From: Patiria pectinifera
Lineage: Eukaryota > Echinodermata > Asteroidea > Valvatida > Asterinidae
Direction of reading: 5' to 3'
Length of the DNA: 64,000 nucleotides
Assembly: GCA_029964075.1 (NCBI GenBank)
Contig: CM057149.1
Span: forward strand, 568,465 to 632,464
This document shows, piece after piece, positions 1 to 64,000 of the stretch. The notes beneath the pieces were generated by a model. That model was not told the DNA's origin. It saw only the letters and a list, made by a program, of their open reading frames with translations, and ran no database searches. Made by a program: the position numbers and the translations under genes. Each line of letters opens with the position of its first letter. The stretch's first letter is position 1.

Positions 1-2960
1 GACAAAAGTCTGAAAGAGAAAAACAAAACATTAATGAAAACAAAGGCTGTTTCGGCAAGTTGCGGAAACAGTCTTTTAAAAGGTTCTGAGTTGTCAGCTG
101 CTGCATAGATATTCTGTTTCAGCTGTGGAGTCAATGGTAGTGTTTTGTTGAAAAGAATGTTGGTGCAAAAGTATGTAACATGAAACCATTCTTTGGTTCT
201 TTGGAGATGCTGTGCTGCTTCAAACCATAGAGCAAGATTAAAACGGCCTGTTTTAAATGGTTTCCAGAAAGAATTCCATACAAGGTCACTATTTTCCTTG
301 TAGTGACCTGTCAGCCATCAGAAAGTGATAATGTCCTAAAACGTCAAATTTAGCAGGGAAAATATTGAAGTATTTACAGAGAAAACACTTGGATTTTTCA
401 GACCAGTCTCATAGGGTTTGTGCACAGGGTGTCAAGTGATGTCCAGGTAAGGATCTCCTTCCCAGTTTCCTTGTTAATAAAAATGTTCTACTCTGTGAGC
501 ACTGAATACAGAGTATGAAAATAAAATGCTTATGTTATTGGGATGACAGTCTGCACTATTGAAGTGTAGTTGTGGCTGCTATGTCTGTACTGGATCTGGG
601 GGTATGCTGCTATAAAGCATAGGATAATAAATTGTCCCCATCTTCAGACCGTATTCTCATTGTGTTCTCGTAACATGGCCCTTTGCCATGTACAAGTTAG
701 ATGTGGCTTGTGGTGTCATATTTTGTCTTGCAGTATGTTTAAGCTCACCTCTTGGAAAAAGAAGTACTGATTATCATTTTACATAATGTAAGCGTTTTTA
801 AAGGGAATATACAACATTTGCTTTTGCTGCAATTTTCAGAAAAAAATGGATTTGGAGGATTAGTATGTTACAGCAACTATTGTCAAACTGACTTGTTTAA
901 CGTTCTGGGCTTGTAGATGCTGGAAAACCAAGAAATTCAATCATGTTCTTGTACTTTGGTTCCCTGACCCCATTTAAGATTAAACGGAGCAATTTATAGA
1001 CTTTGGGGAATTGTGAAGTCTTAGAATCAGTCTAGCAGGCTTGTACCCCTCCACAGGTGTGTAATCAATTGCAAAGAAAATGTGAAATAACTAAATATGG
1101 AACATTAGGAGCAGTTTTTGAAAAAAAGACAAGTTTCCTCCAATGGTGGTCAGCCGACCAGCAGTGGAAAAAATTAAAAAAATTCTTGAAAATGTCAGCA
1201 CACCAGGAGCCACGATTTTACAGGACCTTAAAGTATCCCTCACAATCCAGTAAGGTATTTCGTGATAATTTGATCATTTAATTTTTGATGTTTGCAAGTG
1301 TTGTATCTTCCCTTTAAGAACACTGTTGGGTAAAGTAAATATTTTATACTAAGTACACTGAAATTGAAATGACTTGACAAACAAGGCTGTCATTGCTTCT
1401 CTTCACCCAGGAGTAACTGCATCAAAAAGATGTAAGCTACTCATTTCGAAAGGCTATCATATATTTTTTTCACTCACAGTGATGAAACAAAGAAATGAAC
1501 ACCAACCTCAGGTTGGACACCAATTTCCCATTGGTAGCATGAATTCCTTATGAAAATATTGCATAATCTCTAATGCACTGTTCATTAACCAAAGTCGCTA
1601 GTGCTTTGTACAGCACAAGTTACACGATGGATTGCAGTGGGAACTGCTAAGTTTCAGAATCAGAAATCAAATATCCCGGCTTTTTAAAAACATTTTTCAT
1701 TCAAATTTATTAACACTAACACTCAACTTCATCTGAGAAAAATTTCACACACTAATAACAAACCAATTTAGTCATTTACCATTCAATTACATATACTGTA
1801 TATATTTTTTAATAACAAGGTTTGGCGTGGACGAGCCAAAATCAAATTCTCCAGGGGGAAAGGTGTGCTCATTGTTGAAGTTGCTTGAACTGAATTTGAA
1901 ATTGCCTGACAAAAAATGAAACGAACTGAAACATTGGAAGAGCACTAAATTGTTGTTGCTGGACGAATTTGAATATTAGTAATGGTGAAGTTGAATGATA
2001 CATTTTTTGAAATGGCTTAAATACCTTAGGTTTAGTATGATATATCAAAAAGAGCTGCATGTGGTCTTTTTAAGTGCATTGGAAATAATTTGTAAGAATT
2101 ATTTCATGGTTTGTGGCCACAGTTGGCATGAAAGTCAATAGTACCATCTATAATGTCCGCATGAACAGGTCCAAATTTAAATGCTTTAAAGGGTCCATGC
2201 AATCACTTTTTCTTAGAAGAATATGCTGTGGAACTTCTCCTCTGAAATGAACGAACAGTATTTGACATTTTTTTTTTAATTGAAAAGTACACTTTAAAAA
2301 CATTGCTTTCCAGACAACTGAGGGTGCTGTTGCTGTGATGCCATTTCAGGAAGACAACTTCAGTTTAGGGGTTTTGTGCTTAAATTGTGAACCCCAAAAT
2401 TTGCTCATTGAAAAAAACATGTGAAAAAAAGTTTGCTCATTAGCTTACTGCCATGTACTGACACAATGAATCACCAATGAAAACAACAGCAAACTATCCA
2501 ACATTCTGGCATCTTTTGGTGCCGAAGTAGCTGTAATATTGAGGTTTCTGCCTGAAATGACATCACACGTTTGCACATGAATATAAAACCCAAAAGGCAC
2601 CAACTAACCTTGAAAATGGCAAAATGAAAATTGAAAATAATGTTAATTGGGACACAAATGTGTGTTTTTTAAGGATTGCATTAAAAAATTTATATTGCAT
2701 GGACCTTAAAATAAAAGTAATTTTCTGTTGCACAAAACAGTCAGCAGTGTTGTGCACAGTCCTGGCATTTCGTGGTGGTAATTGTATGTGCAGTATAAAC
2801 TTTTTTTTATATTATAAATGCTTGCCCTTATTTTCAACATAAAATTATCATGGCATAGCCAGGGATAAAAAATTAAAATGTTAAACATGATCTCATATAC
2901 ATGTACATTTTGAAATAGTTGTATGTCATGACTCTAGTTGGTAAGCAAGTTGTGGCAGCA
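1..2960. other. No recognised gene; AT-rich non-coding
   Basis: Only short chance ORFs. AATAAA-like hexamers occur on the plus strand around 475 and 520, so the first 0.5 kb could be the 3'UTR of a plus-strand gene outside the window. No splice-bounded coding block was recognised. Confidence 0.4.
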
Positions 2961-2971
2961 TATGCTTTCCC

Positions 2972-3389
2972 AGTGTGGTCCAATGGTTACGGTGTTCGAC
3001 TCGTGTGCCGTGGTACATGGGTTCGAATCCTGACCGTGGGAACATGGTGCTTGTGCTCCTGAGCAAGGCACTTTACCATAATTGCTTCGTCCTTCGGATG
3101 GGACGTAAAGCCGTAGGTCCCGTGTGTTGTGCAATGCACGTTAAAGAACCCATGTAACACTTATCGCTAAGAGAAGGGGTTTGCCCCGGTGTTTCTGGCA
3201 GTGGCTGCTTAATGCGCCGCAGCCCTTTGTAAACCCTAAAGGTGCTACCTAATGGGTCTCATATTTCTCATCTACTTCATTTACCCATCTCTAATAATAG
3301 ACATAATTTCCAGCGCCTTGAGTACCTAATTGTTGGTAGATCTACGTGCGCTATATAAGACTTCGGTATTATTATTATTGTATTATATT
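2972..3389 (+). repeat. tRNA-derived SINE
   Basis: A pol III box A-like TGGTCCAATGG (2976-2986) and box B GGTTCGAATCC (3020-3030) are followed by a body with CGTCCTTCGGATGGGACG and AGCCGTAGGTCCCGTG. The 3' end reads GCGCTATATAAGACTTCGG followed by (ATT)n. This is the tRNA-head, conserved-core, LINE-like-tail layout of deuterostome SINEs. It lies downstream of SSUH2. Confidence 0.85.
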
Positions 3390-5580
3390 CTAAAGCATAC
3401 TAGGGAAAAAGAGAGTGATAGTCACATGAACAACCTTTCTTACAGATAAAAGAATTTGCTTTTGTGTCTTGTATTTTGAGATCTATGCACAAGTCACTGC
3501 TGCTTGAATCAAAGTTACCGTACTCCTAAAAGTTTGAGCAATTTGTTACTGCATGAACACCGACAGTGCAAAAAGTGAAAAGTTGAATTTGTTAAAATAT
3601 CCAGAACTATAAGTTTCACAACCTCAAATGTTGTGTCAAATTAAAGAGGACAAGCCCTTTAATTGAATGCTGTGGCATTCAGTATTAGTGTTCATTCCAG
3701 ACAATTTAAACTCATGACGTTATCAAACCAGAAATAACACATAAGTAAAATGTGACTTGAAACCTATTTATCACTGAATGCATTTGTTCAAATTAATAAA
3801 AGCCTCAAGGCAAAAAGAGGTTGAATTTCATACTTTGTTTTTGTTTTTCTTTGTTTTGGGTGGGTTTTTTTTCGGCATAAAACCGAGTCAGACAATCTCA
3901 AATAAATTAGTTCAGCATCTCATCACTCTGCGTTTGTTACAAGGACAAATACCAACCTCTAGTTTTAGAATTAGCAAAAAGTAACATTTTAATTTTTTCT
4001 AAGGATGGTTTAGATCTTTTCTGTTTCTTTTGCTATTATTTCAGTATCATTATCTTCTGTTCGTGCATGCACTTGATTTTTTTTGCAAATAGCAAAGCCT
4101 CGATTCTGTTTTCTTGACACTGGTTGATATAATGCTCGTTTAGGCAATCAATTTGTCTTCAGGTCCTCTTTAAGAACTTGGTGAAGTCAAAAGAATTGAG
4201 GCTGCAGCTCTTCCATCCATTGTCATGACCTTCATGTTGCCGTTAGGTTTATAAAAACTTCAGATTGTGTTTACTTCAGTTATGAAGTTCAACTTGATTC
4301 ACTATTCACTATTTAGTTTAATTATAAATTGAGTCATTATTAAAAGGAAACAGAAGTCAAATGACATCACAGTGCTTTACCCAAATTGAGTTCCTGATTG
4401 ATGAAAATTGTTACATGTTACATGTAAAACAAATATATGAGCAATCGCTTCCTATGCCATAATCTGAAACGGACTTATATTGTTTATGCTCCCATAGCTA
4501 CAAGTTTAAGATAAGGCATCTCACAATTAAGTTGCGAAAGAATGACTGTAGGCTGAAATCTTATTTTTCATCCTTGTAAGAATATGGGATGAAGAAATCT
4601 TGAAAGGCCCCCAAGAGGTACCGGTACCAAACAATCCAAAAGAACTCATAACATGGGTTTTAATCAATGTTTACACACTCAAAACAATTGATTTAATGTA
4701 CTTGATTTATTTCATTTCTGAGTAAAAGTACTGAATGCTCAAAATACATTTCATATTATATCAAATAGTGACAAAATATATATACTTTTGTCTATTCACT
4801 TAAAATTTAATTGCATGATTTCTCTTTAATTGGCACAAAATTGGCACTCACTTGATTGTATGTTTAATATACTTCTAAAAGCTGAAATACTGAAGACACT
4901 ATGTGAAGACTAATGGGCTTGGTACATGTATAAAGTTTTGCCCCTACGTCAATTAAGGATGCTTCTAACAATGTAAATGGTTAAAAAAAAAATGCCATTG
5001 CAATAGTGATCTACTCGTTATTCATCAACATACATAGAGAGCATCGTTAATGCATGATGGAAAATTAATACTTTTTTATAGGTAAATTAACATGAACTGC
5101 CAAGGTAACTATAGTCTTCCATTACGTGTGCAGAGCCACACTATAAAGTTTGATAGTTTCAAGCACCATCAATTTGCACACCATTTAAAGTTATTTTTAA
5201 AAATTGTGATGAGCAGAAAAGTGGCTTAAGGTGTTAATTAGCTGTCAGCTGACCTTCATTCATATTAATTGTCGATTCTGAATGCATATCACAAATGCTT
5301 GCCATAAAATAGTTACTCTGTGTAGTGCGCAAAAGCTCAACTTCACCTCAGGGACACCTGAAGAACAACACAACTGGCACTTAAAACAGTACCAGTGAAA
5401 GCAATTAATAAATTGTAATGTCCCTCAGTCAGTTCTGACCCCATTGTAAGCCACTGTATTTTGGATGTAGGATGTTCTTAACCTCCTTCTTTTGAAGACA
5501 AGACTCATTTGTTGTTACCATAGCTCATACAAACATGACCACAGCATGGCACACTATAATACCTTACACATGCACAAACT
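3390..5580. other. No recognised gene; AT-rich intergenic
   Basis: Long A/T runs and no coding block with splice support on either strand. I see no complete mobile element here. Confidence 0.4.
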
Positions 5581-5587
5581 CTTCATT

Positions 5588-7930
5588 GCTTTTCCGCGTG
5601 TAAGCGGAAAAGCATTGTTTCTGTTCCGATTTTTTCTTCTTCTTTTTTTCTTCTTTTAGTTCCACCCCCAAATCCCATTGACTTTGTACACGTTTATTCA
5701 CCGTGGCACTTTGGACCTAAAACAAACTCGTATTCTAATGAAACTTGTCCCATGTAAAGACCCCATAGTGAGTTTGTGTCCCGAAGAGTGACGTCACGAT
5801 GACGTCATCATGGGTCACGTGACGTCATCTTAAATGTGCAAACTTTAAGACCCTATATCTAGAGAACCGTAAGTCCGATTTGGTTGAAACTCGGTATGTA
5901 GGCAGACCGGGATGTGTTATAGACAAAAATTGAGGTGACGTCATCATGACGTCATTGTGTGATTTTATACAGATTTTTGAAGTTTTGGACCTTTAAGCCA
6001 TATCTCACGAACCCAATATGTTAAATTCAAAATTCTTTTGTATTAGGCTTGTTAGGCAACAGGGATATGTACAAAATTTTGAAAAATGTTTGACGTCATG
6101 ATGACGTCATCAAAAATGCGCTTTTTTGAAACGCATATAATCGAACGTCCGATCGTCGTGAAACTTGGGGGTGGGTAGATAATAACACTAGTACACAAAA
6201 TCTTGAATAACGTCACGATGACGTCATTGGTAGATTTTTTACGATTTTTTTTTTAATATTGCCAAATTTTTTTTGCTTACAAAATTTAATACTTTTATTA
6301 ATCCGATATTTTTCAAACTTGGTACAGACTAAAACCACAATAAAATAATGAGCACTGCCAAGTATTGTTACGATGACGTCATCTTTAGACATGTGACGTC
6401 ATCGTTAACTTGTATACTTTAAGCCCCAATATCTCACGAACAGTAAGTCAGATTGGGTTGAAACTTGGTATGGGGGTAGGCCATGATGTGTTACAAATAA
6501 ATATTGAGGTGACGTCATCAATTCTGCTGCTGCGAAATTTCAACGTGTTTTAGATGGGGTTATGATCGAGAATAAGCTTTATGTGGCCTCTCTGAACTCC
6601 CATATATTTGCACTAAGTTTAGTCGGGCACCATTTGCAGTCATCAGCCGACATTTGAAGCAAAAAAGTCAGGTAAAAAAAAAAAGAAAAGCCGCGTCGCC
6701 GCACCACTTTTTGGACAAGCTCCATACCAGAAACCGGAGACTTTTTTGGGGGGGCCTTAGGTTTGTTTTTAGGCAATATGTATATGTACAAAATTTTTAA
6801 AAATGTGTGACGTCATGATGACGTCATCAAAAATGCGCTTTTTTTTTAAAACACAATATAAGGGAATGTCCGATCGTCATGAAACTTAGTGGGTGGGTGG
6901 ATAATAACACTAGTACACAAAATCTTAAATGACGTCACGATGACGTCATCGGTAGATTTTTTACGACTTTTTAATATTGCCAATTTTTTTTTGCTTACAA
7001 AATTTAATACTTTTATTAATCCGATTGTTTTCAAACTTGGTACAGACAAAAACCACAATAAAATAATGAGCACTGCCAAGTATTGTTACGATGACGTCAC
7101 TATTAGACATGTGACATCATCGTTAACTTGTATATTTTAAGCCCCCATGACGTGAACACTCCTCTTAAGACCAACCCGACCAACTGTATAGGCCACTTGC
7201 ACACCATTTTGGGGAGCCTGCCCTATGGGATTAAGATATTTACCAGCACTTATCCTATAATTGGTTCCCATAAAGGAGCGAAGGTCACTCTGCCTGAGAG
7301 ATTTCAAGCATAATATTTCGTTTCTAAATTCAATCTGTCGGCCGACAAAAGTATTAACATAATGATGTACCTGAAATGTTGACTTGTTTTATATTTTGAA
7401 CTGTGAAAATCGGTGAATAAAAGGCCTAGAACGATTTTTTTTTGTGGCCGTTCGTGCTGACTCTTGACCGCAAACATGTAGTTCCAGAAAGCAGTGTGGC
7501 TAATAACAGGTGGTAGTTCAATTAACCTTCAAGTGATTTATGTGGGACAGTGGAGCAGGGATCAGAATTTGTTTACTGAAACCAGCCACTTTCTTAAGAG
7601 GGCCATTTTCGTCATGCCTATATCACATGAACAGTAAGTCAGATTGGGTTGAAACTTGGTTTTGGGGTAGGCCGGGATGTGTTGCAAACAAATATTGAGG
7701 AGACGTCATCATGACGTCATCTTGTGATTATATATATATATATTTTTAAATTTTGGAGACTTGCCGTTTCTCACAAACGCAATATTCCAAAATTCTTTTT
7801 GAATTAGGTTTGTTAGACACAAGGTAAATGCACACAGTTTTGCACAAAACAGAAAAATGTGACCTCAATTTAAAAAAAAACATAATGCGGAAAAGCCTAT
7901 GTTCTGTTGGAAACAGACATAGACCTCTAG
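5588..7930 (+). mobile_element. Non-autonomous Helitron2/Helentron-like element, copy 1
   Basis: Begins with GCTTTTCCGC, a 6-nt loop and its inverse GCGGAAAAGC (5604-5613). The 3' end carries GCGGAAAAGC again (7887-7896), then a terminal hairpin (CTATG..TCTGTT/AACAGA..CATAG), and ends in CTAG (7927-7930) followed by T. This matches the asymmetric inverted repeats, 3' hairpin and CTRR end of Helitron2-type elements. The body has no transposase, contains about 17 TGACGTCA sites by eye, and includes an internal duplication (about 6050-6420 against 6780-7130). Copy 2 has the same ends. Superfamily assignment is inference. Confidence 0.65.
7150..7612. mobile_element. Insertion inside the Helentron-like element
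   Basis: The second internal repeat is broken here: sequence aligned to 6388-6435 stops at 7149 and resumes near 7615. The insert edges are weakly inverted (ATGACG..CCTCTTAAGA against TCTTAAGAGG..CGTCAT). No coding content. It is probably a small DNA element nested in the larger one. Confidence 0.4.
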
Positions 7931-9680
7931 TTTCAATTTACAACTGATACAGTGCACTGCTTTTTCCCAGTTTCTTGAGATTAGAAAATAATGGCGCCTG
8001 CATGTGTGTTGTTTATTTTCACAGGCAAGGACAAGGGAATGAATTTCAACTTCAAATACTTGGAAAGACAAAAATTTATTATCCAGCCAAGAAGATCTGA
8101 AGTCGAATATGAGCAAATAAAAGAAAATTGCTCCCTGCCATCTGCACATTCATTTTTATGTTTCTTTTTTCTTTGCTGTTTTTCTTTTTGGCATAGACAT
8201 GTTTTGATTTGCATTTGGCCTCAACAAATATTGACAGTGTCTTGTGGGTTTAAGTAGAACTATCCCCTTTGAGGTGATCAGAGAGTTGGAAATTCTAAGG
8301 GGAAAGTGAGGATGAAATGGAACATCTACGGATCATTGAAGGAATTCAGACTACCTTTGTCCTTCACAAAGACAAACTATATGCAGTGTTGTAGTCAAGC
8401 ACTTTTTTTCAGAATACTGAGTATTGTGCCTATAATTGGCCCACCAGCCCCAGTAAGACCAATATACCTACTCACAGCTACATGTAGCTGTTAAATGTGC
8501 TTGTCTGGACGTGCAGAAAGCCAATGTCTGGACGTGCAGAAAGATAAATCAGGAAAGTTCCATTTCTCCGCAAGCCAATTAATCATTTCAAACTAAAAGT
8601 ATTGATAAAATATGACTGTGGTAAGTCAAGATACATCTTTTTTTCTGAGCACTGCTATTCGATTACGAATACTTTAATGACAAGAGTACAATTTTGACAT
8701 GTTGAGTACGAGTACTTTGCTGCCCGAGTACGAGTACCGTCATTTCGAGTACAAGTACTTTGACATTTGAGTACAAGTACGAGTACTCTAAAAAAAAGTA
8801 CTCAACACTGACTATATGCACCCTTAGCCCTTTGGAGAAGACATACCAATTAGACCGTTAAGAAAACTTATCAACCACTCTGATCTTGATCTGTAGCCAC
8901 TGGTTTCCGCTCAAACACTCAAAACAATCAGCAAACTAAAACTACATTTATACAGTCACACATTTATGTAAAAATACAGCTTTGGGTAGGCTTTCAAAAC
9001 ATGCTACGAGGGCCTACTTCTTTTCATTATTTAAGTATTTAAAATATTTTTTTCAAATTCTTCCAAGCAAACTTTTCCTTATAAAATGAGATCCTTGGAA
9101 ATTGTCTACCATTTTGAAGACAAATAATTTTATGAAACAACTCCTAAAGTCCTAAGTATCCAACTGATGTCTAATATTAAAACGTTGTTATCATGAAACT
9201 ACTTGGTATTTAAAAAAAAACTATGAAGTTATATTTTTGTGATTGAGGCCAATAAGGAATACTTTTTTAATGAAGAATGCATATCTTTCTAACGTTCCAT
9301 CAGATGAAAATCTTTGCCTTAATGAACATTTTTTGCAACGTTGACAATCACAAAAAGGCCTAAAAAATATTAAAGAATATTAAAGATACATATTTAAATA
9401 CCAAATATATTGACTATGATGGATTACAACCACTTCCTGATTCTTAAAATGAATATGACAACCTACACTACACATACTAATAGCAGAGTACAAACAAAAG
9501 AGTTGATTACCTCCAAAATAGCCCAGAACGCCAATATGTATTACATACCCTTATCATTCTCAGGGTTCCATAGTTATACTATACTTTCTATGGTTCATGA
9601 ATAACTAATTACAATACATGCATATTAGATGCATCAGGTACACTTGTTTTTGCATCACAGGCTTTACATCAAGATGGACA
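7931..9680. other. Intergenic DNA downstream of SSUH2
   Basis: Contains a GAGTAC-rich block and otherwise AT-rich sequence. No gene recognised. ORFs near 7865-8257 on both strands overlap each other and show no family features. Confidence 0.4.
8650..8806. repeat. GAGTACGAGTAC minisatellite block
   Basis: Repeated GAGTACGAGTAC and GAGTACAAGTAC units. A similar block occurs at 35285-35440 with the same AGTGTTGTAGTCAAG lead-in (here near 8385), so this belongs to an interspersed family. Confidence 0.6.
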
Positions 9681-9682
9681 TG

Positions 9683-9692
9683 ATTTTTATTT
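9683..9692 (-). terminator. SSUH2: Candidate SSUH2 polyadenylation signal
   Basis: On the minus strand the sequence reads AATAAATAAAA, about 300 nt after the stop codon. This is a canonical AATAAA hexamer at a plausible 3'UTR distance. Several other AT-rich hexamers occur nearby, so the cleavage site is uncertain. Confidence 0.4.
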
Positions 9693-9995
9693 ATTACAGT
9701 AAAATGTCCAGTCCATCAACAATTAATTTGCTTCCAATTTTGACTTGGGCTGATGCAGGTTGTTTTGAGTCAGGCAACATAATGATTTCAATTTTACAAT
9801 ACATTTTACATAGTGGTTGAAGGAGTGCACTGCTACAATTAAATGGTCCCAAACCAGTTAAATGATATAACTTAAGTACACTGAATCCTTTGGTTCATTT
9901 TTTTTAGTAAGTTGAACGACTCTGGATATTAAATGATCATGATGCACAAATCATTCTAGTTATAGTGTGTTAATCATGACCACTCCTTGGTAGGT

Positions 9996-10142
9996 TTATA
10001 TGATGGTACATCCACAACAGCACTGCTGTGGATAGTCTGGTGCATGCACTTTGTGCTCAAATCCATAGACAAAGAAGTTTCCTTGGGTCTCTTTCCACTT
10101 GTACATAGCTTGAGCTACAGGAATGACACGCACACTGTGGCG
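9996..10142 (-). CDS. SSUH2: SSUH2 coding exon 11 (C-terminus and stop)
   Basis: Encodes [20 protein letters not shown], then a YG-E-KV-A-DYP block, and ends [10 protein letters not shown] then TAA (405-452). RxVPVxxxxYxWxxxxxxFxVYG is a family signature. The last four residues, C-T-I-I, fit a CaaX prenylation box, with three cysteines just upstream that could be palmitoylated (inference). The acceptor is TTGAACAG/CGCCAC. Confidence 0.92.
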   Translation of the reverse strand, partial: RHSVRVIPVAQAMYKWKETQGNFFVYGFEHKVHAPDYPQQCCCGCTII

Positions 10143-13100
10143 CTGTTCAAAGAAATAGAACATAAAATTGAATTTAGTTCAGAAGCACATGCAATTTTGG
10201 CTCCAAGGTGTGTCGGTGGGGGGGGGGGGGTGCCAAGGGGAGGGGGGTTTAACAAGCATGTGCCACATTTTGCTGCATGAAAAGGAAGGTCATTATATTA
10301 ATGATATAAATAAACACAAAAGGAAGGTCATTTTTTTATATTAATTATATAAATAAAAATAGTACATATCTGTACTTATAAACGACTAAATACATTAAAG
10401 GAGGGTGAAAAGTATAGGGCTGTTCATATAAACCGAAGCTTGTAGAGAACCCATAAATGGACAATACAGGACTATAAACATTTCAAAGGGAAGTAAAACA
10501 CAAGAGGAAAAAAACCACAAGAGGGGACACCAAAACCCGAGACAAAATAAATAGTTGCGATGAAGATAAGTTAAATAAGAGAGATGATGCATTGTATGAA
10601 AACAACTATGTGGCTATGGAGAGTGGCTGAGGAAGGAAAGCTATGTTACATATTGTGATAGGAGCACCTTTTTGTAAGAGGATTTAAAACAACCAACTGA
10701 CATCATTGTTCTTATTTCGTTGTCAATAGTGTTCCACAAACGGGGACAGAGTAGAACTAGAATAGAGGGTGCGGGAAAATGGGATGATTTGTGGCGGGAT
10801 CTAGTTGAATTATCGTGTGTTTTGGACTGATGAGGAGAAAAAAGAGAAACTGTTTGGGAGAAGGTTAAGAGTGAATTTATACATAAAGATCCCAGTGTGA
10901 TATATATTAATTACAGCCTTAGTTTGCTGCACCTCACATTTAACTCACAAGACATTAAGATGCACAATCAGTTTTTAGTATTCCATTCTGTGTTCTGAAA
11001 CCTATCTGTTGAGTTTATATTAGCTTACTGTTAATATAGCTACTCTCCGATGTATTTGACCTGTCGGCCCCAACCCACAAACCAAATTTAAAGTTCCTAA
11101 GTAAAGTATTTCTCAGGTTATCGCATATGCGCACACACACCCACATGCAAGGACAAGGGGAAAATAGTATGCCACTTCGGCTTCACTGCGGGGCTTAAAA
11201 AAGCACCCCCCGTGGAGCCCAAATATATTAGTAAGAACATCAGCATTGACTTCATGAAAGGTACACTCTGCGTTAGGCTTGCCAGGTTCCGGCCGTTCCA
11301 AGGTTCTAACTGGTTCCAATATGGGAACTGGAACCGCGAGTCCAATCTTTTCGAGAACCAGGTAATGCTCGGTTCCGGCTCCAAAAGAATCGGTTCTAGA
11401 TTAAATTACCTATTCTCTGTGCACAAAACCAAGAGCCAAGAATCGGACCCACAGGACTGCAATTGCGGGGAGGCCTGGGACACTCCTATGGCTGGCTAGT
11501 CAAAACAATATTTCACGGAGAGTCGGTGACAAACTGCTTATCAGAGCCCTTTGCAAGTTTGCAGTCGGCCATGAGGCATGTATGGAACATTCCCACACAA
11601 GAAACTTTGTCCAGCCAAGGGTGTCGTGTGTCTTACATGTGGAAATCTCAACCATTTCGCAAAACACTGCCTGAGTCACGGTCGCTTGATTGTACACAAG
11701 ACAAACCACGACCTGGCAAAGCCAAAATACACTGATCACAATGTTTTGTCCACCCCCCCCCCCCTCGATGAGTACGTGTTCAGTGTGAAAGCACCACAGT
11801 AATCCAAGCAACCTATTATCATGGTCCAAATCAACAAGACACCAGTCAAAGCATCATTGACACCGATGCGTTTGTAAGTGTCATGTCTTCTGCAACCTTC
11901 CACACTCTTCCATTTGTTCCAAAACTGCGCAGACATAGACATAAAAGTCTGCACGTATGACAGTACCACTCCCCTTGAAAAGGGGGACACTCTCATCAGC
12001 TTCACCTCCATGTCAGAACTTGGTATCATTCATGTCGCATACAACATCCAACCTGATAACTTGCCACAAGTACATCAGTTGCTCGAGCAATAATCTGATC
12101 ATTTCATTGGCATCAGTAGGCTCAAAAACTTTCAGTGCAAACGCCATGAGGACAAGTCAGTCCAACCCATCGCTCTACCCCATCGCCGCATACTGTTCCA
12201 AATGCGGGAAAAAGTCGAAGCCGAGTTACGCAAGCTACTTGCCTTGGACATCATCGAACCAGTGCGTGACGAGCCCACCCCATGAGTCTCGCCCATCCAT
12301 GTCATCGAGATACGTATGTGCGTCGACATGCATAATGTCAATAAAGCCATCGGTACCGGCAAACCGAGCATAAAACGCTGGCCATAACATGGGCAGTTCT
12401 TCACTTTCATCTCTACGTATACGGGGGTAAATTCACCATCATCACAGACCACAAACCGCTGGTCACGCTATTCAACAGTCCAAACAATCAAGCTCTAGCT
12501 CAAGTCGAACGCCTGCTACTGAAGCTCAGGGAGTATAACTAGGTGTACACCGCTGAACACCAGCTGGGTAAGCTAAACCCTGCTGACTACATGTCACGTC
12601 ATCCCCAGACCAAGAAGCGGAAGAACATCTCAACTTCATCGCTGAGAACGCTGTGCCCAAAACTGTTACGCTGGGAGAACTCCAAACCGCGACACAACAA
12701 GATGAAGTTCTCCAGAACTGCAACAATGCATAGGTCACTGGTAGTTGGGCCAGACTCCTCAACCAACCAGACAATCAGTATGCCAGTGACATGGTGCAAA
12801 GCTTACACAGGATACGTGCTAAGCTTACCACCACAGCAAATCGCAATCTCCTGCTCTGCAGACACCATGAACAAAATTTCAGCTTCATCCATCAGGTAAA
12901 AATATGAAAACAAATTGTTGAAAGTTGTTTTGCTGCAGCAGCAGTTCATACCCTGGATGTCAGTCGTAAGGCAATGAAGACATCGTCCAGCGCAGCCTGG
13001 GCCCGGCTAGGGTGCTAAATAACAACGCATATTGAAGAGACAGGGTACCACGCGCAAGCTAAAATATGGCCACTGAACATGAACACAAAAGGTCTGGAAC

Positions 13101-16100
13101 TATTGCTAAAAAAGTCACAAAGTTGAAGCACTGTAACTGTATATTTTTCGTTAAAATGGTATTTATTGTTAATGGGAATAACAGTGGGAGGAGCCAGTCT
13201 TCACTGTGTGATAATGACCCGGTTGTGAGATGGCCACTGTTAATGGACAGAGCCAAATGACCGGGTTGGAGGATAGCCACTGCTAATGGACAGAGCCGAA
13301 TGACTGGGTTGTGAGATGGCCACTGTTCGAGACCAGCAATATGTAGCATTTACAGCTCGATCAATTACTTTGTGATTACTTCGTTCAGTACCGTTGATAA
13401 ATAAAACATTTGCTAGCCCGTAGATATCGTGGTTGGTTTGGACTGCACGTTGGAAAGTACATGTAAAGCTGCAGCAGTACCAGTCACTGAACAATTTGGA
13501 ACAAGTTTGGCATTTACCCGACATTTGATCGGGCACATAAAGCAAAGTATAACCTTGTAACAATTTGCAATTTGCATTTTTTGGGATTGTGTAGTTTAGC
13601 CCACCCCTGCGGACGTAATCACTTGCATTTTTTGTAATCTTAAAGTAAAAGAGGTGCTCCAAATTAGTGACATTTTTGACCCCACACAATGTTCTTTTAA
13701 ATTTGGGACAGTACTTTGAAGAAAAAGTAAATTTTCCTACCTGGTTTGCCAGCATTGAATTCACACACTCTTACCAGTTACCACTTACCACTCACTGTTG
13801 CCATGAGAGTGTATGATGAAACCCCATTTTCTGGCAGCTCATTTGAAGTACCCCATTATTGCTCAAAAATAAAATCCCAGTCAGAAAATAAAAAAAATCC
13901 ATATCTGGCTACCACTTCGCAACTAGTGGGTCTACATGTACTAGTCCATATTCCATGTCAGAAATTTTAAAAAATGATTCAACATTTTCTAGCTCCCATT
14001 TTTTAAAATCAAGTACACAAGTCTTGGTAGAAGTTAAGTCCTATATTTATTTTAGAAAAAAAAGAGGCCCAATGTAAAATTAAACTTGCATCTTTAAGTA
14101 TCCGTTAGAAGTCATAGCTGAAACCAGGGGGTGACTGTGGAGTTAAGGATCCGAGTTCCTATAACAGATGAAACATCTACCTTTAACTTTTTACTTTTGT
14201 CAAGACTGGATGCAGACAACATATCAAAGCCCATATTTCTTAAGAGTAACTACTTCTTGCTCAAGTAAGGTGTCATGTATCAATTTGTCAACACTGCCAC
14301 TGGTCAAAATTTTGTCTGTAATATTCAAGAATTCCTAAAATCCAAAGGGATTTCTCATTCTAGTAAGAAAACACTCACCTCTGTTTACCTACATTTGCAT
14401 ATCAGCGCGCATGCGCACAAACATTCGCTGAAAAGAACAGCGCCCAAGCCTCACCCTCCGTGCCCACTACATGTCCCTTAAATTGCCCTGTTACACAAAG
14501 ACTCCTATTTTTTTTATTTTTTTTGTTAGAAATTGGGAAGGATGGTAAACAGAGGTGAGTGTTTTCTTAATAGAATGGAAAATTCCTTTGGATTTTAGGA
14601 ATTCCATTACAGAAAACATCTCACCTCTGTTTACTTACATTTACAGAGTAGCACCGACAGACTTTAGGGATGGAAGCTTAGGGACATGTAGCAGCAACGA
14701 CAAAGTCTAAACTAGGCCTACATCCAATTCTAAATGGCATGAAAAGGTTGCTTAGACATACCCAGGTGCTACCTATCTATTCTAAAGGAGCTTTGCGGGC
14801 TGGCGGGCTGCTGATTGTGCAGTTTCCTGGAAGAATTTCTGGTAATGCAACCCTCTGCTTGCACAACAGCTATAAGCAAGGTGTGACAGTGTAAGGGTTC
14901 TTCCAGCAATCTGCTTTTCTGATACCTGAAAAAGAGAGTCCAATTCCCTGTATCTGAAAAGGAAGCTCCGAGCAGTTCAGTTCAGGAAATTGTCATGCTG
15001 GGTGTTTCCTGAGCTTGAGATTTTGATGACTGTACAAGCATTTGCTTGATGTAGCCTCTTGAAGGCTCAGTGCGAGCATTGTAGTTCTGCAGAGCTCGCA
15101 TGGGGCACCACCATATCCCTCTGCTACTAATGAAGAGGATGTCAACTTGGCCGGAAATATCTGGTCTGGAAATAAGTTGATTTATTCCATGTGTTGAACT
15201 TCACCTATGGAATAAAGTGAATGCGGTCATGTGCCAATGGCTATGACCTGGTAAATTAGTGAAATTCCCTTCTTAAGGCAAGCTACTGAAGCAGCCAGTA
15301 AGAATATGGGTTTCGCAAGCTGACAGAAAGGAGAGTCTCAATGTATCGGTACCTGTTGGTTCCAAATGGGGCTTAGGTGGGTGACCCACTGACGGTACTT
15401 GGATCCAAAGATGGTAGGCCTATCTACCTGTACTTCACAGTAGGAGGTCAACAGTAAAAACCTGTCATGAATCAGATGTGACAAGGTTGTTTTTGAGGAA
15501 ACTGTAGATCTATCAATGGAACCCTGATAGAGGACTTCAATTATGGCTCATCGGTAACCCTGGACAGTAGATATCTGAAACTGGTGTGGAAGATTGTCAG
15601 CAAAATCCCAAACGAAGGTGCAGATGCAGATCGGGGATTGGCAGCTACTATCATACCCCTTGGGGAATCAAATTGCTTCTGACTGTAAAGACTGTAGCTT
15701 TAAGATAATGATAGCATCCAGGCGCAAAGATGGAGAGTGGCTGTGTCTGGGTGTAGAATGATTGTTGTAAGACCAAGGTGGTCCAGAAGTAAAGGGATTA
15801 TGGCTGCCGTTGCCAAAAAGGAGCTACATGTATGAGTGCTACAGTTATTTTCATAACTCTGTCTATCAAGTGCATGAATTCCTGTCGCGTTGAAGCTGAA
15901 GGATTCTTCTAGACCAGAGGACCATAGGATGAGTATAAATTTGGCAAAAGGCTGGAATTGGAAGCTGGTAGCCTGGAAGGGATGCAAATACATGTAGATA
16001 GGTGCAAGTACCGGTAGCATTCTGAGAATGTTGAGGACCTTTATCTGAATACTGATGGCAGAAGAAATCATTCTGTTGAAGTGAATTCAATACCTTCTTT

Positions 16101-19100
16101 CTGGCCAGGTGGAATGCTAGACGGAACAGCCAACTGGGTGGCTCTGAAGTGGACAGGCAGGAAGAAAGAGCGAGTTCCCCGGACGATGCATGTAGTACAC
16201 TACATCTGAACTGTGGAATTGTCCGTCTGGACCAAGACAAGCTTGATTAGGACTTTGGATATGAGCAAATGCAAGGCCTTGAGCACTGTCAATAGCTCTG
16301 GTTGAATGAACGCAACTGGCTCTCTTTAGTTGGCCAAGTGCTTGGTACTCAATGACCATCCAGATGGAATCTCAAACCCTGTCCGAGGTACCCATTGCAA
16401 TGGTAGAAGATGTAGTTACCCTGTACATTGTCCTGAAAAGGCTATCAGTGCAGTAGGTCATAGCTAAGATGGGTAACTGGAATCCCTTTGGAGATCACTC
16501 TTAGCGTAGATGGGAAAGAAACAGGAAAGGCTGAACAGAGCGCCTGTGTGTCATTCACCAGGGAACTAGGTCTATCATCAAGATGCCAGTAATGACTGAA
16601 ACCAAGTTGGAAAATGTTTCAAGGTACCGGTAGGTCAGCTGTTGTGAAGGAGCTCGATACTGAAGATGAAAAACAACATCAAGTGCAAGTTAGGCAGACT
16701 GTTAAAGGCTATACTGGAGATACATGTAAGGTCTGCTAAAGCCTATCATGTAAGTACAAGAGCAAATGGATCTGTTTTGCTGTAAAAAGGAATGCTGCCA
16801 CAACAACGGTGATTCTTATAAAGACCCAAAGGAACTGTGAAAATCAAAAAGGTCTGTATCGTATGTAGGTATGCGGAACTCCACTTCTGATGACCCACAT
16901 ACATGTATATGGGTACTGTACAAGTATTAGTATCCCAATGATTGATGGAAGCGGCAAACCAACCTGTCTTCAGAGACTGGAGGGAGGTAGACAGCATTTC
17001 CATCTGAAGTCCTATGCTGTATGTAAAAGTTTGATAATGGGCCGCCATATGTCAGACTTCTACTGACGGAGAAAAAGGCAAAGTAAACCGAAACTCCATC
17101 CAGTTGGAAGTATCCTGATCTAGTTCATTCCCTAAGGAAGGATATCCTTCTCTGAATTCCAGACAATGCTTCAAAGAAGTGTCTGATGAACCCCTTATGT
17201 ATGAAGTTACATAAAACCACGTCTGACCAGACTCTGTAGGACAAATATTTGTTCTAAAGACTCGAAGCAGTGAAGATATGTCAAAATTCTGCTGTATGCT
17301 GAGGATGAAGAAGACCGGTCTACAAAACTCCTGGCTTAAGAAATTAATCTCAGTAAGTTGAATCATGCTGGTTGGAGACAGACATACCGGGTAGAAGATG
17401 TACATGTATGCTAAGCACCGATGAGGATTAACCTATCTGTAAGTATGGAATCCTGCACCATAGTCTTGCCAATTAACCTGACATTATGTGACCGACTAAT
17501 GAAAGAAACATTCATTCAAGAATGCCATAAAGCCGGAAATTAGCAACAAGTCCCAATGCAATTCCAACAATCTGGACAATAAACAGAATGATAAAATCTC
17601 CAACAAAACTGCATCAGTTAAGAGAGATATCAAGGCAACTTGCAAGGGCGCCAGACAAAAGAACGATTCTGTGAAGGCCCTGAGGCATAAATGAAAGAGT
17701 AAGGCAGTAATCCTTGGTCTATTGTAATAAACAACAAACAATCCCAACAGGCTGATGAATATAAACAGGCCAGCCGAGCAAGTTATTCAAGTAATAGATT
17801 ATGAAGGAATCTGTAGAAGGAATACTCATTCACGACATTCCCCAACACAATCGTATCTATAGGGAAGAAGCAGGGAAAGAATGCAGCATCCAGATGCCAG
17901 TAAACATTTGAGAATAAGTCTATGGAGAGTCAAGACTCTTTTTTTTTAACAATCTTATAAATGATAACAAACTAAAAGTGGCATCAGATTGCAACATTCT
18001 ATCCAAATGCAGCTTGAGCATAGATACATGTGAGCCTGTGTTATGAACATGCTAGGGGGGGGGGGGCTAGGGGGGGCTGTAGCCCCCCCAAAATTGTGTC
18101 TAGCCCCCCAAAATAAATTCCGTAAAATAAAAAAAAATGCATTAGCAAAAAGAAGGATTGTGATGTAGGCCTACATGCGAACGGTCGCCCCCTAAAGAAG
18201 AAATAGCCGTGGCAAGGGTGCATTAGTTAATATAGTGTGAACGATTTTAGGATTTTATTGGCGCTCCCCATTGAAAAAATGACATGAGCCCCCAGCCCCC
18301 TTATGGATTTTCGGAGGCCTAAGTGTCTTGGAAAAAACCCGGTCTACATTTCAACACGCCTCCCTGAAAAAATTCTGGATCCACCGTGCTAGCCCCCCCA
18401 AAATATTGGTTCTAGAACCGCGCCTGCGGTACGGCGCGGTTTAACATTGTTTATCAAGTTTTCTAACCTTGACTGGCCACAGCTAGCTGTACTGGGAGTT
18501 GCAGGAGTGTTCACCGCGCACATTCGGAGGTCCAAAAGCAAGCAAAATGTGGCGATTTTTGCCAAACGTAATGTCAAATTCTTCACTGGTAAGCTGATAA
18601 CAAATTTTGGGGTTTTCTTATTTTTTATATACGGGCTAGTAAAACTCTAAACGGGCTAGTAAAATATCCAGTTAAATAGCCCAGTGGGCTAGCCAGGAAA
18701 AAAAGTTAGCGCAAGGCCTGTGGCAATCTTGAATATGGGAGACGACTCCAATGAGTAATAAAGTAATCAAAACACATGGGTCGATCACCCAGTGCCGTGG
18801 ACAGTCGGGCAGCTGGTTAAGTCACCGGAGTAATGTGGAGAAATACCACGACGATGCGTTCACTGGATGTAAAATCCATGGTTAGAATGAAATCTTTGTC
18901 TCGGAGTTAAACAGGAACCCCAAAATCCTTCAAAGAATGTGGAGAAATCCCACAACGAGTACCCATCGGTAACGCAAGGTCGCTTATCTGGTTAAGAAAG
19001 TGCATCCTCTGTTGGGTAAAACCACGACGAGCACATACGAGTGACGACTTCGATCCTTGAGATTATTTTTCTATTTTCTTGGGAATTCTTGGGAATTATC

Positions 19101-22100
19101 CATTTTGATGTGTGGCCACGCTGCACCATGTGTCACAGTCCTTCATTTAAAGAAAATCCAGGAGAGCTATAAATCGCTCTCCTCAAATCTTTGAGGACAG
19201 CAAATCGCTCTCCTTAAAATCCATGGATAAACATCGGTGAAACGACGGATTAACATTGTTTTTGTTTTGTTTTGAATATCAGGATTTATTCAAGGGGCTG
19301 CATTATTATTAGTTTTTGCATAATAATATGCTCAAGTGGTGTTACCGGGTACTTCTTTCGTTTTTGTAACTGTAAAAAGTAAGACAAGGTAACATTTATT
19401 TTAAAAAAAATTACTAAATGGAGATCAATAAAAGGTTGGACTACTGCTTACGCTTTCATTTTTTAATACAGTTGTCGGTTGGTTCATCACTTAATTGTAC
19501 TTGGAAAATAGAGTTAATAAACGGCACATAAAGCAACTGAGTACTTGTATTCAGATTTGTTAAAATTATATGAAAATTTTCAGTCTGAACTATTTCCATT
19601 GCACTACGAAAGCTACATAAAAAGGGCCTCAAAATGACAAAAACAAGCCTGAAGTATTATCGAAATATTTGCCGTCAATAATCTTAAAAATAATGGAAAA
19701 TGCAGGTCAAGTATGCACAATGCTAGTCACGACGAGAAACTGGCTAACAATGTCTGAACTTCGCTTGGTTCGAGAGCGTGCCGCGCGATGCACTGTATGT
19801 GGGTGGGCCGGGAATGAGCCTCGTTTTACGGTATGAGTTTTCGGTGTCACGCTGCATCGTTTCACTTTTTCATAGCTACCAACTAGTACGATTTTTTCGT
19901 AATTATTACGAATTGTTTGTTAAATTACGAAAATACGATTTGCCACTAAAACATTACGAATTTCCCATTTTCTACCTAACGAAAACAAAATACTTGTAAA
20001 GTATCGTTTTTGACCAAAAACTTCTGGCGAAATGTCGCGATAATGGATGGACTGGTGACAAGTCTAATAAGAATGCAGTCAAGCACCTGATAGACATCAA
20101 TGCAGTGTGCGCAGTGGAGTACTTGAGGACCAAACTAAAAATATTTTTCAATGGTGTGTCATTTGTGTGCATCTCGTGGATGTGTGGTTTGTGTGTACTG
20201 TATGTGACTGTGAGTACTTTTCAGTGACGATCGTGAACACATTTAGTCGCTTATTGCCGGTATGAGACCCATCAGTGCGAGATTTTAATCATGGAATTTA
20301 ATAAGAGTATGGTTGGAATAATTGGTAATAGAGTTTGAGTTTGTCACAACGTCCAGAAAAGATCAATCAGCATGCGTTTGCAAGGTATGTTGGCGGGATA
20401 TTTCTATTGCATACGGTGGCCCTAAATCATTGTGTGTAAAAACATGATACGAACTCGAAACTCCACATCGATAGCATGCATCTCAAAAAACATATGCGCA
20501 CATGTTATTGTTGTTATTATTTATTTGACTTCAACAAACAAATACAGGCATTAAAACAAAATTAATTTAAATTTTTTTTTTTTTTTTTTTTTAATTTTTT
20601 TTTAATTTAAAATTATCTTTTGGCTTACAGTACATTATTATTCACAACAAGAAGGGTATACACATGTATGTGTACATGTAAACCATGTACCTGTACTCGA
20701 TGTTGGTAAAGCTTTTGATAAAACAAGAAGTTGAAAATGACCACGCGCGCGCGGGTTGATTACTAATTGGGATTTTGAAAAGTTGGCAGCTATGCTTTTT
20801 TACAATGTCTATTCCGGATCCGTCCACCCTGCATGCAAAACACATGTACAACGTGCATGCACAGGCACACCGCGCGCGACTATTGCATTGGCTGGTTACT
20901 GCATTTCCATCATGCCTTCTTTGGCCCATAGTGCGCGGCGCAGCGGGAACCAGTCACTGCTGGCCCATGTGTTTTCATACATCAATGCAGCTCTATGTGA
21001 TATGTAGATAGTGCACGTACAGTATACAGCCGCTGTGCACGCACGATCTTTGAGGGTATGTACGAGCTCAGTGTTCGTTCACTTATAGCAAAATTCCGCA
21101 GAATAAACGTAAGTTTGGGCTTTAATACAAATGAACAATACGTGTAGCTAAAGACTTAAAATCCTTAGCGTTTTTATTTTGGATTTTTGAGGAGCGCTAT
21201 TTTTTGCGCTCCTTCGAGACAGTCGAGGAGCGCAGTTCTCCGCCTGCGCGATCGCGCTCCTTAAAAATGACGGACTGGTGTCAATATCGCGTGGCAGTAC
21301 AGTCCTTTCCAACTTCAGTTCAGATCATTTAATTCCACAGTATTCCCAATAAAAATACATCAAACTTTATAACTTGTATTTCTAAAGTCGGAAAATAATA
21401 AAATATATAAAACACACGCAAAAGTCCACTTGGTGCTGAAGGTGATGGAGAAAATCTCGGGTTCGCTCGGAAAGCTTGATCATGGTGTGTAATTGCGTAT
21501 GATGAAGATGGCAGTGGTCGGGTGGTGCCCCGCCTCTGCGACTGGGCGGGCTGGTCGAATTATAATTACCGAGGGACCTATGGGTATCGAACGCCAAGTC
21601 TCCCCTACCCGCAAGTACATGAGTGTCGATCTCTTCTGCTGCTTGCATGTGCTCTTGTAGACTGTCGAATGTGCGGGATTTTCCGAGAATCTTGCAGTGA
21701 CTCTCGCTGGAGAGAAGTGCCTGTTCCCGGGGTATTTCCTACCGTCGAAACCAGGGATTAGACCTGGCGGTAGTGGCGGAAATATCATGCTTGGAAGGTG
21801 ATTTCCCAGAAGATTACGACTTGAGCAAATAGATTTCTTAATTTTACTATTTGTGGCGGAGTCCGCCATGTTTTTTTTTTTTACAAGCACAGCGAATACG
21901 GTTAAATTGTACGTGTTGACGCTACACGTCGCTGAAAAAACTAGGCGGAGTCTTTGTGTAACAGGGCAATTTAAGGGAAATGTAGTTGGCACGGAGGGTG
22001 AGGCTTGGGCGCTATTCTTTTTAGCAAATGTTTGTGCGTATGCACACTGATATGCAAATGTAGGTAAACAGAGGTGAGTGTTTTCTGTAATAGAATAAAA

Positions 22101-25100
22101 AAGGTTACAACTTACAACTATAATTATGTGTCTTGTTTTTTATTTAGATTATTGTTATTTATTATCAGCGGTCTCAAGTCTCGGTCTCAGTCTCAGACCA
22201 TATCAGTCTCGGTCTCGGTCCGCCTTGAAGGGGCTTGTCTCGGTCTCGGAACTTCAGGTCTCAGTCTTGGTCTTGGACTATCTGGCCTCGACTTCAACAC
22301 TGGTATACAGCACCATGTAAACTTTGACCTTGGTCCGACCTTGACCTACATGTAGGCCAACCAAACCAGGCACCCACTATAATGTAATTAATGGGACCTA
22401 TTACAGTAATAATAATAATAATAATACTAATTTGGGAGGCTAATCATCCTTACTCGCAGCTGGTATGCTGAATTGCGAAGGACGCGGCTGCAACGTGGTC
22501 GGGCCGCTGGTACGTAAAGGTGCCTATGGCTGCCGGCCACATCAACCCATATATGACCACAGAGCACAGCCTGAGATCGAGAGTGTTTGATTTTTCCGGG
22601 GGGAGGAAAACCGGAGGGCCCGGAGAAAAACCCTTGTGACAAAGGAGAGAACCAACGCACAACTTTACTCACATGTGATCCGCGGCCAGTATTCGAACCG
22701 TGGTCACCTTGGTGAGAGGCGAGCGCTTTACGCACAAACCACCCATGCCCCATGCCACCCACAATAAGTGTACCACATTGCTTTAATCTAGCGTGTCACA
22801 ATTTTGTTTCCTTATGCCACTGGACTAGTAGTGGAGCACGGTCGAATAACTTGAACTTGGGTGGTTTCATTGGGTTTTTTGGGAGGGGGGTGTTGGGAGA
22901 GGGGGTGTTGGAGGGTGAGAATTAGGACAAAATTCAGGGGCGAAGTTCAGTTCTAATTTTAAGAATGGCTGCACACAGAACTACTTTCATTGACAGCCAT
23001 GTTTCCTATTTTCAATGATGGGCATACAGTATGTGACTGAGCCAGAGCACAAATGTATAGCATACAACACAATCTCAGTCAATGAAGAAAGACAACTGTT
23101 TAATAATCATACATCACAAACCTGTGAAATAATGCGCTCCAGTGGAAATCCAGTTGTATGCTGCTGAACCAACTGTTTGGATGCTTGGTTGATGGTTTGA
23201 TCAGGAAAATGATTAATTGGCCAGACCTAGTAAATGTAAGTCAACAAAAGCAAGCTCATATTATAAGCCTCATTAATAGTGGCTACAAAAATAAGAAGAA
23301 GACAAAATATTGGATATAAGCTTCCTCCTTCATTCCCCAGATACCTGTTCCCCTGAAAATATGGTTGATTCAATTTTCAATTCTTATTGGCCTTTGATAT
23401 ACAAACTTTCCAAAAGTGGTACAAAAGGACAATACTACGTCGGATCATACATGTAAGACCTCCTTGAAATATAGGTCTCCATGCACAACTGAAATTTTTA
23501 TGAGCCAAGATTGGGTTAATTTTTGCCTGGTGCTGAAACAGAAACTTAGGACAATAAATTATCTACAACTGCTTAAAAACAAGGATAGATAAGATTCACC
23601 TTTAATGAAACAAGCATTAATAGACGGGGAACTGCACGTGGCGCTGCACGTGACCGCATCAAAATCGAAAAATACGCACTGATCACACAGGTATAAAATG
23701 CATTTCTGTGCAAAATGAAAGACAATTTTGGCAAAAAGACGCATGATATGATATATAAGAAATGTTGGATCCATGTAATGACAACTAATGTGCATTCAGT
23801 AGTGGCTATCCACATTACAATTTTTCAATTCATCGTACATGTATATGAATTCATCGTAAATGAATGTTGTATATGGCCAGCTCTGATATCCTCAAAAGGC
23901 CAAGTGAATCAGTGACCCCTTCAAGTACGCTGGGCATGGGAAATCCACCCACATGCTAATCACGTTCGAAGATCCTATCCCGTTCAAGGGCGGATCCAGG
24001 GGGGGGGCCCAAAGGGGGCCATGGCCCCCCCAAAACGAAACCAATTTTTTTTTTTTTTGATGTGACATCGCAATAAAGGCAGGCAATGAGTACACCACCA
24101 TCTTTTCTTCAAAAAAAATTGGTTAAAGTGGTCAGAAATTGCCTCAGATCGCACCACAGAGTATATAGAATCCCCCCCAAAAATTTTTGACCCACTTTTT
24201 TGGGGGGGACCAAAAATGTTTTTGGCCCCCCCCCCCCAAATTGTGTTCTGGATCCGCCCTTGATCCCGTTACTGATGATCCGGCCCAGGTCGTGCCCCGC
24301 TTTCGTTCCAACCAATAAACATTGACTGCTAGTGGAAAGTTTTGGGGCGGAGCATAGGTGGTCCATTCATCATCCATCAAACGGCTGTTTATGGACATGT
24401 TCGGAAACCTGATACACTAAACTTTCCATTGGAGTGAAATTCATATGTGTTAAAAAATAGCCGTCTGCTTTGGAGGATTGTGGTGAGATTTTCAGGGAGC
24501 GGCGTACCATGGGTACGCGTTGAGTCTTTCAACCATGTGATGGTCCTACGGAGAACTGAACACTACTTAATACATGTATGCATGATACACATACAATTAT
24601 TTTGCATCGCACAATGTGCAATTTATTTTGAAAATGCGTAGCACTTTGTGCATATTTGCGTCGCAAAATGAGATGCGATACCAGGAAATCGAACGCTGAC
24701 CACATCTATCAATGTCAGTCAAGGCATGGCACCCTCAGTTAACATACCTACCACAGCCTGTCAATTGTACCAATATGAGGCCCGTTCACAGACCTATTAA
24801 AGCCTGTCACCGGATAGATTCCGACATTTAGCTCATCAATACTGAGGTTTAGAAAAAAACTACTTCTAAAATATATGCAAATATACCATTCCTAAACAAT
24901 TTTCAGGTATCACCCCTTCTAAATGTACTTTGTATTGCCAATAGACTATACGTGCCAAATTTGGTGCTTTGGACCAGTCTCACGTTTCGACCCATAAGCC
25001 ACCTGTCTATTTCTAGCTTTAAGCTAGGAATCACTGTGACTATTAATTGAGGTAAATGCAGAGTAGAGGTTTTGATTTGTTTCCCTTTGGTGGAAATTTC

Positions 25101-28100
25101 ATTATAAGTAGTCACATTTTGTGTGCATGCACACTGGCAATGCATTTGTAGGTATTGGCGGGAGTATTTTCTTAGAAACTATAGAAAATCCCAGCAGATT
25201 TGTGGAGAATTCTTAATAGTTGCTACCTGGCAACTTTTCTGGAATTTAACTTGGCATGGGATTACCACATTTTATAACTTCCCATATAGAAAATACATTA
25301 GCATTCATCCCAAAAAAAGAACTTTGAGTCATTTTCCAGTTGTTGAGATGTACATTTCTTTTGTGAGGAGGTACACGAAAGATAATCTATGACCCTTAAA
25401 ATGGTATCCTTGTAACATACAGGAAGTTCATGTAAAACAAGTCAGGTGTGGTAACAGACACAAATGCCCCGCAACCGTGACTGTTCCCATGACATGACTT
25501 CACTCTTTTAACATCAACTTACATGTACCTGGGTCACATGGAACGTTCATTGACATCATAATTGTTTTCTGTAGGATATATGAATTAATCCCAATGATCT
25601 CAGAATAGATATAATGTATTTCTTTGCTTTTCTGTTGGGAAGTCATTGTATGTGACTTAAAAGTGTGAGTGAATGTGAAGAGATCCTGTACAAACAAGCT
25701 GAATTAAAAAAACCCACAGCTGTACATAAAACAAAATAAAGGATCCCATTTCAATTTGATACTGAACAAGATTTAAGATAGGCATCTTACGGTTACCAAG
25801 AACAATCCCCAAACCAAATCTGAAGTTCATACGTAAAGTATTTCTCAAGTTATCGTGCTGACAAGATTTATATTGTTTAAGCCACTGTGACCTTGACCTT
25901 TAACCTTTTGGCCTTAAATGCAATAGGCTTCTTAGGATTACCAAGAGCAATCCACAAACCAAATTTGAAGTTCACATATATGAAGTATTTCTCAAGTTAT
26001 CGCCCCGACAATATTTCTATTGTTTTAGCCAATCTGACCTTGACCCTTGGCCTTTCGGCTCTAAATGCAATAGGCTTCTTAGGGTTACCAAGAGCAATCC
26101 ATTGACCAAATGTGAGGTTCATATGTTACGTATTTCTCAAGTTATCGTGCTGACAAGATTTATATGGTTTTAGCCACTCTGACCTTGACCCTTGACCTGA
26201 GTTCGAGTCCCACCCGAAATGCAATAGGCTTCTTAGGACTACCAGGAGTGATCCACAAACAAAATTTGATGTTCATATGTTAAGTCAAGTTATCGCGCTG
26301 ACAATATATGTCAGTGCAGGGCAAAACCTAGTTGGATGAAGATTTCTATTGTTTTAGCCACTGTGACCTTGACCCTTAACTTTTCAGCCCCAAATCCAAT
26401 AGGCTTCTTACGATTACCAAGAACAATCCACAAACCAAATTTGAAGTTCATACGTAAAGTAATTCTCAAGTTATTGTGCTGACAAGATTTCTATTGTTTT
26501 AGCCTCTGTGACCTTGACTTTTAACCTTTCGGCCCCAAGTTAGGCAAGTTATTCGAGCTATTCGAGCTGACAAGATTTATACATTGGTGCAGGGCAAAAC
26601 CTAGTTGGATGAAGATTTCTATTGTTTTAGCCACTGTGACCTTGACCCTTGACTTTTCGGCCCTAAATGCAATAAGCTTCGGAGGATTACCTAAAACAAT
26701 CCACAAACCAAATTTGAAGTTTATATGTTAAGTATTTTTCAAGTTACCGCGCTGACAAGATTTCTCCGGACACACACTAAACCCACCCACCCACCCACAG
26801 GAGGACAAGGCGGAAACAGTATGGCCCTTTGGCTTCGCCGCGGGGCATAAAAGACTAACTTTTTTGATGGCAGATGTTACATTACAGGAACCTGAGTGCA
26901 GGCAAAGACTTGAATCCACGTTTAGTCTTTGATTATTACAACTCCGCTTTCAATGATATATGATATGTATTTGTAAATGGTTTTATACCAAACATTTATT
27001 GAGGTTTTAACCATCACTGGTTGTTTGCAGTTCTTACAAGACACGCATGCTTACCCTTGGTTGTTCCTCAGTGAAAGCAACTTCTCCTGTGACACCTCGA
27101 ATCAGCTCATCAGGCAGAGAGGTTCTCTCCACAATACTATCACTCAAATGGTTGAACCTACCATTTATCAAAAAATACATTCAAGTGTACATGTCATTGT
27201 CTTTCTTTTGTAAAGAAAAATAATCAAATTCCATCTTAAAAAAACTTTGGTTGTGGTACCTGCTGCTACATCAGACTCGAACCGACCGGCTGACCCCAAC
27301 AAGCTAGGTGGTTCAGAGGTAAGACGTCTGCACTAGTAGGCAGGAGGTCATGAGTTCGAGTCCCACCCGAGTAAGCTTTGAGATTTTTGCAAGCCCTTGG
27401 ACAACACTGAATATAACCATCCACACCAAGGTATTAAAATACCTATAAGCATGTTAATAACTCCACTGGTGCATGTAACACCCCCCCCCCTCCCCATGCA
27501 AAGAGCTATGTTTGGTGGTTTATGTGGGTAGCCACTGAAATTTGATCAATCAATACTTTTTTTCTAGACAATCTTTAAGGGATAACAAATGACAACTAGT
27601 TTTTGATACTGCCTGTGAGAAGAAACTGGTTGGTTTATCAATTAATATGCCTAGAACCAGGCCAAAAGAGATCGATGAAGTCACGCCATTTTTCAATATG
27701 AACAGGCACAAAAAAGGTACTGTTGTCTGTCACTCCCTGCAATCAAAAATTCTATGGCATCAGATTATGTAATGTCGAGTCATACATTTATATAATGCAC
27801 TGTAGGCCAATACTTACCACTCAATGGTGAGCTTGATGAAAACTTTCAGGTTTCCAGCTCCAGCACAACTGCCACAAGTCACTTGTCCATGGCCATGACA
27901 TGTTTTACATCTATATGTATCAAATACAAATTAAATAGCACCAATTGGTAAGTACCATATCGTAAATATAAATATATTGTAAGACATTATGTCAGAATAT
28001 TCAATCATTAACTACACATTTTCAATGACAGACTAACTTGATACATGTAAAAGCACAAAGGCACTTCTTGTACAAGATTCCTCTCCAGTGTCACATGATA

Positions 28101-31100
28101 CGAGGTCATGTAGGAATGACTTACTGGTATGTATGAAGAGTTTCTCTTGGAAAAACACTTCTAATGAGGGGCACCCTTGTGCATAGTAGACTATTCACAA
28201 AGGCAAAAGACTAGAGAAATGTATGCAAAGACAACTTTTAGCACTTTCTAGAACCACCCTACTTTACTAATCACTACACTGCAAATTGAAATATAAAGTA
28301 TCTTACAATGGATACATCATGGAGGAAGGACAATCCTCCATGTTCCTTCCTCCATGGATAAATGAACATGTATTTGTATCATTCTGGAAAGAATGTGACA
28401 TGCTGTCAAAATCAGATACTTCTTGGCAGCTTGGCAAAAATAAGTTTTGTACTGTACAAATAAAGATCTTACCCCTTTGAAATAACAATCTAAAACTTTC
28501 ACATTATATTTTAGACACATTTTTTATCGGGTCATTCTATAGACTTATCTGGTGACAGCCATTTTCTGAGGTAGTGCCAGGCTTGCACGAGTCATGCTCA
28601 GGTAGAACGCACCCACTGGTCGGCTCCCCCGACCAATAGAGAATACCAAAATGCAAGCACACAGTACCTTTAAGAATGCCTGCAGCATGCTTGCGGATGT
28701 GGTGCCACCTCCAAAATAGCTTCTAATTTTGTTTGTCGGATTAATCTATGAATTTGGGGTCCACTTTTCCTGTCCCTGTTACATCTGGCACCTATGATGT
28801 TATAATTCTGATGCACTCCTTAATGCAGTCGTCCTCCAAGAGAGATCATATATTGCAAACTATTTACCCAACATATAACAAAATCATTTAAAGTTATTCT
28901 TAATGATACATCCATGGCAATTGCAAAGTACCAAAGTAACAGGGACAGGAAAATAGGACACCTAGAACCTTAATTTATAGAATGAAACGCACTTGGTAAT
29001 GGGGCGTGGAACATTTTTATTTGAAATTGTCAAACTCAGTTGTAAAGATTTTTATGAAAAAAAACCCAGTAATAGTATGAAATTCAAACTTGTTATACTT
29101 TTAAGCATTTATTAATTTGAACAAATGCAATTTTATTTACATGTTTAAATGATGACATCACGATAATGTCACAACTTATTTCACATCTTTGGATATGGGT
29201 TTATGTTTGTAATAGGTTTCATCTTTATCCCTTGAACCATTTGAATGAAATTACGTCTGTCTTAATATCAACAATTATTTCGGTATTTTGAATTCGCCAA
29301 AACTGACCATTCTTTAAACCCAGAAGTAAAGGTCAAGTGACTTTACGTACAAATGTGTATCAAGGCATGGTCTTTCAGATAACAACTTATGAACATGATT
29401 CTATATTTTGATCATGAGTTATGATTGGAACATAACAGTCACTTTATGAACTAAAATTGCTTGTAATTTGACAGATGATGTCATCATGACTTCACACTTG
29501 TATGCACACCTCTGTATCAGGGTTGATGTTCAATCCAAACTTTGAAGTTCATGCACTGTTTGAAAGAAAAGCCGCAGAGAATTATTGTCAAGAAAAAAAA
29601 TTACACACAAGAACCAAGAAAGAAGACAAAAAACAGCCCCATCACCCAATACAGAAAGGGAAAACATTCATCTCCGCATTGTTTTTTGAGTAGGTAATAT
29701 CTCCATTTCAAGTGCTGCCCGACAAGTATCTGATTCTGACAGGTAACATCACAAATATATATAAATAATACTGGATGGCTTTGAGGGTGATTAAAGTATT
29801 ATTGCACTTGCTATAACACAGTTGCACTTGTCTACGAACTGTGCAGTATTGTTATAGCAAGTGCAATATATTCTTGTATCCCCTGAACAAAGGCATCAAA
29901 TGTTCTAGAATTATTATTTATATCAGGCTGACTTGATCCAAAACATTGTTATTTATATTGGACTGACTTGACAAAAAAAAACCCACAAGTTTCCTGTTGG
30001 TGCTTTGTAATAATTGCCATCTGCTTTCCTACTTATACATTTATCAAGGTTTAATTTAGAACTTTGACAAAAAACCTGCAGCGTAAACTTTTTCAGCGTC
30101 TTAAAATCTTTCCGCAGATTTTTCTCTGCCAAATACACTGGCAGTATATTTACTCTCGTCTTGGTTGCTTTCAAGATATTTTCAGCGTCTTGAGTTTTCA
30201 AATTTTCATTTAATTATTCTCTTGCAAATTTTGCACTGCTCGAAGCTACCCATATTTGTTGTTAATAAATAGAGCGTATTATACCCTGTGTGCCCCTGCG
30301 CTCTGTTGACTGGTTGAAAACTGTGAGTTTCTACACTCTTGAGTGTGGGATCCAAAAATGAGCGTTGATACCTTAAAATATTGCATTGTCATCCAGGTTT
30401 TTTTCCAGAAAGCATACAATATGACGTCGATTTATTTGGACTCTGTGGAAGCTTGATATAAATAATAATTTATCACTGTTTTCTGTAAAGTATACTTTAT
30501 GTTATGTAACAAGCGCTTACTTCTGATGTCCAGTTCCATGGCACCAGGTGCACTCAACATGGTTGTCATGGTGATGATGTCCATGGTGGTCATCATCATG
30601 CAAGAGAGGACTATGAACATGACCACTACCATTACAGTGATGACAATGAATCTACAAACCCAAATTAAATAAAACAAAATTTGAAAACCTTTGTAGAAAT
30701 CCTTTACATGCTATAGCTGGGAATTAACCAACCAAGACCCACTTTCGTTGCTCTGCTAACCACAGAATTCCACACTTACATGTACATGTACGATGACCAT
30801 TCTGTGCTTACGTGCTGTAAGCACAGGATCCTTATTTATGAGTGAGTGTAAGCCAGAATTCTTCACTAACCCGTGAAATATGCAAGGAGTTTTCTGCTAT
30901 AGTAAGCAGGGATTTTCTACTTACAGTATACAGAGCCATAATATCGGGCCCAGGATTTAAACCTGTCACCTTCCATGTACATGTATAATGGAGTCCCCTA
31001 TGAAGGGTTGCATGGGTGGCTTGTGCGTAAAGCGCTCGCCTCTCACCAAGGTGACCACAGTTTCGAATCCTGGCCGCGGATCGCATGTGAGTAGAGCTGT

Positions 31101-34100
31101 GCGTTGGCTCTCTCCTGTGCCAAGGGAGTTTTTCTCCGGGCCCTCCGGTTTTCCTCCCTCCGGAAAAATCAAATACTTTCGATCTCAGGCTGTGCTCCGT
31201 GGTCATATATGGGTCGATGTGCCCGGCAGCCATAGGCGCCTTTATGTGCCAGCGGCCCGACCACGTTGTAGCCGCGTCCTTCACGATTCAGCATACCAGC
31301 TGCGAGTAAGGATGATTAGCCTCCCAAATTATTATTATTGTTTTTATAAATGCAGCGCACTTTGATATTTCTCATGCACTGTTTTAAAACCTCTTTGTTG
31401 ACAAACTTCAAATTCATTCAGTTAAATACTGGTACTTATTAAAATTTACTTAAATAATGCTGGCTGTTTTATACCTTTGTGAACTATGTCACGAACAGTG
31501 TCATGAAATTTAGTCAAATATTACAAATGTGTGATACGGATACTGTGCTCGGTGTAGGCACGGATGTACAGTGTACCTACATGTACGTCCGCGAGTGCCC
31601 GTTCGGTTTCCTGACGAAAGACTCCCTAACGATGCTTGATTGAATGGTAGAGAAGAGTCTGATTCAACAACAATTTTCAAGCAACATTTTTTTGAAAATG
31701 AGGATCTGAATTTGGGATTTTAATATTCTAATATTTTTTACAATTGGGAAGCCCTTTTAATCCTGAAGTTCACTTTTAAAAAATATTGAGGGCGAAACCT
31801 CTTATAAATTTGGTAAAAGTGTATACTACACAGTACATGTACCTTTGAGCCTTTGGGGTTATCTTTGACCTTTGCTTTGTATTAAAGGGGTCAACAATAA
31901 ACTTTGTCCTAGTTCTCAACCACGATGATGTGCAAAATTTGTGAATTGTGTTAGTGTATTGGTGTCGATGAGAACACTACTTAACTTAAGATTCATAAAA
32001 GGACTTGGACTCGGCGACAAGGACTCAGACACAAAGGACTCGGACTCAGACTCAGATACCAAGGACTCGGACTCAGACTCGGATAGCAAGGACTCGGACT
32101 CAGACACGAAGGACTCGGACTCGGACTCGGACTCGCATACCAAGGCCTCGGACTCAAACTCGGACTCGGACTCGGATACCAAGGACTCGGACTCGGATAC
32201 CAAGGACTCGGACTCGGATACCAAGGACTCGGACTCAGACTCGGATACCAAGGACTTGGACTCAGACTCGGACTCGGATACCAAGGACTCAGACTCGGAC
32301 TCGGATACCAAGGACTCCGACTCAGACTCGGATACCAAGGACTCGGACTCAGACTCGGATACCAAGGACTTGGACTCAGACTCGGATACCAAGGACTCGG
32401 ACTCGGATACCAAGGACTCAGATACCAAGGACTCGGATACCAAGGACTCGGATACCAAGGACTTGGACTCAGACTTGGATACCAAGGACTCGGACTCGGA
32501 CTCGGATACCAAGGACTCGGATACCAAGGACTCGGACTCAGACTCGGTTACCAAGGACTCGGACGGGTTGGGGTGGACTGGACTACAGCACCGATGATCG
32601 GTGCTTGATGTACACATTGACATGTACACATTGATTTGGGATCCCAATGATGGAACACTTACTAAACAATGTGCATCACTGTGGTGTCTGCCGTGTGCGA
32701 TCAGCCTTACGGGAAAATTCACTAAGCGCTCCAAATGCCTCTTTATTTTATTAAGCGCTGTGTGATTGTTATTTACAAGCTGATAGGAAATTTCATTACT
32801 CGAATCGTTCATTTTTTAAGCCTTTGAGAACTAAATTTAAGCATTTTTAATGCTTTTTAATGTCTTAAATCTAGTTTCTTCATCTTAAGATTTTTAAAGC
32901 TTTTTCCACATCCTTTCTTCAACCTTACAAAGTATGCCTAAATAAATTTCATTTGCTAAAAGCTTTGTCAGATGCAAACAATAATGGCATTTTGTAAAGC
33001 TTCTTTGAAAGATTATCTATCATCAAAATAATAAGATCATTTAATATTTAAACTTATTGCTGTGCTAAATCTAGGTAACTCTTCGGTAAGATATTTAGGC
33101 CACTCTAGTTACGACAATGCAACAAATGAACTGGAAATCTATGCCATAACATCCCAGCTATACTATAAAAAAAGATGTACATTTTCGCGAGTTTGTTGAA
33201 CGTTGAACAATAGAGGACAATAGGGCCCTCAATTCCTAAAGGTCCCCAATTTGGTGATAGTGTACAAAACATATGGAAGATCTTCCTAAAAAGCTAGAGT
33301 ACAAACGAAAGTGGGACAATAGTGGTATAAGCTATGTGGACATTCCTTTGTTTTCGTGTAGTTAAGAAAACTCGGTACAAAAAATAACTTTGCTTAAACT
33401 GTAAAAACTCTTTCAACCCCAAATTTGTTTTTGATTTCCTTGAATGTTTCTCTTTATTCTGCGACAGATAACCTTAACCTGAAAATGCCTCTAAACCTGT
33501 TTTCCAGAGAAGGCGAAACGTTATGTGGACACGGCTTAGGCCACAACGTCAACACAACCTGCATTATGTGAACATCTTTTGTTCACATGTCCACATAGTG
33601 ACTGTAAGACAAACTCACTTGTGTGTGTGTGAGTTTGTTTCTGCATTCAATAGGGGACATTGATCAACAAATGACTCTACAAGGATACAAATTTCAGTTT
33701 GTATGTCCCTCTTTTGTTTGTACTTTGACCTCCCATATGTTTGTATCTATTGTCAATTGTGGACCTTCAGAAATTGGGGACCCTATTGTCCTATTGTTCA
33801 ATGTCCCCTACTAAATGCAGAAACAAACTCATACACTCAGACACACACATGGAATACACTACTGCAAGATCCCCCTTTCTTGGCTTAAAAGCCAAGGGGA
33901 TAAAAAAAGGAACTTGATTAATGATAAGTACATGTAACTTACATTACCATCTCCATGGCATGAATGGCAACGTTTGCGTCCAATACCCACGCAGTCATGG
34001 CAAGGCTATAAAGAAATGTCATATGCATAAATGTACACACAAAGTGATGAAGCAAATTCATTGTGGAGGAAATCACTAATGGTTCAGATTTACCCTGAAA

Positions 34101-37100
34101 TAAGAGAAATGTTAAGTTTGCAATATTTGCTGTGAAAGTTTTTGACATTTTTCATTTAAGTTATTGTGCCCAGGACATTAAGTTTCCTTAGCTACACATG
34201 TATGTACACAATTGCTTTCTACTAAGATTGTTATTCTCCATAATTTATTAGTAATGGGCTTTTCCAAAAATAGGGGTCCAAAGTGGGACACTGTTATATA
34301 CAGGGTGAGACAAAAAAAGAAAAGCCAAATTTCCGGACCATTTTTGTAATGAAGTTCTGTATGTAGCACTTACGAAATTTAAGATATCAAAGCCCAATTA
34401 ATAAGCTTTCTTTTAGTAAAACAATCATTCAAATCACTCATGTACTTTTCAAGTTACAGAATTTTAAACACAAAGACCGTTTTAAGTTCTGTCCGAGGAT
34501 CACAAAAAAGGTAAGTGTTCTTTCAGCAAAACAAAAACAATTCACATAGGGAATTTCGCTGAAAGTACTCATGTACTTTCAAGTTGCGGAATTTTGAACA
34601 CAAACACCGCTGTAAAGTTCTGTCCACGGATCACAAATAAGGTAAGTGTTACCATATTTGTGATCCGTGGACAGAACTTTACAACGGTGTTTGTGTTCAA
34701 AATTCCGCAACTTGAAAGTACATGAGTGATTTGAATGATTCCTTTTTCAATATGGAGGTATCCTGAATCTGCCGAAATACTCAAAAACAGGGGTATGGAT
34801 TTTGATGGATTCAGGATGGTTAGGGATAAACATAAATTTTTCATTTTCTGACTTGATTTTCTCTTTACATGTTGAAAAACATGGTTCACCATGTAACAGG
34901 AACATCGACATGGTACGTGTGAAATTTGTGACTTATCTGTGCCATTACTTATGTTGGTTTTCATTAAATATGCTTGAAGTTCATATATCTTATAAAGCAA
35001 TAAAGATACTTGTGTACGAACATTTGAATTTTCAAAGACAGGCTTAAGAAATATAAGCCTATCGCAAACAAGTTGCTAGAATCACATGTAACAGGGACAC
35101 CATGGTGTCCTCCCAAATGTCCTTTAGTGTGAAGCAAAATATACTTTTGTGCAATATATCTGTTAGTCTGAGTAATATCCGTTATCCACGGAGCCAAATC
35201 TCCTGTATCACGTCTGATCTAAACATCCAGATATATGCAAGCCGCTTGCCAGCCAATCAGAGTCGACTTTACTAAATCGCAGTGTTGTAGTCAAGTACGT
35301 TTTGCCGAGTACCGAGTACTGCCGAGTACCTACATGTAGGTTGCCTAGTAGGAGTACGAGTACTTGTGCTTCCGAGTACAAGAACAGGTCTCCGAGTACG
35401 AGTACTTGAACATCCGAGTACGAGTACTGGTGCTTACAAGTACCGTAATTTTCGGAATATAAGCCGTGCGGCGTATAAGCCGCAGCACGCAAAAATCTGC
35501 AAATTAAGATTTGAAGTCGGCGTATAAGCCGCACCGGCGTATAAGCCGCACCGACGGCAGCGGTTTGAATTTTCTAAGGCCTCCAAATTCTAGCCAAAAT
35601 GCTCTGAACCAGTTCCATTTACACTCTGAACCAGTTCCATTTACGGCCGGTCCCCGGCCGTAAAAGTTAATACATCGCCCGGCACGGCAGCCTGCGCCGG
35701 CCTATGACAACATTTTCCTGCAGCACGTGAGAGAGTATGCAACCCACCGTGATTTTCCCCATTGCGTGTGTTGTCTGACTGGAGCGCTACGTACAAATCT
35801 TGCTTTGTGGCAACAGATGCTGATTTGTTTTGTCCTAAAAATATACAGGTCCGTTTTTATCTCAAAACCTATCAAATTTTTGTGATTACTAACGAGCAGT
35901 ATTCAAGTTTCGATCGTAACTTTCTTCGAAAATAGTCAAAACGATGCTGCCATTTTCGTGGACGAATCCATTAATTTTGTAAGGGGTGATGTAGTCCCTG
36001 TTTTGAGGTTTACATCGTTTCTGGAATACATTTCAAGTACAAAAATTATATTGTGACGTTGAACAACTGATTATCGAATAAAGAAATGTTTCGGACACCA
36101 TAAAAAGTATTAGTCGTCTTTTTTTCTTTTTTTAAACAGCGGAAATGTTGGTAATTATTGTTTCCAATTTAGTACACCCCTATATTACCTCAAATGGTGT
36201 GGTCCGCTGGGGAAAGCATGCTGCATGCAGCAGCACTAGATCACGTACGGCTTGTTGCAAGCGTCGATTGAAGACAACTTTCACCGTACTTTTTACCGCT
36301 CGGCACCTTTACGTGGCACGTGGTTTCGGTTCGTTAATGACTTTCTTAATTGATAATTCATTTCAGCAACATATCTCTTCTTAAACCAGTACATGTATAT
36401 TAAATACACATGTGAATTTCATTTTTATTCTTCAAGGCTCGGCGTATAAGCCGCCCTGTGTATAAGCCGCAGTAAACATTTTCATGGGCAAAATCAACGT
36501 ATAAGCCGCGGCTTATATTCCGAAAATTACGGTACGAGTACTTGTATTTACGAATATACATTGTGCTTGAAGCCTAAAATTATGTGTTCTGTTAATCATT
36601 GTGCTTGAAGCCTAAAATTATGTGCTCTGTTAATCACTTGTGATACAAACTAGGGTTCATCTTTGTAAGCTTTTTCAGTTAATTTGTTTTTTAAATCGGC
36701 AACAGCAGTCTCTGTCAAATCAATGTAAATGTATTTTTCAAGGAAATGCTACACAGCTGAGTTACAGACGTGGAAGTTTAGGTCACCTGTCATTTAATCA
36801 AATTATTTGTATTTGGCTTTTCTGCATAGTTGCGGAAAAGCCTTTCTTTTCGTTAAGATTTTTCTTTCTGAATCTTCTTCTTTTTGTCGCCTGAACCCCA
36901 TAGACTTTGTACACGTTTTTTCTCAACGCCACTTTTGGCATTAATCTTTGTCGTACATCATTCAAGTCAGCATAGGCATAGTCCTTATGGCATAGTTGCG
37001 TACCGAAGAGTGACGTCATCATTACGTCATCATGGGTCACGTGACGTCACGTTAAAGATTAATAGATTTAATCTTTGAAAATCAGTATAAAATTAGCCGT

Positions 37101-40100
37101 GAGAGTCCCCAATTTGACGTTTGCGGGAATTGATAGAATAATCCAGGATCTTCACTTGATCTCGTGTGAGCAGAATCACGTGACCCTTCCTTCCAGTCTA
37201 AGCCGGAAGTAACTTGAATTACCTTATAATTTAAAATTGGAAAAAGGTGCGAATTAGCTTGCAACGGTGTTAGTCTGTGGCTAGGTTGCACTTTTTAAAA
37301 AATGTACCAGTGACGTCATAACTTGTTAGATCGCCCTCTAGTAGCAGGTTGAAAAAAGTGTAAAATGAATTTTCAGTAGATGTCTGTGGCAAAGTTAGCG
37401 GTAATCACTTCAAAATTGGTTTATATGAGTTAGGCATCTCTGTTTTCACGAAATACACATTTACAAAAGTAGCAGGTCTCTAAGACGGCGTGGTAAGTGG
37501 AAAGCAAACGTTTTTGTCTGAATGATATAAACTATGTGGACTCTCAGTGTTTTTTGGCAGAATTTTGTTCCCTCAAAGTTGGGGTGTGATTTTGAGGATG
37601 AGCTTTTTTTCAGTTCCTTCGCTATGACTGGACTAGATTATGAAAAAACTTATCCCATACATCGATGAAGGAAGCAGCTTTCGTCACGGTGTGGCGACAT
37701 GTTAGTTGTTTGTCTGCCATGTCTTTCGGCTTGTACGCGGAGCGTGTACAGTAAATCATCATGCACATGAGCACATTTTGGGGGGCTTTGGGGCACATTT
37801 TTAGGCGGCTGATTTTTTCATGTCATGCATGTTAAATTCCTGTTGTTATGCACATTTTGTTCATATTTAAAGAAATGTGTTTACATGTATTTACAATTTT
37901 TCATTTTCTTAATAGATGGGACAGTATGTACAGCTTCCTAGCTACGGTATTTACTCCCGAATCCTAGTTTTAGCGAGCTATCTATGAATGTCTGCCTTTG
38001 TGAAGACAGTTGGTTTAGTTTTGGAAAATTCACTGGAAAGCTAGACAACATACGGTGCATTTAGGCTGTACAACATATGTACACTGTACTTTGTGCTTTC
38101 GGTCATACAAAGAAAAACTTACTTGTCATATTTTCTTTCACTATCAATACAGGAACATGTCCCAGCCAGTTAAATGCCTCGGTCCTCAGATGCCGTTGAC
38201 AGTTTCATTGCCTCCAACATGAGAATATTTCTTGAGACTCAGATTCATGAAGCATTAAATTCCAGTGTGCTCAATTTATGATTTTTGTATTTCAGTGAAA
38301 AGGCTGGTTCATACTTTAGCCAATGGAAAACGATTCTGATGTCATGAAACATTCCCTTCAAAATTCTCCGGAATTGGACCGTGCCCAACTTTTTGCAAAA
38401 TCACAGTGCAAAAACGTGTTGTGACATCAACAATTGCATTTGCATTCGCAAAGTATGAACCGGTCTTTATATGCATTGCGTAGTGCCAATAACATTGACA
38501 AGTATCATCTACAGTTTGTTGTTGCTATGTTTACAAAAATGGTTATGTAAACTCATGCCACAGACATCCACCATGCCAAAGACAGTAACCAAGGATTATC
38601 TCAAATTTACCTGTGTACATATAAACATTGTTTCATGTACATAATTATCGTGCTCAGTGACACTATGCCAAAGAATGTGGTTATTGTTATCCTCTTCACT
38701 TCACTGTAAATTGTTTCAACTGAAAGTGTTAAAACCACCAGATTTTAGCAGTTTTGATTGTGGGGGAGTTGATATTTTTGATGTTGATTTTTATTGATGT
38801 TTATTTCTTAGCCAAAGATGGACGTTTGCATACATGTACGCTATGCCAAAGCTCATTAAGCTGTTTTTGCCCCTCCTTTGCACTTACTTGCTGATATTTT
38901 TCTGGCTCCGAATATTTGGCATTATTATTACTTTGTGATGTGAGATGTCATGAAAAAAATAAGGAGGGTTTACGTTTTCGAGTAATTTGACTAGTATCAA
39001 ACTACAGTATGTCTTAAATTTCTTAATTTAGTTGTTAGTTGCAATGTAAGGAATTGTTTTCAAGCCCAAGTTAAATGTAAATGTGAACTGCTTCCATTGA
39101 GGCCTGGTGAAATCATTATATAATTATTAGGCATGCACAGTTGATTCATTTGATATAATTGCTGCTTTGGCTTACGGTGCTTCTTAAAGAGTAAGGCAAA
39201 TATGCTACACACTATTGTGTACCCATGACTTTTAATATTATATCTCAGGTTTTGGGTCCTAGTCCTTGGATCGGACTGGGTCTCGGCTAGCTGTTGAGTG
39301 GGTTCTCGGCCTGTTGATTGGTTAATTGGATTCAAGCCATCAACTAGACCAGTTGTGGACCCCAGCGTGTCGTTTGGACCTTACTTCAATGCATGATCCC
39401 AACTACAGTTTTCACTTGAATCACAGCTCTTGAACTGGAACTGGTGACCCAGGAAACAGATTATCTTTTGAGGAATTCTTGTCTCGGTCTATTACTAGGA
39501 AAGAGTCAGACTGAAACCCAGGGTCATGGTAGATTTGTATTTGTGTTTGCTGCTCATTTACTCATCGTTTAGTGTTATTAAATATTTCAGTTTTCAGTTT
39601 GTTTGCTAAATGAAACAGGTTAACTCAATATGCATCAATATGCAAAATCCGAAGTGACATCAACATGACGTCATTAACAAATTTCAAATATTTTATATCT
39701 GTTAGCTACTAGATCAACATTACTTTTAATGAACTTTGAACAAACTTTGAGCAAACAATATCATTAACATGACAGCACATTGGCAAATAAAGGATAAAGT
39801 CGTACAGAAAAATATAAGCGCAAAAGCCCTATGTTCTGTTTTTAAACAGACATAGACCTCTAGTTACTATTATTATAATTCACGTATTTTCGGGTCCTTG
39901 GATTCCTCAGACTAAAACAAAAAGGAAAGTACAATAAGCACTCAAATGGCTGCGAAAAGATTTCTTCACGCGAAGCTAGAAATGCGCACCGAGTACTTAC
40001 GCGATGCCACACATAATTATTAACGATGCACATGGTGCTCTTTGCGCGTAAACGGTGTTGCGTTCGTCACGTTTTCGCGCATTATTTGTATCTCTCCTCC

Positions 40101-43100
40101 AGCACGTGACCCTCCATGCAAGTCCACCCAGTACATGTGTGTACAAGTCGTGACAGACTTGGCAGGGCTAGTGCCAGCAGTATTTACTTGAACACAAACA
40201 TTGCAAAAGAGTTAAACTGTTGAGATCCTGAATCCATCAAAGTCCCCCAATAGCTCAAAATGGAGGTATCCTGAATCCATCAAAATCCACCAGTTCCGCT
40301 AGGCTTCGAATCCTGAGTCCATCAAAATCCCCCAGTTTGTTCAATATGGAGGTATCCTGAATCCGCCGAAATCCCCCGAAACAGGGGGGTGGATTTTGAT
40401 GGATTTAGGTACGTTAGGGTTAAAGGTCCTACCTTGACAGATGCAGTATGAGGCACTTCTACAGCAGTTTTGTGGTTCTTGAATTTAGCAGGGGGATTGC
40501 ACTGCATATCCCATGGCCCAGGTGCAGGTCCATTGGCGGGTCCATCAACCATTTGCCCTGATGAAAACAAAGGAAATGTCCAGCACTCTCAGCAAAACTT
40601 ATTAAATCATAAAAGAAACACACTTTTTGTTAATTGACTTTCACACATTACAAAAGTGTCACACATAAGTGTGAAATGTGGAACACATACTCTGATATTC
40701 TTGTATTTTACAGCACGATTTCAAAAACATTGACACCATCAAATCTAGTCATTGTTTACCTTTGAAAGGTTCTGAAGCCCATGCAGTTGTCCGCTTTTCT
40801 GTGAAAGTTTCCAACTTGTACTTTAAAGATGGAAGGGGAAAACAAGGAAGAAAACAGATACACATGTAAAGTGTTGACCTGGGGAATATACCTGTACCAA
40901 TTGATCAAGTTCATCCCCATGATGTTGTGACCAATCACAGCCATGATTGATGTCTGCACAAATGTCATTCAAAACATTCAATTATCAAACATACCTGTAT
41001 ACAAGCATACTTACATGGAAGGCACTTGAATGACTGATATCATTGAATACCATTTCTTGAGCAGCCTTTTTACCATAACAGCAATTCTCAGCCACATGAC
41101 TAAGTAGGGCCTCCCTTGCCTGTTCCACTGTCACGGTGGGCATACTGTTAAGTAATGCAGCAAAGACTAAAATAGGAGGAGGATCATTCACTATATCCTG
41201 TCAAATCTATCAATTTTACCAGTAGGTAGGTTGGAGGAGGGATGGGCATGATAAATAACACCAGCACAAATAGAAATCTAATCCCTGGAGTGTAAATCAT
41301 GCATCACAGAGAGTGTGAAATAATGTCAGAAATGGAATAATTACCAGCAACGTGCCAAGCTTGTCTATTTTGTACTGTTTATGTATGCACTTATTAAAGT
41401 GCATCCATGTATGACAGCCTAAATAAATCTGCATCGTACACTCAAGAAATATTGAGTAGCCACTATTTAACAATAAGCCATTTGCGTGTAACCTATACCC
41501 TTTGGGATTTACATTTGAAAAACGTCTGGTACAATGACTTGCTCAGAATGCTTGGCACATTTTAACTGTGAATTCTCCAGACCAAAGACACTGTTGCTAA
41601 TCACATGATTCAGGGCAAGCTCTTGCATAGTTACGTAAGAGACGCTCAGCACCAATACATCGTTCACAATGGGTGAGAATGGCACAAAGACACCAGACCA
41701 TGCCGGAGCTGGGGGTTGCTAGCATAAGGCTTGCCCCGAATCACGTGATATAGTAACAGTCTCTTTGGTCGGGAGAATGCTAGGTTAAAACGTGCAAAGC
41801 ATTGTATTAAGTCAGCGTTCCAGATTTTATTCAAATTTAACACGCAAATGGCTTATTGTTGACTGCTGCAATGTGGGTAACTTTTGTTTATCAAAAATGG
41901 CTTTGATGTGTAAGTGAAACCAAGTAAGAGAAGAAGAAATCTGTAAACCTTTCATGGCTATTGGATGCAGCACTCGATGTGAAACTATTATCACGCTATC
42001 ACCACTAATGGGTTTTCCCGGCCAATTTCACCAAGTTTTCATTCAATTTGCCTGGCTCATTAGATTAAAATTGAAAAATCACGTAGATCGACATTTGACA
42101 ATCAAAACCAATCATTCAATTTCACTATCCGAGCATTTTATCGTCTTTTAGCTTCACTCGTCCCTGTAAAAGATGCATTCAAATTAAAACTATCGCGTTG
42201 TTCATTAAATTTTGTCCAAACCAGTAGTAAGGGGTTGATTGGGCATTCCTTTTCATTAATGAGCAAACATATTTCACATTTTGTCATCTTGGCATAAATC
42301 ATATCCAATGTCTTCAATTCGTAATTGCACACCTCGCTTTCTTAATTAAAGGGTTCGTGCAATGAATTTTTCTCAGCACATGCTTGGATCACTACATGTA
42401 TAGGGGAAATAAATCCTGAAAATTGCATGAAGATACGGTCTTCCAAATAGGAGAAATTAATTTTAAAAATTTCACCCGCCAACGTGAACATGTCTGTGTA
42501 CATGTAGTTTCATTCAAAATAAAGTGATACATAACCTTTAGAAATCGCCCTTCGCAACCATATGGCTGATAATCCTTTGTTTGTACTACCTTTTTTGCAA
42601 CAACTCTCATTGGTTTTGTACACGTTTTCCAACCAAGGAGTCCTTGATTCGGTTTTTGACCTCGATTCACTGATGATGTTGCACGTGTGTGTCCTCGATT
42701 TACCCCATAAACAAATGCATACGCACACAAAGATATATGCACAGACGGAAAATGCTGTCGCAATATCCCCCTCCGGCTTACAGCCACTTGGTATGTAGCA
42801 TAAACATGCGTGCTCTTGTATTGTATTACGCTTGAGGACAGACAACAAAAGGAGCACAAAGGAACCTTTCATCCTCAGACGACGGTGCCTATTGTCCTCG
42901 AATGCCGGTTTGCGCGCTTAGTCTATGGGAAAGGTTAAAGGAACAAAGGAAAACATAAAGCCGATCCTCGGAAGTATAGCAAAACACGACTGTCTGCGTG
43001 TGTGTGTGTGTGTGTGTGTGTAAACCCCGGCAATCGTGGACTATGGAGGAAAGAATAAGAGCATTAACCAAAGGTCCACATTTGACAGCACGTCCACAAT

Positions 43101-46100
43101 TGAAATTTGTGTACAAAACCAATGAGAACTGTTAAAATAGTAAAGGTACAAACAAATGAATGAAAATAACAGCGTTGCTGTTGAAACCCCTCAGCCAGAG
43201 TCAAGTTATCATCCGGAAACCATTAACTGAACATGGTGACCTTGACCTTTGGCCTTTAACCCCAGAACCAGTCCCAACATGCCTGTACCAATGGGAAACC
43301 CCTAACGAAGTTAGACATCAAAATCTCATTTCTAACTCAAGTTATCATCCGGAAACCATTTACCTTTAACTCACCATGGTGACCTTGACCTTTGACCTTT
43401 TGACCCCAAAACCAATCCCAACTTGCCTACTCCCAAGGGCAACCCTCTACCAAAGTTAGACACCCAAATCTCATTTCAAACTCAAGTTATCATTCGGAAA
43501 CCATTTACCTTTTACTCACCAGAGTGACCTTGACCTTTGACCTTTTGACCTCAAACCCAATACCAACTTGCCTACTCCTAAGGGCAACCCCCTACCAAAG
43601 TTACAACCCCAAACATTTCTAACTCACCATGGTGACCTTGACCTTTGACCTTTTGACCCCAAACCCACTCCCAACTTGCCTTCTCCCAAGGGCAACCCTC
43701 TACCAAAGTTAGACACCAAAATCTCATTTCTAACTCAAGTTATCATCCGGAAACCATTTACCTTTAACTCACCACGGTGACCTTGACCTTTGACCTTTTG
43801 ACCTCAAAACCAATCCCAACTTGCCTACTCCCAAGGGCAACCCCCTACCAAAGTTAGACATCCAAATCTCATTTCTAACTCAAGTTATCATCCGGAAACC
43901 ATTTACCTTTAACTCACCACGGTGACCTTGACCTTTGACCTTTTGACCCCAAAACCAATCCCAACTTGTCTACTCCTAAGGGCAACCCCCTACCGAAGTT
44001 ACAACCCCAAACAACATTTCTAACTCAAGTTATCATCCGGATACTAAGCCGGACAGCCAGACGGAATTGTGGGGTGATAGCATTGTGTTCCCAATATCCC
44101 TTTTTCTAAAGATTCCCTTCTGGGGTGATGTTTTTCTATTGTGAAAAAAAGTGGGGTGATGTGTCCTGAAAGGAACATCACACCACAAGGGTGGTATGGT
44201 CAGAACGCACTGACGGACGGACGGACGGACGGACGCCCTAGGCGATGACAATACCCCTCGAGCCTATCGGCTCAGGGGTAAAAATTAGTGACAATAGGGG
44301 GTCCATGATTGCACAAAGCCGCCTTTCGCCTGTGAACTTTGCCCCCCCCCCCCCCAATGCTACAAGAGCAAAGGACAATGCAGGTGTACACGTATTTATG
44401 CCAGTTTATACATTTCCATATCTTCAAACTCCTTTAAAATCAAAGCAATGTACACAAGCACAAATTGAAAATGTAAATATTTGGATTAAAAAGTCGCCCA
44501 CTTCAAAAGGGCCAAACTTCAATGATTTTGTATAGAGAAGATATACCAATGTACATTGTACCAAAATTTCCTTCACGGTAATACACATGTACACATTTCA
44601 AATGGGAACATTTAATTTTATTTTCTATAGGTGGTAACAGAAAAATACAACCTTGCACAATGATTCCCTTGAATCAAGTTGTTACTATGAGCTTTAACCA
44701 TACCTGATTGTTACTTCTACATCAATTATCTTTCTCTCGGTATGTGTTAATGTGGCAAACAAAATTGCAACTGGAAGTGAAATAGTCTTGGGGGAAGTTG
44801 AATGGGTTCAGAGGGCACTTAACACTCACTTGGGCAAATCCGAACGCTGTGGTGGTTCCATCATACTTTGATCATAGGAAGGAGGGGCCAGCGGGGCACC
44901 AAAATTGCCATAACCAGCAATAGCATCCATCTTGTCTGATGGTGGGGCAGTGGCTGCTGCTGGGGGCTAGAATGCACATCAAGTAGAAATTATGCACATG
45001 AAAACAATGCAATCATACATTCTGTGCCACAATCATTCACTCAAAATCAATCAAGTGACTGTTTTCAACAGTAAAGAGCTCCCAGCCTACATAAAGCAAA
45101 TATGATCTGACTGTTGGTGACTAGCCTGTGTAAAAGGCATGGCAGGTGAAGAGGATTGTTTTTTGTTTTTTTTACTGTCTGTGACTGTTCAGATAGCTGG
45201 AGGTTAATACATACGATAGTACGTGTAGCAATGCTAACTATCTTCAGTGCAGTATACCCCATGGCTCCAAATTTTAAAATACAACAAACAATGTTGTATT
45301 TTGGTGTTTGCCTTCTAGAGCAGGGATAACATTATGGGCAGATGTGCAGTTCTTAGGAAAATGATGTCCAGGATGATGTTTCCAGAATGTTCGAGAGCAC
45401 CTGTATTTTTGGCAACTTTTCTCAGTTAAATTCAGTTATATTTTACCAACCAGCAGGGACAAAAATCGGACAAGAGAAGAGCTTTTTTTAAATAATTTTA
45501 ATCTATTAACAATGTGATGACTATGCATCCAATGCTAACTGCATCCAATCATGCCAATGCTACATGTACATGTACCATACAAACACACATGTTCACCAAT
45601 GTATACCATTTTGTATACGGCTACAGTGCCACAGTCATACCATCTAGTATTATATGTGTATAAATATGATACTGGATCACTTAAGTGTGACAGGCATCTC
45701 AAAAAATTGAGTTCAAAATACAGTAAAATTTCTGTGTTTATTTTAATCTATGATCTGTGTAGGAAGCAATTTAAAAGTATAGAGATAGTTTCTTAACCAA
45801 AAGTACAGTTTTCCTAGTTAATTATTTTCTGAAATTCAAATGTAACGTTCGTAACAAGGTGTCCTGTTTGTGCTATAATTAGCACTTATGAGGTTGGTAA
45901 CTTGTGATATGTGGTATGCATTGGCATTAGTCAGGGAGCCCAACACTTGAAATATCGACCTTTTTGGACCAGGACTTTGGATTATAGAGAAATGACCAAC
46001 TGATTAATGTACTGAAAGACGCCAATACAAACGTTACCTAAAATGTACAGAAAACACTTCAAATTTTGCTGTTGGTTAATTTTAGTTACTAAATGTTATA

Positions 46101-49100
46101 TTATTACAATCACTTTGTCATTTGAAGTACAGAAATGTGCTAAAATATTGTACATACAATGTTGGGAGATATTTATTAGACGTTAATGGCATAATATCTT
46201 ACGTTCGTAACAAAAGACACCAACATCCACAAACTCCCTTAAACCACAGTGACTTATGGAATAGGCTAATAATGAACATTAAAACGAAGATTCTATACAA
46301 TTGCAAGCTAAGTAATCAAAATGTGTTGTAAAATGTAGCCTATTTTACAAATTTCACATTTTGCTGTAACGTATGTAACACGTATCGATTGTGTGGACCC
46401 CAAAGTGCAACCATGCGCCTATTTTTAATTCATATTTGAATGTTATGAATTGAGGATAGTACAAGATGTATGCATGGGTAGCTTCACTTCAAATATAGTT
46501 TAAAGCGAACTGTTTCAATTTGCTTCACTCTGTGTAGGAGGAATGTTACGTATGTAACAGTTGGACACCAAAGTGATCTGTGTTCTTAACATGATTTTTT
46601 TGTACATGGAAAGCACATGGAGACAACAAAAACTTTTTAACAATATGTCATGACTGCTGATGGTTCACAATCACTCCACTTTCAATCAGGACATGTCTGT
46701 TTTCAGTTGCTGTTATGCCCATGTTATGTTTGTAACATTTTGGACACCAAATGTTACAACCGTTACAGTTTCCATATTATTTCCTCATTTTTTTTCAGAA
46801 ATTTCAAGTATTATCCACGGAACTTCTGGTATTTATAACAAGAAGCTTTTATAGAAAAACGAATTTGGCAAAAAGAAGTAAAATAAATAACATGTTATCA
46901 GGAAATATAAAAGTTCTAACCCCTTATGTTCCATTTTGTGCCCTATTTTCACACTAAATAACTGATAAAAATTAATTCCCATGTCCAGTGGTCATAAAGT
47001 TATCTCCTTTATATCTCTCACTCTATATGCACATGAGAAAAAAATAAAAAGACCAAAAGGTAACAAGAAGGTTATTCAATCTGGATCCAATTTTCTCACC
47101 CCAAAATCTCAACAGTATTGTATTTATATACCGGTACATATAACTGACATACAGATCCTTGTCATTTGATTGGTGGAACTCACATCACGTGACATTCGTT
47201 ATTGCTCCCATTCACGCTGTGGCTCAAAAAGTACTATCCGCCCATGGGGAATGGGAAATACTATTCAACAGTTAGGATCATGGCTGGGTACCGGTATTTG
47301 TGTGCAAATGCATGTTGGTGTGCGCATTCAGCGTGGGGCGTAGCGCTTGTTGTTCCAAAGAGCCAGCGCTATAGCGTTGGGTTCAAATATTTTCGTGAAG
47401 GGGTGGTTTGGAAGAGAGAAATTTCCTCCAGTTTTGTATTGAAGAAAAAAAATTTAAATCAAATGACAAGGATCTATATGTCAGTTAAATAAAACAAATA
47501 TTGAGTGGCTTTAAAATGTGAAATGGGAGGAATATTATCGCTCGGTAAAATCTTGACTTTTCCAGTTCACTCGGCTTCGCCTCGTGAAATGGAAAAGTCA
47601 AGATTTTACCTTGCGATAATATTCCTCCCATTCCACGCTGAGCCACTCAATATTTGTATACCATGCACTACACAATTTAGTACCTTGATCCAAAGCTCCA
47701 CTTTTTGACATACCGCTAATTTCATTTCCCTTGTAAAGTAATGTTGGTACCAGTTGGCCATTGGTATGTTTATATACAAAAATGACCAAGTATAGTCGTG
47801 GACGTAGTGTTTCTTTTGTAGGTATTTTTAAGCTCTGGCAGGAGCTTCTACATGTCACTTCGTGTTTGGACGGTCTGTCGGTCTGTCGGTCGGTCAGTTG
47901 GTCGGTCGGCCGGCCGGTCGGTCTGTCTCCGGAAAATTGACCAAAAACGAGCTCCCCAAGTTTCCCATAAAATATAACTACCAAGTGACCAAATATTTAC
48001 CAAATGCAATGCCGTTGTCTATTTTGCATATAAAGTGAGACATTCCGGAACCGGGCCAGAGCTTATTGTGCACCGCACTTGTTTTACTCAACTTAAGCTT
48101 CCAATTGACATAAAAAATATTGCCTTAGTCCAGCTTTCTTTGTCATGTTTGTTGGATAAGTATGTCTGAAAGAACAGGTTTAGAATTACTTAGTTGTTTT
48201 TTGAGAGGGGTGTCATTTAGTCAAAGTCAAATAATCACATGCACCAGTTGTAAAAATAGCTTCAGAACATGGATAGCAAATACTGCAAAATCGTTGACCA
48301 ATAAATTCTGAATTACTCTTGAAGAGTTTGACCAAAAAACGTCTGAATTATCAACAGCCAGGACCCTGGAACCAAACTTGTACATGTATATGCTCCATCA
48401 CATTATTATTACATTATTTTGCTGCTTTTCTGTATGTATTTGGAGGTCTTAACAATCGTACTTGTAGTGATACCACGCGGCTATTTCCACTGGCAGAAAT
48501 GATGAAATGGCTTTTTATGCATGCTGAAACTATGCAGCACAGACGGTGGTGGCAAGTCCCCTGTAAATAATGGTGTGCATAGTGGTGTGTACCGGTACGA
48601 CTTAAATGCCCCATTATGTAGAAGTATCGTCGATCTCAAATAAATGCTTTTTTGAAGGCATTTTTTTTTTCCATTTTGGGGGCCAATTTTGATAGCTATT
48701 GACTGGTGCAAATTAATTTGGCCGAAAATACTCGTATGTGCAGCATAATAATTTGCCTCCCCCCCCCCAAAAAAAATACCAGAGCAACCAACCCTTTTTT
48801 TGCAGATATAATTTTGACCTTATTGTAAATAAATCACTGGTAAATTTGTTTCTTAATCACTTTTTTTTCAATACAATATGCAATAAATGTACCTTTTTTT
48901 TAGATATAAATGCAACTTGACTTCTACACATGTCAATGTTTTTATTGGTAAAATAGTGTTTATATTGGTACATGCTGCTCCTGGGGGGAACTTTGCAGCA
49001 CAAAGGCTTTAAGCCTTATTAATACATGAACATTTCGGTATTTGAACATGGTACTGTTGTGCACATACAAAAAAAGTGTTGATTTAAGTTCTTCTTTTTT

Positions 49101-49448
49101 TCGGGGAGGGGAGGGGAGGGACGGGTCTTGAGTAGTAGTCTCTGTTCTGTGAAAATGTTCAAAAATTTGGATGGCTGTAAGTACCTGTGTTGCTGAAGTG
49201 TTCATTCCACCGCTTTGCCCCTGGGGCTGAGGATATCCACCACCTTGCCCCTGGGGCTGAGGATATCCACCACCTTGCCCCTGGGGTTGAGGATATCCAC
49301 CACCTTGCCCCTGGGGTTGAGGATATCCACCACCTTGCCCCTGGGGTTGAGGATATCCTTGAGGTGCCCCTCCCTGTTGATACCCCCCTGACTGTGGCGG
49401 GTAACTGCCTTGTGGCTGCTGCATCTTAGAGAGATCTAAAGATGACAT
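9996..49448 (-). CDS. SSUH2: SSUH2 (ssu-2 homolog) gene, 11 coding exons, 452 residues
   Basis: Minus-strand join of exons 49448-49185, 44966-44830, 41144-41015, 40820-40760, 40557-40433, 34005-33943, 30651-30521, 27910-27818, 27157-27055, 23226-23122 and 10142-9996. Every border is GT/AG and all phases agree, giving 1359 nt. Seen: a Pro/Gln/Gly-rich N-terminus with five [10 protein letters not shown] repeats (residues 31-80), a core from about 135 containing [14 protein letters not shown] and YKLETFTE, an APGPW block near 209, six CxxCxGxG motifs (241-323) with a His/Asp spacer (278-291), and a C-terminal domain ending CCCGCTII. Known: SSUH2 proteins share this core and DnaJ-type zinc-finger-like repeats; their molecular role is poorly defined. 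Inferred: zinc binding and possible C-terminal lipidation. The ATG is the first after an in-frame TAA 15 nt upstream. Any 5' non-coding exon is not identified. Confidence 0.93.
10920..11210 (+). repeat. Diverged copy of the satellite edge seen at 26.7 kb
   Basis: CACAAACCAAATTTAAAG, AGTATTTCTCAGGTTATCGC, an ACACACACCCAC tract and CTTCGGCTTCACTGCGGGGC repeat the order found at 26700-26850, the right edge of the tandem array there. Confidence 0.55.
11560..12900 (+). pseudogene. Decayed Ty3/gypsy-type gag-pol remnant
   Basis: In order on the plus strand: a zinc knuckle [14 protein letters not shown] (11629-11670), a retropepsin-like [10 protein letters not shown] (11856-11885), the start of a reverse transcriptase with [17 protein letters not shown] and [11 protein letters not shown] (about 12137-12360), then the end of RNase H with [14 protein letters not shown] and [18 protein letters not shown] (about 12400-12610). 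Frames change repeatedly, a TGA interrupts the RT part, and the central RT palm including the YxDD region is missing. It is therefore an inactive, internally deleted copy in the last SSUH2 intron. LTRs were not identified. Confidence 0.85.
13216..13325. repeat. 43-bp tandem repeat, about 2.5 copies
   Basis: Units of the form GACCGGGTTG..GATGGCCACTG..AATGGACAGAGCC recur at a 43-bp period. Short local minisatellite in an SSUH2 intron. Confidence 0.75.
14329..14604. mobile_element. Foldback element with about 60-70-bp arms
   Basis: The left arm (14329-14398, GAATTCCTAAAATCC to CTCACCTCTGTTTACC) is inverted at 14544-14604. A third piece of the arm follows directly (14605-14650). The body between the arms (14399-14543) is found inverted at about 21930-22095, so this is an interspersed family. 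Confidence 0.7.
14650..17760 (-). pseudogene. Decayed DIRS-type retroelement (RT, RNase H, weak recombinase region)
   Basis: Reading the minus strand from 17.4 kb down: an RT segment (17048-16746) preserves [32 protein letters not shown] and FTVPLGLYK, matching the DIRS pattern KMETL--VL-SLK-G-WAASID--D---VPIH--HQK. RNase-H-like VQTDNSTVQ lies near 16230 and a Pro/Leu-rich [16 protein letters not shown] near 15720, as seen between RNase H and tyrosine recombinase in DIRS/Ngaro elements. Stops and frameshifts are frequent. The recombinase catalytic residues could not be identified. It is a dead copy in the 13-kb SSUH2 intron. Confidence 0.6.
18045..18440. repeat. C/G-tract repeat with GCTAGCCCCCCCAAAA motifs
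   Basis: A poly-G tract (18055-18066), then two GTAGCCCCCCCAAAA-like motifs and a final GCTAGCCCCCCCAAAATATTGG with CTGGATCCACCG. It resembles the GGATCC/poly-C MITE at 24 kb but ends were not defined. Confidence 0.4.
18441..20560. other. Intronic, no recognised gene
   Basis: No coding block. Repeats of GGAGAGC/GCTCTCC around 19150-19230 are echoed by GGAGCGC/GCGCTCC at 21190-21265. Confidence 0.35.
20570..20612. repeat. Poly-T/A low-complexity tract
   Basis: Uninterrupted T runs separated by AA. It could be a retroposed tail but has no recognisable body. Confidence 0.7.
21930..22095 (-). repeat. Second copy of the 14.4-kb foldback body
   Basis: On the minus strand it shares CTCACCTCTGTTTACC, ATTTGCATAT, CAGCGCCCAAGCCTCACCCT and TGTTACACAAAGACTCC-like blocks, in order, with 14385-14510. 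Confidence 0.7.
22165..22275. repeat. GGTCTC/AGTCTC short tandem block
   Basis: Irregular six-base units such as GGTCTC and AGTCTC. It is related in sequence to the large CGGACT/CAGACT array at 32.0-32.6 kb. Confidence 0.6.
22407..22765 (-). repeat. tRNA-derived SINE, family B, minus copy
   Basis: On the minus strand a tRNA-like head with GTGCGTAAAGCGCTCGCC and box B GGTTCGAATAC (22699-22690), then CTCCGGGCCCTCCGGTTTTC, ATCTCAGGCTGTGCTC and GGATGATTAGCCTCCCAAAT, and a (TTA)n-type tail at 22407-22430. About 85-90% similar by eye to the plus copy at 31005-31340. Confidence 0.85.
23122..23226 (-). CDS. SSUH2: SSUH2 coding exon 10
   Basis: A 105-nt phase 0-0 exon encoding [20 protein letters not shown] and onward to RIISQ (370-404). 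The acceptor is ACTAG/GTCTGG and the donor TCACAG/GTTTGT. A 13-kb intron packed with mobile elements separates it from the last exon. Confidence 0.87.
23985..24262. mobile_element. hAT-type MITE with perfect 8-bp target duplication
   Basis: TIRs are CAAGGGCGGATCCAG and its inverse CTGGATCCGCCCTTG. The element is flanked on both sides by ATCCCGTT (23977-23984 and 24263-24270), an exact 8-bp duplication typical of hAT transposition. It is 278 bp with no coding capacity and G- and C-tract interiors. Located in the intron between SSUH2 exons 10 and 11. Confidence 0.85.
24830..25010. repeat. Partial copy of the 52-kb foldback terminus
   Basis: TATCACCCCTTCTAAAT, TTTGGTGCTTTGGACCAGTC and AAGCCACCTG occur here in the same order as at 53095-53200, the right end of the large foldback element. 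Confidence 0.65.
25780..26770 (+). repeat. About 150-bp tandem satellite with TGACCTTGACC motifs
   Basis: Six or more diverged units, each with GCCACTGTGACCTTGACC, AATGCAATAGGCTTCTTAGG, CACAAACCAAATTTGAAG and TTCTCAAGTTATCG. Two units carry an extra TGCAGGGCAAAACCTAGTTG block. The right edge has a (CCCA)n tract and GGCTTCGCCGCGGGGC (26780-26850). Intronic in SSUH2. Confidence 0.85.
27055..27157 (-). CDS. SSUH2: SSUH2 coding exon 9
   Basis: Encodes [20 protein letters not shown] and onward to EEQPR (336-369), matching the family's W-N-----V-----P-EL pattern. The acceptor is GGTAG/GTTCAA and the donor CCAAGG/GTAAGC (phase 0). Confidence 0.88.
27305..27400 (+). repeat. tRNA-like sequence, probable SINE head
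   Basis: Box A-like GTGGTTCAGAGGTAAGACG and box B GAGTTCGAGTCCCACC with tRNA-like spacing. The acceptor ends do not pair well and no intact tRNA fold is apparent. A fragment of the box B part is also found inside the satellite at about 26201-26217. Confidence 0.55.
27818..27910 (-). CDS. SSUH2: SSUH2 coding exon 8 (repeats 5-6)
   Basis: Completes Lys304 and encodes [20 protein letters not shown] followed by [10 protein letters not shown] (305-334). These are the last two CxxCxGxG knuckles, followed by the beta-strand-like segment that begins the C-terminal domain. The donor is GAGTG/GTAAGT (phase 2). The split codon gives Trp335. Confidence 0.92.
28757..28956. repeat. Short inverted repeat around CTGTCCCTGTTAC
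   Basis: TTTTCCTGTCCCTGTTAC is inverted as GTAACAGGGACAGGAAAA about 180 bp away. Variants of GTAACAGGGACACC recur at 35088. Intronic. Confidence 0.5.
30521..30651 (-). CDS. SSUH2: SSUH2 coding exon 7 (repeats 3-4, His-rich spacer)
   Basis: Residues 261-303 plus a split codon. Contains CHHCNGSG, then a His/Asp-rich spacer [14 protein letters not shown] (278-291), then CTWCHGTG. The spacer separates the six knuckles into two groups of three. The acceptor is TTTGTAG/ATTCAT and the donor CAGAA/GTAAGC (phase 2), giving Lys304 with exon 8. Confidence 0.93.
31005..31340 (+). repeat. tRNA-derived SINE, family B, plus copy
   Basis: Same family as 22407-22765, in the opposite orientation. Head with GTGCGTAAAGCGCTCGCC and a box B variant GTTTCGAATCC, body with CTCCGGGCCCTCCGGTTTTC, and tail CCTCCCAAATTATTATTATT. 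Lies in the intron between SSUH2 exons 6 and 7. Confidence 0.85.
32008..32572. repeat. CGGACTCAGACTCGGATACCAAGGA minisatellite
   Basis: Roughly 565 bp of hexamers (CGGACT, CAGACT) punctuated by CGGATACCAAGGA. Because the unit length is close to a multiple of three and lacks stops, three long ORFs overlap it (Ser-Asp or Ser-Glu rich). These are best explained by the repeat rather than by a gene. Confidence 0.85.
33205..33850. mobile_element. Diverged foldback repeat
   Basis: The inner pair GAGTTTGTTTCTGCATTCAA and AATGCAGAAACAAACTC (about 33633-33830) are inverted around 150 bp. Outside it, 33205-33340 is similar to the inverse of 33690-33815. No coding capacity. It lies beside SSUH2 exon 6. 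Confidence 0.6.
33943..34005 (-). CDS. SSUH2: SSUH2 coding exon 6 (CxxCxGxG repeats 1-2)
   Basis: A 63-nt phase 0-0 exon for residues 240-260. It contains CHDCVGIG and CHSCHGDG, the first two of six DnaJ-like cysteine knuckles. The acceptor is TTTATAG/CCTTGC and the donor GGTAAT/GTAAGT. Because it is symmetric, skipping it would keep the frame. Confidence 0.92.
34426..34742. mobile_element. Foldback MITE with 73-bp arms and an extra arm copy
   Basis: The arms 34567-34639 and 34655-34727 are near-perfect inverses, separated by about 15 bp. A diverged direct copy of the left arm sits at 34436-34512. The outermost AATCATTCAAATCACTCATG and CATGAGTGATTTGAATGATT also pair, suggesting an original element with a duplicated arm. 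Confidence 0.8.
35285..35442. repeat. GAGTAC minisatellite, interrupted by a transposon
   Basis: Repeated CCGAGTACGAGTACTTG units. The block resumes at 36533 (TACGAGTACTTG) after the 1.09-kb TIR element, showing that the element inserted into it. Confidence 0.7.
35443..36532. mobile_element. 1.09-kb TIR element with GTATAAGCCG repeats, TA duplication
   Basis: Ends are perfect 24-bp inverted repeats beginning CCGTAATTTTCGGAATATAA, flanked by TA on both sides (35441-35442 and 36533-36534). Subterminal GCGTATAAGCCGC motifs cluster at both ends. No transposase was seen in the interior. Superfamily not assigned. Confidence 0.85.
36816..39863 (+). mobile_element. Helitron2/Helentron-like element, copy 2
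   Basis: The 5' end GCTTTTCTGC..GCGGAAAAGC and the 3' end GCAAAAGCC with hairpin CTATG..TCTGTT/AACAGA..CATAG then CTAG and T match copy 1 at 5588-7930. TTTGTACACGTTT and TCACGTGACGTCA blocks near the 5' end are also shared. The interior (37.4-39.6 kb) is not obviously related to copy 1 and may be captured or inserted DNA. One interior stretch (37081-37400) is an interspersed repeat seen again at 53.5 kb. Confidence 0.55.
37081..37430 (+). repeat. Interspersed repeat shared with 53515-53860
   Basis: Both copies carry GTGAGAG, GGGAATTGATA, TCACGTGACCCTTCCTTCC, CCGGAAGT, AATTGGAAAAAG and GCTTCAAAAT-like blocks in the same order, diverged by roughly 20-25% by eye. Confidence 0.7.
40215..40424. 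repeat. GAATCCATCAAAATCCCCCA repeat cluster
   Basis: Three direct copies of TCCTGAATCCATCAAAATCC and one inverted copy (GGATTTTGATGGATTTAGG). A related block sits at 34746-34830. It abuts SSUH2 exon 5, ending within 10 bp of its donor. Confidence 0.7.
40433..40557 (-). CDS. SSUH2: SSUH2 coding exon 5
   Basis: Encodes [20 protein letters not shown] and onward to VPHTASVK (residues 199-239). APGPW and VPHTASVK are family hallmarks just before the zinc-knuckle region. The acceptor is TCATCAG/GGCAAA and the donor GTCAAG/GTAGGA (phase 0). Confidence 0.92.
40760..40820 (-). CDS. SSUH2: SSUH2 coding exon 4
   Basis: A 61-nt exon encoding [20 protein letters not shown] (residues 178-197), which closely resembles the vertebrate SSUH2 segment YRLETF-E-R--W--EP. 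The acceptor is TTTAAAG/TACAAG and the donor TCAAAG/GTAAAC (phase 1). The split codon with exon 5 gives Gly198. Confidence 0.9.
41015..41144 (-). CDS. SSUH2: SSUH2 coding exon 3 (start of conserved core)
   Basis: Encodes [20 protein letters not shown], then [11 protein letters not shown] and onward to AFH (residues 135-177). AREALL and CCYGKKAA are typical of the SSUH2 core. The acceptor is TTAACAG/TATGCC after a pyrimidine-rich tract, and the phase matches exon 2. Upstream sequence stays open, but using the earlier AG (GACAG/GATATA) breaks the frame with exon 2. The donor is TTCCAT/GTAAGT. Confidence 0.88.
42576..43156. mobile_element. Foldback/TIR element of about 580 bp
   Basis: TTTGTTTGTACTACC..CTCATTGGTTTTGTACAC at the left is inverted at the right (GTGTACAAAACCAATGAG..GGTACAAACAAA). 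A (TG)n run lies inside at 42997-43021. No coding capacity. Confidence 0.7.
42997..43021. repeat. (TG)n microsatellite
   Basis: About 12 uninterrupted TG dinucleotides. Confidence 0.9.
43195..44045 (+). repeat. Tandem satellite with TGACCTTGACCTTTGACC motifs
   Basis: Six or so units of about 110-150 bp containing AAGTTATCATCCGGAAACC, GGTGACCTTGACCTTTGACC, CCCAACTTGCCTACTCC and AAGTTAGACA. The array is followed by a (GGAC)n run and CCCTCGAGCCTATCGGCTCA. It is less diverged than the 25.8-kb array. Confidence 0.9.
44212..44235. repeat. (GGAC)n microsatellite at the satellite edge
   Basis: Six tandem ACGG units directly downstream of the 43-kb array and before the CTATCGGCTCAGGGGTAA end motif. 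Confidence 0.85.
44830..44966 (-). CDS. SSUH2: SSUH2 coding exon 2
   Basis: Encodes [20 protein letters not shown] and onward to RSDLP (residues 89-133). It is Pro/Ala-rich with a short [15 protein letters not shown] stretch and is probably unstructured. The acceptor is TTCTAG/CCCCCA and the donor CCCAA/GTGAGT (phase 2). The split codon joins exon 3 as AAT (Asn134). Confidence 0.85.
45840..46775. repeat. Dispersed TTACGTATGTAACA / GGACACC motif series
   Basis: GTTCGTAACAAGGTGTCC, TTACGTTCGTAACAAAAGAC, GTAACGTATGTAACACG, TTACGTATGTAACAGTTGG and GTTTGTAACATTTTGGAC follow each other at roughly 160-360 bp. This is probably an old tandem array. No gene seen. Confidence 0.45.
47495..47656. mobile_element. 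Palindromic foldback MITE, 162 bp
   Basis: The arms run from CAAATATTGAGTGGCT to the centre TTCACTCGGCTTCGCCTCGT and back to AGCCACTCAATATTTG. Nearly the whole element folds into one hairpin, with small differences such as TTTAAAATGTG against CACGCTG. It is intronic. Confidence 0.85.
47867..47932. repeat. GGTCTGTC/GGTCGGTC microsatellite
   Basis: Four-base units GTCG, GTCT and GTCC repeated with a CCGGCCGG centre. Confidence 0.8.
49185..49448 (-). CDS. SSUH2: SSUH2 coding exon 1 (start codon, P/Q/G repeats)
   Basis: Encodes residues 1-88, beginning [18 protein letters not shown]. Five tandem copies of a 30-bp unit encode [10 protein letters not shown]-type decapeptides. The region is low-complexity and probably disordered. 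The exon ends in phase 0 at an ACACAG/GTACTT donor. Reading straight through the donor keeps the frame open for another 74 codons, but those residues look like intron. An in-frame TAA just before the ATG supports this start. Confidence 0.9.
49209..49358 (-). repeat. SSUH2: 30-bp coding tandem repeat within SSUH2 exon 1
   Basis: Five near-identical units of GGATATCCTCA..CCCCAGGGGCAAGGTGG encode the decapeptides at residues 31-80. Copy number may vary between individuals. Confidence 0.9.
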
Positions 49449-49544
49449 AAAAGTGTGACGTTAATACATGTATCTAACAACTGGCAATTAAAAATGGCAA
49501 TTGTAAAGGATCTACAAAAAGATGGTGACCAGTACTACCATGGT

Positions 49545-49575
49545 ACTATACATTGTACATGTACATGTACATGTA
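49545..49575. repeat. (TGTACA)n run
   Basis: Alternating TGTACA units just upstream of SSUH2 exon 1. Similar runs are scattered through the window. Confidence 0.8.
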
Positions 49576-50128
49576 GCTAATTATCTTACTATCTAAAAAT
49601 AAATGTTACTAAAAATAAATGTTACAAAAAAGAGTTTGATGACCACTCAATAATACATACACATACAAAATGAAAAGAGAAGACTTATGTAATACATTAA
49701 TAGTTTATTTGATAAACCTCAAACTTGTTTACCAATGTGAACTCTGTGCAGGTATGGTAGAACACACTTGATGTACAGAACACACTAGATGCACACACTG
49801 GTTTGTACATGTATGGTGCAAAGTACCGGTACATGTACATGAATGCAGACAAAACTAGACCTAATGTGCTTCCCGAAGCATGGATATCAGCCTTAATTGC
49901 CGTTTTATCGGTTTGTCTGAATGCTGACTCGCACTGACCACAAGGTGATCATTGCTAATTGTGGCTGAGATCGGCAAAAGAATGTAAGAGAAACAACTAT
50001 GAACATTTGACATTAAGACTGCTGAAACATTTCATAAAATAGCCTCAAGACAATACATGAAACAGTAGTTAATGCCAGAAGATTAATCCACAAAAACTCT
50101 CAAAAAGTAATCACAGCAGTAGTGTTAT

Positions 50129-50407
50129 TTATTGGCCTCCGTACTTCTTAATCCACGGCAGAATATTTGGCTGAACCCATGTCTTTACACAGGTAGCACT
50201 GCTGCATGCTATGACAGACCGAAGGAATGCAGTATCAAGACACCACTTCAGCAGTTGAGGACAAAGTCTGTGGAGAGTGTGGCACTGTATGTCACACAAC
50301 ATCCACAGTATCGTGGTGGTTTGAAACCTTCCCAGAATTCCTATGTTTTTATATTGCTTTTTACATGCGTTTGAAAAATGAAAAACTTGAAATAACCCGA
50401 CAACCAA
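50129..50407 (-). CDS. Possible minus-strand terminal exon, unrecognised
   Basis: An open frame ending ILPWIKKYGGQ then TAA, with AATAAA overlapping the stop. A likely acceptor is CTCTCCACAG/ACTTTG at about 50271, which would leave about 46 codons beginning LCPQLLKWCLDTAF. The W-I-x-x-x-G-G ending loosely resembles the BH2 motif of Bcl-2 proteins, but the final Trp is absent and no BH1 is visible. All frames on both strands are fairly open here, so it may be chance. Confidence 0.2.
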   Translation of the reverse strand: MVVGLFQVFHFSNACKKQYKNIGILGRFQTTTILWMLCDIQCHTLHRLCPQLLKWCLDTAFLRSVIACSSATCVKTWVQPNILPWIKKYGGQ

Positions 50408-50499
50408 ATAAGTCAGGAATATGAAATTTGAGAATTAGAGATAAAAAAATACACTGAACAGGGCTGCAAAGATTTAAAATGTAAAACAGTTTTTGAATT

Positions 50500-50955
50500 T
50501 TTTTTTATAAAATGACCCCTACAGACCAATGGGTGACCACTGGCCAAATTCTGTGAACAATTTTTGTGAGGCTTGGTCTAATGATACAACTGACCAAGTT
50601 TTACATCAATTGGGTCAAGACTGTGGGAGAAGAAGCATTTTGTAAATATTCATTAAATGACCTCTAGTGCCCCTTTAATGACCAGTGGCCGGATTTTACG
50701 AACATGGCTAGGTAGGGCATGTGACAAGGTTTAATTTGGCCAAGTTTGTTTGAAATCGGCTGAATAGTTTAGGAGTTATGGCCAGTTTTATATTGGTCAC
50801 GTGACCGTTTGCCCTAAGAAAGAAAGAAAGAAAGAAAAAATACTGGACGATCACAGTATATCAGCGTGCTCCGCACGGCTGATATAAGAAAGAAAGAAAG
50901 AAACTGGACGATCACAGTACATGTACATCAGCATGCTGCGCACGGCTGATATAAA
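50500..50955 (+). repeat. Interspersed repeat ending in (AGAA)n and GCACGGCTGATATA
   Basis: ATGACCCCTACAGACCAATG and TGACCTCTAGTGCCC blocks, a stretch with CAAGTTTGTTTGAAATCGGC, then two copies of (AGAA)n followed by CTGGACGATCACAGTA and CGCACGGCTGATATA. This looks like the 3' end of a non-LTR or composite repeat. No ORF. Confidence 0.6.
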
Positions 50956-51287
50956 TATTTATCTGAATGTACACAAACCTGCAGTGTTTTCACATGGTTC
51001 CTGGCATATACATGTACGGTAGTACTAAAGTAGCCATCTTTAATTGTGCGTAGAATCTACATATGCATGTACATGTATATTACTGAGAAAGAACAACCTG
51101 CTTCCATTTTACAATGGGTGTGCTTATGTTGTCTAGGGCATTTTTGACAATTTGAACAAGCACATCTGAGTGAAGGTTACGTGGGGACCAACAATATAAA
51201 ATTGGTGTCCATTTGCTACATGAAGGAATGAAGGAATAGAAAAGACAAGTAATTTTCAAAGTTGAACAAAGAAATTGACTGGAGTGA

Positions 51288-51347
51288 GGTTTGAACCCGA
51301 GTCATTCCGTGCCAATTCAACAGGCCATGGCACCATATGTCACAGAT
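51288..51347 (-). repeat. tRNA-like box B fragment
   Basis: On the minus strand GGTGCCATGGCCTGTTGAAT..GGGTTCAAACCTCACTCC resembles the A and B boxes of a tRNA-derived element. No tail or intact cloverleaf was found. Confidence 0.35.
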
Positions 51348-51903
51348 TTTGTTCAAACTTGGTGAAAAGGTTTTGTTACATGTAGTTGTTCTATAGATGA
51401 GGTCGAAAGCAGAAATTCAAATTGCTTTCCGTTGAGGTGTTACAGTAGCACAAAGTTTAATAAACTTGGCCTAAAAAGGGGAAACTGATTGGCCCATAGA
51501 ATAAATCGTTGACTTTAAGGACCCATATCTTGAGATTGAAATTGATTTGGAAGCTGCATTTGGATACATGGGTACAACTACCGTAGTAGAGCAGGAGTAA
51601 AGGAAAATTGTACCCTTCATTCTTTACACCTTAATTTTAGGGGGGGGGCCAAAAATGATCAGTCATGATACGTCACATGCATTTTTTTCCAAATATTGAA
51701 GACCCCTAATCTTGGAACTTTGCATTAACTTTTTATTTCAATTTTAATGTAATCTCTGACTACTAATATTGACATTTAGGCCTATGCGAAATAAAAGGCA
51801 ATTGTAGATGTCGTTCCTGATTTGAGTGACCCCCAATATGGCCCCAGCCACAAATCCGCCTTCAAATTGGCCAAAACAAGGGGGAAATCCCCATGTGGCT
51901 CAG

Positions 51904-53202
51904 TAGTCAGGTGGCATATGGTCGGAATCGTGACCGACTGGTCCAAAGCACCAAACTTGGCAGATAGATTCTTATAGCCCTAGAGAAGATATTTGGAAGG
52001 GGTGACACCTGAAATTCTTTTGGGAAGGGTGCCTAATTTGCATAAATCGTTAATCCCTGCCGTGTAATATATTTATTCCCATATTTGGGTATATTTTTAT
52101 TTTTTTATTTTTTTTTAAAGTGTATTTTGGTGATTCTACTTGCATGCTTACTTCAATAACAGTTTGTAAAACATATAAGCATGGAGCTATATATAAGTGA
52201 CTGAATAATTAGGAGGACTTAGTAAAGAACCAAAATTGCTACTATTTTACCCCGGTTACGCGCATTTACCTTTTCCTCAGATATCATCAACTAGTCTTGC
52301 CAAACGTGGGTATTGATGAGCTTCAAATTAACAAAGTTACTTACTGGCATAGTTACCCTAACAAAAATAAGCTGGAAATCAAGTGAAAATTGATAACATC
52401 TTGATGTTTAGCCCAAAAGACCAAAAAAGGGGAGAAAATGTGGTGTCCGTAAATTGGGCTAGTATGGAAAGGGTAACGTGGGGACTCGAACAAGTTCAAC
52501 AAAATCCCCCTAAATAAGAGATTATTGTTGTTTACAATAATTTTGTCTACGCCAAAACGTTTTCTCAACAATAATTAGGGGAATTTCCTTGAACTTGTTC
52601 CAGTGTTCCATGTTAGGCAACCCTTCACCTACTTGTTAGCCTAATTATGGACACCTCGTTTTTTCCCAGTTTTTGTTTTCTGGGCTAAATATCACAATGT
52701 TATCATTGTTCACATGATTTTGCATAGGGCCTAAGGTTTTAATAGGGTAGCTTTACCAGTAAGCTACTTGGTGAATTTGAAGTTCATCAATGCTAATGTT
52801 TGGCAAGACTAATTGATGATATCTGGAGACAAGGTAAATGCGCGCAATTTTAGGGCATAATAGTAGCCATTTTGGATGGTTACTATGTCCTCATAATTAT
52901 TCAGTCACTTATATGCTTTGGAAAATGTTACTTACACGTAAGTAAAGATATGTAAGTAGAATCCCCAAAATACACTTTTCAAAAAAATTAAAAAAATACA
53001 AATATACCCAAATATGGGAATAAATATATTACACGACAGGGATTAACGATTTATGCAAATTAGGCACCCTTCCCAAAAGAATTTCAGGTGTCACCCCTTC
53101 TAAATATCTTCTCTAGGTATATAAGAATATATCTGCCAAGTTTGGTGCTTTGGACCAGTCGGTCACGATCTTGACGAAAATTAGATCTAAGCCACCTGAC
53201 TA
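51904..53202. mobile_element. 1.3-kb foldback element, arms about 600 bp
   Basis: TAGTCAGGTGGC at the left end is inverted at the right end (GCCACCTGACTA). The arms match nearly throughout: ACTGGTCCAAAGCACCAAAC against GTTTGGTGCTTTGGACCAGT, ATATTACACGACAGGGATTA against TAATCCCTGCCGTGTAATAT, CTTGCCAAACGTGG against AATGTTTGGCAAG. The centre lies near 52510-52580. No transposase ORF. A partial relative is at 24830-25010. Confidence 0.88.
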
Positions 53203-54230
53203 AGGTGATATAATTTTCTAGAAAGAGGGCATCTTCAAGATTTATATTATGGAAAAAAAATTCATGCGTATCTGACATTTTCATGAAAAATCAAAGCTGC
53301 AAAAACACCCCCAAATTGGGCGACAATGTGTGTTAGACTGATGGTCTTTGACATTGGGTTTGGCATACATGTACCTCCAGAAACTAAGTCCAACAGTGTG
53401 CGTGTACAATTTCCCATGTGGGTGTTGGAATTTGCCTGAATGGGTATAATACATACATGGTTCCTAGTAAATTATGCTTCGGAGTTAGGGTTAATAAATT
53501 TAATATTCTAAACTCAATAACAAATCACACGTGAGAGACCAGAACTTGAATTGTACGGGAATTGATATGATAATTCATGATCTTCATTTATCTTGTGCGC
53601 ATCCTATCACGTGACCCTTCCTTCCGATTGAAACCGGAAGTGCCTTATAATTTGAAATTGGAAAAAGATGTGAACTTGCTTTCAATGATGTTAGTCTCTG
53701 CCTAGGTTGAACCTTACAAAATAATTATCGGTGACGTTGTGAGATGTTCGAGCGCCTTCTAGCGACAGGTTAGAAAATGTCAAACACGCACTTTCATTGC
53801 ATGTGTGAGACAAAGTTTGCAGTAATCGCTTCAAAATTAATGTACCGTATACAATGACCTTAATGCAGACAAGCCTTGTGCGTGAAAAAAAAATGATGAC
53901 GTCATCAGCCGGAACTTATGTTGAAAAGACATAATCGAACCGAAAATGACTGCGATCATTCTGTGCGCGTGCACGTTTCAAGTGTCAGGTTGGCTCAGTG
54001 CGGAAAGGGCATATTTTTCATCATTTTTGCCGAAAAACCGACAGAATGCACTGATGTTTGTTTGGTGCACATAACGTGAGTATGTCATGAGGTATTGTAC
54101 AGAGTTTAAGGGCAAACTGTGCAGCGGTTCTGTGGGAAAAAGCTTGGTTGGGACGGACGTTTTTGTACTTAGTTTGTGTTTTGTATAGCAAACAGTTTAG
54201 CGGGGTAATCTGCCTATGAGGCTCCACTAC
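53203..54230. other. Intergenic DNA with one interspersed repeat
   Basis: 53515-53860 is the second copy of the repeat at 37081-37430. Otherwise no gene or element recognised. Confidence 0.45.
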
Positions 54231-54289
54231 GTGGGGTGGGGGGGGGACATACCTTGATCATAACTGATGCAAGCGCAAAGCGCAAAGCC

Positions 54290-54665
54290 CTTACGGCGTG
54301 GGGTTCGGGGCCCGCTTGGGGCCCCGAAAAAAATTGGATTCTAGATGTTCTGTGGTGTGATTTGAAGCAATTTCTTACGACTTTCCTCCATGCTTTAACT
54401 AATATTTTCTTGGCAAAAGATAATTATTTGAACATCATTTTCGAGGTTGGAGACATTGAATCAGCTATCGGTATTCTGAGCTATTGGCGTGGGGTTCGGG
54501 GCCCGCTTAAGGGCCCCGAAAAAAATTGGATTTTCGATGCTCTGTGGTGTGATCTGACTCTGAGGCAATTTCTTACCACTTTAACCAATAATTATCTTAG
54601 CACAAAAGATAATAATTTAAACATAATTTTCGAGGTTTTCTCAGCTAAGGGGACATTCAGAATTT
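54290..54665 (+). repeat. Two tandem copies of a GGGGTTCGGGGCCCGCTT unit
   Basis: A unit of about 190 bp starting GCGTGGGGTTCGGGGCCCGC with CCCCGAAAAAAATTGGATT, CTGTGGTGTGAT and TTCGAGGTT. It is tandemly repeated and makes a spurious 146-codon ORF. A third copy lies at 55560-55745. Confidence 0.75.
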
Positions 54666-54860
54666 TCAATGTTTAAAATTTCGATCTTTTTTCCAAATTG
54701 TGGGTGGGTGGGTCAAGCTATATAATTGATAATCGAAATTCACCTTCCATGGAAAAAAGATAAAAAAACAACAAAGAAAGACAGATCTTTTGACTTGCCT
54801 GAACTACGCGCAAGCGTTCCGATATCATGATGCGTGTTTCTTTTCCAACTTCGTCCCCTG

Positions 54861-54917
54861 CATGTACTGTACATGTACGTCATGTACATGTACATGTACA
54901 TGTACATGTACGTGTAT
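54861..54917. repeat. (TGTACA)n microsatellite
   Basis: Long alternating TGTACATGTACA tract. Each unit is self-complementary. Confidence 0.9.
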
Positions 54918-55155
54918 ATAGACCGTACCCACTGTGGCATGAGAGGGAGGTGGTTTTTCAGTAGACTTGGACGTCGGGCGTTTGTAGCGGTTAGGCCGTG
55001 CAGAGGCAGCAGGGAACCAAGTGTACTAGATCGGCTCTATAACACGCCGCGGGCGTCTATTACCAATCGCTATAAAAAATGGACTATTCAACCACTGGAC
55101 TCAAAGACTACGAGGACCGCAGCATGTGATGTCTGCCCAAACCTGATGTTTTTCT

Positions 55156-55201
55156 TTCGCTCGTACCCCCGCCCTGCAAACAGGGCGGGGGTACGAGCGA
55201 A
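55156..55201. repeat. Perfect 21-bp hairpin with a 4-nt loop
   Basis: TTCGCTCGTACCCCCGCCCT plus G, loop CAAA, then the exact inverse. A related CAGGGCGGGGGAGG..TACGAGCGAA lies at 56963-56993, so the left arm may also be one terminus of a 1.8-kb unit. Confidence 0.85.
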
Positions 55202-55559
55202 TGTTTTTCTCAGCTACCTCACGTGACAGGCACAACCTCGTATGTCACATGTGACATGTCATCCACCTCATCCAGAAAACGACAAAACCACGGTCATCTT
55301 TGTGGCTTCCGAAACTGCAACCTGTCATTCCCAACATATCAGCTGGCAAAACACAATAAAACATTCACGCCGTCACTGAACTAGACACACATGTACATGG
55401 GTATACATGTTCATGTTCAAGTATATGTACATGCAAGTGCATGTACATGTACATGTTCAGTTTTTTATTAATCGAAATTGGGGGCGGGTGGGTGGGTCAA
55501 AATAATTTGGAAAAAAAGTCGAAATTTTAAAACACTGAAAATTCTGAATGGCCCCTAAA

Positions 55560-55745
55560 GGCATAAGAACATTTTGTGAACATTGTTTTCGAGGTTGGAG
55601 TCATTGAATCAGCTACCAGAATTCTGAGCTATAGGCGTGGGGTTCGGGGCCTGCTTAAAGGCCCCGAAAAATTTTGGATTCTAAATGCTCTGAGTCCGTG
55701 GTGCTATCTGACCACTTTAACCAATATTTTCTAAGCAAAAGATAC
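55560..55745 (+). repeat. Third copy of the GGGGTTCGGGGCC unit
   Basis: GCGTGGGGTTCGGGGCCTGC with CCCCGAAAAATTTTGGATTC and the preceding CGAGGTTGGAGTCATTGAAT shared with 54290-54665. Its flank CAAAATAATTTGG..GAAATTTTAAAAC is the inverse of 54665-54705. Confidence 0.65.
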
Positions 55746-56297
55746 ATTGTAGTACATAATAGGGTAATAGGGCCCATGCCGTCATGTAGATCAATGATGA
55801 TTTTTTTAGAAACTCAAAATCTCAGTGGGGGGGGGGGCCGACTGGGGGGCGACAAGGTTTCATGGGGGGCGCTCGCCCCCCTCCAACGCCCGCCCCCCTC
55901 CAACGCCCTCCAACGCCCGCCCTCCAACGCCCCGGTGGCTACGCCACTGGCCGTACTACTACAGAGCTTGCAATGGTACTGTACGGCCAGACGCAGTCGG
56001 GCTACCTAGAGTCCTACTGGAGGGCCGTACGGCCATTGATGTCCAAAACTTTAATTGAAAAACTAGGCCTACCTTCACTTCAACCGTGCTGCCAAGCTTG
56101 GTCTAGCCCCTTGCCTTGCTTGATACTGCAGCTGCGCAAAGTCCGCCCTACACGAAAGACCAAGTACAGGCGGTACGTGTTGCAACACGTATTCGCACGT
56201 GCCCGTACGGTATACGCCCACGGTCGGTCGATCAGTAGTCTTGGTTTCCGGTTCCAAGACGTTACCATCAAAGATTACCATCGATGGTGTAATGAAC

Positions 56298-56392
56298 CAA
56301 CCTCGTCCCCAGGGTGTCGAGCAGTACGCGCCCACCACTACCTGCTATTGGAAACACGTTTGGAAATAAAGTAAGCACTGGGGACGAGGTTG
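56298..56392. mobile_element. Small palindromic MITE, AACCTCGTCCCCA ends
   Basis: CCAACCTCGTCCCCAGGGTG at the left and CACTGGGGACGAGGTTGG at the right, about 95 bp. Related longer copies are at 59896-60060 and 62976-63300. Confidence 0.8.
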
Positions 56393-57436
56393 GTAATGAA
56401 CACTTTCGCAAAACAATTTTTCCATCAACAGAGGGCGCACTTTACAGGACCACAGCGCACGTGTGACATTGTGGGTGCACTGAACCAATTCAAGCCCCAT
56501 TGAAAACAGTGTCAAATCAACAAAGTTCAGGGCCAAATAACATGCAAGCCGACATCACTGGGGTTTCTCAAACAAAAATTAAATTATTGTCTTGTACTTC
56601 ATCTTTTCATTTCTTTTCAATTTTGGGTAGATTAGCCGATTACATTTTTAAATATTCACACCACAACAAAATCACCTCCCGAAAAGTGATAATTTCCAAG
56701 CCTGCATGTAGCCGTTTTACAAGTGGCATCCTTCCACTTTCTCATGCAAATCCTTCCACTTTCTCATGCAAATAGGGCCCATTTTCCAACCGTAATTTTA
56801 TCAAGCCTGCCCTCAGATGCAAGCCCCAAAACCAGGGAGTTGATCCTTGGCTACATTTACACAATTCCACCGTTTTTTAAGCCAAACGGTCTCCGTTTCC
56901 AAAAGAAACTGTCAGCTCGCGTAGAAATTCTCACTTGAATTAGTTCACTGCACCCATGTGTGCAGGGCGGGGGAGGGGGGGGGTACGAGCGAAATTGTAC
57001 ACTTGATGACAAGTCGTTAGACTATAGTGGTTTATGTCCGTCATCAGCGCCAGCATCCGCATACCACCGCCGGCACAGGTGTTGACGGTAATTCTGTCCC
57101 CCGGTAAAAGTGTCCGGGGGGACAGAATTACCTAAGTAAAAGTGTCCCCCTGTCCCGTTAATTCTGTCCCCCTCCAGGTAATTCTGTCCCTTTCAGTTAA
57201 TTCTGTCCCCGTTCGCATGCATAAGTTGTTATATTGATGTTACTATAATGAATTCAGCGCACAGGGTATACATTTTTAGATTTTTCCACCCTTCATCAAT
57301 AATTATCAAAATGAAATTAACGTTTAGATGTTAATCAACCGATCTATGTTTCTGCAAGAAGAAGGCACGCGTAGTAATACTCAACCTATCGCTAGCACGC
57401 GCACGCGCACCAGCCGCCGATACGCGTGTGACTGTC

Positions 57437-57604
57437 ATGGCGGACTTCAATGAGGAGAATTGGCAAAATTATACGCGACACGGGTCACCGCGCCGCAGGC
57501 CTGCTGCTGGTGCACTGTTATCCCCGTCCCCGACCGCGATATTTTTTATTACACAACTATCTGGGGTACTTTGTGCGCTTTCCTATGGGGCTTGGTTTTT
57601 ATAA
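57437..57604 (+). CDS. Short ORF, 55 codons, unrecognised
   Basis: Begins MADFNEENWQNYTRHG in a CpG-rich context with GCACGCGCACGCGCAC, an NRF1-like sequence, about 45 bp upstream, as seen at some housekeeping gene starts. The frame then runs into the transposon-like ACACAACTATCTGGGG repeat and stops. It may be the relic of a first exon captured or broken by the repeat, or chance. Confidence 0.15.
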   Translation: MADFNEENWQNYTRHGSPRRRPAAGALLSPSPTAIFFITQLSGVLCALSYGAWFL

Positions 57605-57905
57605 CCAGGCTTGAGGGGAGACTACTATTTTTCAACTTGGTACGGATTTCGGACTTTATTTCCCTTTAAAAAAAATCCTCCAGAGCCTCAGATCAGGAAA
57701 AGAAAAAGGAAATTGCTGCTATACAAGTAGTATCCGACTGAAAAATAACGTTTTTAAGATTCAACTTAAAATTGTTGAAAAAAAGAGCAAAATCTTTCAT
57801 GACCGAGCGAGGAATCGAACTCGAGACCTCCGATCATTAGCCAGTATGCCTAACCACTAGGCAACGGCGGTGCTCGAAAATCTTTGCAATTCATAATTTA
57901 TATAC
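57545..57905 (+). repeat. tRNA-like-containing interspersed repeat, copy 1
   Basis: ACACAACTATCTGGGG..TTTCAACTTGGTACGGATTTCGGAC..AATCCTCCAGAGCCTC, then a minus-strand tRNA-like segment with TTGCCTAGTGGTTAGGC and GAGTTCGATTCC (57880-57805). Copy 2 at 63357-63725 has the same order. Confidence 0.8.
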
Positions 57906-57956
57906 TTTTACACATGTGGAGAGAGTATACGCGCGCGCGCGTAGGTAAAAAGTTAC

Positions 57957-58036
57957 AGGATTGTAGAGCGCCGCTACGCGGCGCTCTACAATCCTACAGG
58001 ATTGTAGAGCGCCGCTACGCGGCGCTCTACAATCCT
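57957..58036. repeat. Two tandem perfect 39-nt hairpins
   Basis: 57957-57995 and 57998-58036 are identical palindromes: a 17-bp stem AGGATTGTAGAGCGCCG with loop CTACG. Two bases (AC) separate them. They sit at the junction between the tRNA-like repeat and its inverted fragment (58037-58100). Confidence 0.92.
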
Positions 58037-58752
58037 ATAACCGTGATTCAAGTCGCCTGAAAAATGGATACCCCCAGATAGTTGTGTAAATAAAATATTC
58101 GCTCCGGCGCGACCGCGGCCCTGGCTCCCTCCGTAGGTAGGTGCAGTACACTCGCGCGCACGCCCACCATGCAAAGTCGTCATCAAAACGGGAGTTGTGC
58201 TTTGACGTAAGCACCATTCCCGAATTTAGCAAGGCGCCGCGCAAAAACAGTTAATAACTTCACTAATTTACAGTCTGGGTGCTAGACTTGTGACGTTGCA
58301 CGGGGACACATTTACCAGGGGGACACATTTAACGTCGTGCAGGGGGACAGATTTACCTAGAGGGGGACAGGTTTACCTAGGTAAAAGTGTCCCCCCGGAC
58401 AGATTTACCGGGTCACGACCCGGTAAATGTGTCCGGGGGACACATTTACCAGGGGGGACAGAATTACCTGCCACAGGCCGGCGCCGTTCATGCAACGTGA
58501 GCGCTACAACCATTCATGCCAAAGTCATGTACTACCGCGCGGCATGGTCACACGCATGGGATCGCACACGCATGGGGTCAAAAATGTACGTAGCACCCCC
58601 GCTACTAGGACATCGACAGCACGCGGTGACCCCGGCCGGCACAGAGCTTGGCAGTTGAACCGCGCGCGGCAGACGCGATTAAAACCACTCATTACAGACT
58701 TGATTTCAAGTCTAGCGAAATTGCAGACCAGTAAATCGGTCCAAAATTGCCT

Positions 58753-59463
58753 ACGCCGGCCTAGCCTTGGTCAAGGCGCTAGTTGTTATTCATCCGGCCG
58801 TAGCGCGGTAAAAACGATATTTTCGCCAGCGCTATGCATGCAGTCATTATGTCTATGCATGCAGTGCATTAAAAATACATCGCGAACAGCGACCTCACGC
58901 GGCCACAATTTTTATGCAAATCAGTTGGACCTGATCTAGCGCCTAGCCTTGGTTCAATCGTCCATGAGGTTTTGGGGGTGGTGCTCATTATGTTAATAGC
59001 CTTAGCTGACCTTAAATGTCGTTTTCTTATTGGTCGATCGTTGCGTCGGAACTTGCATAGTGAAACGTGGCACCGTACATCCATACACGTACACGTTGTG
59101 TGTCTCTGTACACGGCACCAATGCACAAAAACTGTGGTTCCTGTCACGTCCGCAAAAGGCGAATGGCTGCAAATAATTTGATGACGTCTGGATTTACCAA
59201 GGTGTGATTGGACACTCCACATATTAGCCCCGCCTACACTTTATCTGTATTCGCATACGAGGTCGTGCGCTAGAAATCCAGCAAAATAAAGAAAAACATA
59301 AGCTTTTGCCGACGATTGAAACAAGGCGCTAGATTGGGTCCAACTGATTTGCATAGAAATGGTGGCCGCGTGAGGTCGCTGTTCGCGCTGTATTTTTAAT
59401 GCACTGCATGCATAGCGCGCTAGCGAGGATACAACTAGCGCCTTGACCAAGGCTAACGCCGGC
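58753..59463. mobile_element. Foldback element, arms about 200 bp
   Basis: ACGCCGGCCTAGCCTTGGTC at the left is inverted at 59440-59463. The arms continue through AAGGCGCTAGTTGT, ATGCATGCAGTGCATT, GCGACCTCACGCGGCCAC and CAAATCAGTTGGACC. The centre (about 58965-59300) is unique. No transposase. Confidence 0.85.
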
Positions 59464-59895
59464 CAAATTACGATTTGAGCATGCTGTGGGCCATGAACTT
59501 GAGAATTTGGAAACAAATCAGGGTGGAAGCCGTGCAAAGGACTGTGAGCTTGAAGTTCCGTTCAATTTGGATAAAATTGGGTCCTTTAAAGCGTTCTATT
59601 TTGCAATAGAGTGTAGGCATCGGTTATAAAAATGGTGATGGGCTTCAGGACAATTTTCAGGGGTGATCATTTTCAAATGGAAATTTCTCCTAAAAGTCAT
59701 CAGTTGACCCCCCGAAAATTGAAAAAAAATGAAAGATGATGAAATAAGCTTTAATTTGATGTGTGTGTAGACGAACACCTTGGAGAGTTGTGAGTATTTT
59801 TCCCGAATTTCTGAAGTGGGAGCATTTACCATTTGGGTCTATGGAAGTTTATTTACTGGTCTGTGCAACCATGACCAAAAGATTCTGACTATTCC

Positions 59896-60062
59896 CAACC
59901 TCGTCCCCAGGGTGTCGAACAGTACGCGCCCATCACTACCTGCTCTCTCATACTGGTATTGGATCAACCTCGTCCCCAGTGCTTACTTTATTTCCAACCT
60001 CGTTTCCAATAGTAAACCCTGGATAGGAATCTTTCTTCCTGTATCCTGATTCGATACCGCAA
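59896..60062. repeat. AACCTCGTCCCCA family copy
   Basis: AACCTCGTCCCCAGGGTGTC, AGTACGCGCCCATCACTACC, then AACCTCGTCCCCAGTGCTTA and CCTGGATAGGAATCTTTCTT. The latter half is shared with 62976-63075. Confidence 0.7.
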
Positions 60063-60319
60063 TTGGCTATTCACAGCGTACTGCGCGGGCATTTCGAAGA
60101 TTGCACGCCGGGCGCGCCCATAAGGCGCTCGCGTGCTTAGCTTTGCACATAACGTCACGTACGAAAAAAAATTATGATTCAAAAGTCGCGATGCCAGTTT
60201 TTACGATCCCCCGATGTGAATTATGTCAGCCGCGTTTTTCGCTAAAAAAAACCCTGTATCTGTGGTTGTAAAGGCACGAAAGGGGTACGTACATTTAATA
60301 CAAATCTTTGCTAATTAAC

Positions 60320-62019
60320 ACAACTAGTGCAGGGCCCGTCAAAAAATGCACCAGTTCGTAGGGGCAATTTCAACGCACACGATTCAAATGTGTTGTTTTC
60401 ACAGGTTGAACTCACACTCATAGGTTGAGCGCACTTTGTACATGTCGCCAGCACCCGATTTCACGAAGCGCTGCGACGCGTCGCAACTCAAGTTACGACG
60501 TGTAACACGTCGCAACTCGCGACGCGTCGTATCTTCCATTTCACTAAAGTTGCGATGTGTTGAACGCGTCGTAAGTTCCTTGACAACGGCTTAAAACACG
60601 TCGCAAGTTACGACGTGTCTACTGGTCATCGCAAAATAAGAAGAGTCATTTCTAAGCCAGTTTTATGCCACAAACATTACATTAACGAAATTATAATACC
60701 AAGGCAATGTGTGTAAAGTTGTAAATAGAAAATTCATTGAATAATTATGAATTAGACCGGAATATTAGAGTTGAAATTTCAAAGTAGCTATACAGCACCC
60801 GATTTCACGAAGCGCTGCGACGCGTCGCAACTCAAGTTACGACGTGTAACACGTCGCAACTCGCGACGCGTCGTATCTTCCATTTCACGAAAGTTGCGAT
60901 GTGTTGAACCCGTCGTAAGTTCCTTGACAACGGCTTAAAACACGTCGCAAGTTAAGACGTGTCTATTGGTCGTCGCAAAATAAGAAGAGTCATTTCTAAG
61001 CCAGTTTTATGCCACAAACATTACATTAACGAGATTATAATACCGAGGCAATGTGTGTTAAGTTGTAAATAGAAAATTCATTGAATAATTATGAATTAGA
61101 CCGGAATATTAGAGTTGAAATTTCAAAGAAGCTATACAGTCCAATGAGAGCTTGTTTTCCTTCAAAATTGCATTGCATGGCGGCCATTTTGTTTTACGTT
61201 TTAACAAATTTCGAGCTGAGATCCGACGACTCTTTGTTGAATATCAGACGACTATTTACTGTACGCTGACTAAAGACATTAAACAGTCACCGAGTTGTGC
61301 TATAAATACACCTACGACGCGTCGCACTTACGACGTGTTTAGTGAAATGGATCGCAGGACGCGTCGCAGCTGCGACGCATCGTAGAGATACGACGCGTCG
61401 CAGCGCTGCGATGCATCGTAAGTTACGAAGAGTTTGATGAAATCGGGTGCAGTCCAATGAGAGCTTGTTTTCCTTCAAAATTGCATCGCACGTTTTAACA
61501 AATTTCGAGCTGAGATCCGACGACTCTTTGTTGAATATCAGACGACTATTTACTGTACGCTGACTGAAGACATAAAACAGTCACCGAGTTGTGCTATAAA
61601 TACACCTACGACGCGTCGCACTTACGACGTGTTTAGTGAAATGGATCGCAGGACGCGTCGCAGCTGCGACGCATCGTGGAGATACGACGCGTCGCAGCGC
61701 TGCGATGCATCGTAAGTTACGAAGAGTTTGATGAAATCGGGTGCTGGCCATCTCCGGCACTGATATTCACTCATACGCCTGTGCAGCTACTTACGTACGT
61801 GAGTTCCAGAAATACTCTTTCAAAACAATTGAAAAGGACTGCGCGTGTTCTAGGTATATAATATGCCACGTTGAGGCTAAAAAAAATGCTGCTTTTTTGC
61901 AGTTTTTTCGAGAATCGCTCGTCCAAACAACTTTAAACTTGGCACTGCACATTCTGTTGTCCCAAGCAGTATGCCTGCCAAAATTCAACTTTATACGGTG
62001 CCCGGTTCTGGAGATAATC

Positions 62020-62050
<31 letters not shown>

Positions 62051-62080
62051 AGAGATTCCTGGAATTATAGTAAGGACTAG
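60320..62080 (+). repeat. (ACAG)n-tailed repeat, unit A, split by the foldback element
   Basis: TAGTGCAGGGCCCGTC..TTGTTTTCACAGGTTGAAC at 60325-60440, then, after the inserted foldback, TGCTTTTTTGCAG..CGAGAATCGCTCGTCC..GTTCTGGAGATAATCG and (ACAG)n at 62024-62053. The same order is seen without the insert in unit B. Confidence 0.7.
60451..61744. mobile_element. Foldback element with GACGCGTCGCA palindromes, L-L-R-R layout
   Basis: Outer ends GCACCCGATTTCACGAAGCG and TGATGAAATCGGGTGC are inverted. The left part is present twice in tandem (60451-60794 and 60796-61138) and the right part twice (about 61139-61452 and 61453-61744). Both carry clusters of GACGCGTCGC, TTACGACGTGT and GCTGCGACGCATCGTA. 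No coding capacity. Confidence 0.85.
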
Positions 62081-62695
62081 TGCAGGGCCAGTTGAAAATG
62101 TGCCTGTTCGGGAGGGGCAAGTTGAAAATGTGCCTGATCGGGAGGGGCAAATTGCTTGACCGCTGTGTTGTATTCTTGCAGAGTTTTTGAAAACTGCTCG
62201 TGCAAACAACGCACGCGATTCAATGGTGTTGTTTTCACAGGTTGAACGCACACTCACGTCAAAGTTTGTGCCACTATAAGTTCGACCACCTACAATGGTC
62301 GCTCAGTCGACTGCAAAAATAATGTGCCCGTGCAGCCACCACGTGCGTGTACATATACGGAAACATGGTTATGCAGTGCTATTCACCCATACTGGAAAAT
62401 GGTATTGCCCTACAATAAACGTGCGCGTGCCCGTTCATTTTCCATTGTTGCGTCATATTAAGCACGCGCGCTTTTGCTCAAACATGACGTAAACAATTGA
62501 AAAGAACATCAGTGCGCGGAGTTCTAGGCTATATTCTGGCGCGCTAGGCTTCAGAAAATACTGCTTTTTTGCAGCTTTTTCGAGAACCGCTGGTCCAAAC
62601 CACTTCAAACTTGACACTGCACATTCGGTGGTGCTGAGCAATACACCCGCCGATTTTCAACTTCATACGGTGCCCAGTTCTGGAGATAATCGGCG

Positions 62696-62741
<46 letters not shown>

Positions 62742-62760
62742 GATTCCTTAAATTGTAGTA
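62080..62760 (+). repeat. (ACAG)n-tailed repeat, unit B
   Basis: CTAGTGCAGGGCCAGTTG..TTGTTTTCACAGGTTGAACG, then CTGCTTTTTTGCAGCTTTTT, GAACCGCTGGTCCAAACCAC, GTTCTGGAGATAATCGGCGG and (ACAG)n at 62696-62741. It abuts unit A head to tail. Confidence 0.75.
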
Positions 62761-62975
62761 TAGATATCCAAACGTTGTGTTTGAAAGGTTTGATTCTTCA
62801 AAATCACAGCTTTTAACATTTTAAAGATGGCGTCGGCACGTAAAACGGATAAACTGCAGCCCTAATTATAATGCACCGTATTTTGGCACATTTAAATTAC
62901 ACAATTCCAGGGGTTACGATCGCGCAAGGCATGACGGGAAACAACATGGCGCTGCAAGATCGTACCCACAGGGCA

Positions 62976-63300
62976 CTCAACCTCGTCCCCAGTGCTTACA
63001 TTATTTCCAACCGCGTTTCCAAAAGTAAACCCTGGATAGGAAACTTTCTTCCTGTATCCTGATTGGATACCGCAATTGGCTGCTACGAATTGACTGTGTT
63101 CTTACCCCAGACACCGCATACAAAAACAAACGCTAATATAATGTGTAACGCATATCCAGGCACCAGACTGTTCCTCATTGCATACGTGTTCAAAAATCGT
63201 GCACATGTATGCAAATGATCCAATACCAGGGTGAGAGAGCAGGTAGAGGTGGGCGCGTACTGCTCGACACCCTGGGGACGAGGTTGCGGGGCACGAGGTT
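62976..63300. mobile_element. AACCTCGTCCCCA family, longest copy
   Basis: Left end TCAACCTCGTCCCCAGTGCT, right end GGGGACGAGGTTGCGGGGCA followed by CGAGGTTGG. The interior includes CCTGGATAGGAAACTTTCTT and TTGGATACCGCAATTGGCTG. Inverted ends of about 15 bp, no ORF. Confidence 0.7.
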
Positions 63301-63356
63301 GGACCTAAGATTCATCAGGAATAGTCAGAATCTTTTGGTCTGGGAACCAGACTACC

Positions 63357-63725
63357 TGTTTACACAACTATCTGGGGCACTTACTTTGTGCGCTTTCCTA
63401 TGGAGCATGGTTAAAATAACCTGGCTTGAGTGGAGGCTACCGTTTTTCAACTTGGTACGGATTTCGGACATTATTTTCCGTTAAAAAAAAATCCTCCAGA
63501 GCCTCGGATCAGAAAAGAAAAAGAAAATTGCTGCTTTTCAAGTATTGTATCCGACTGAAAAATATCGTTCCTAAGATAAAACTTTAATTGTTGAAAAAAA
63601 AAGAGCAGAATCTGAGAGGTGCAGAGCAAGGAATCGAAGTCGGGACCTTTGATCTATAACCAGAATGGCTAACCCCTAGGCAACAGCGATGCTCTGACAA
63701 ACTCCGCAACTCATAAATTATATAC
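63357..63725 (+). repeat. tRNA-like-containing interspersed repeat, copy 2
   Basis: Same order as 57545-57905. The minus-strand tRNA-like part is better preserved: AGAGCA and TGCTCT acceptor arms, TTGCCTAGGGGTTAGCC and GACTTCGATTCC (about 63696-63620). It is a SINE-type head rather than a working tRNA gene. Confidence 0.75.
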
Positions 63726-64000
63726 TTTAACCATAGATATAGAATACTTTAACCATAGGTATAGAATAAAAAGACTAGATCGGCAGTGCGTGCATACCAT
63801 AGAGCTTTATGGCCTGAATAAATCCCAGTCATCTGATTGGTGGATCGTTGATCACATTGAATTATTCGTGCCCATATGGTCGTGTTCCCTCATGTGGCGC
63901 ACTTCGAAGCTTACCCGAATTTCCTCGTGTAGTGTTGCCAAACCTCTTTGTTGACAAACCTCAAATTCATGCAGTAAAATACTGGTACTTGTACCTTATT
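63726..64000. other. No recognised feature
   Basis: Short duplicated TTTAACCATAG.TATAGAATA near 63728-63770. The last 80 bp, CCTCTTTGTTGACAAACCTC..AATACTGGTACTT, resemble 31388-31440, so another interspersed repeat probably continues past the window. Confidence 0.4.

What the first reader, a model, noticed from the sequence alone, without database searches (positions are those of the whole stretch)
9996..49448. Complete SSUH2 gene reconstructed from 11 small exons across 39 kb
Only exon 1 lies in a sizeable single ORF. The rest are 61-147 nt and were found by reading CxxC and core motifs on the minus strand. All ten junctions are GT/AG and all phases agree, so the 452-residue model is self-consistent. 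Introns reach 13 kb, large for such a short coding sequence.
Basis: partly seen in the sequence, partly recalled or inferred. Interest (0 to 1): 0.7.

Follow-up and report, generated by a model that had tools for sequence, protein, structure and literature searches.

The report
Ordinary animal SSUH2 gene, eleven exons
This stretch holds an intact-looking copy of SSUH2, a known animal gene for a putative zinc-binding helper protein, split into eleven small exons by long repeat-rich introns; the gene itself is ordinary, though what the protein does in cells is still unclear.

Summary
Motif and splice-site searches led to the same model: 11 exons on the minus strand, 49448 to 9996, 452 residues plus stop, 10 of 10 introns GT-AG, longest intron 12,979 nt. 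Against a human SSUH2 sequence recalled from memory the protein aligns at 34% over 369 positions (E 4e-79); the parts outside the CxxC array also match on their own. Two human peptides printed in PMC2838759 occur in the recalled sequence, a partial check of it. It is an SSUH2 gene of an unidentified animal.

Weak points: exon 1, the start codon and most of exon 2 lack homology support; exons 9 and 10 were picked from many candidates by resemblance; no transcript, genome or fetched SSUH2 protein was available.

One lead: the protein ends CCCGCTII and recalled human SSUH2 ends CCGCTIV, both CaaX-like. CTII was near-completely geranylgeranylated by human GGTase-I in yeast (PMC11152559, passages). 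SSUH2 may therefore be lipid-anchored, resembling type I Hsp40s without a J domain; that step is inferred.

The parts
49185..49448 (-). Exon 1, 264 nt, residues 1-88: Gly/Gln/Pro-rich tail with 10-residue repeats
   Evidence: Open frame with a 30-nt tandem repeat, 5.1 copies; donor GTACTT; no homology support
44830..44966 (-). Exon 2, 137 nt, residues 89-134; contains PPSY
   Evidence: One of 4 candidates and one of 2 with the right end phase; alignment only weakly reaches it
41015..41144 (-). Exon 3, 130 nt, [24 protein letters not shown]...
   Evidence: tblastn E 6e-5 with recalled SSUH2; splice sites
40760..40820 (-). Exon 4, 61 nt, [20 protein letters not shown]
   Evidence: tblastn E 0.018; splice sites
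40433..40557 (-). Exon 5, 125 nt, [17 protein letters not shown]...VPHTASVK
   Evidence: Only candidate under the thresholds; tblastn E 7e-6
33943..34005 (-). Exon 6, 63 nt, CxxCxGxG motifs 1 and 2
   Evidence: Motifs; tblastn E 0.020 and 0.032
30521..30651 (-). Exon 7, 131 nt, motifs 3 and 4 with a His/Asp-rich linker
   Evidence: Motifs; joined alignment, gapped over the linker
27818..27910 (-). Exon 8, 93 nt, motifs 5 and 6, then [12 protein letters not shown]
   Evidence: tblastn E 3e-5
27055..27157 (-). Exon 9, 103 nt, [34 protein letters not shown]
   Evidence: Picked by resemblance from 88 candidates; weak acceptor; joined alignment
23122..23226 (-). Exon 10, 105 nt, [35 protein letters not shown]
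   Evidence: Picked by resemblance from 339 candidates; weak donor; tblastn E 1.1
9996..10142 (-). Exon 11, 147 nt with stop, ends CCCGCTII
   Evidence: tblastn E 1.4e-9; splice site
9999..10010 (-). Last four codons, CTII: possible CaaX prenylation signal
   Evidence: Sequence; the same tetrapeptide modified on a reporter by human GGTase-I in yeast (PMC11152559, passages); not tested on SSUH2

Best explanation
This is the protein-coding SSUH2 gene of an unidentified animal, on the minus strand, with 11 coding exons. Shown: an open, spliceable frame; collinear similarity to (recalled) human SSUH2; six full CxxCxGxG motifs in two blocks of three, 11 residues apart; no J domain returned. Inferred: the motif array binds zinc like the cysteine-rich domain of DnaJ and lets the protein hold or guide other proteins, without a J domain to recruit Hsp70. 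Inferred and less sure: the C-terminal CTII may carry a geranylgeranyl group, and neighbouring cysteines may be palmitoylated, placing the protein at membranes. The confidence below is for the gene identity together with the zinc-chaperone-like reading; I put identity alone at 0.95 and prenylation of this protein at about 0.45.
For: Model. blastp with recalled human SSUH2: 34% over 369 positions, 238 bits, E 4e-79; 50 shuffles of it reached at most 25 bits; parts before and after the cysteine array match at 1.8e-26 and 1.5e-27. Recalled sequence contains both peptides printed in PMC2838759. Six motifs, spacing 11, 11, 31, 11, 11, against 11, 11, 16, 11, 11 in the recalled protein. Pfam DnaJ_CXXCXGXG at 19.6 bits. 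CTII near-completely modified by human GGTase-I in yeast.
Against: The reference was recalled, and recalled motifs helped to pick exons, above all 9 and 10, so exon choice and similarity are not fully independent. All 4 Pfam matches lie below their cut-offs. No transcript. Residues 1-94 are unsupported by homology. Reports on the human protein place it in the cytoplasm (PMC2838759) or the nucleus (PMC7818184), which does not favour a membrane anchor.
Confidence: 0.75

Rival explanations
1. It is an SSUH2 paralogue, or a copy in decay, rather than the single working orthologue.
For: Zebrafish has several genes named ssuh2 (ssuh2.1 and ssuh2.4 in PMC10421883, passages), so families exist. The rest of this genome could not be searched.
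Against: No stop, frameshift or broken splice dinucleotide in 11 exons; no second copy elsewhere in the 64 kb (model against window). Introns rule out a processed retrocopy.
Confidence: 0.2
2. Exons 3-11 are right, but exon 1 and perhaps exon 2 are wrong: the true 5' end uses another exon or start, for example the ATG inside exon 2.
For: Residues 1-94 have no counterpart in the recalled protein. A rival exon 2 at 44786-44704 scored higher on splice sites, 7.7 against 5.9, with the same end phase. Modest exon 1 donor. Two AGs and a second ATG follow the first ATG within 27 nt.
Against: Exon 1 lies in a 162-codon open frame whose repeat period is a multiple of three; the Pro-rich character continues into the chosen exon 2; phases agree.
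Confidence: 0.25
3. The model is a chance assembly around CxxC-like motifs, or another DnaJ-like zinc-finger gene.
For: Exons 9 and 10 were chosen from 88 and 339 candidates; DnaJ-like motifs occur in many proteins.
Against: Both parts outside the cysteine array match SSUH2 on their own; 50 shuffles and the reversed window do not; Pfam returned no J domain.
Confidence: 0.02

Closest known systems
Human SSUH2 (C3orf32, fls485)
   Same: 34% identity over 369 positions, collinear to the last residue, with a sequence recalled from memory; six CxxCxG motifs in two blocks of three with 11-residue spacing; CaaX-like end
   Different: Recalled human protein has four full and two truncated motifs, here six full; linker between the blocks is 15 residues longer here and rich in His and Asp; Gly/Gln/Pro tail here has no counterpart
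Aplysia SSUH2 homolog (XM_005089228.2) and C. elegans ssu-2
   Same: Named invertebrate members: PMC8195618 (passages) and PMC5682872 (passage), where ssu-2 is called a predicted chaperone containing a DnaJ domain
   Different: Sequences not compared here
Type I Hsp40 chaperones (DnaJ, Ydj1, DNAJA1)
   Same: CxxCxGxG motifs; Ydj1 and DNAJA1 also carry CaaX ends (PMC11152559, passages)
   Different: No J domain or HPD here; six motifs with period 11; DnaJ central-domain match below cut-off, 19.6 against 32.7 bits

Membership tests
SSUH2 | Collinear similarity to SSUH2 outside the cysteine array | tested here: met
   1.8e-26 before and 1.5e-27 after the array, against a recalled human sequence
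SSUH2 | Repeated CxxCxGxG motifs, at least four full ones plus truncated ones in human (PMC2838759, passages) | tested here: met
   Six full motifs
SSUH2 | Motifs spread over three successive exons, as printed for human exons 4-6 | tested here: inconclusive
   Exons 6, 7 and 8 hold two motifs each; consistent, but human exon borders were not compared
SSUH2 | Groups with SSUH2 proteins in a tree | not testable with these tools
   No fetched animal relatives; two searches gave none
Type I Hsp40 (DnaJ) | J domain with HPD | tested here: not met
   Not among the 4 Pfam rows; no HPD in the protein
Type I Hsp40 (DnaJ) | DnaJ central domain at Pfam's cut-off | tested here: not met
   19.6 bits against 32.7
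CaaX-prenylated proteins | C-terminal CaaX accepted by a prenyltransferase | tested here: inconclusive
   Ends CTII, a tetrapeptide modified on reporters in PMC11152559; never tested on this protein

The most novel reading that the evidence does not exclude
SSUH2 proteins are membrane-anchored by a geranylgeranyl group on a conserved CCGCTI[IV] end, helped by palmitate on the neighbouring cysteines, and act as J-domain-less, lipid-anchored zinc chaperones that parallel the farnesylated Hsp40s Ydj1/DNAJA1. In this animal the His/Asp-rich linker between the two motif blocks adds further metal binding.
Probability: 0.25. Interest if true: 0.5.

Novelty: new member of a known kind. Interest (0 to 1): 0.2.

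Why it matters
As a gene it is ordinary. It shows that eleven short exons over 39 kb can be read from raw letters and that the model stands up to testing. SSUH2 itself is poorly understood: the review PMC7818184 says that no data on the functional relevance of SSUH2 were available, while reporting knock-down and mouse results and a missense mutation linked to dentin dysplasia type I (passages). If the CaaX-like end is used, it would give the family a concrete biochemical handle, testable by a simple labelling experiment.

Tried and rejected
Exon borders: one search held first-draft borders with small errors in several exons; one search holds the corrected ones. Another acceptor for exon 3 near 41168 was rejected on phase (read). 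Exon 2: 4 candidates; 44786-44704 scored higher on splice sites with the same end phase and was set aside for lack of resemblance; the other two had the wrong end phase. Exon 5: the only candidate. Exons 9 and 10: strict searches did not show them; found among 88 and 339 candidates under relaxed thresholds, by resemblance to recalled SSUH2 motifs.

Relatives: genome contigs, 6 stretches matched a pattern and 0 were confirmed; viral contigs, 0; Protein Data Bank by sequence, one row at E 0.53, a molecule named C4-Zn1-HEHE-1. Rfam at gathering score 0 matches, ARAGORN 0 genes. Pfam on the raw exon 1 open frame: 0 families. Pfam on 10 of 90 stop-to-stop frames of 85 or more residues (frames listed, counted): one sub-threshold row, no transposon domain. 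I considered whether the human disease residue (c.353C>A) is conserved and left it out, because isoform numbering could not be checked. No structure was predicted: the tool takes proteins read straight from the DNA, and this one is spliced, so it was not sent.

Papers: passages only of PMC7818184, PMC8195618, PMC8234607, PMC5682872, PMC4278762, PMC2838759, PMC10421883, PMC11152559, PMC11304957, PMC1175975; all others in search listings only. That SSUH2 prenylation is not in print rests on one search, 'ssuh2' with 'prenyl', 0 papers, in an open-licence library; a search for 'CTII' with CaaX or prenyl (10 of 452 listed) showed no SSUH2 paper among the 10 titles.

Full report
What was claimed.

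Check of the observation. I searched the minus strand for CxxC motifs and other recalled SSUH2 motifs, read the flanks, and looked for exons of the required phase in the gaps.

More than chance. Agreement of phases is built in by the choice of sites. The better test is similarity. A human SSUH2 sequence written from memory aligns to the model at 34% identity over 369 positions, 238 bits, E 4e-79. Fifty shuffles of it reached at most 25 bits. The regions before and after the cysteine array match separately at 1.8e-26 and 1.5e-27, so the result does not rest on CxxC repeats. In the raw window, tblastn of that sequence gave 18 rows, 16 on the minus strand. Eleven of the 18 lie on model exons and touch 7 of 11 exons, in the right order: exons 3, 5, 8 and 11 at E 6e-5 or better, exon 4 at 0.018, exon 6 at 0.020 and 0.032, exon 10 at 1.1. 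Exons 1, 2, 7 and 9 had no row, and 7 rows at E 0.89 or worse lie elsewhere. The reversed window gave 7 rows, best E 0.59. A caution: recalled motifs helped to find the exons, and exons 9 and 10 were picked by resemblance from 88 and 339 candidates, so exon choice and similarity are not fully independent there.

Check of the reference. Both human peptides quoted in PMC2838759 occur in the recalled sequence. That paper describes at least four CXXCXGXG motifs encoded by exons 4, 5 and 6, with truncated motifs in exons 5 and 6 (passages). The recalled human protein has four full and two truncated motifs, the third and the sixth. The window gene has two motifs in each of three successive exons, 6, 7 and 8, which is consistent with the same exon plan; human exon borders were not compared.

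What is less sure. Residues 1-94 have no counterpart in the recalled protein. Exon 1 rests on an open frame with a 30-nt in-frame repeat and a modest donor. Its ATG is preceded by an in-frame stop 15 nt upstream, but two AGs and a second in-frame ATG follow within 27 nt. Exon 2 was one of 4 candidates, two of them with the right end phase, and the other of the two scored higher on splice sites. Exon 9 has a weak acceptor and exon 10 a weak donor by my rough scores.

What it is. An animal SSUH2 gene. The animal was not identified. The window's own genome could not be searched. The prokaryote and viral collections gave no relative. The Protein Data Bank copy gave one row at E 0.53, so no solved relative was found by sequence. 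The introns hold satellite and dispersed repeats, enough reason for their length. G+C is 0.49 in the coding exons against 0.40 in the window.

How it may work. The six motifs stand 11 residues apart in two blocks of three, spacing 11, 11, 31, 11, 11; recalled human 11, 11, 16, 11, 11. Pfam gave 4 weak matches, 4 of 4 below their cut-offs, the best being the DnaJ central domain at 19.6 bits against 32.7. No J domain was returned and no HPD is present. A zinc-binding, Hsp70-independent holding or guiding role is the likeliest reading. [quoted passage not shown] None of this was tested here.

A lead. The protein ends CCCGCTII and the recalled human one CCGCTIV. Both fit the rule for geranylgeranyltransferase I, which takes X = leucine and sometimes F, I, M or V (PMC11304957, passages). 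CTII was near-completely modified by human GGTase-I in a test set of 22 sequences in yeast, and on the Ydj1 reporter the CaaL/I/M variants other than CSFL were also fully prenylated with human FTase present (PMC11152559, passages). CTIV does not occur in the main text of that paper. No paper holds both 'ssuh2' and 'prenyl'. As background, 11 of 2,183 stop-ended frames of 20 or more codons in the window end C-x-[ILV]-[ILMVF]. Against the lead, the human protein was reported in the cytoplasm or the nucleus. The idea that the neighbouring cysteines are palmitoylated is recalled practice from other CaaX proteins, not from a call.

Verdict. Confirmed and ordinary: a new member of a known family, with a C-terminal lipid signal that deserves a test.

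Noticed in passing
9999-10010 (minus): C-terminal CTII after CCCG looks like a CaaX box; recalled human SSUH2 ends CTIV.
   Followed up: partly
30521-30651 (minus): A 23-residue linker between the two motif blocks holds 10 His and 4 Asp; 15 residues longer than in the recalled human protein.
   Followed up: partly
49206-49358: Five near-identical 30-nt repeats encode 10-residue Gly/Gln/Pro repeats (97% matches); a likely length polymorphism.
   Followed up: no
25778-26765 and 43219-44130: Arrays with a period near 145 nt rich in TGACCTTGACC, in introns 9 and 2; the two families are distantly alike.
   Followed up: no
31989-32578: Array of GGACTCGGACTCGGATACCAA-like units in intron 6, open in several frames; probably a satellite, not a gene.
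   Followed up: no
5774-7126 and 36996-37056: Dispersed repeats carrying TGACGTCA-like palindromes, downstream of the gene and once in intron 5.
   Followed up: no
22412-22697 and 31062-31347: 286-nt inverted pair, 91% complementary, in introns 10 and 6: a dispersed repeat family inside the gene.
   Followed up: no
12543-12896 (plus): Open frame in intron 10 with [12 protein letters not shown], which from memory resembles the end of a retroelement RNase H; Pfam did not confirm it.
   Followed up: partly
60449-61744: Two neighbouring tandem duplications, units 344 and 294 nt, 97-98% alike, upstream of the gene.
   Followed up: no
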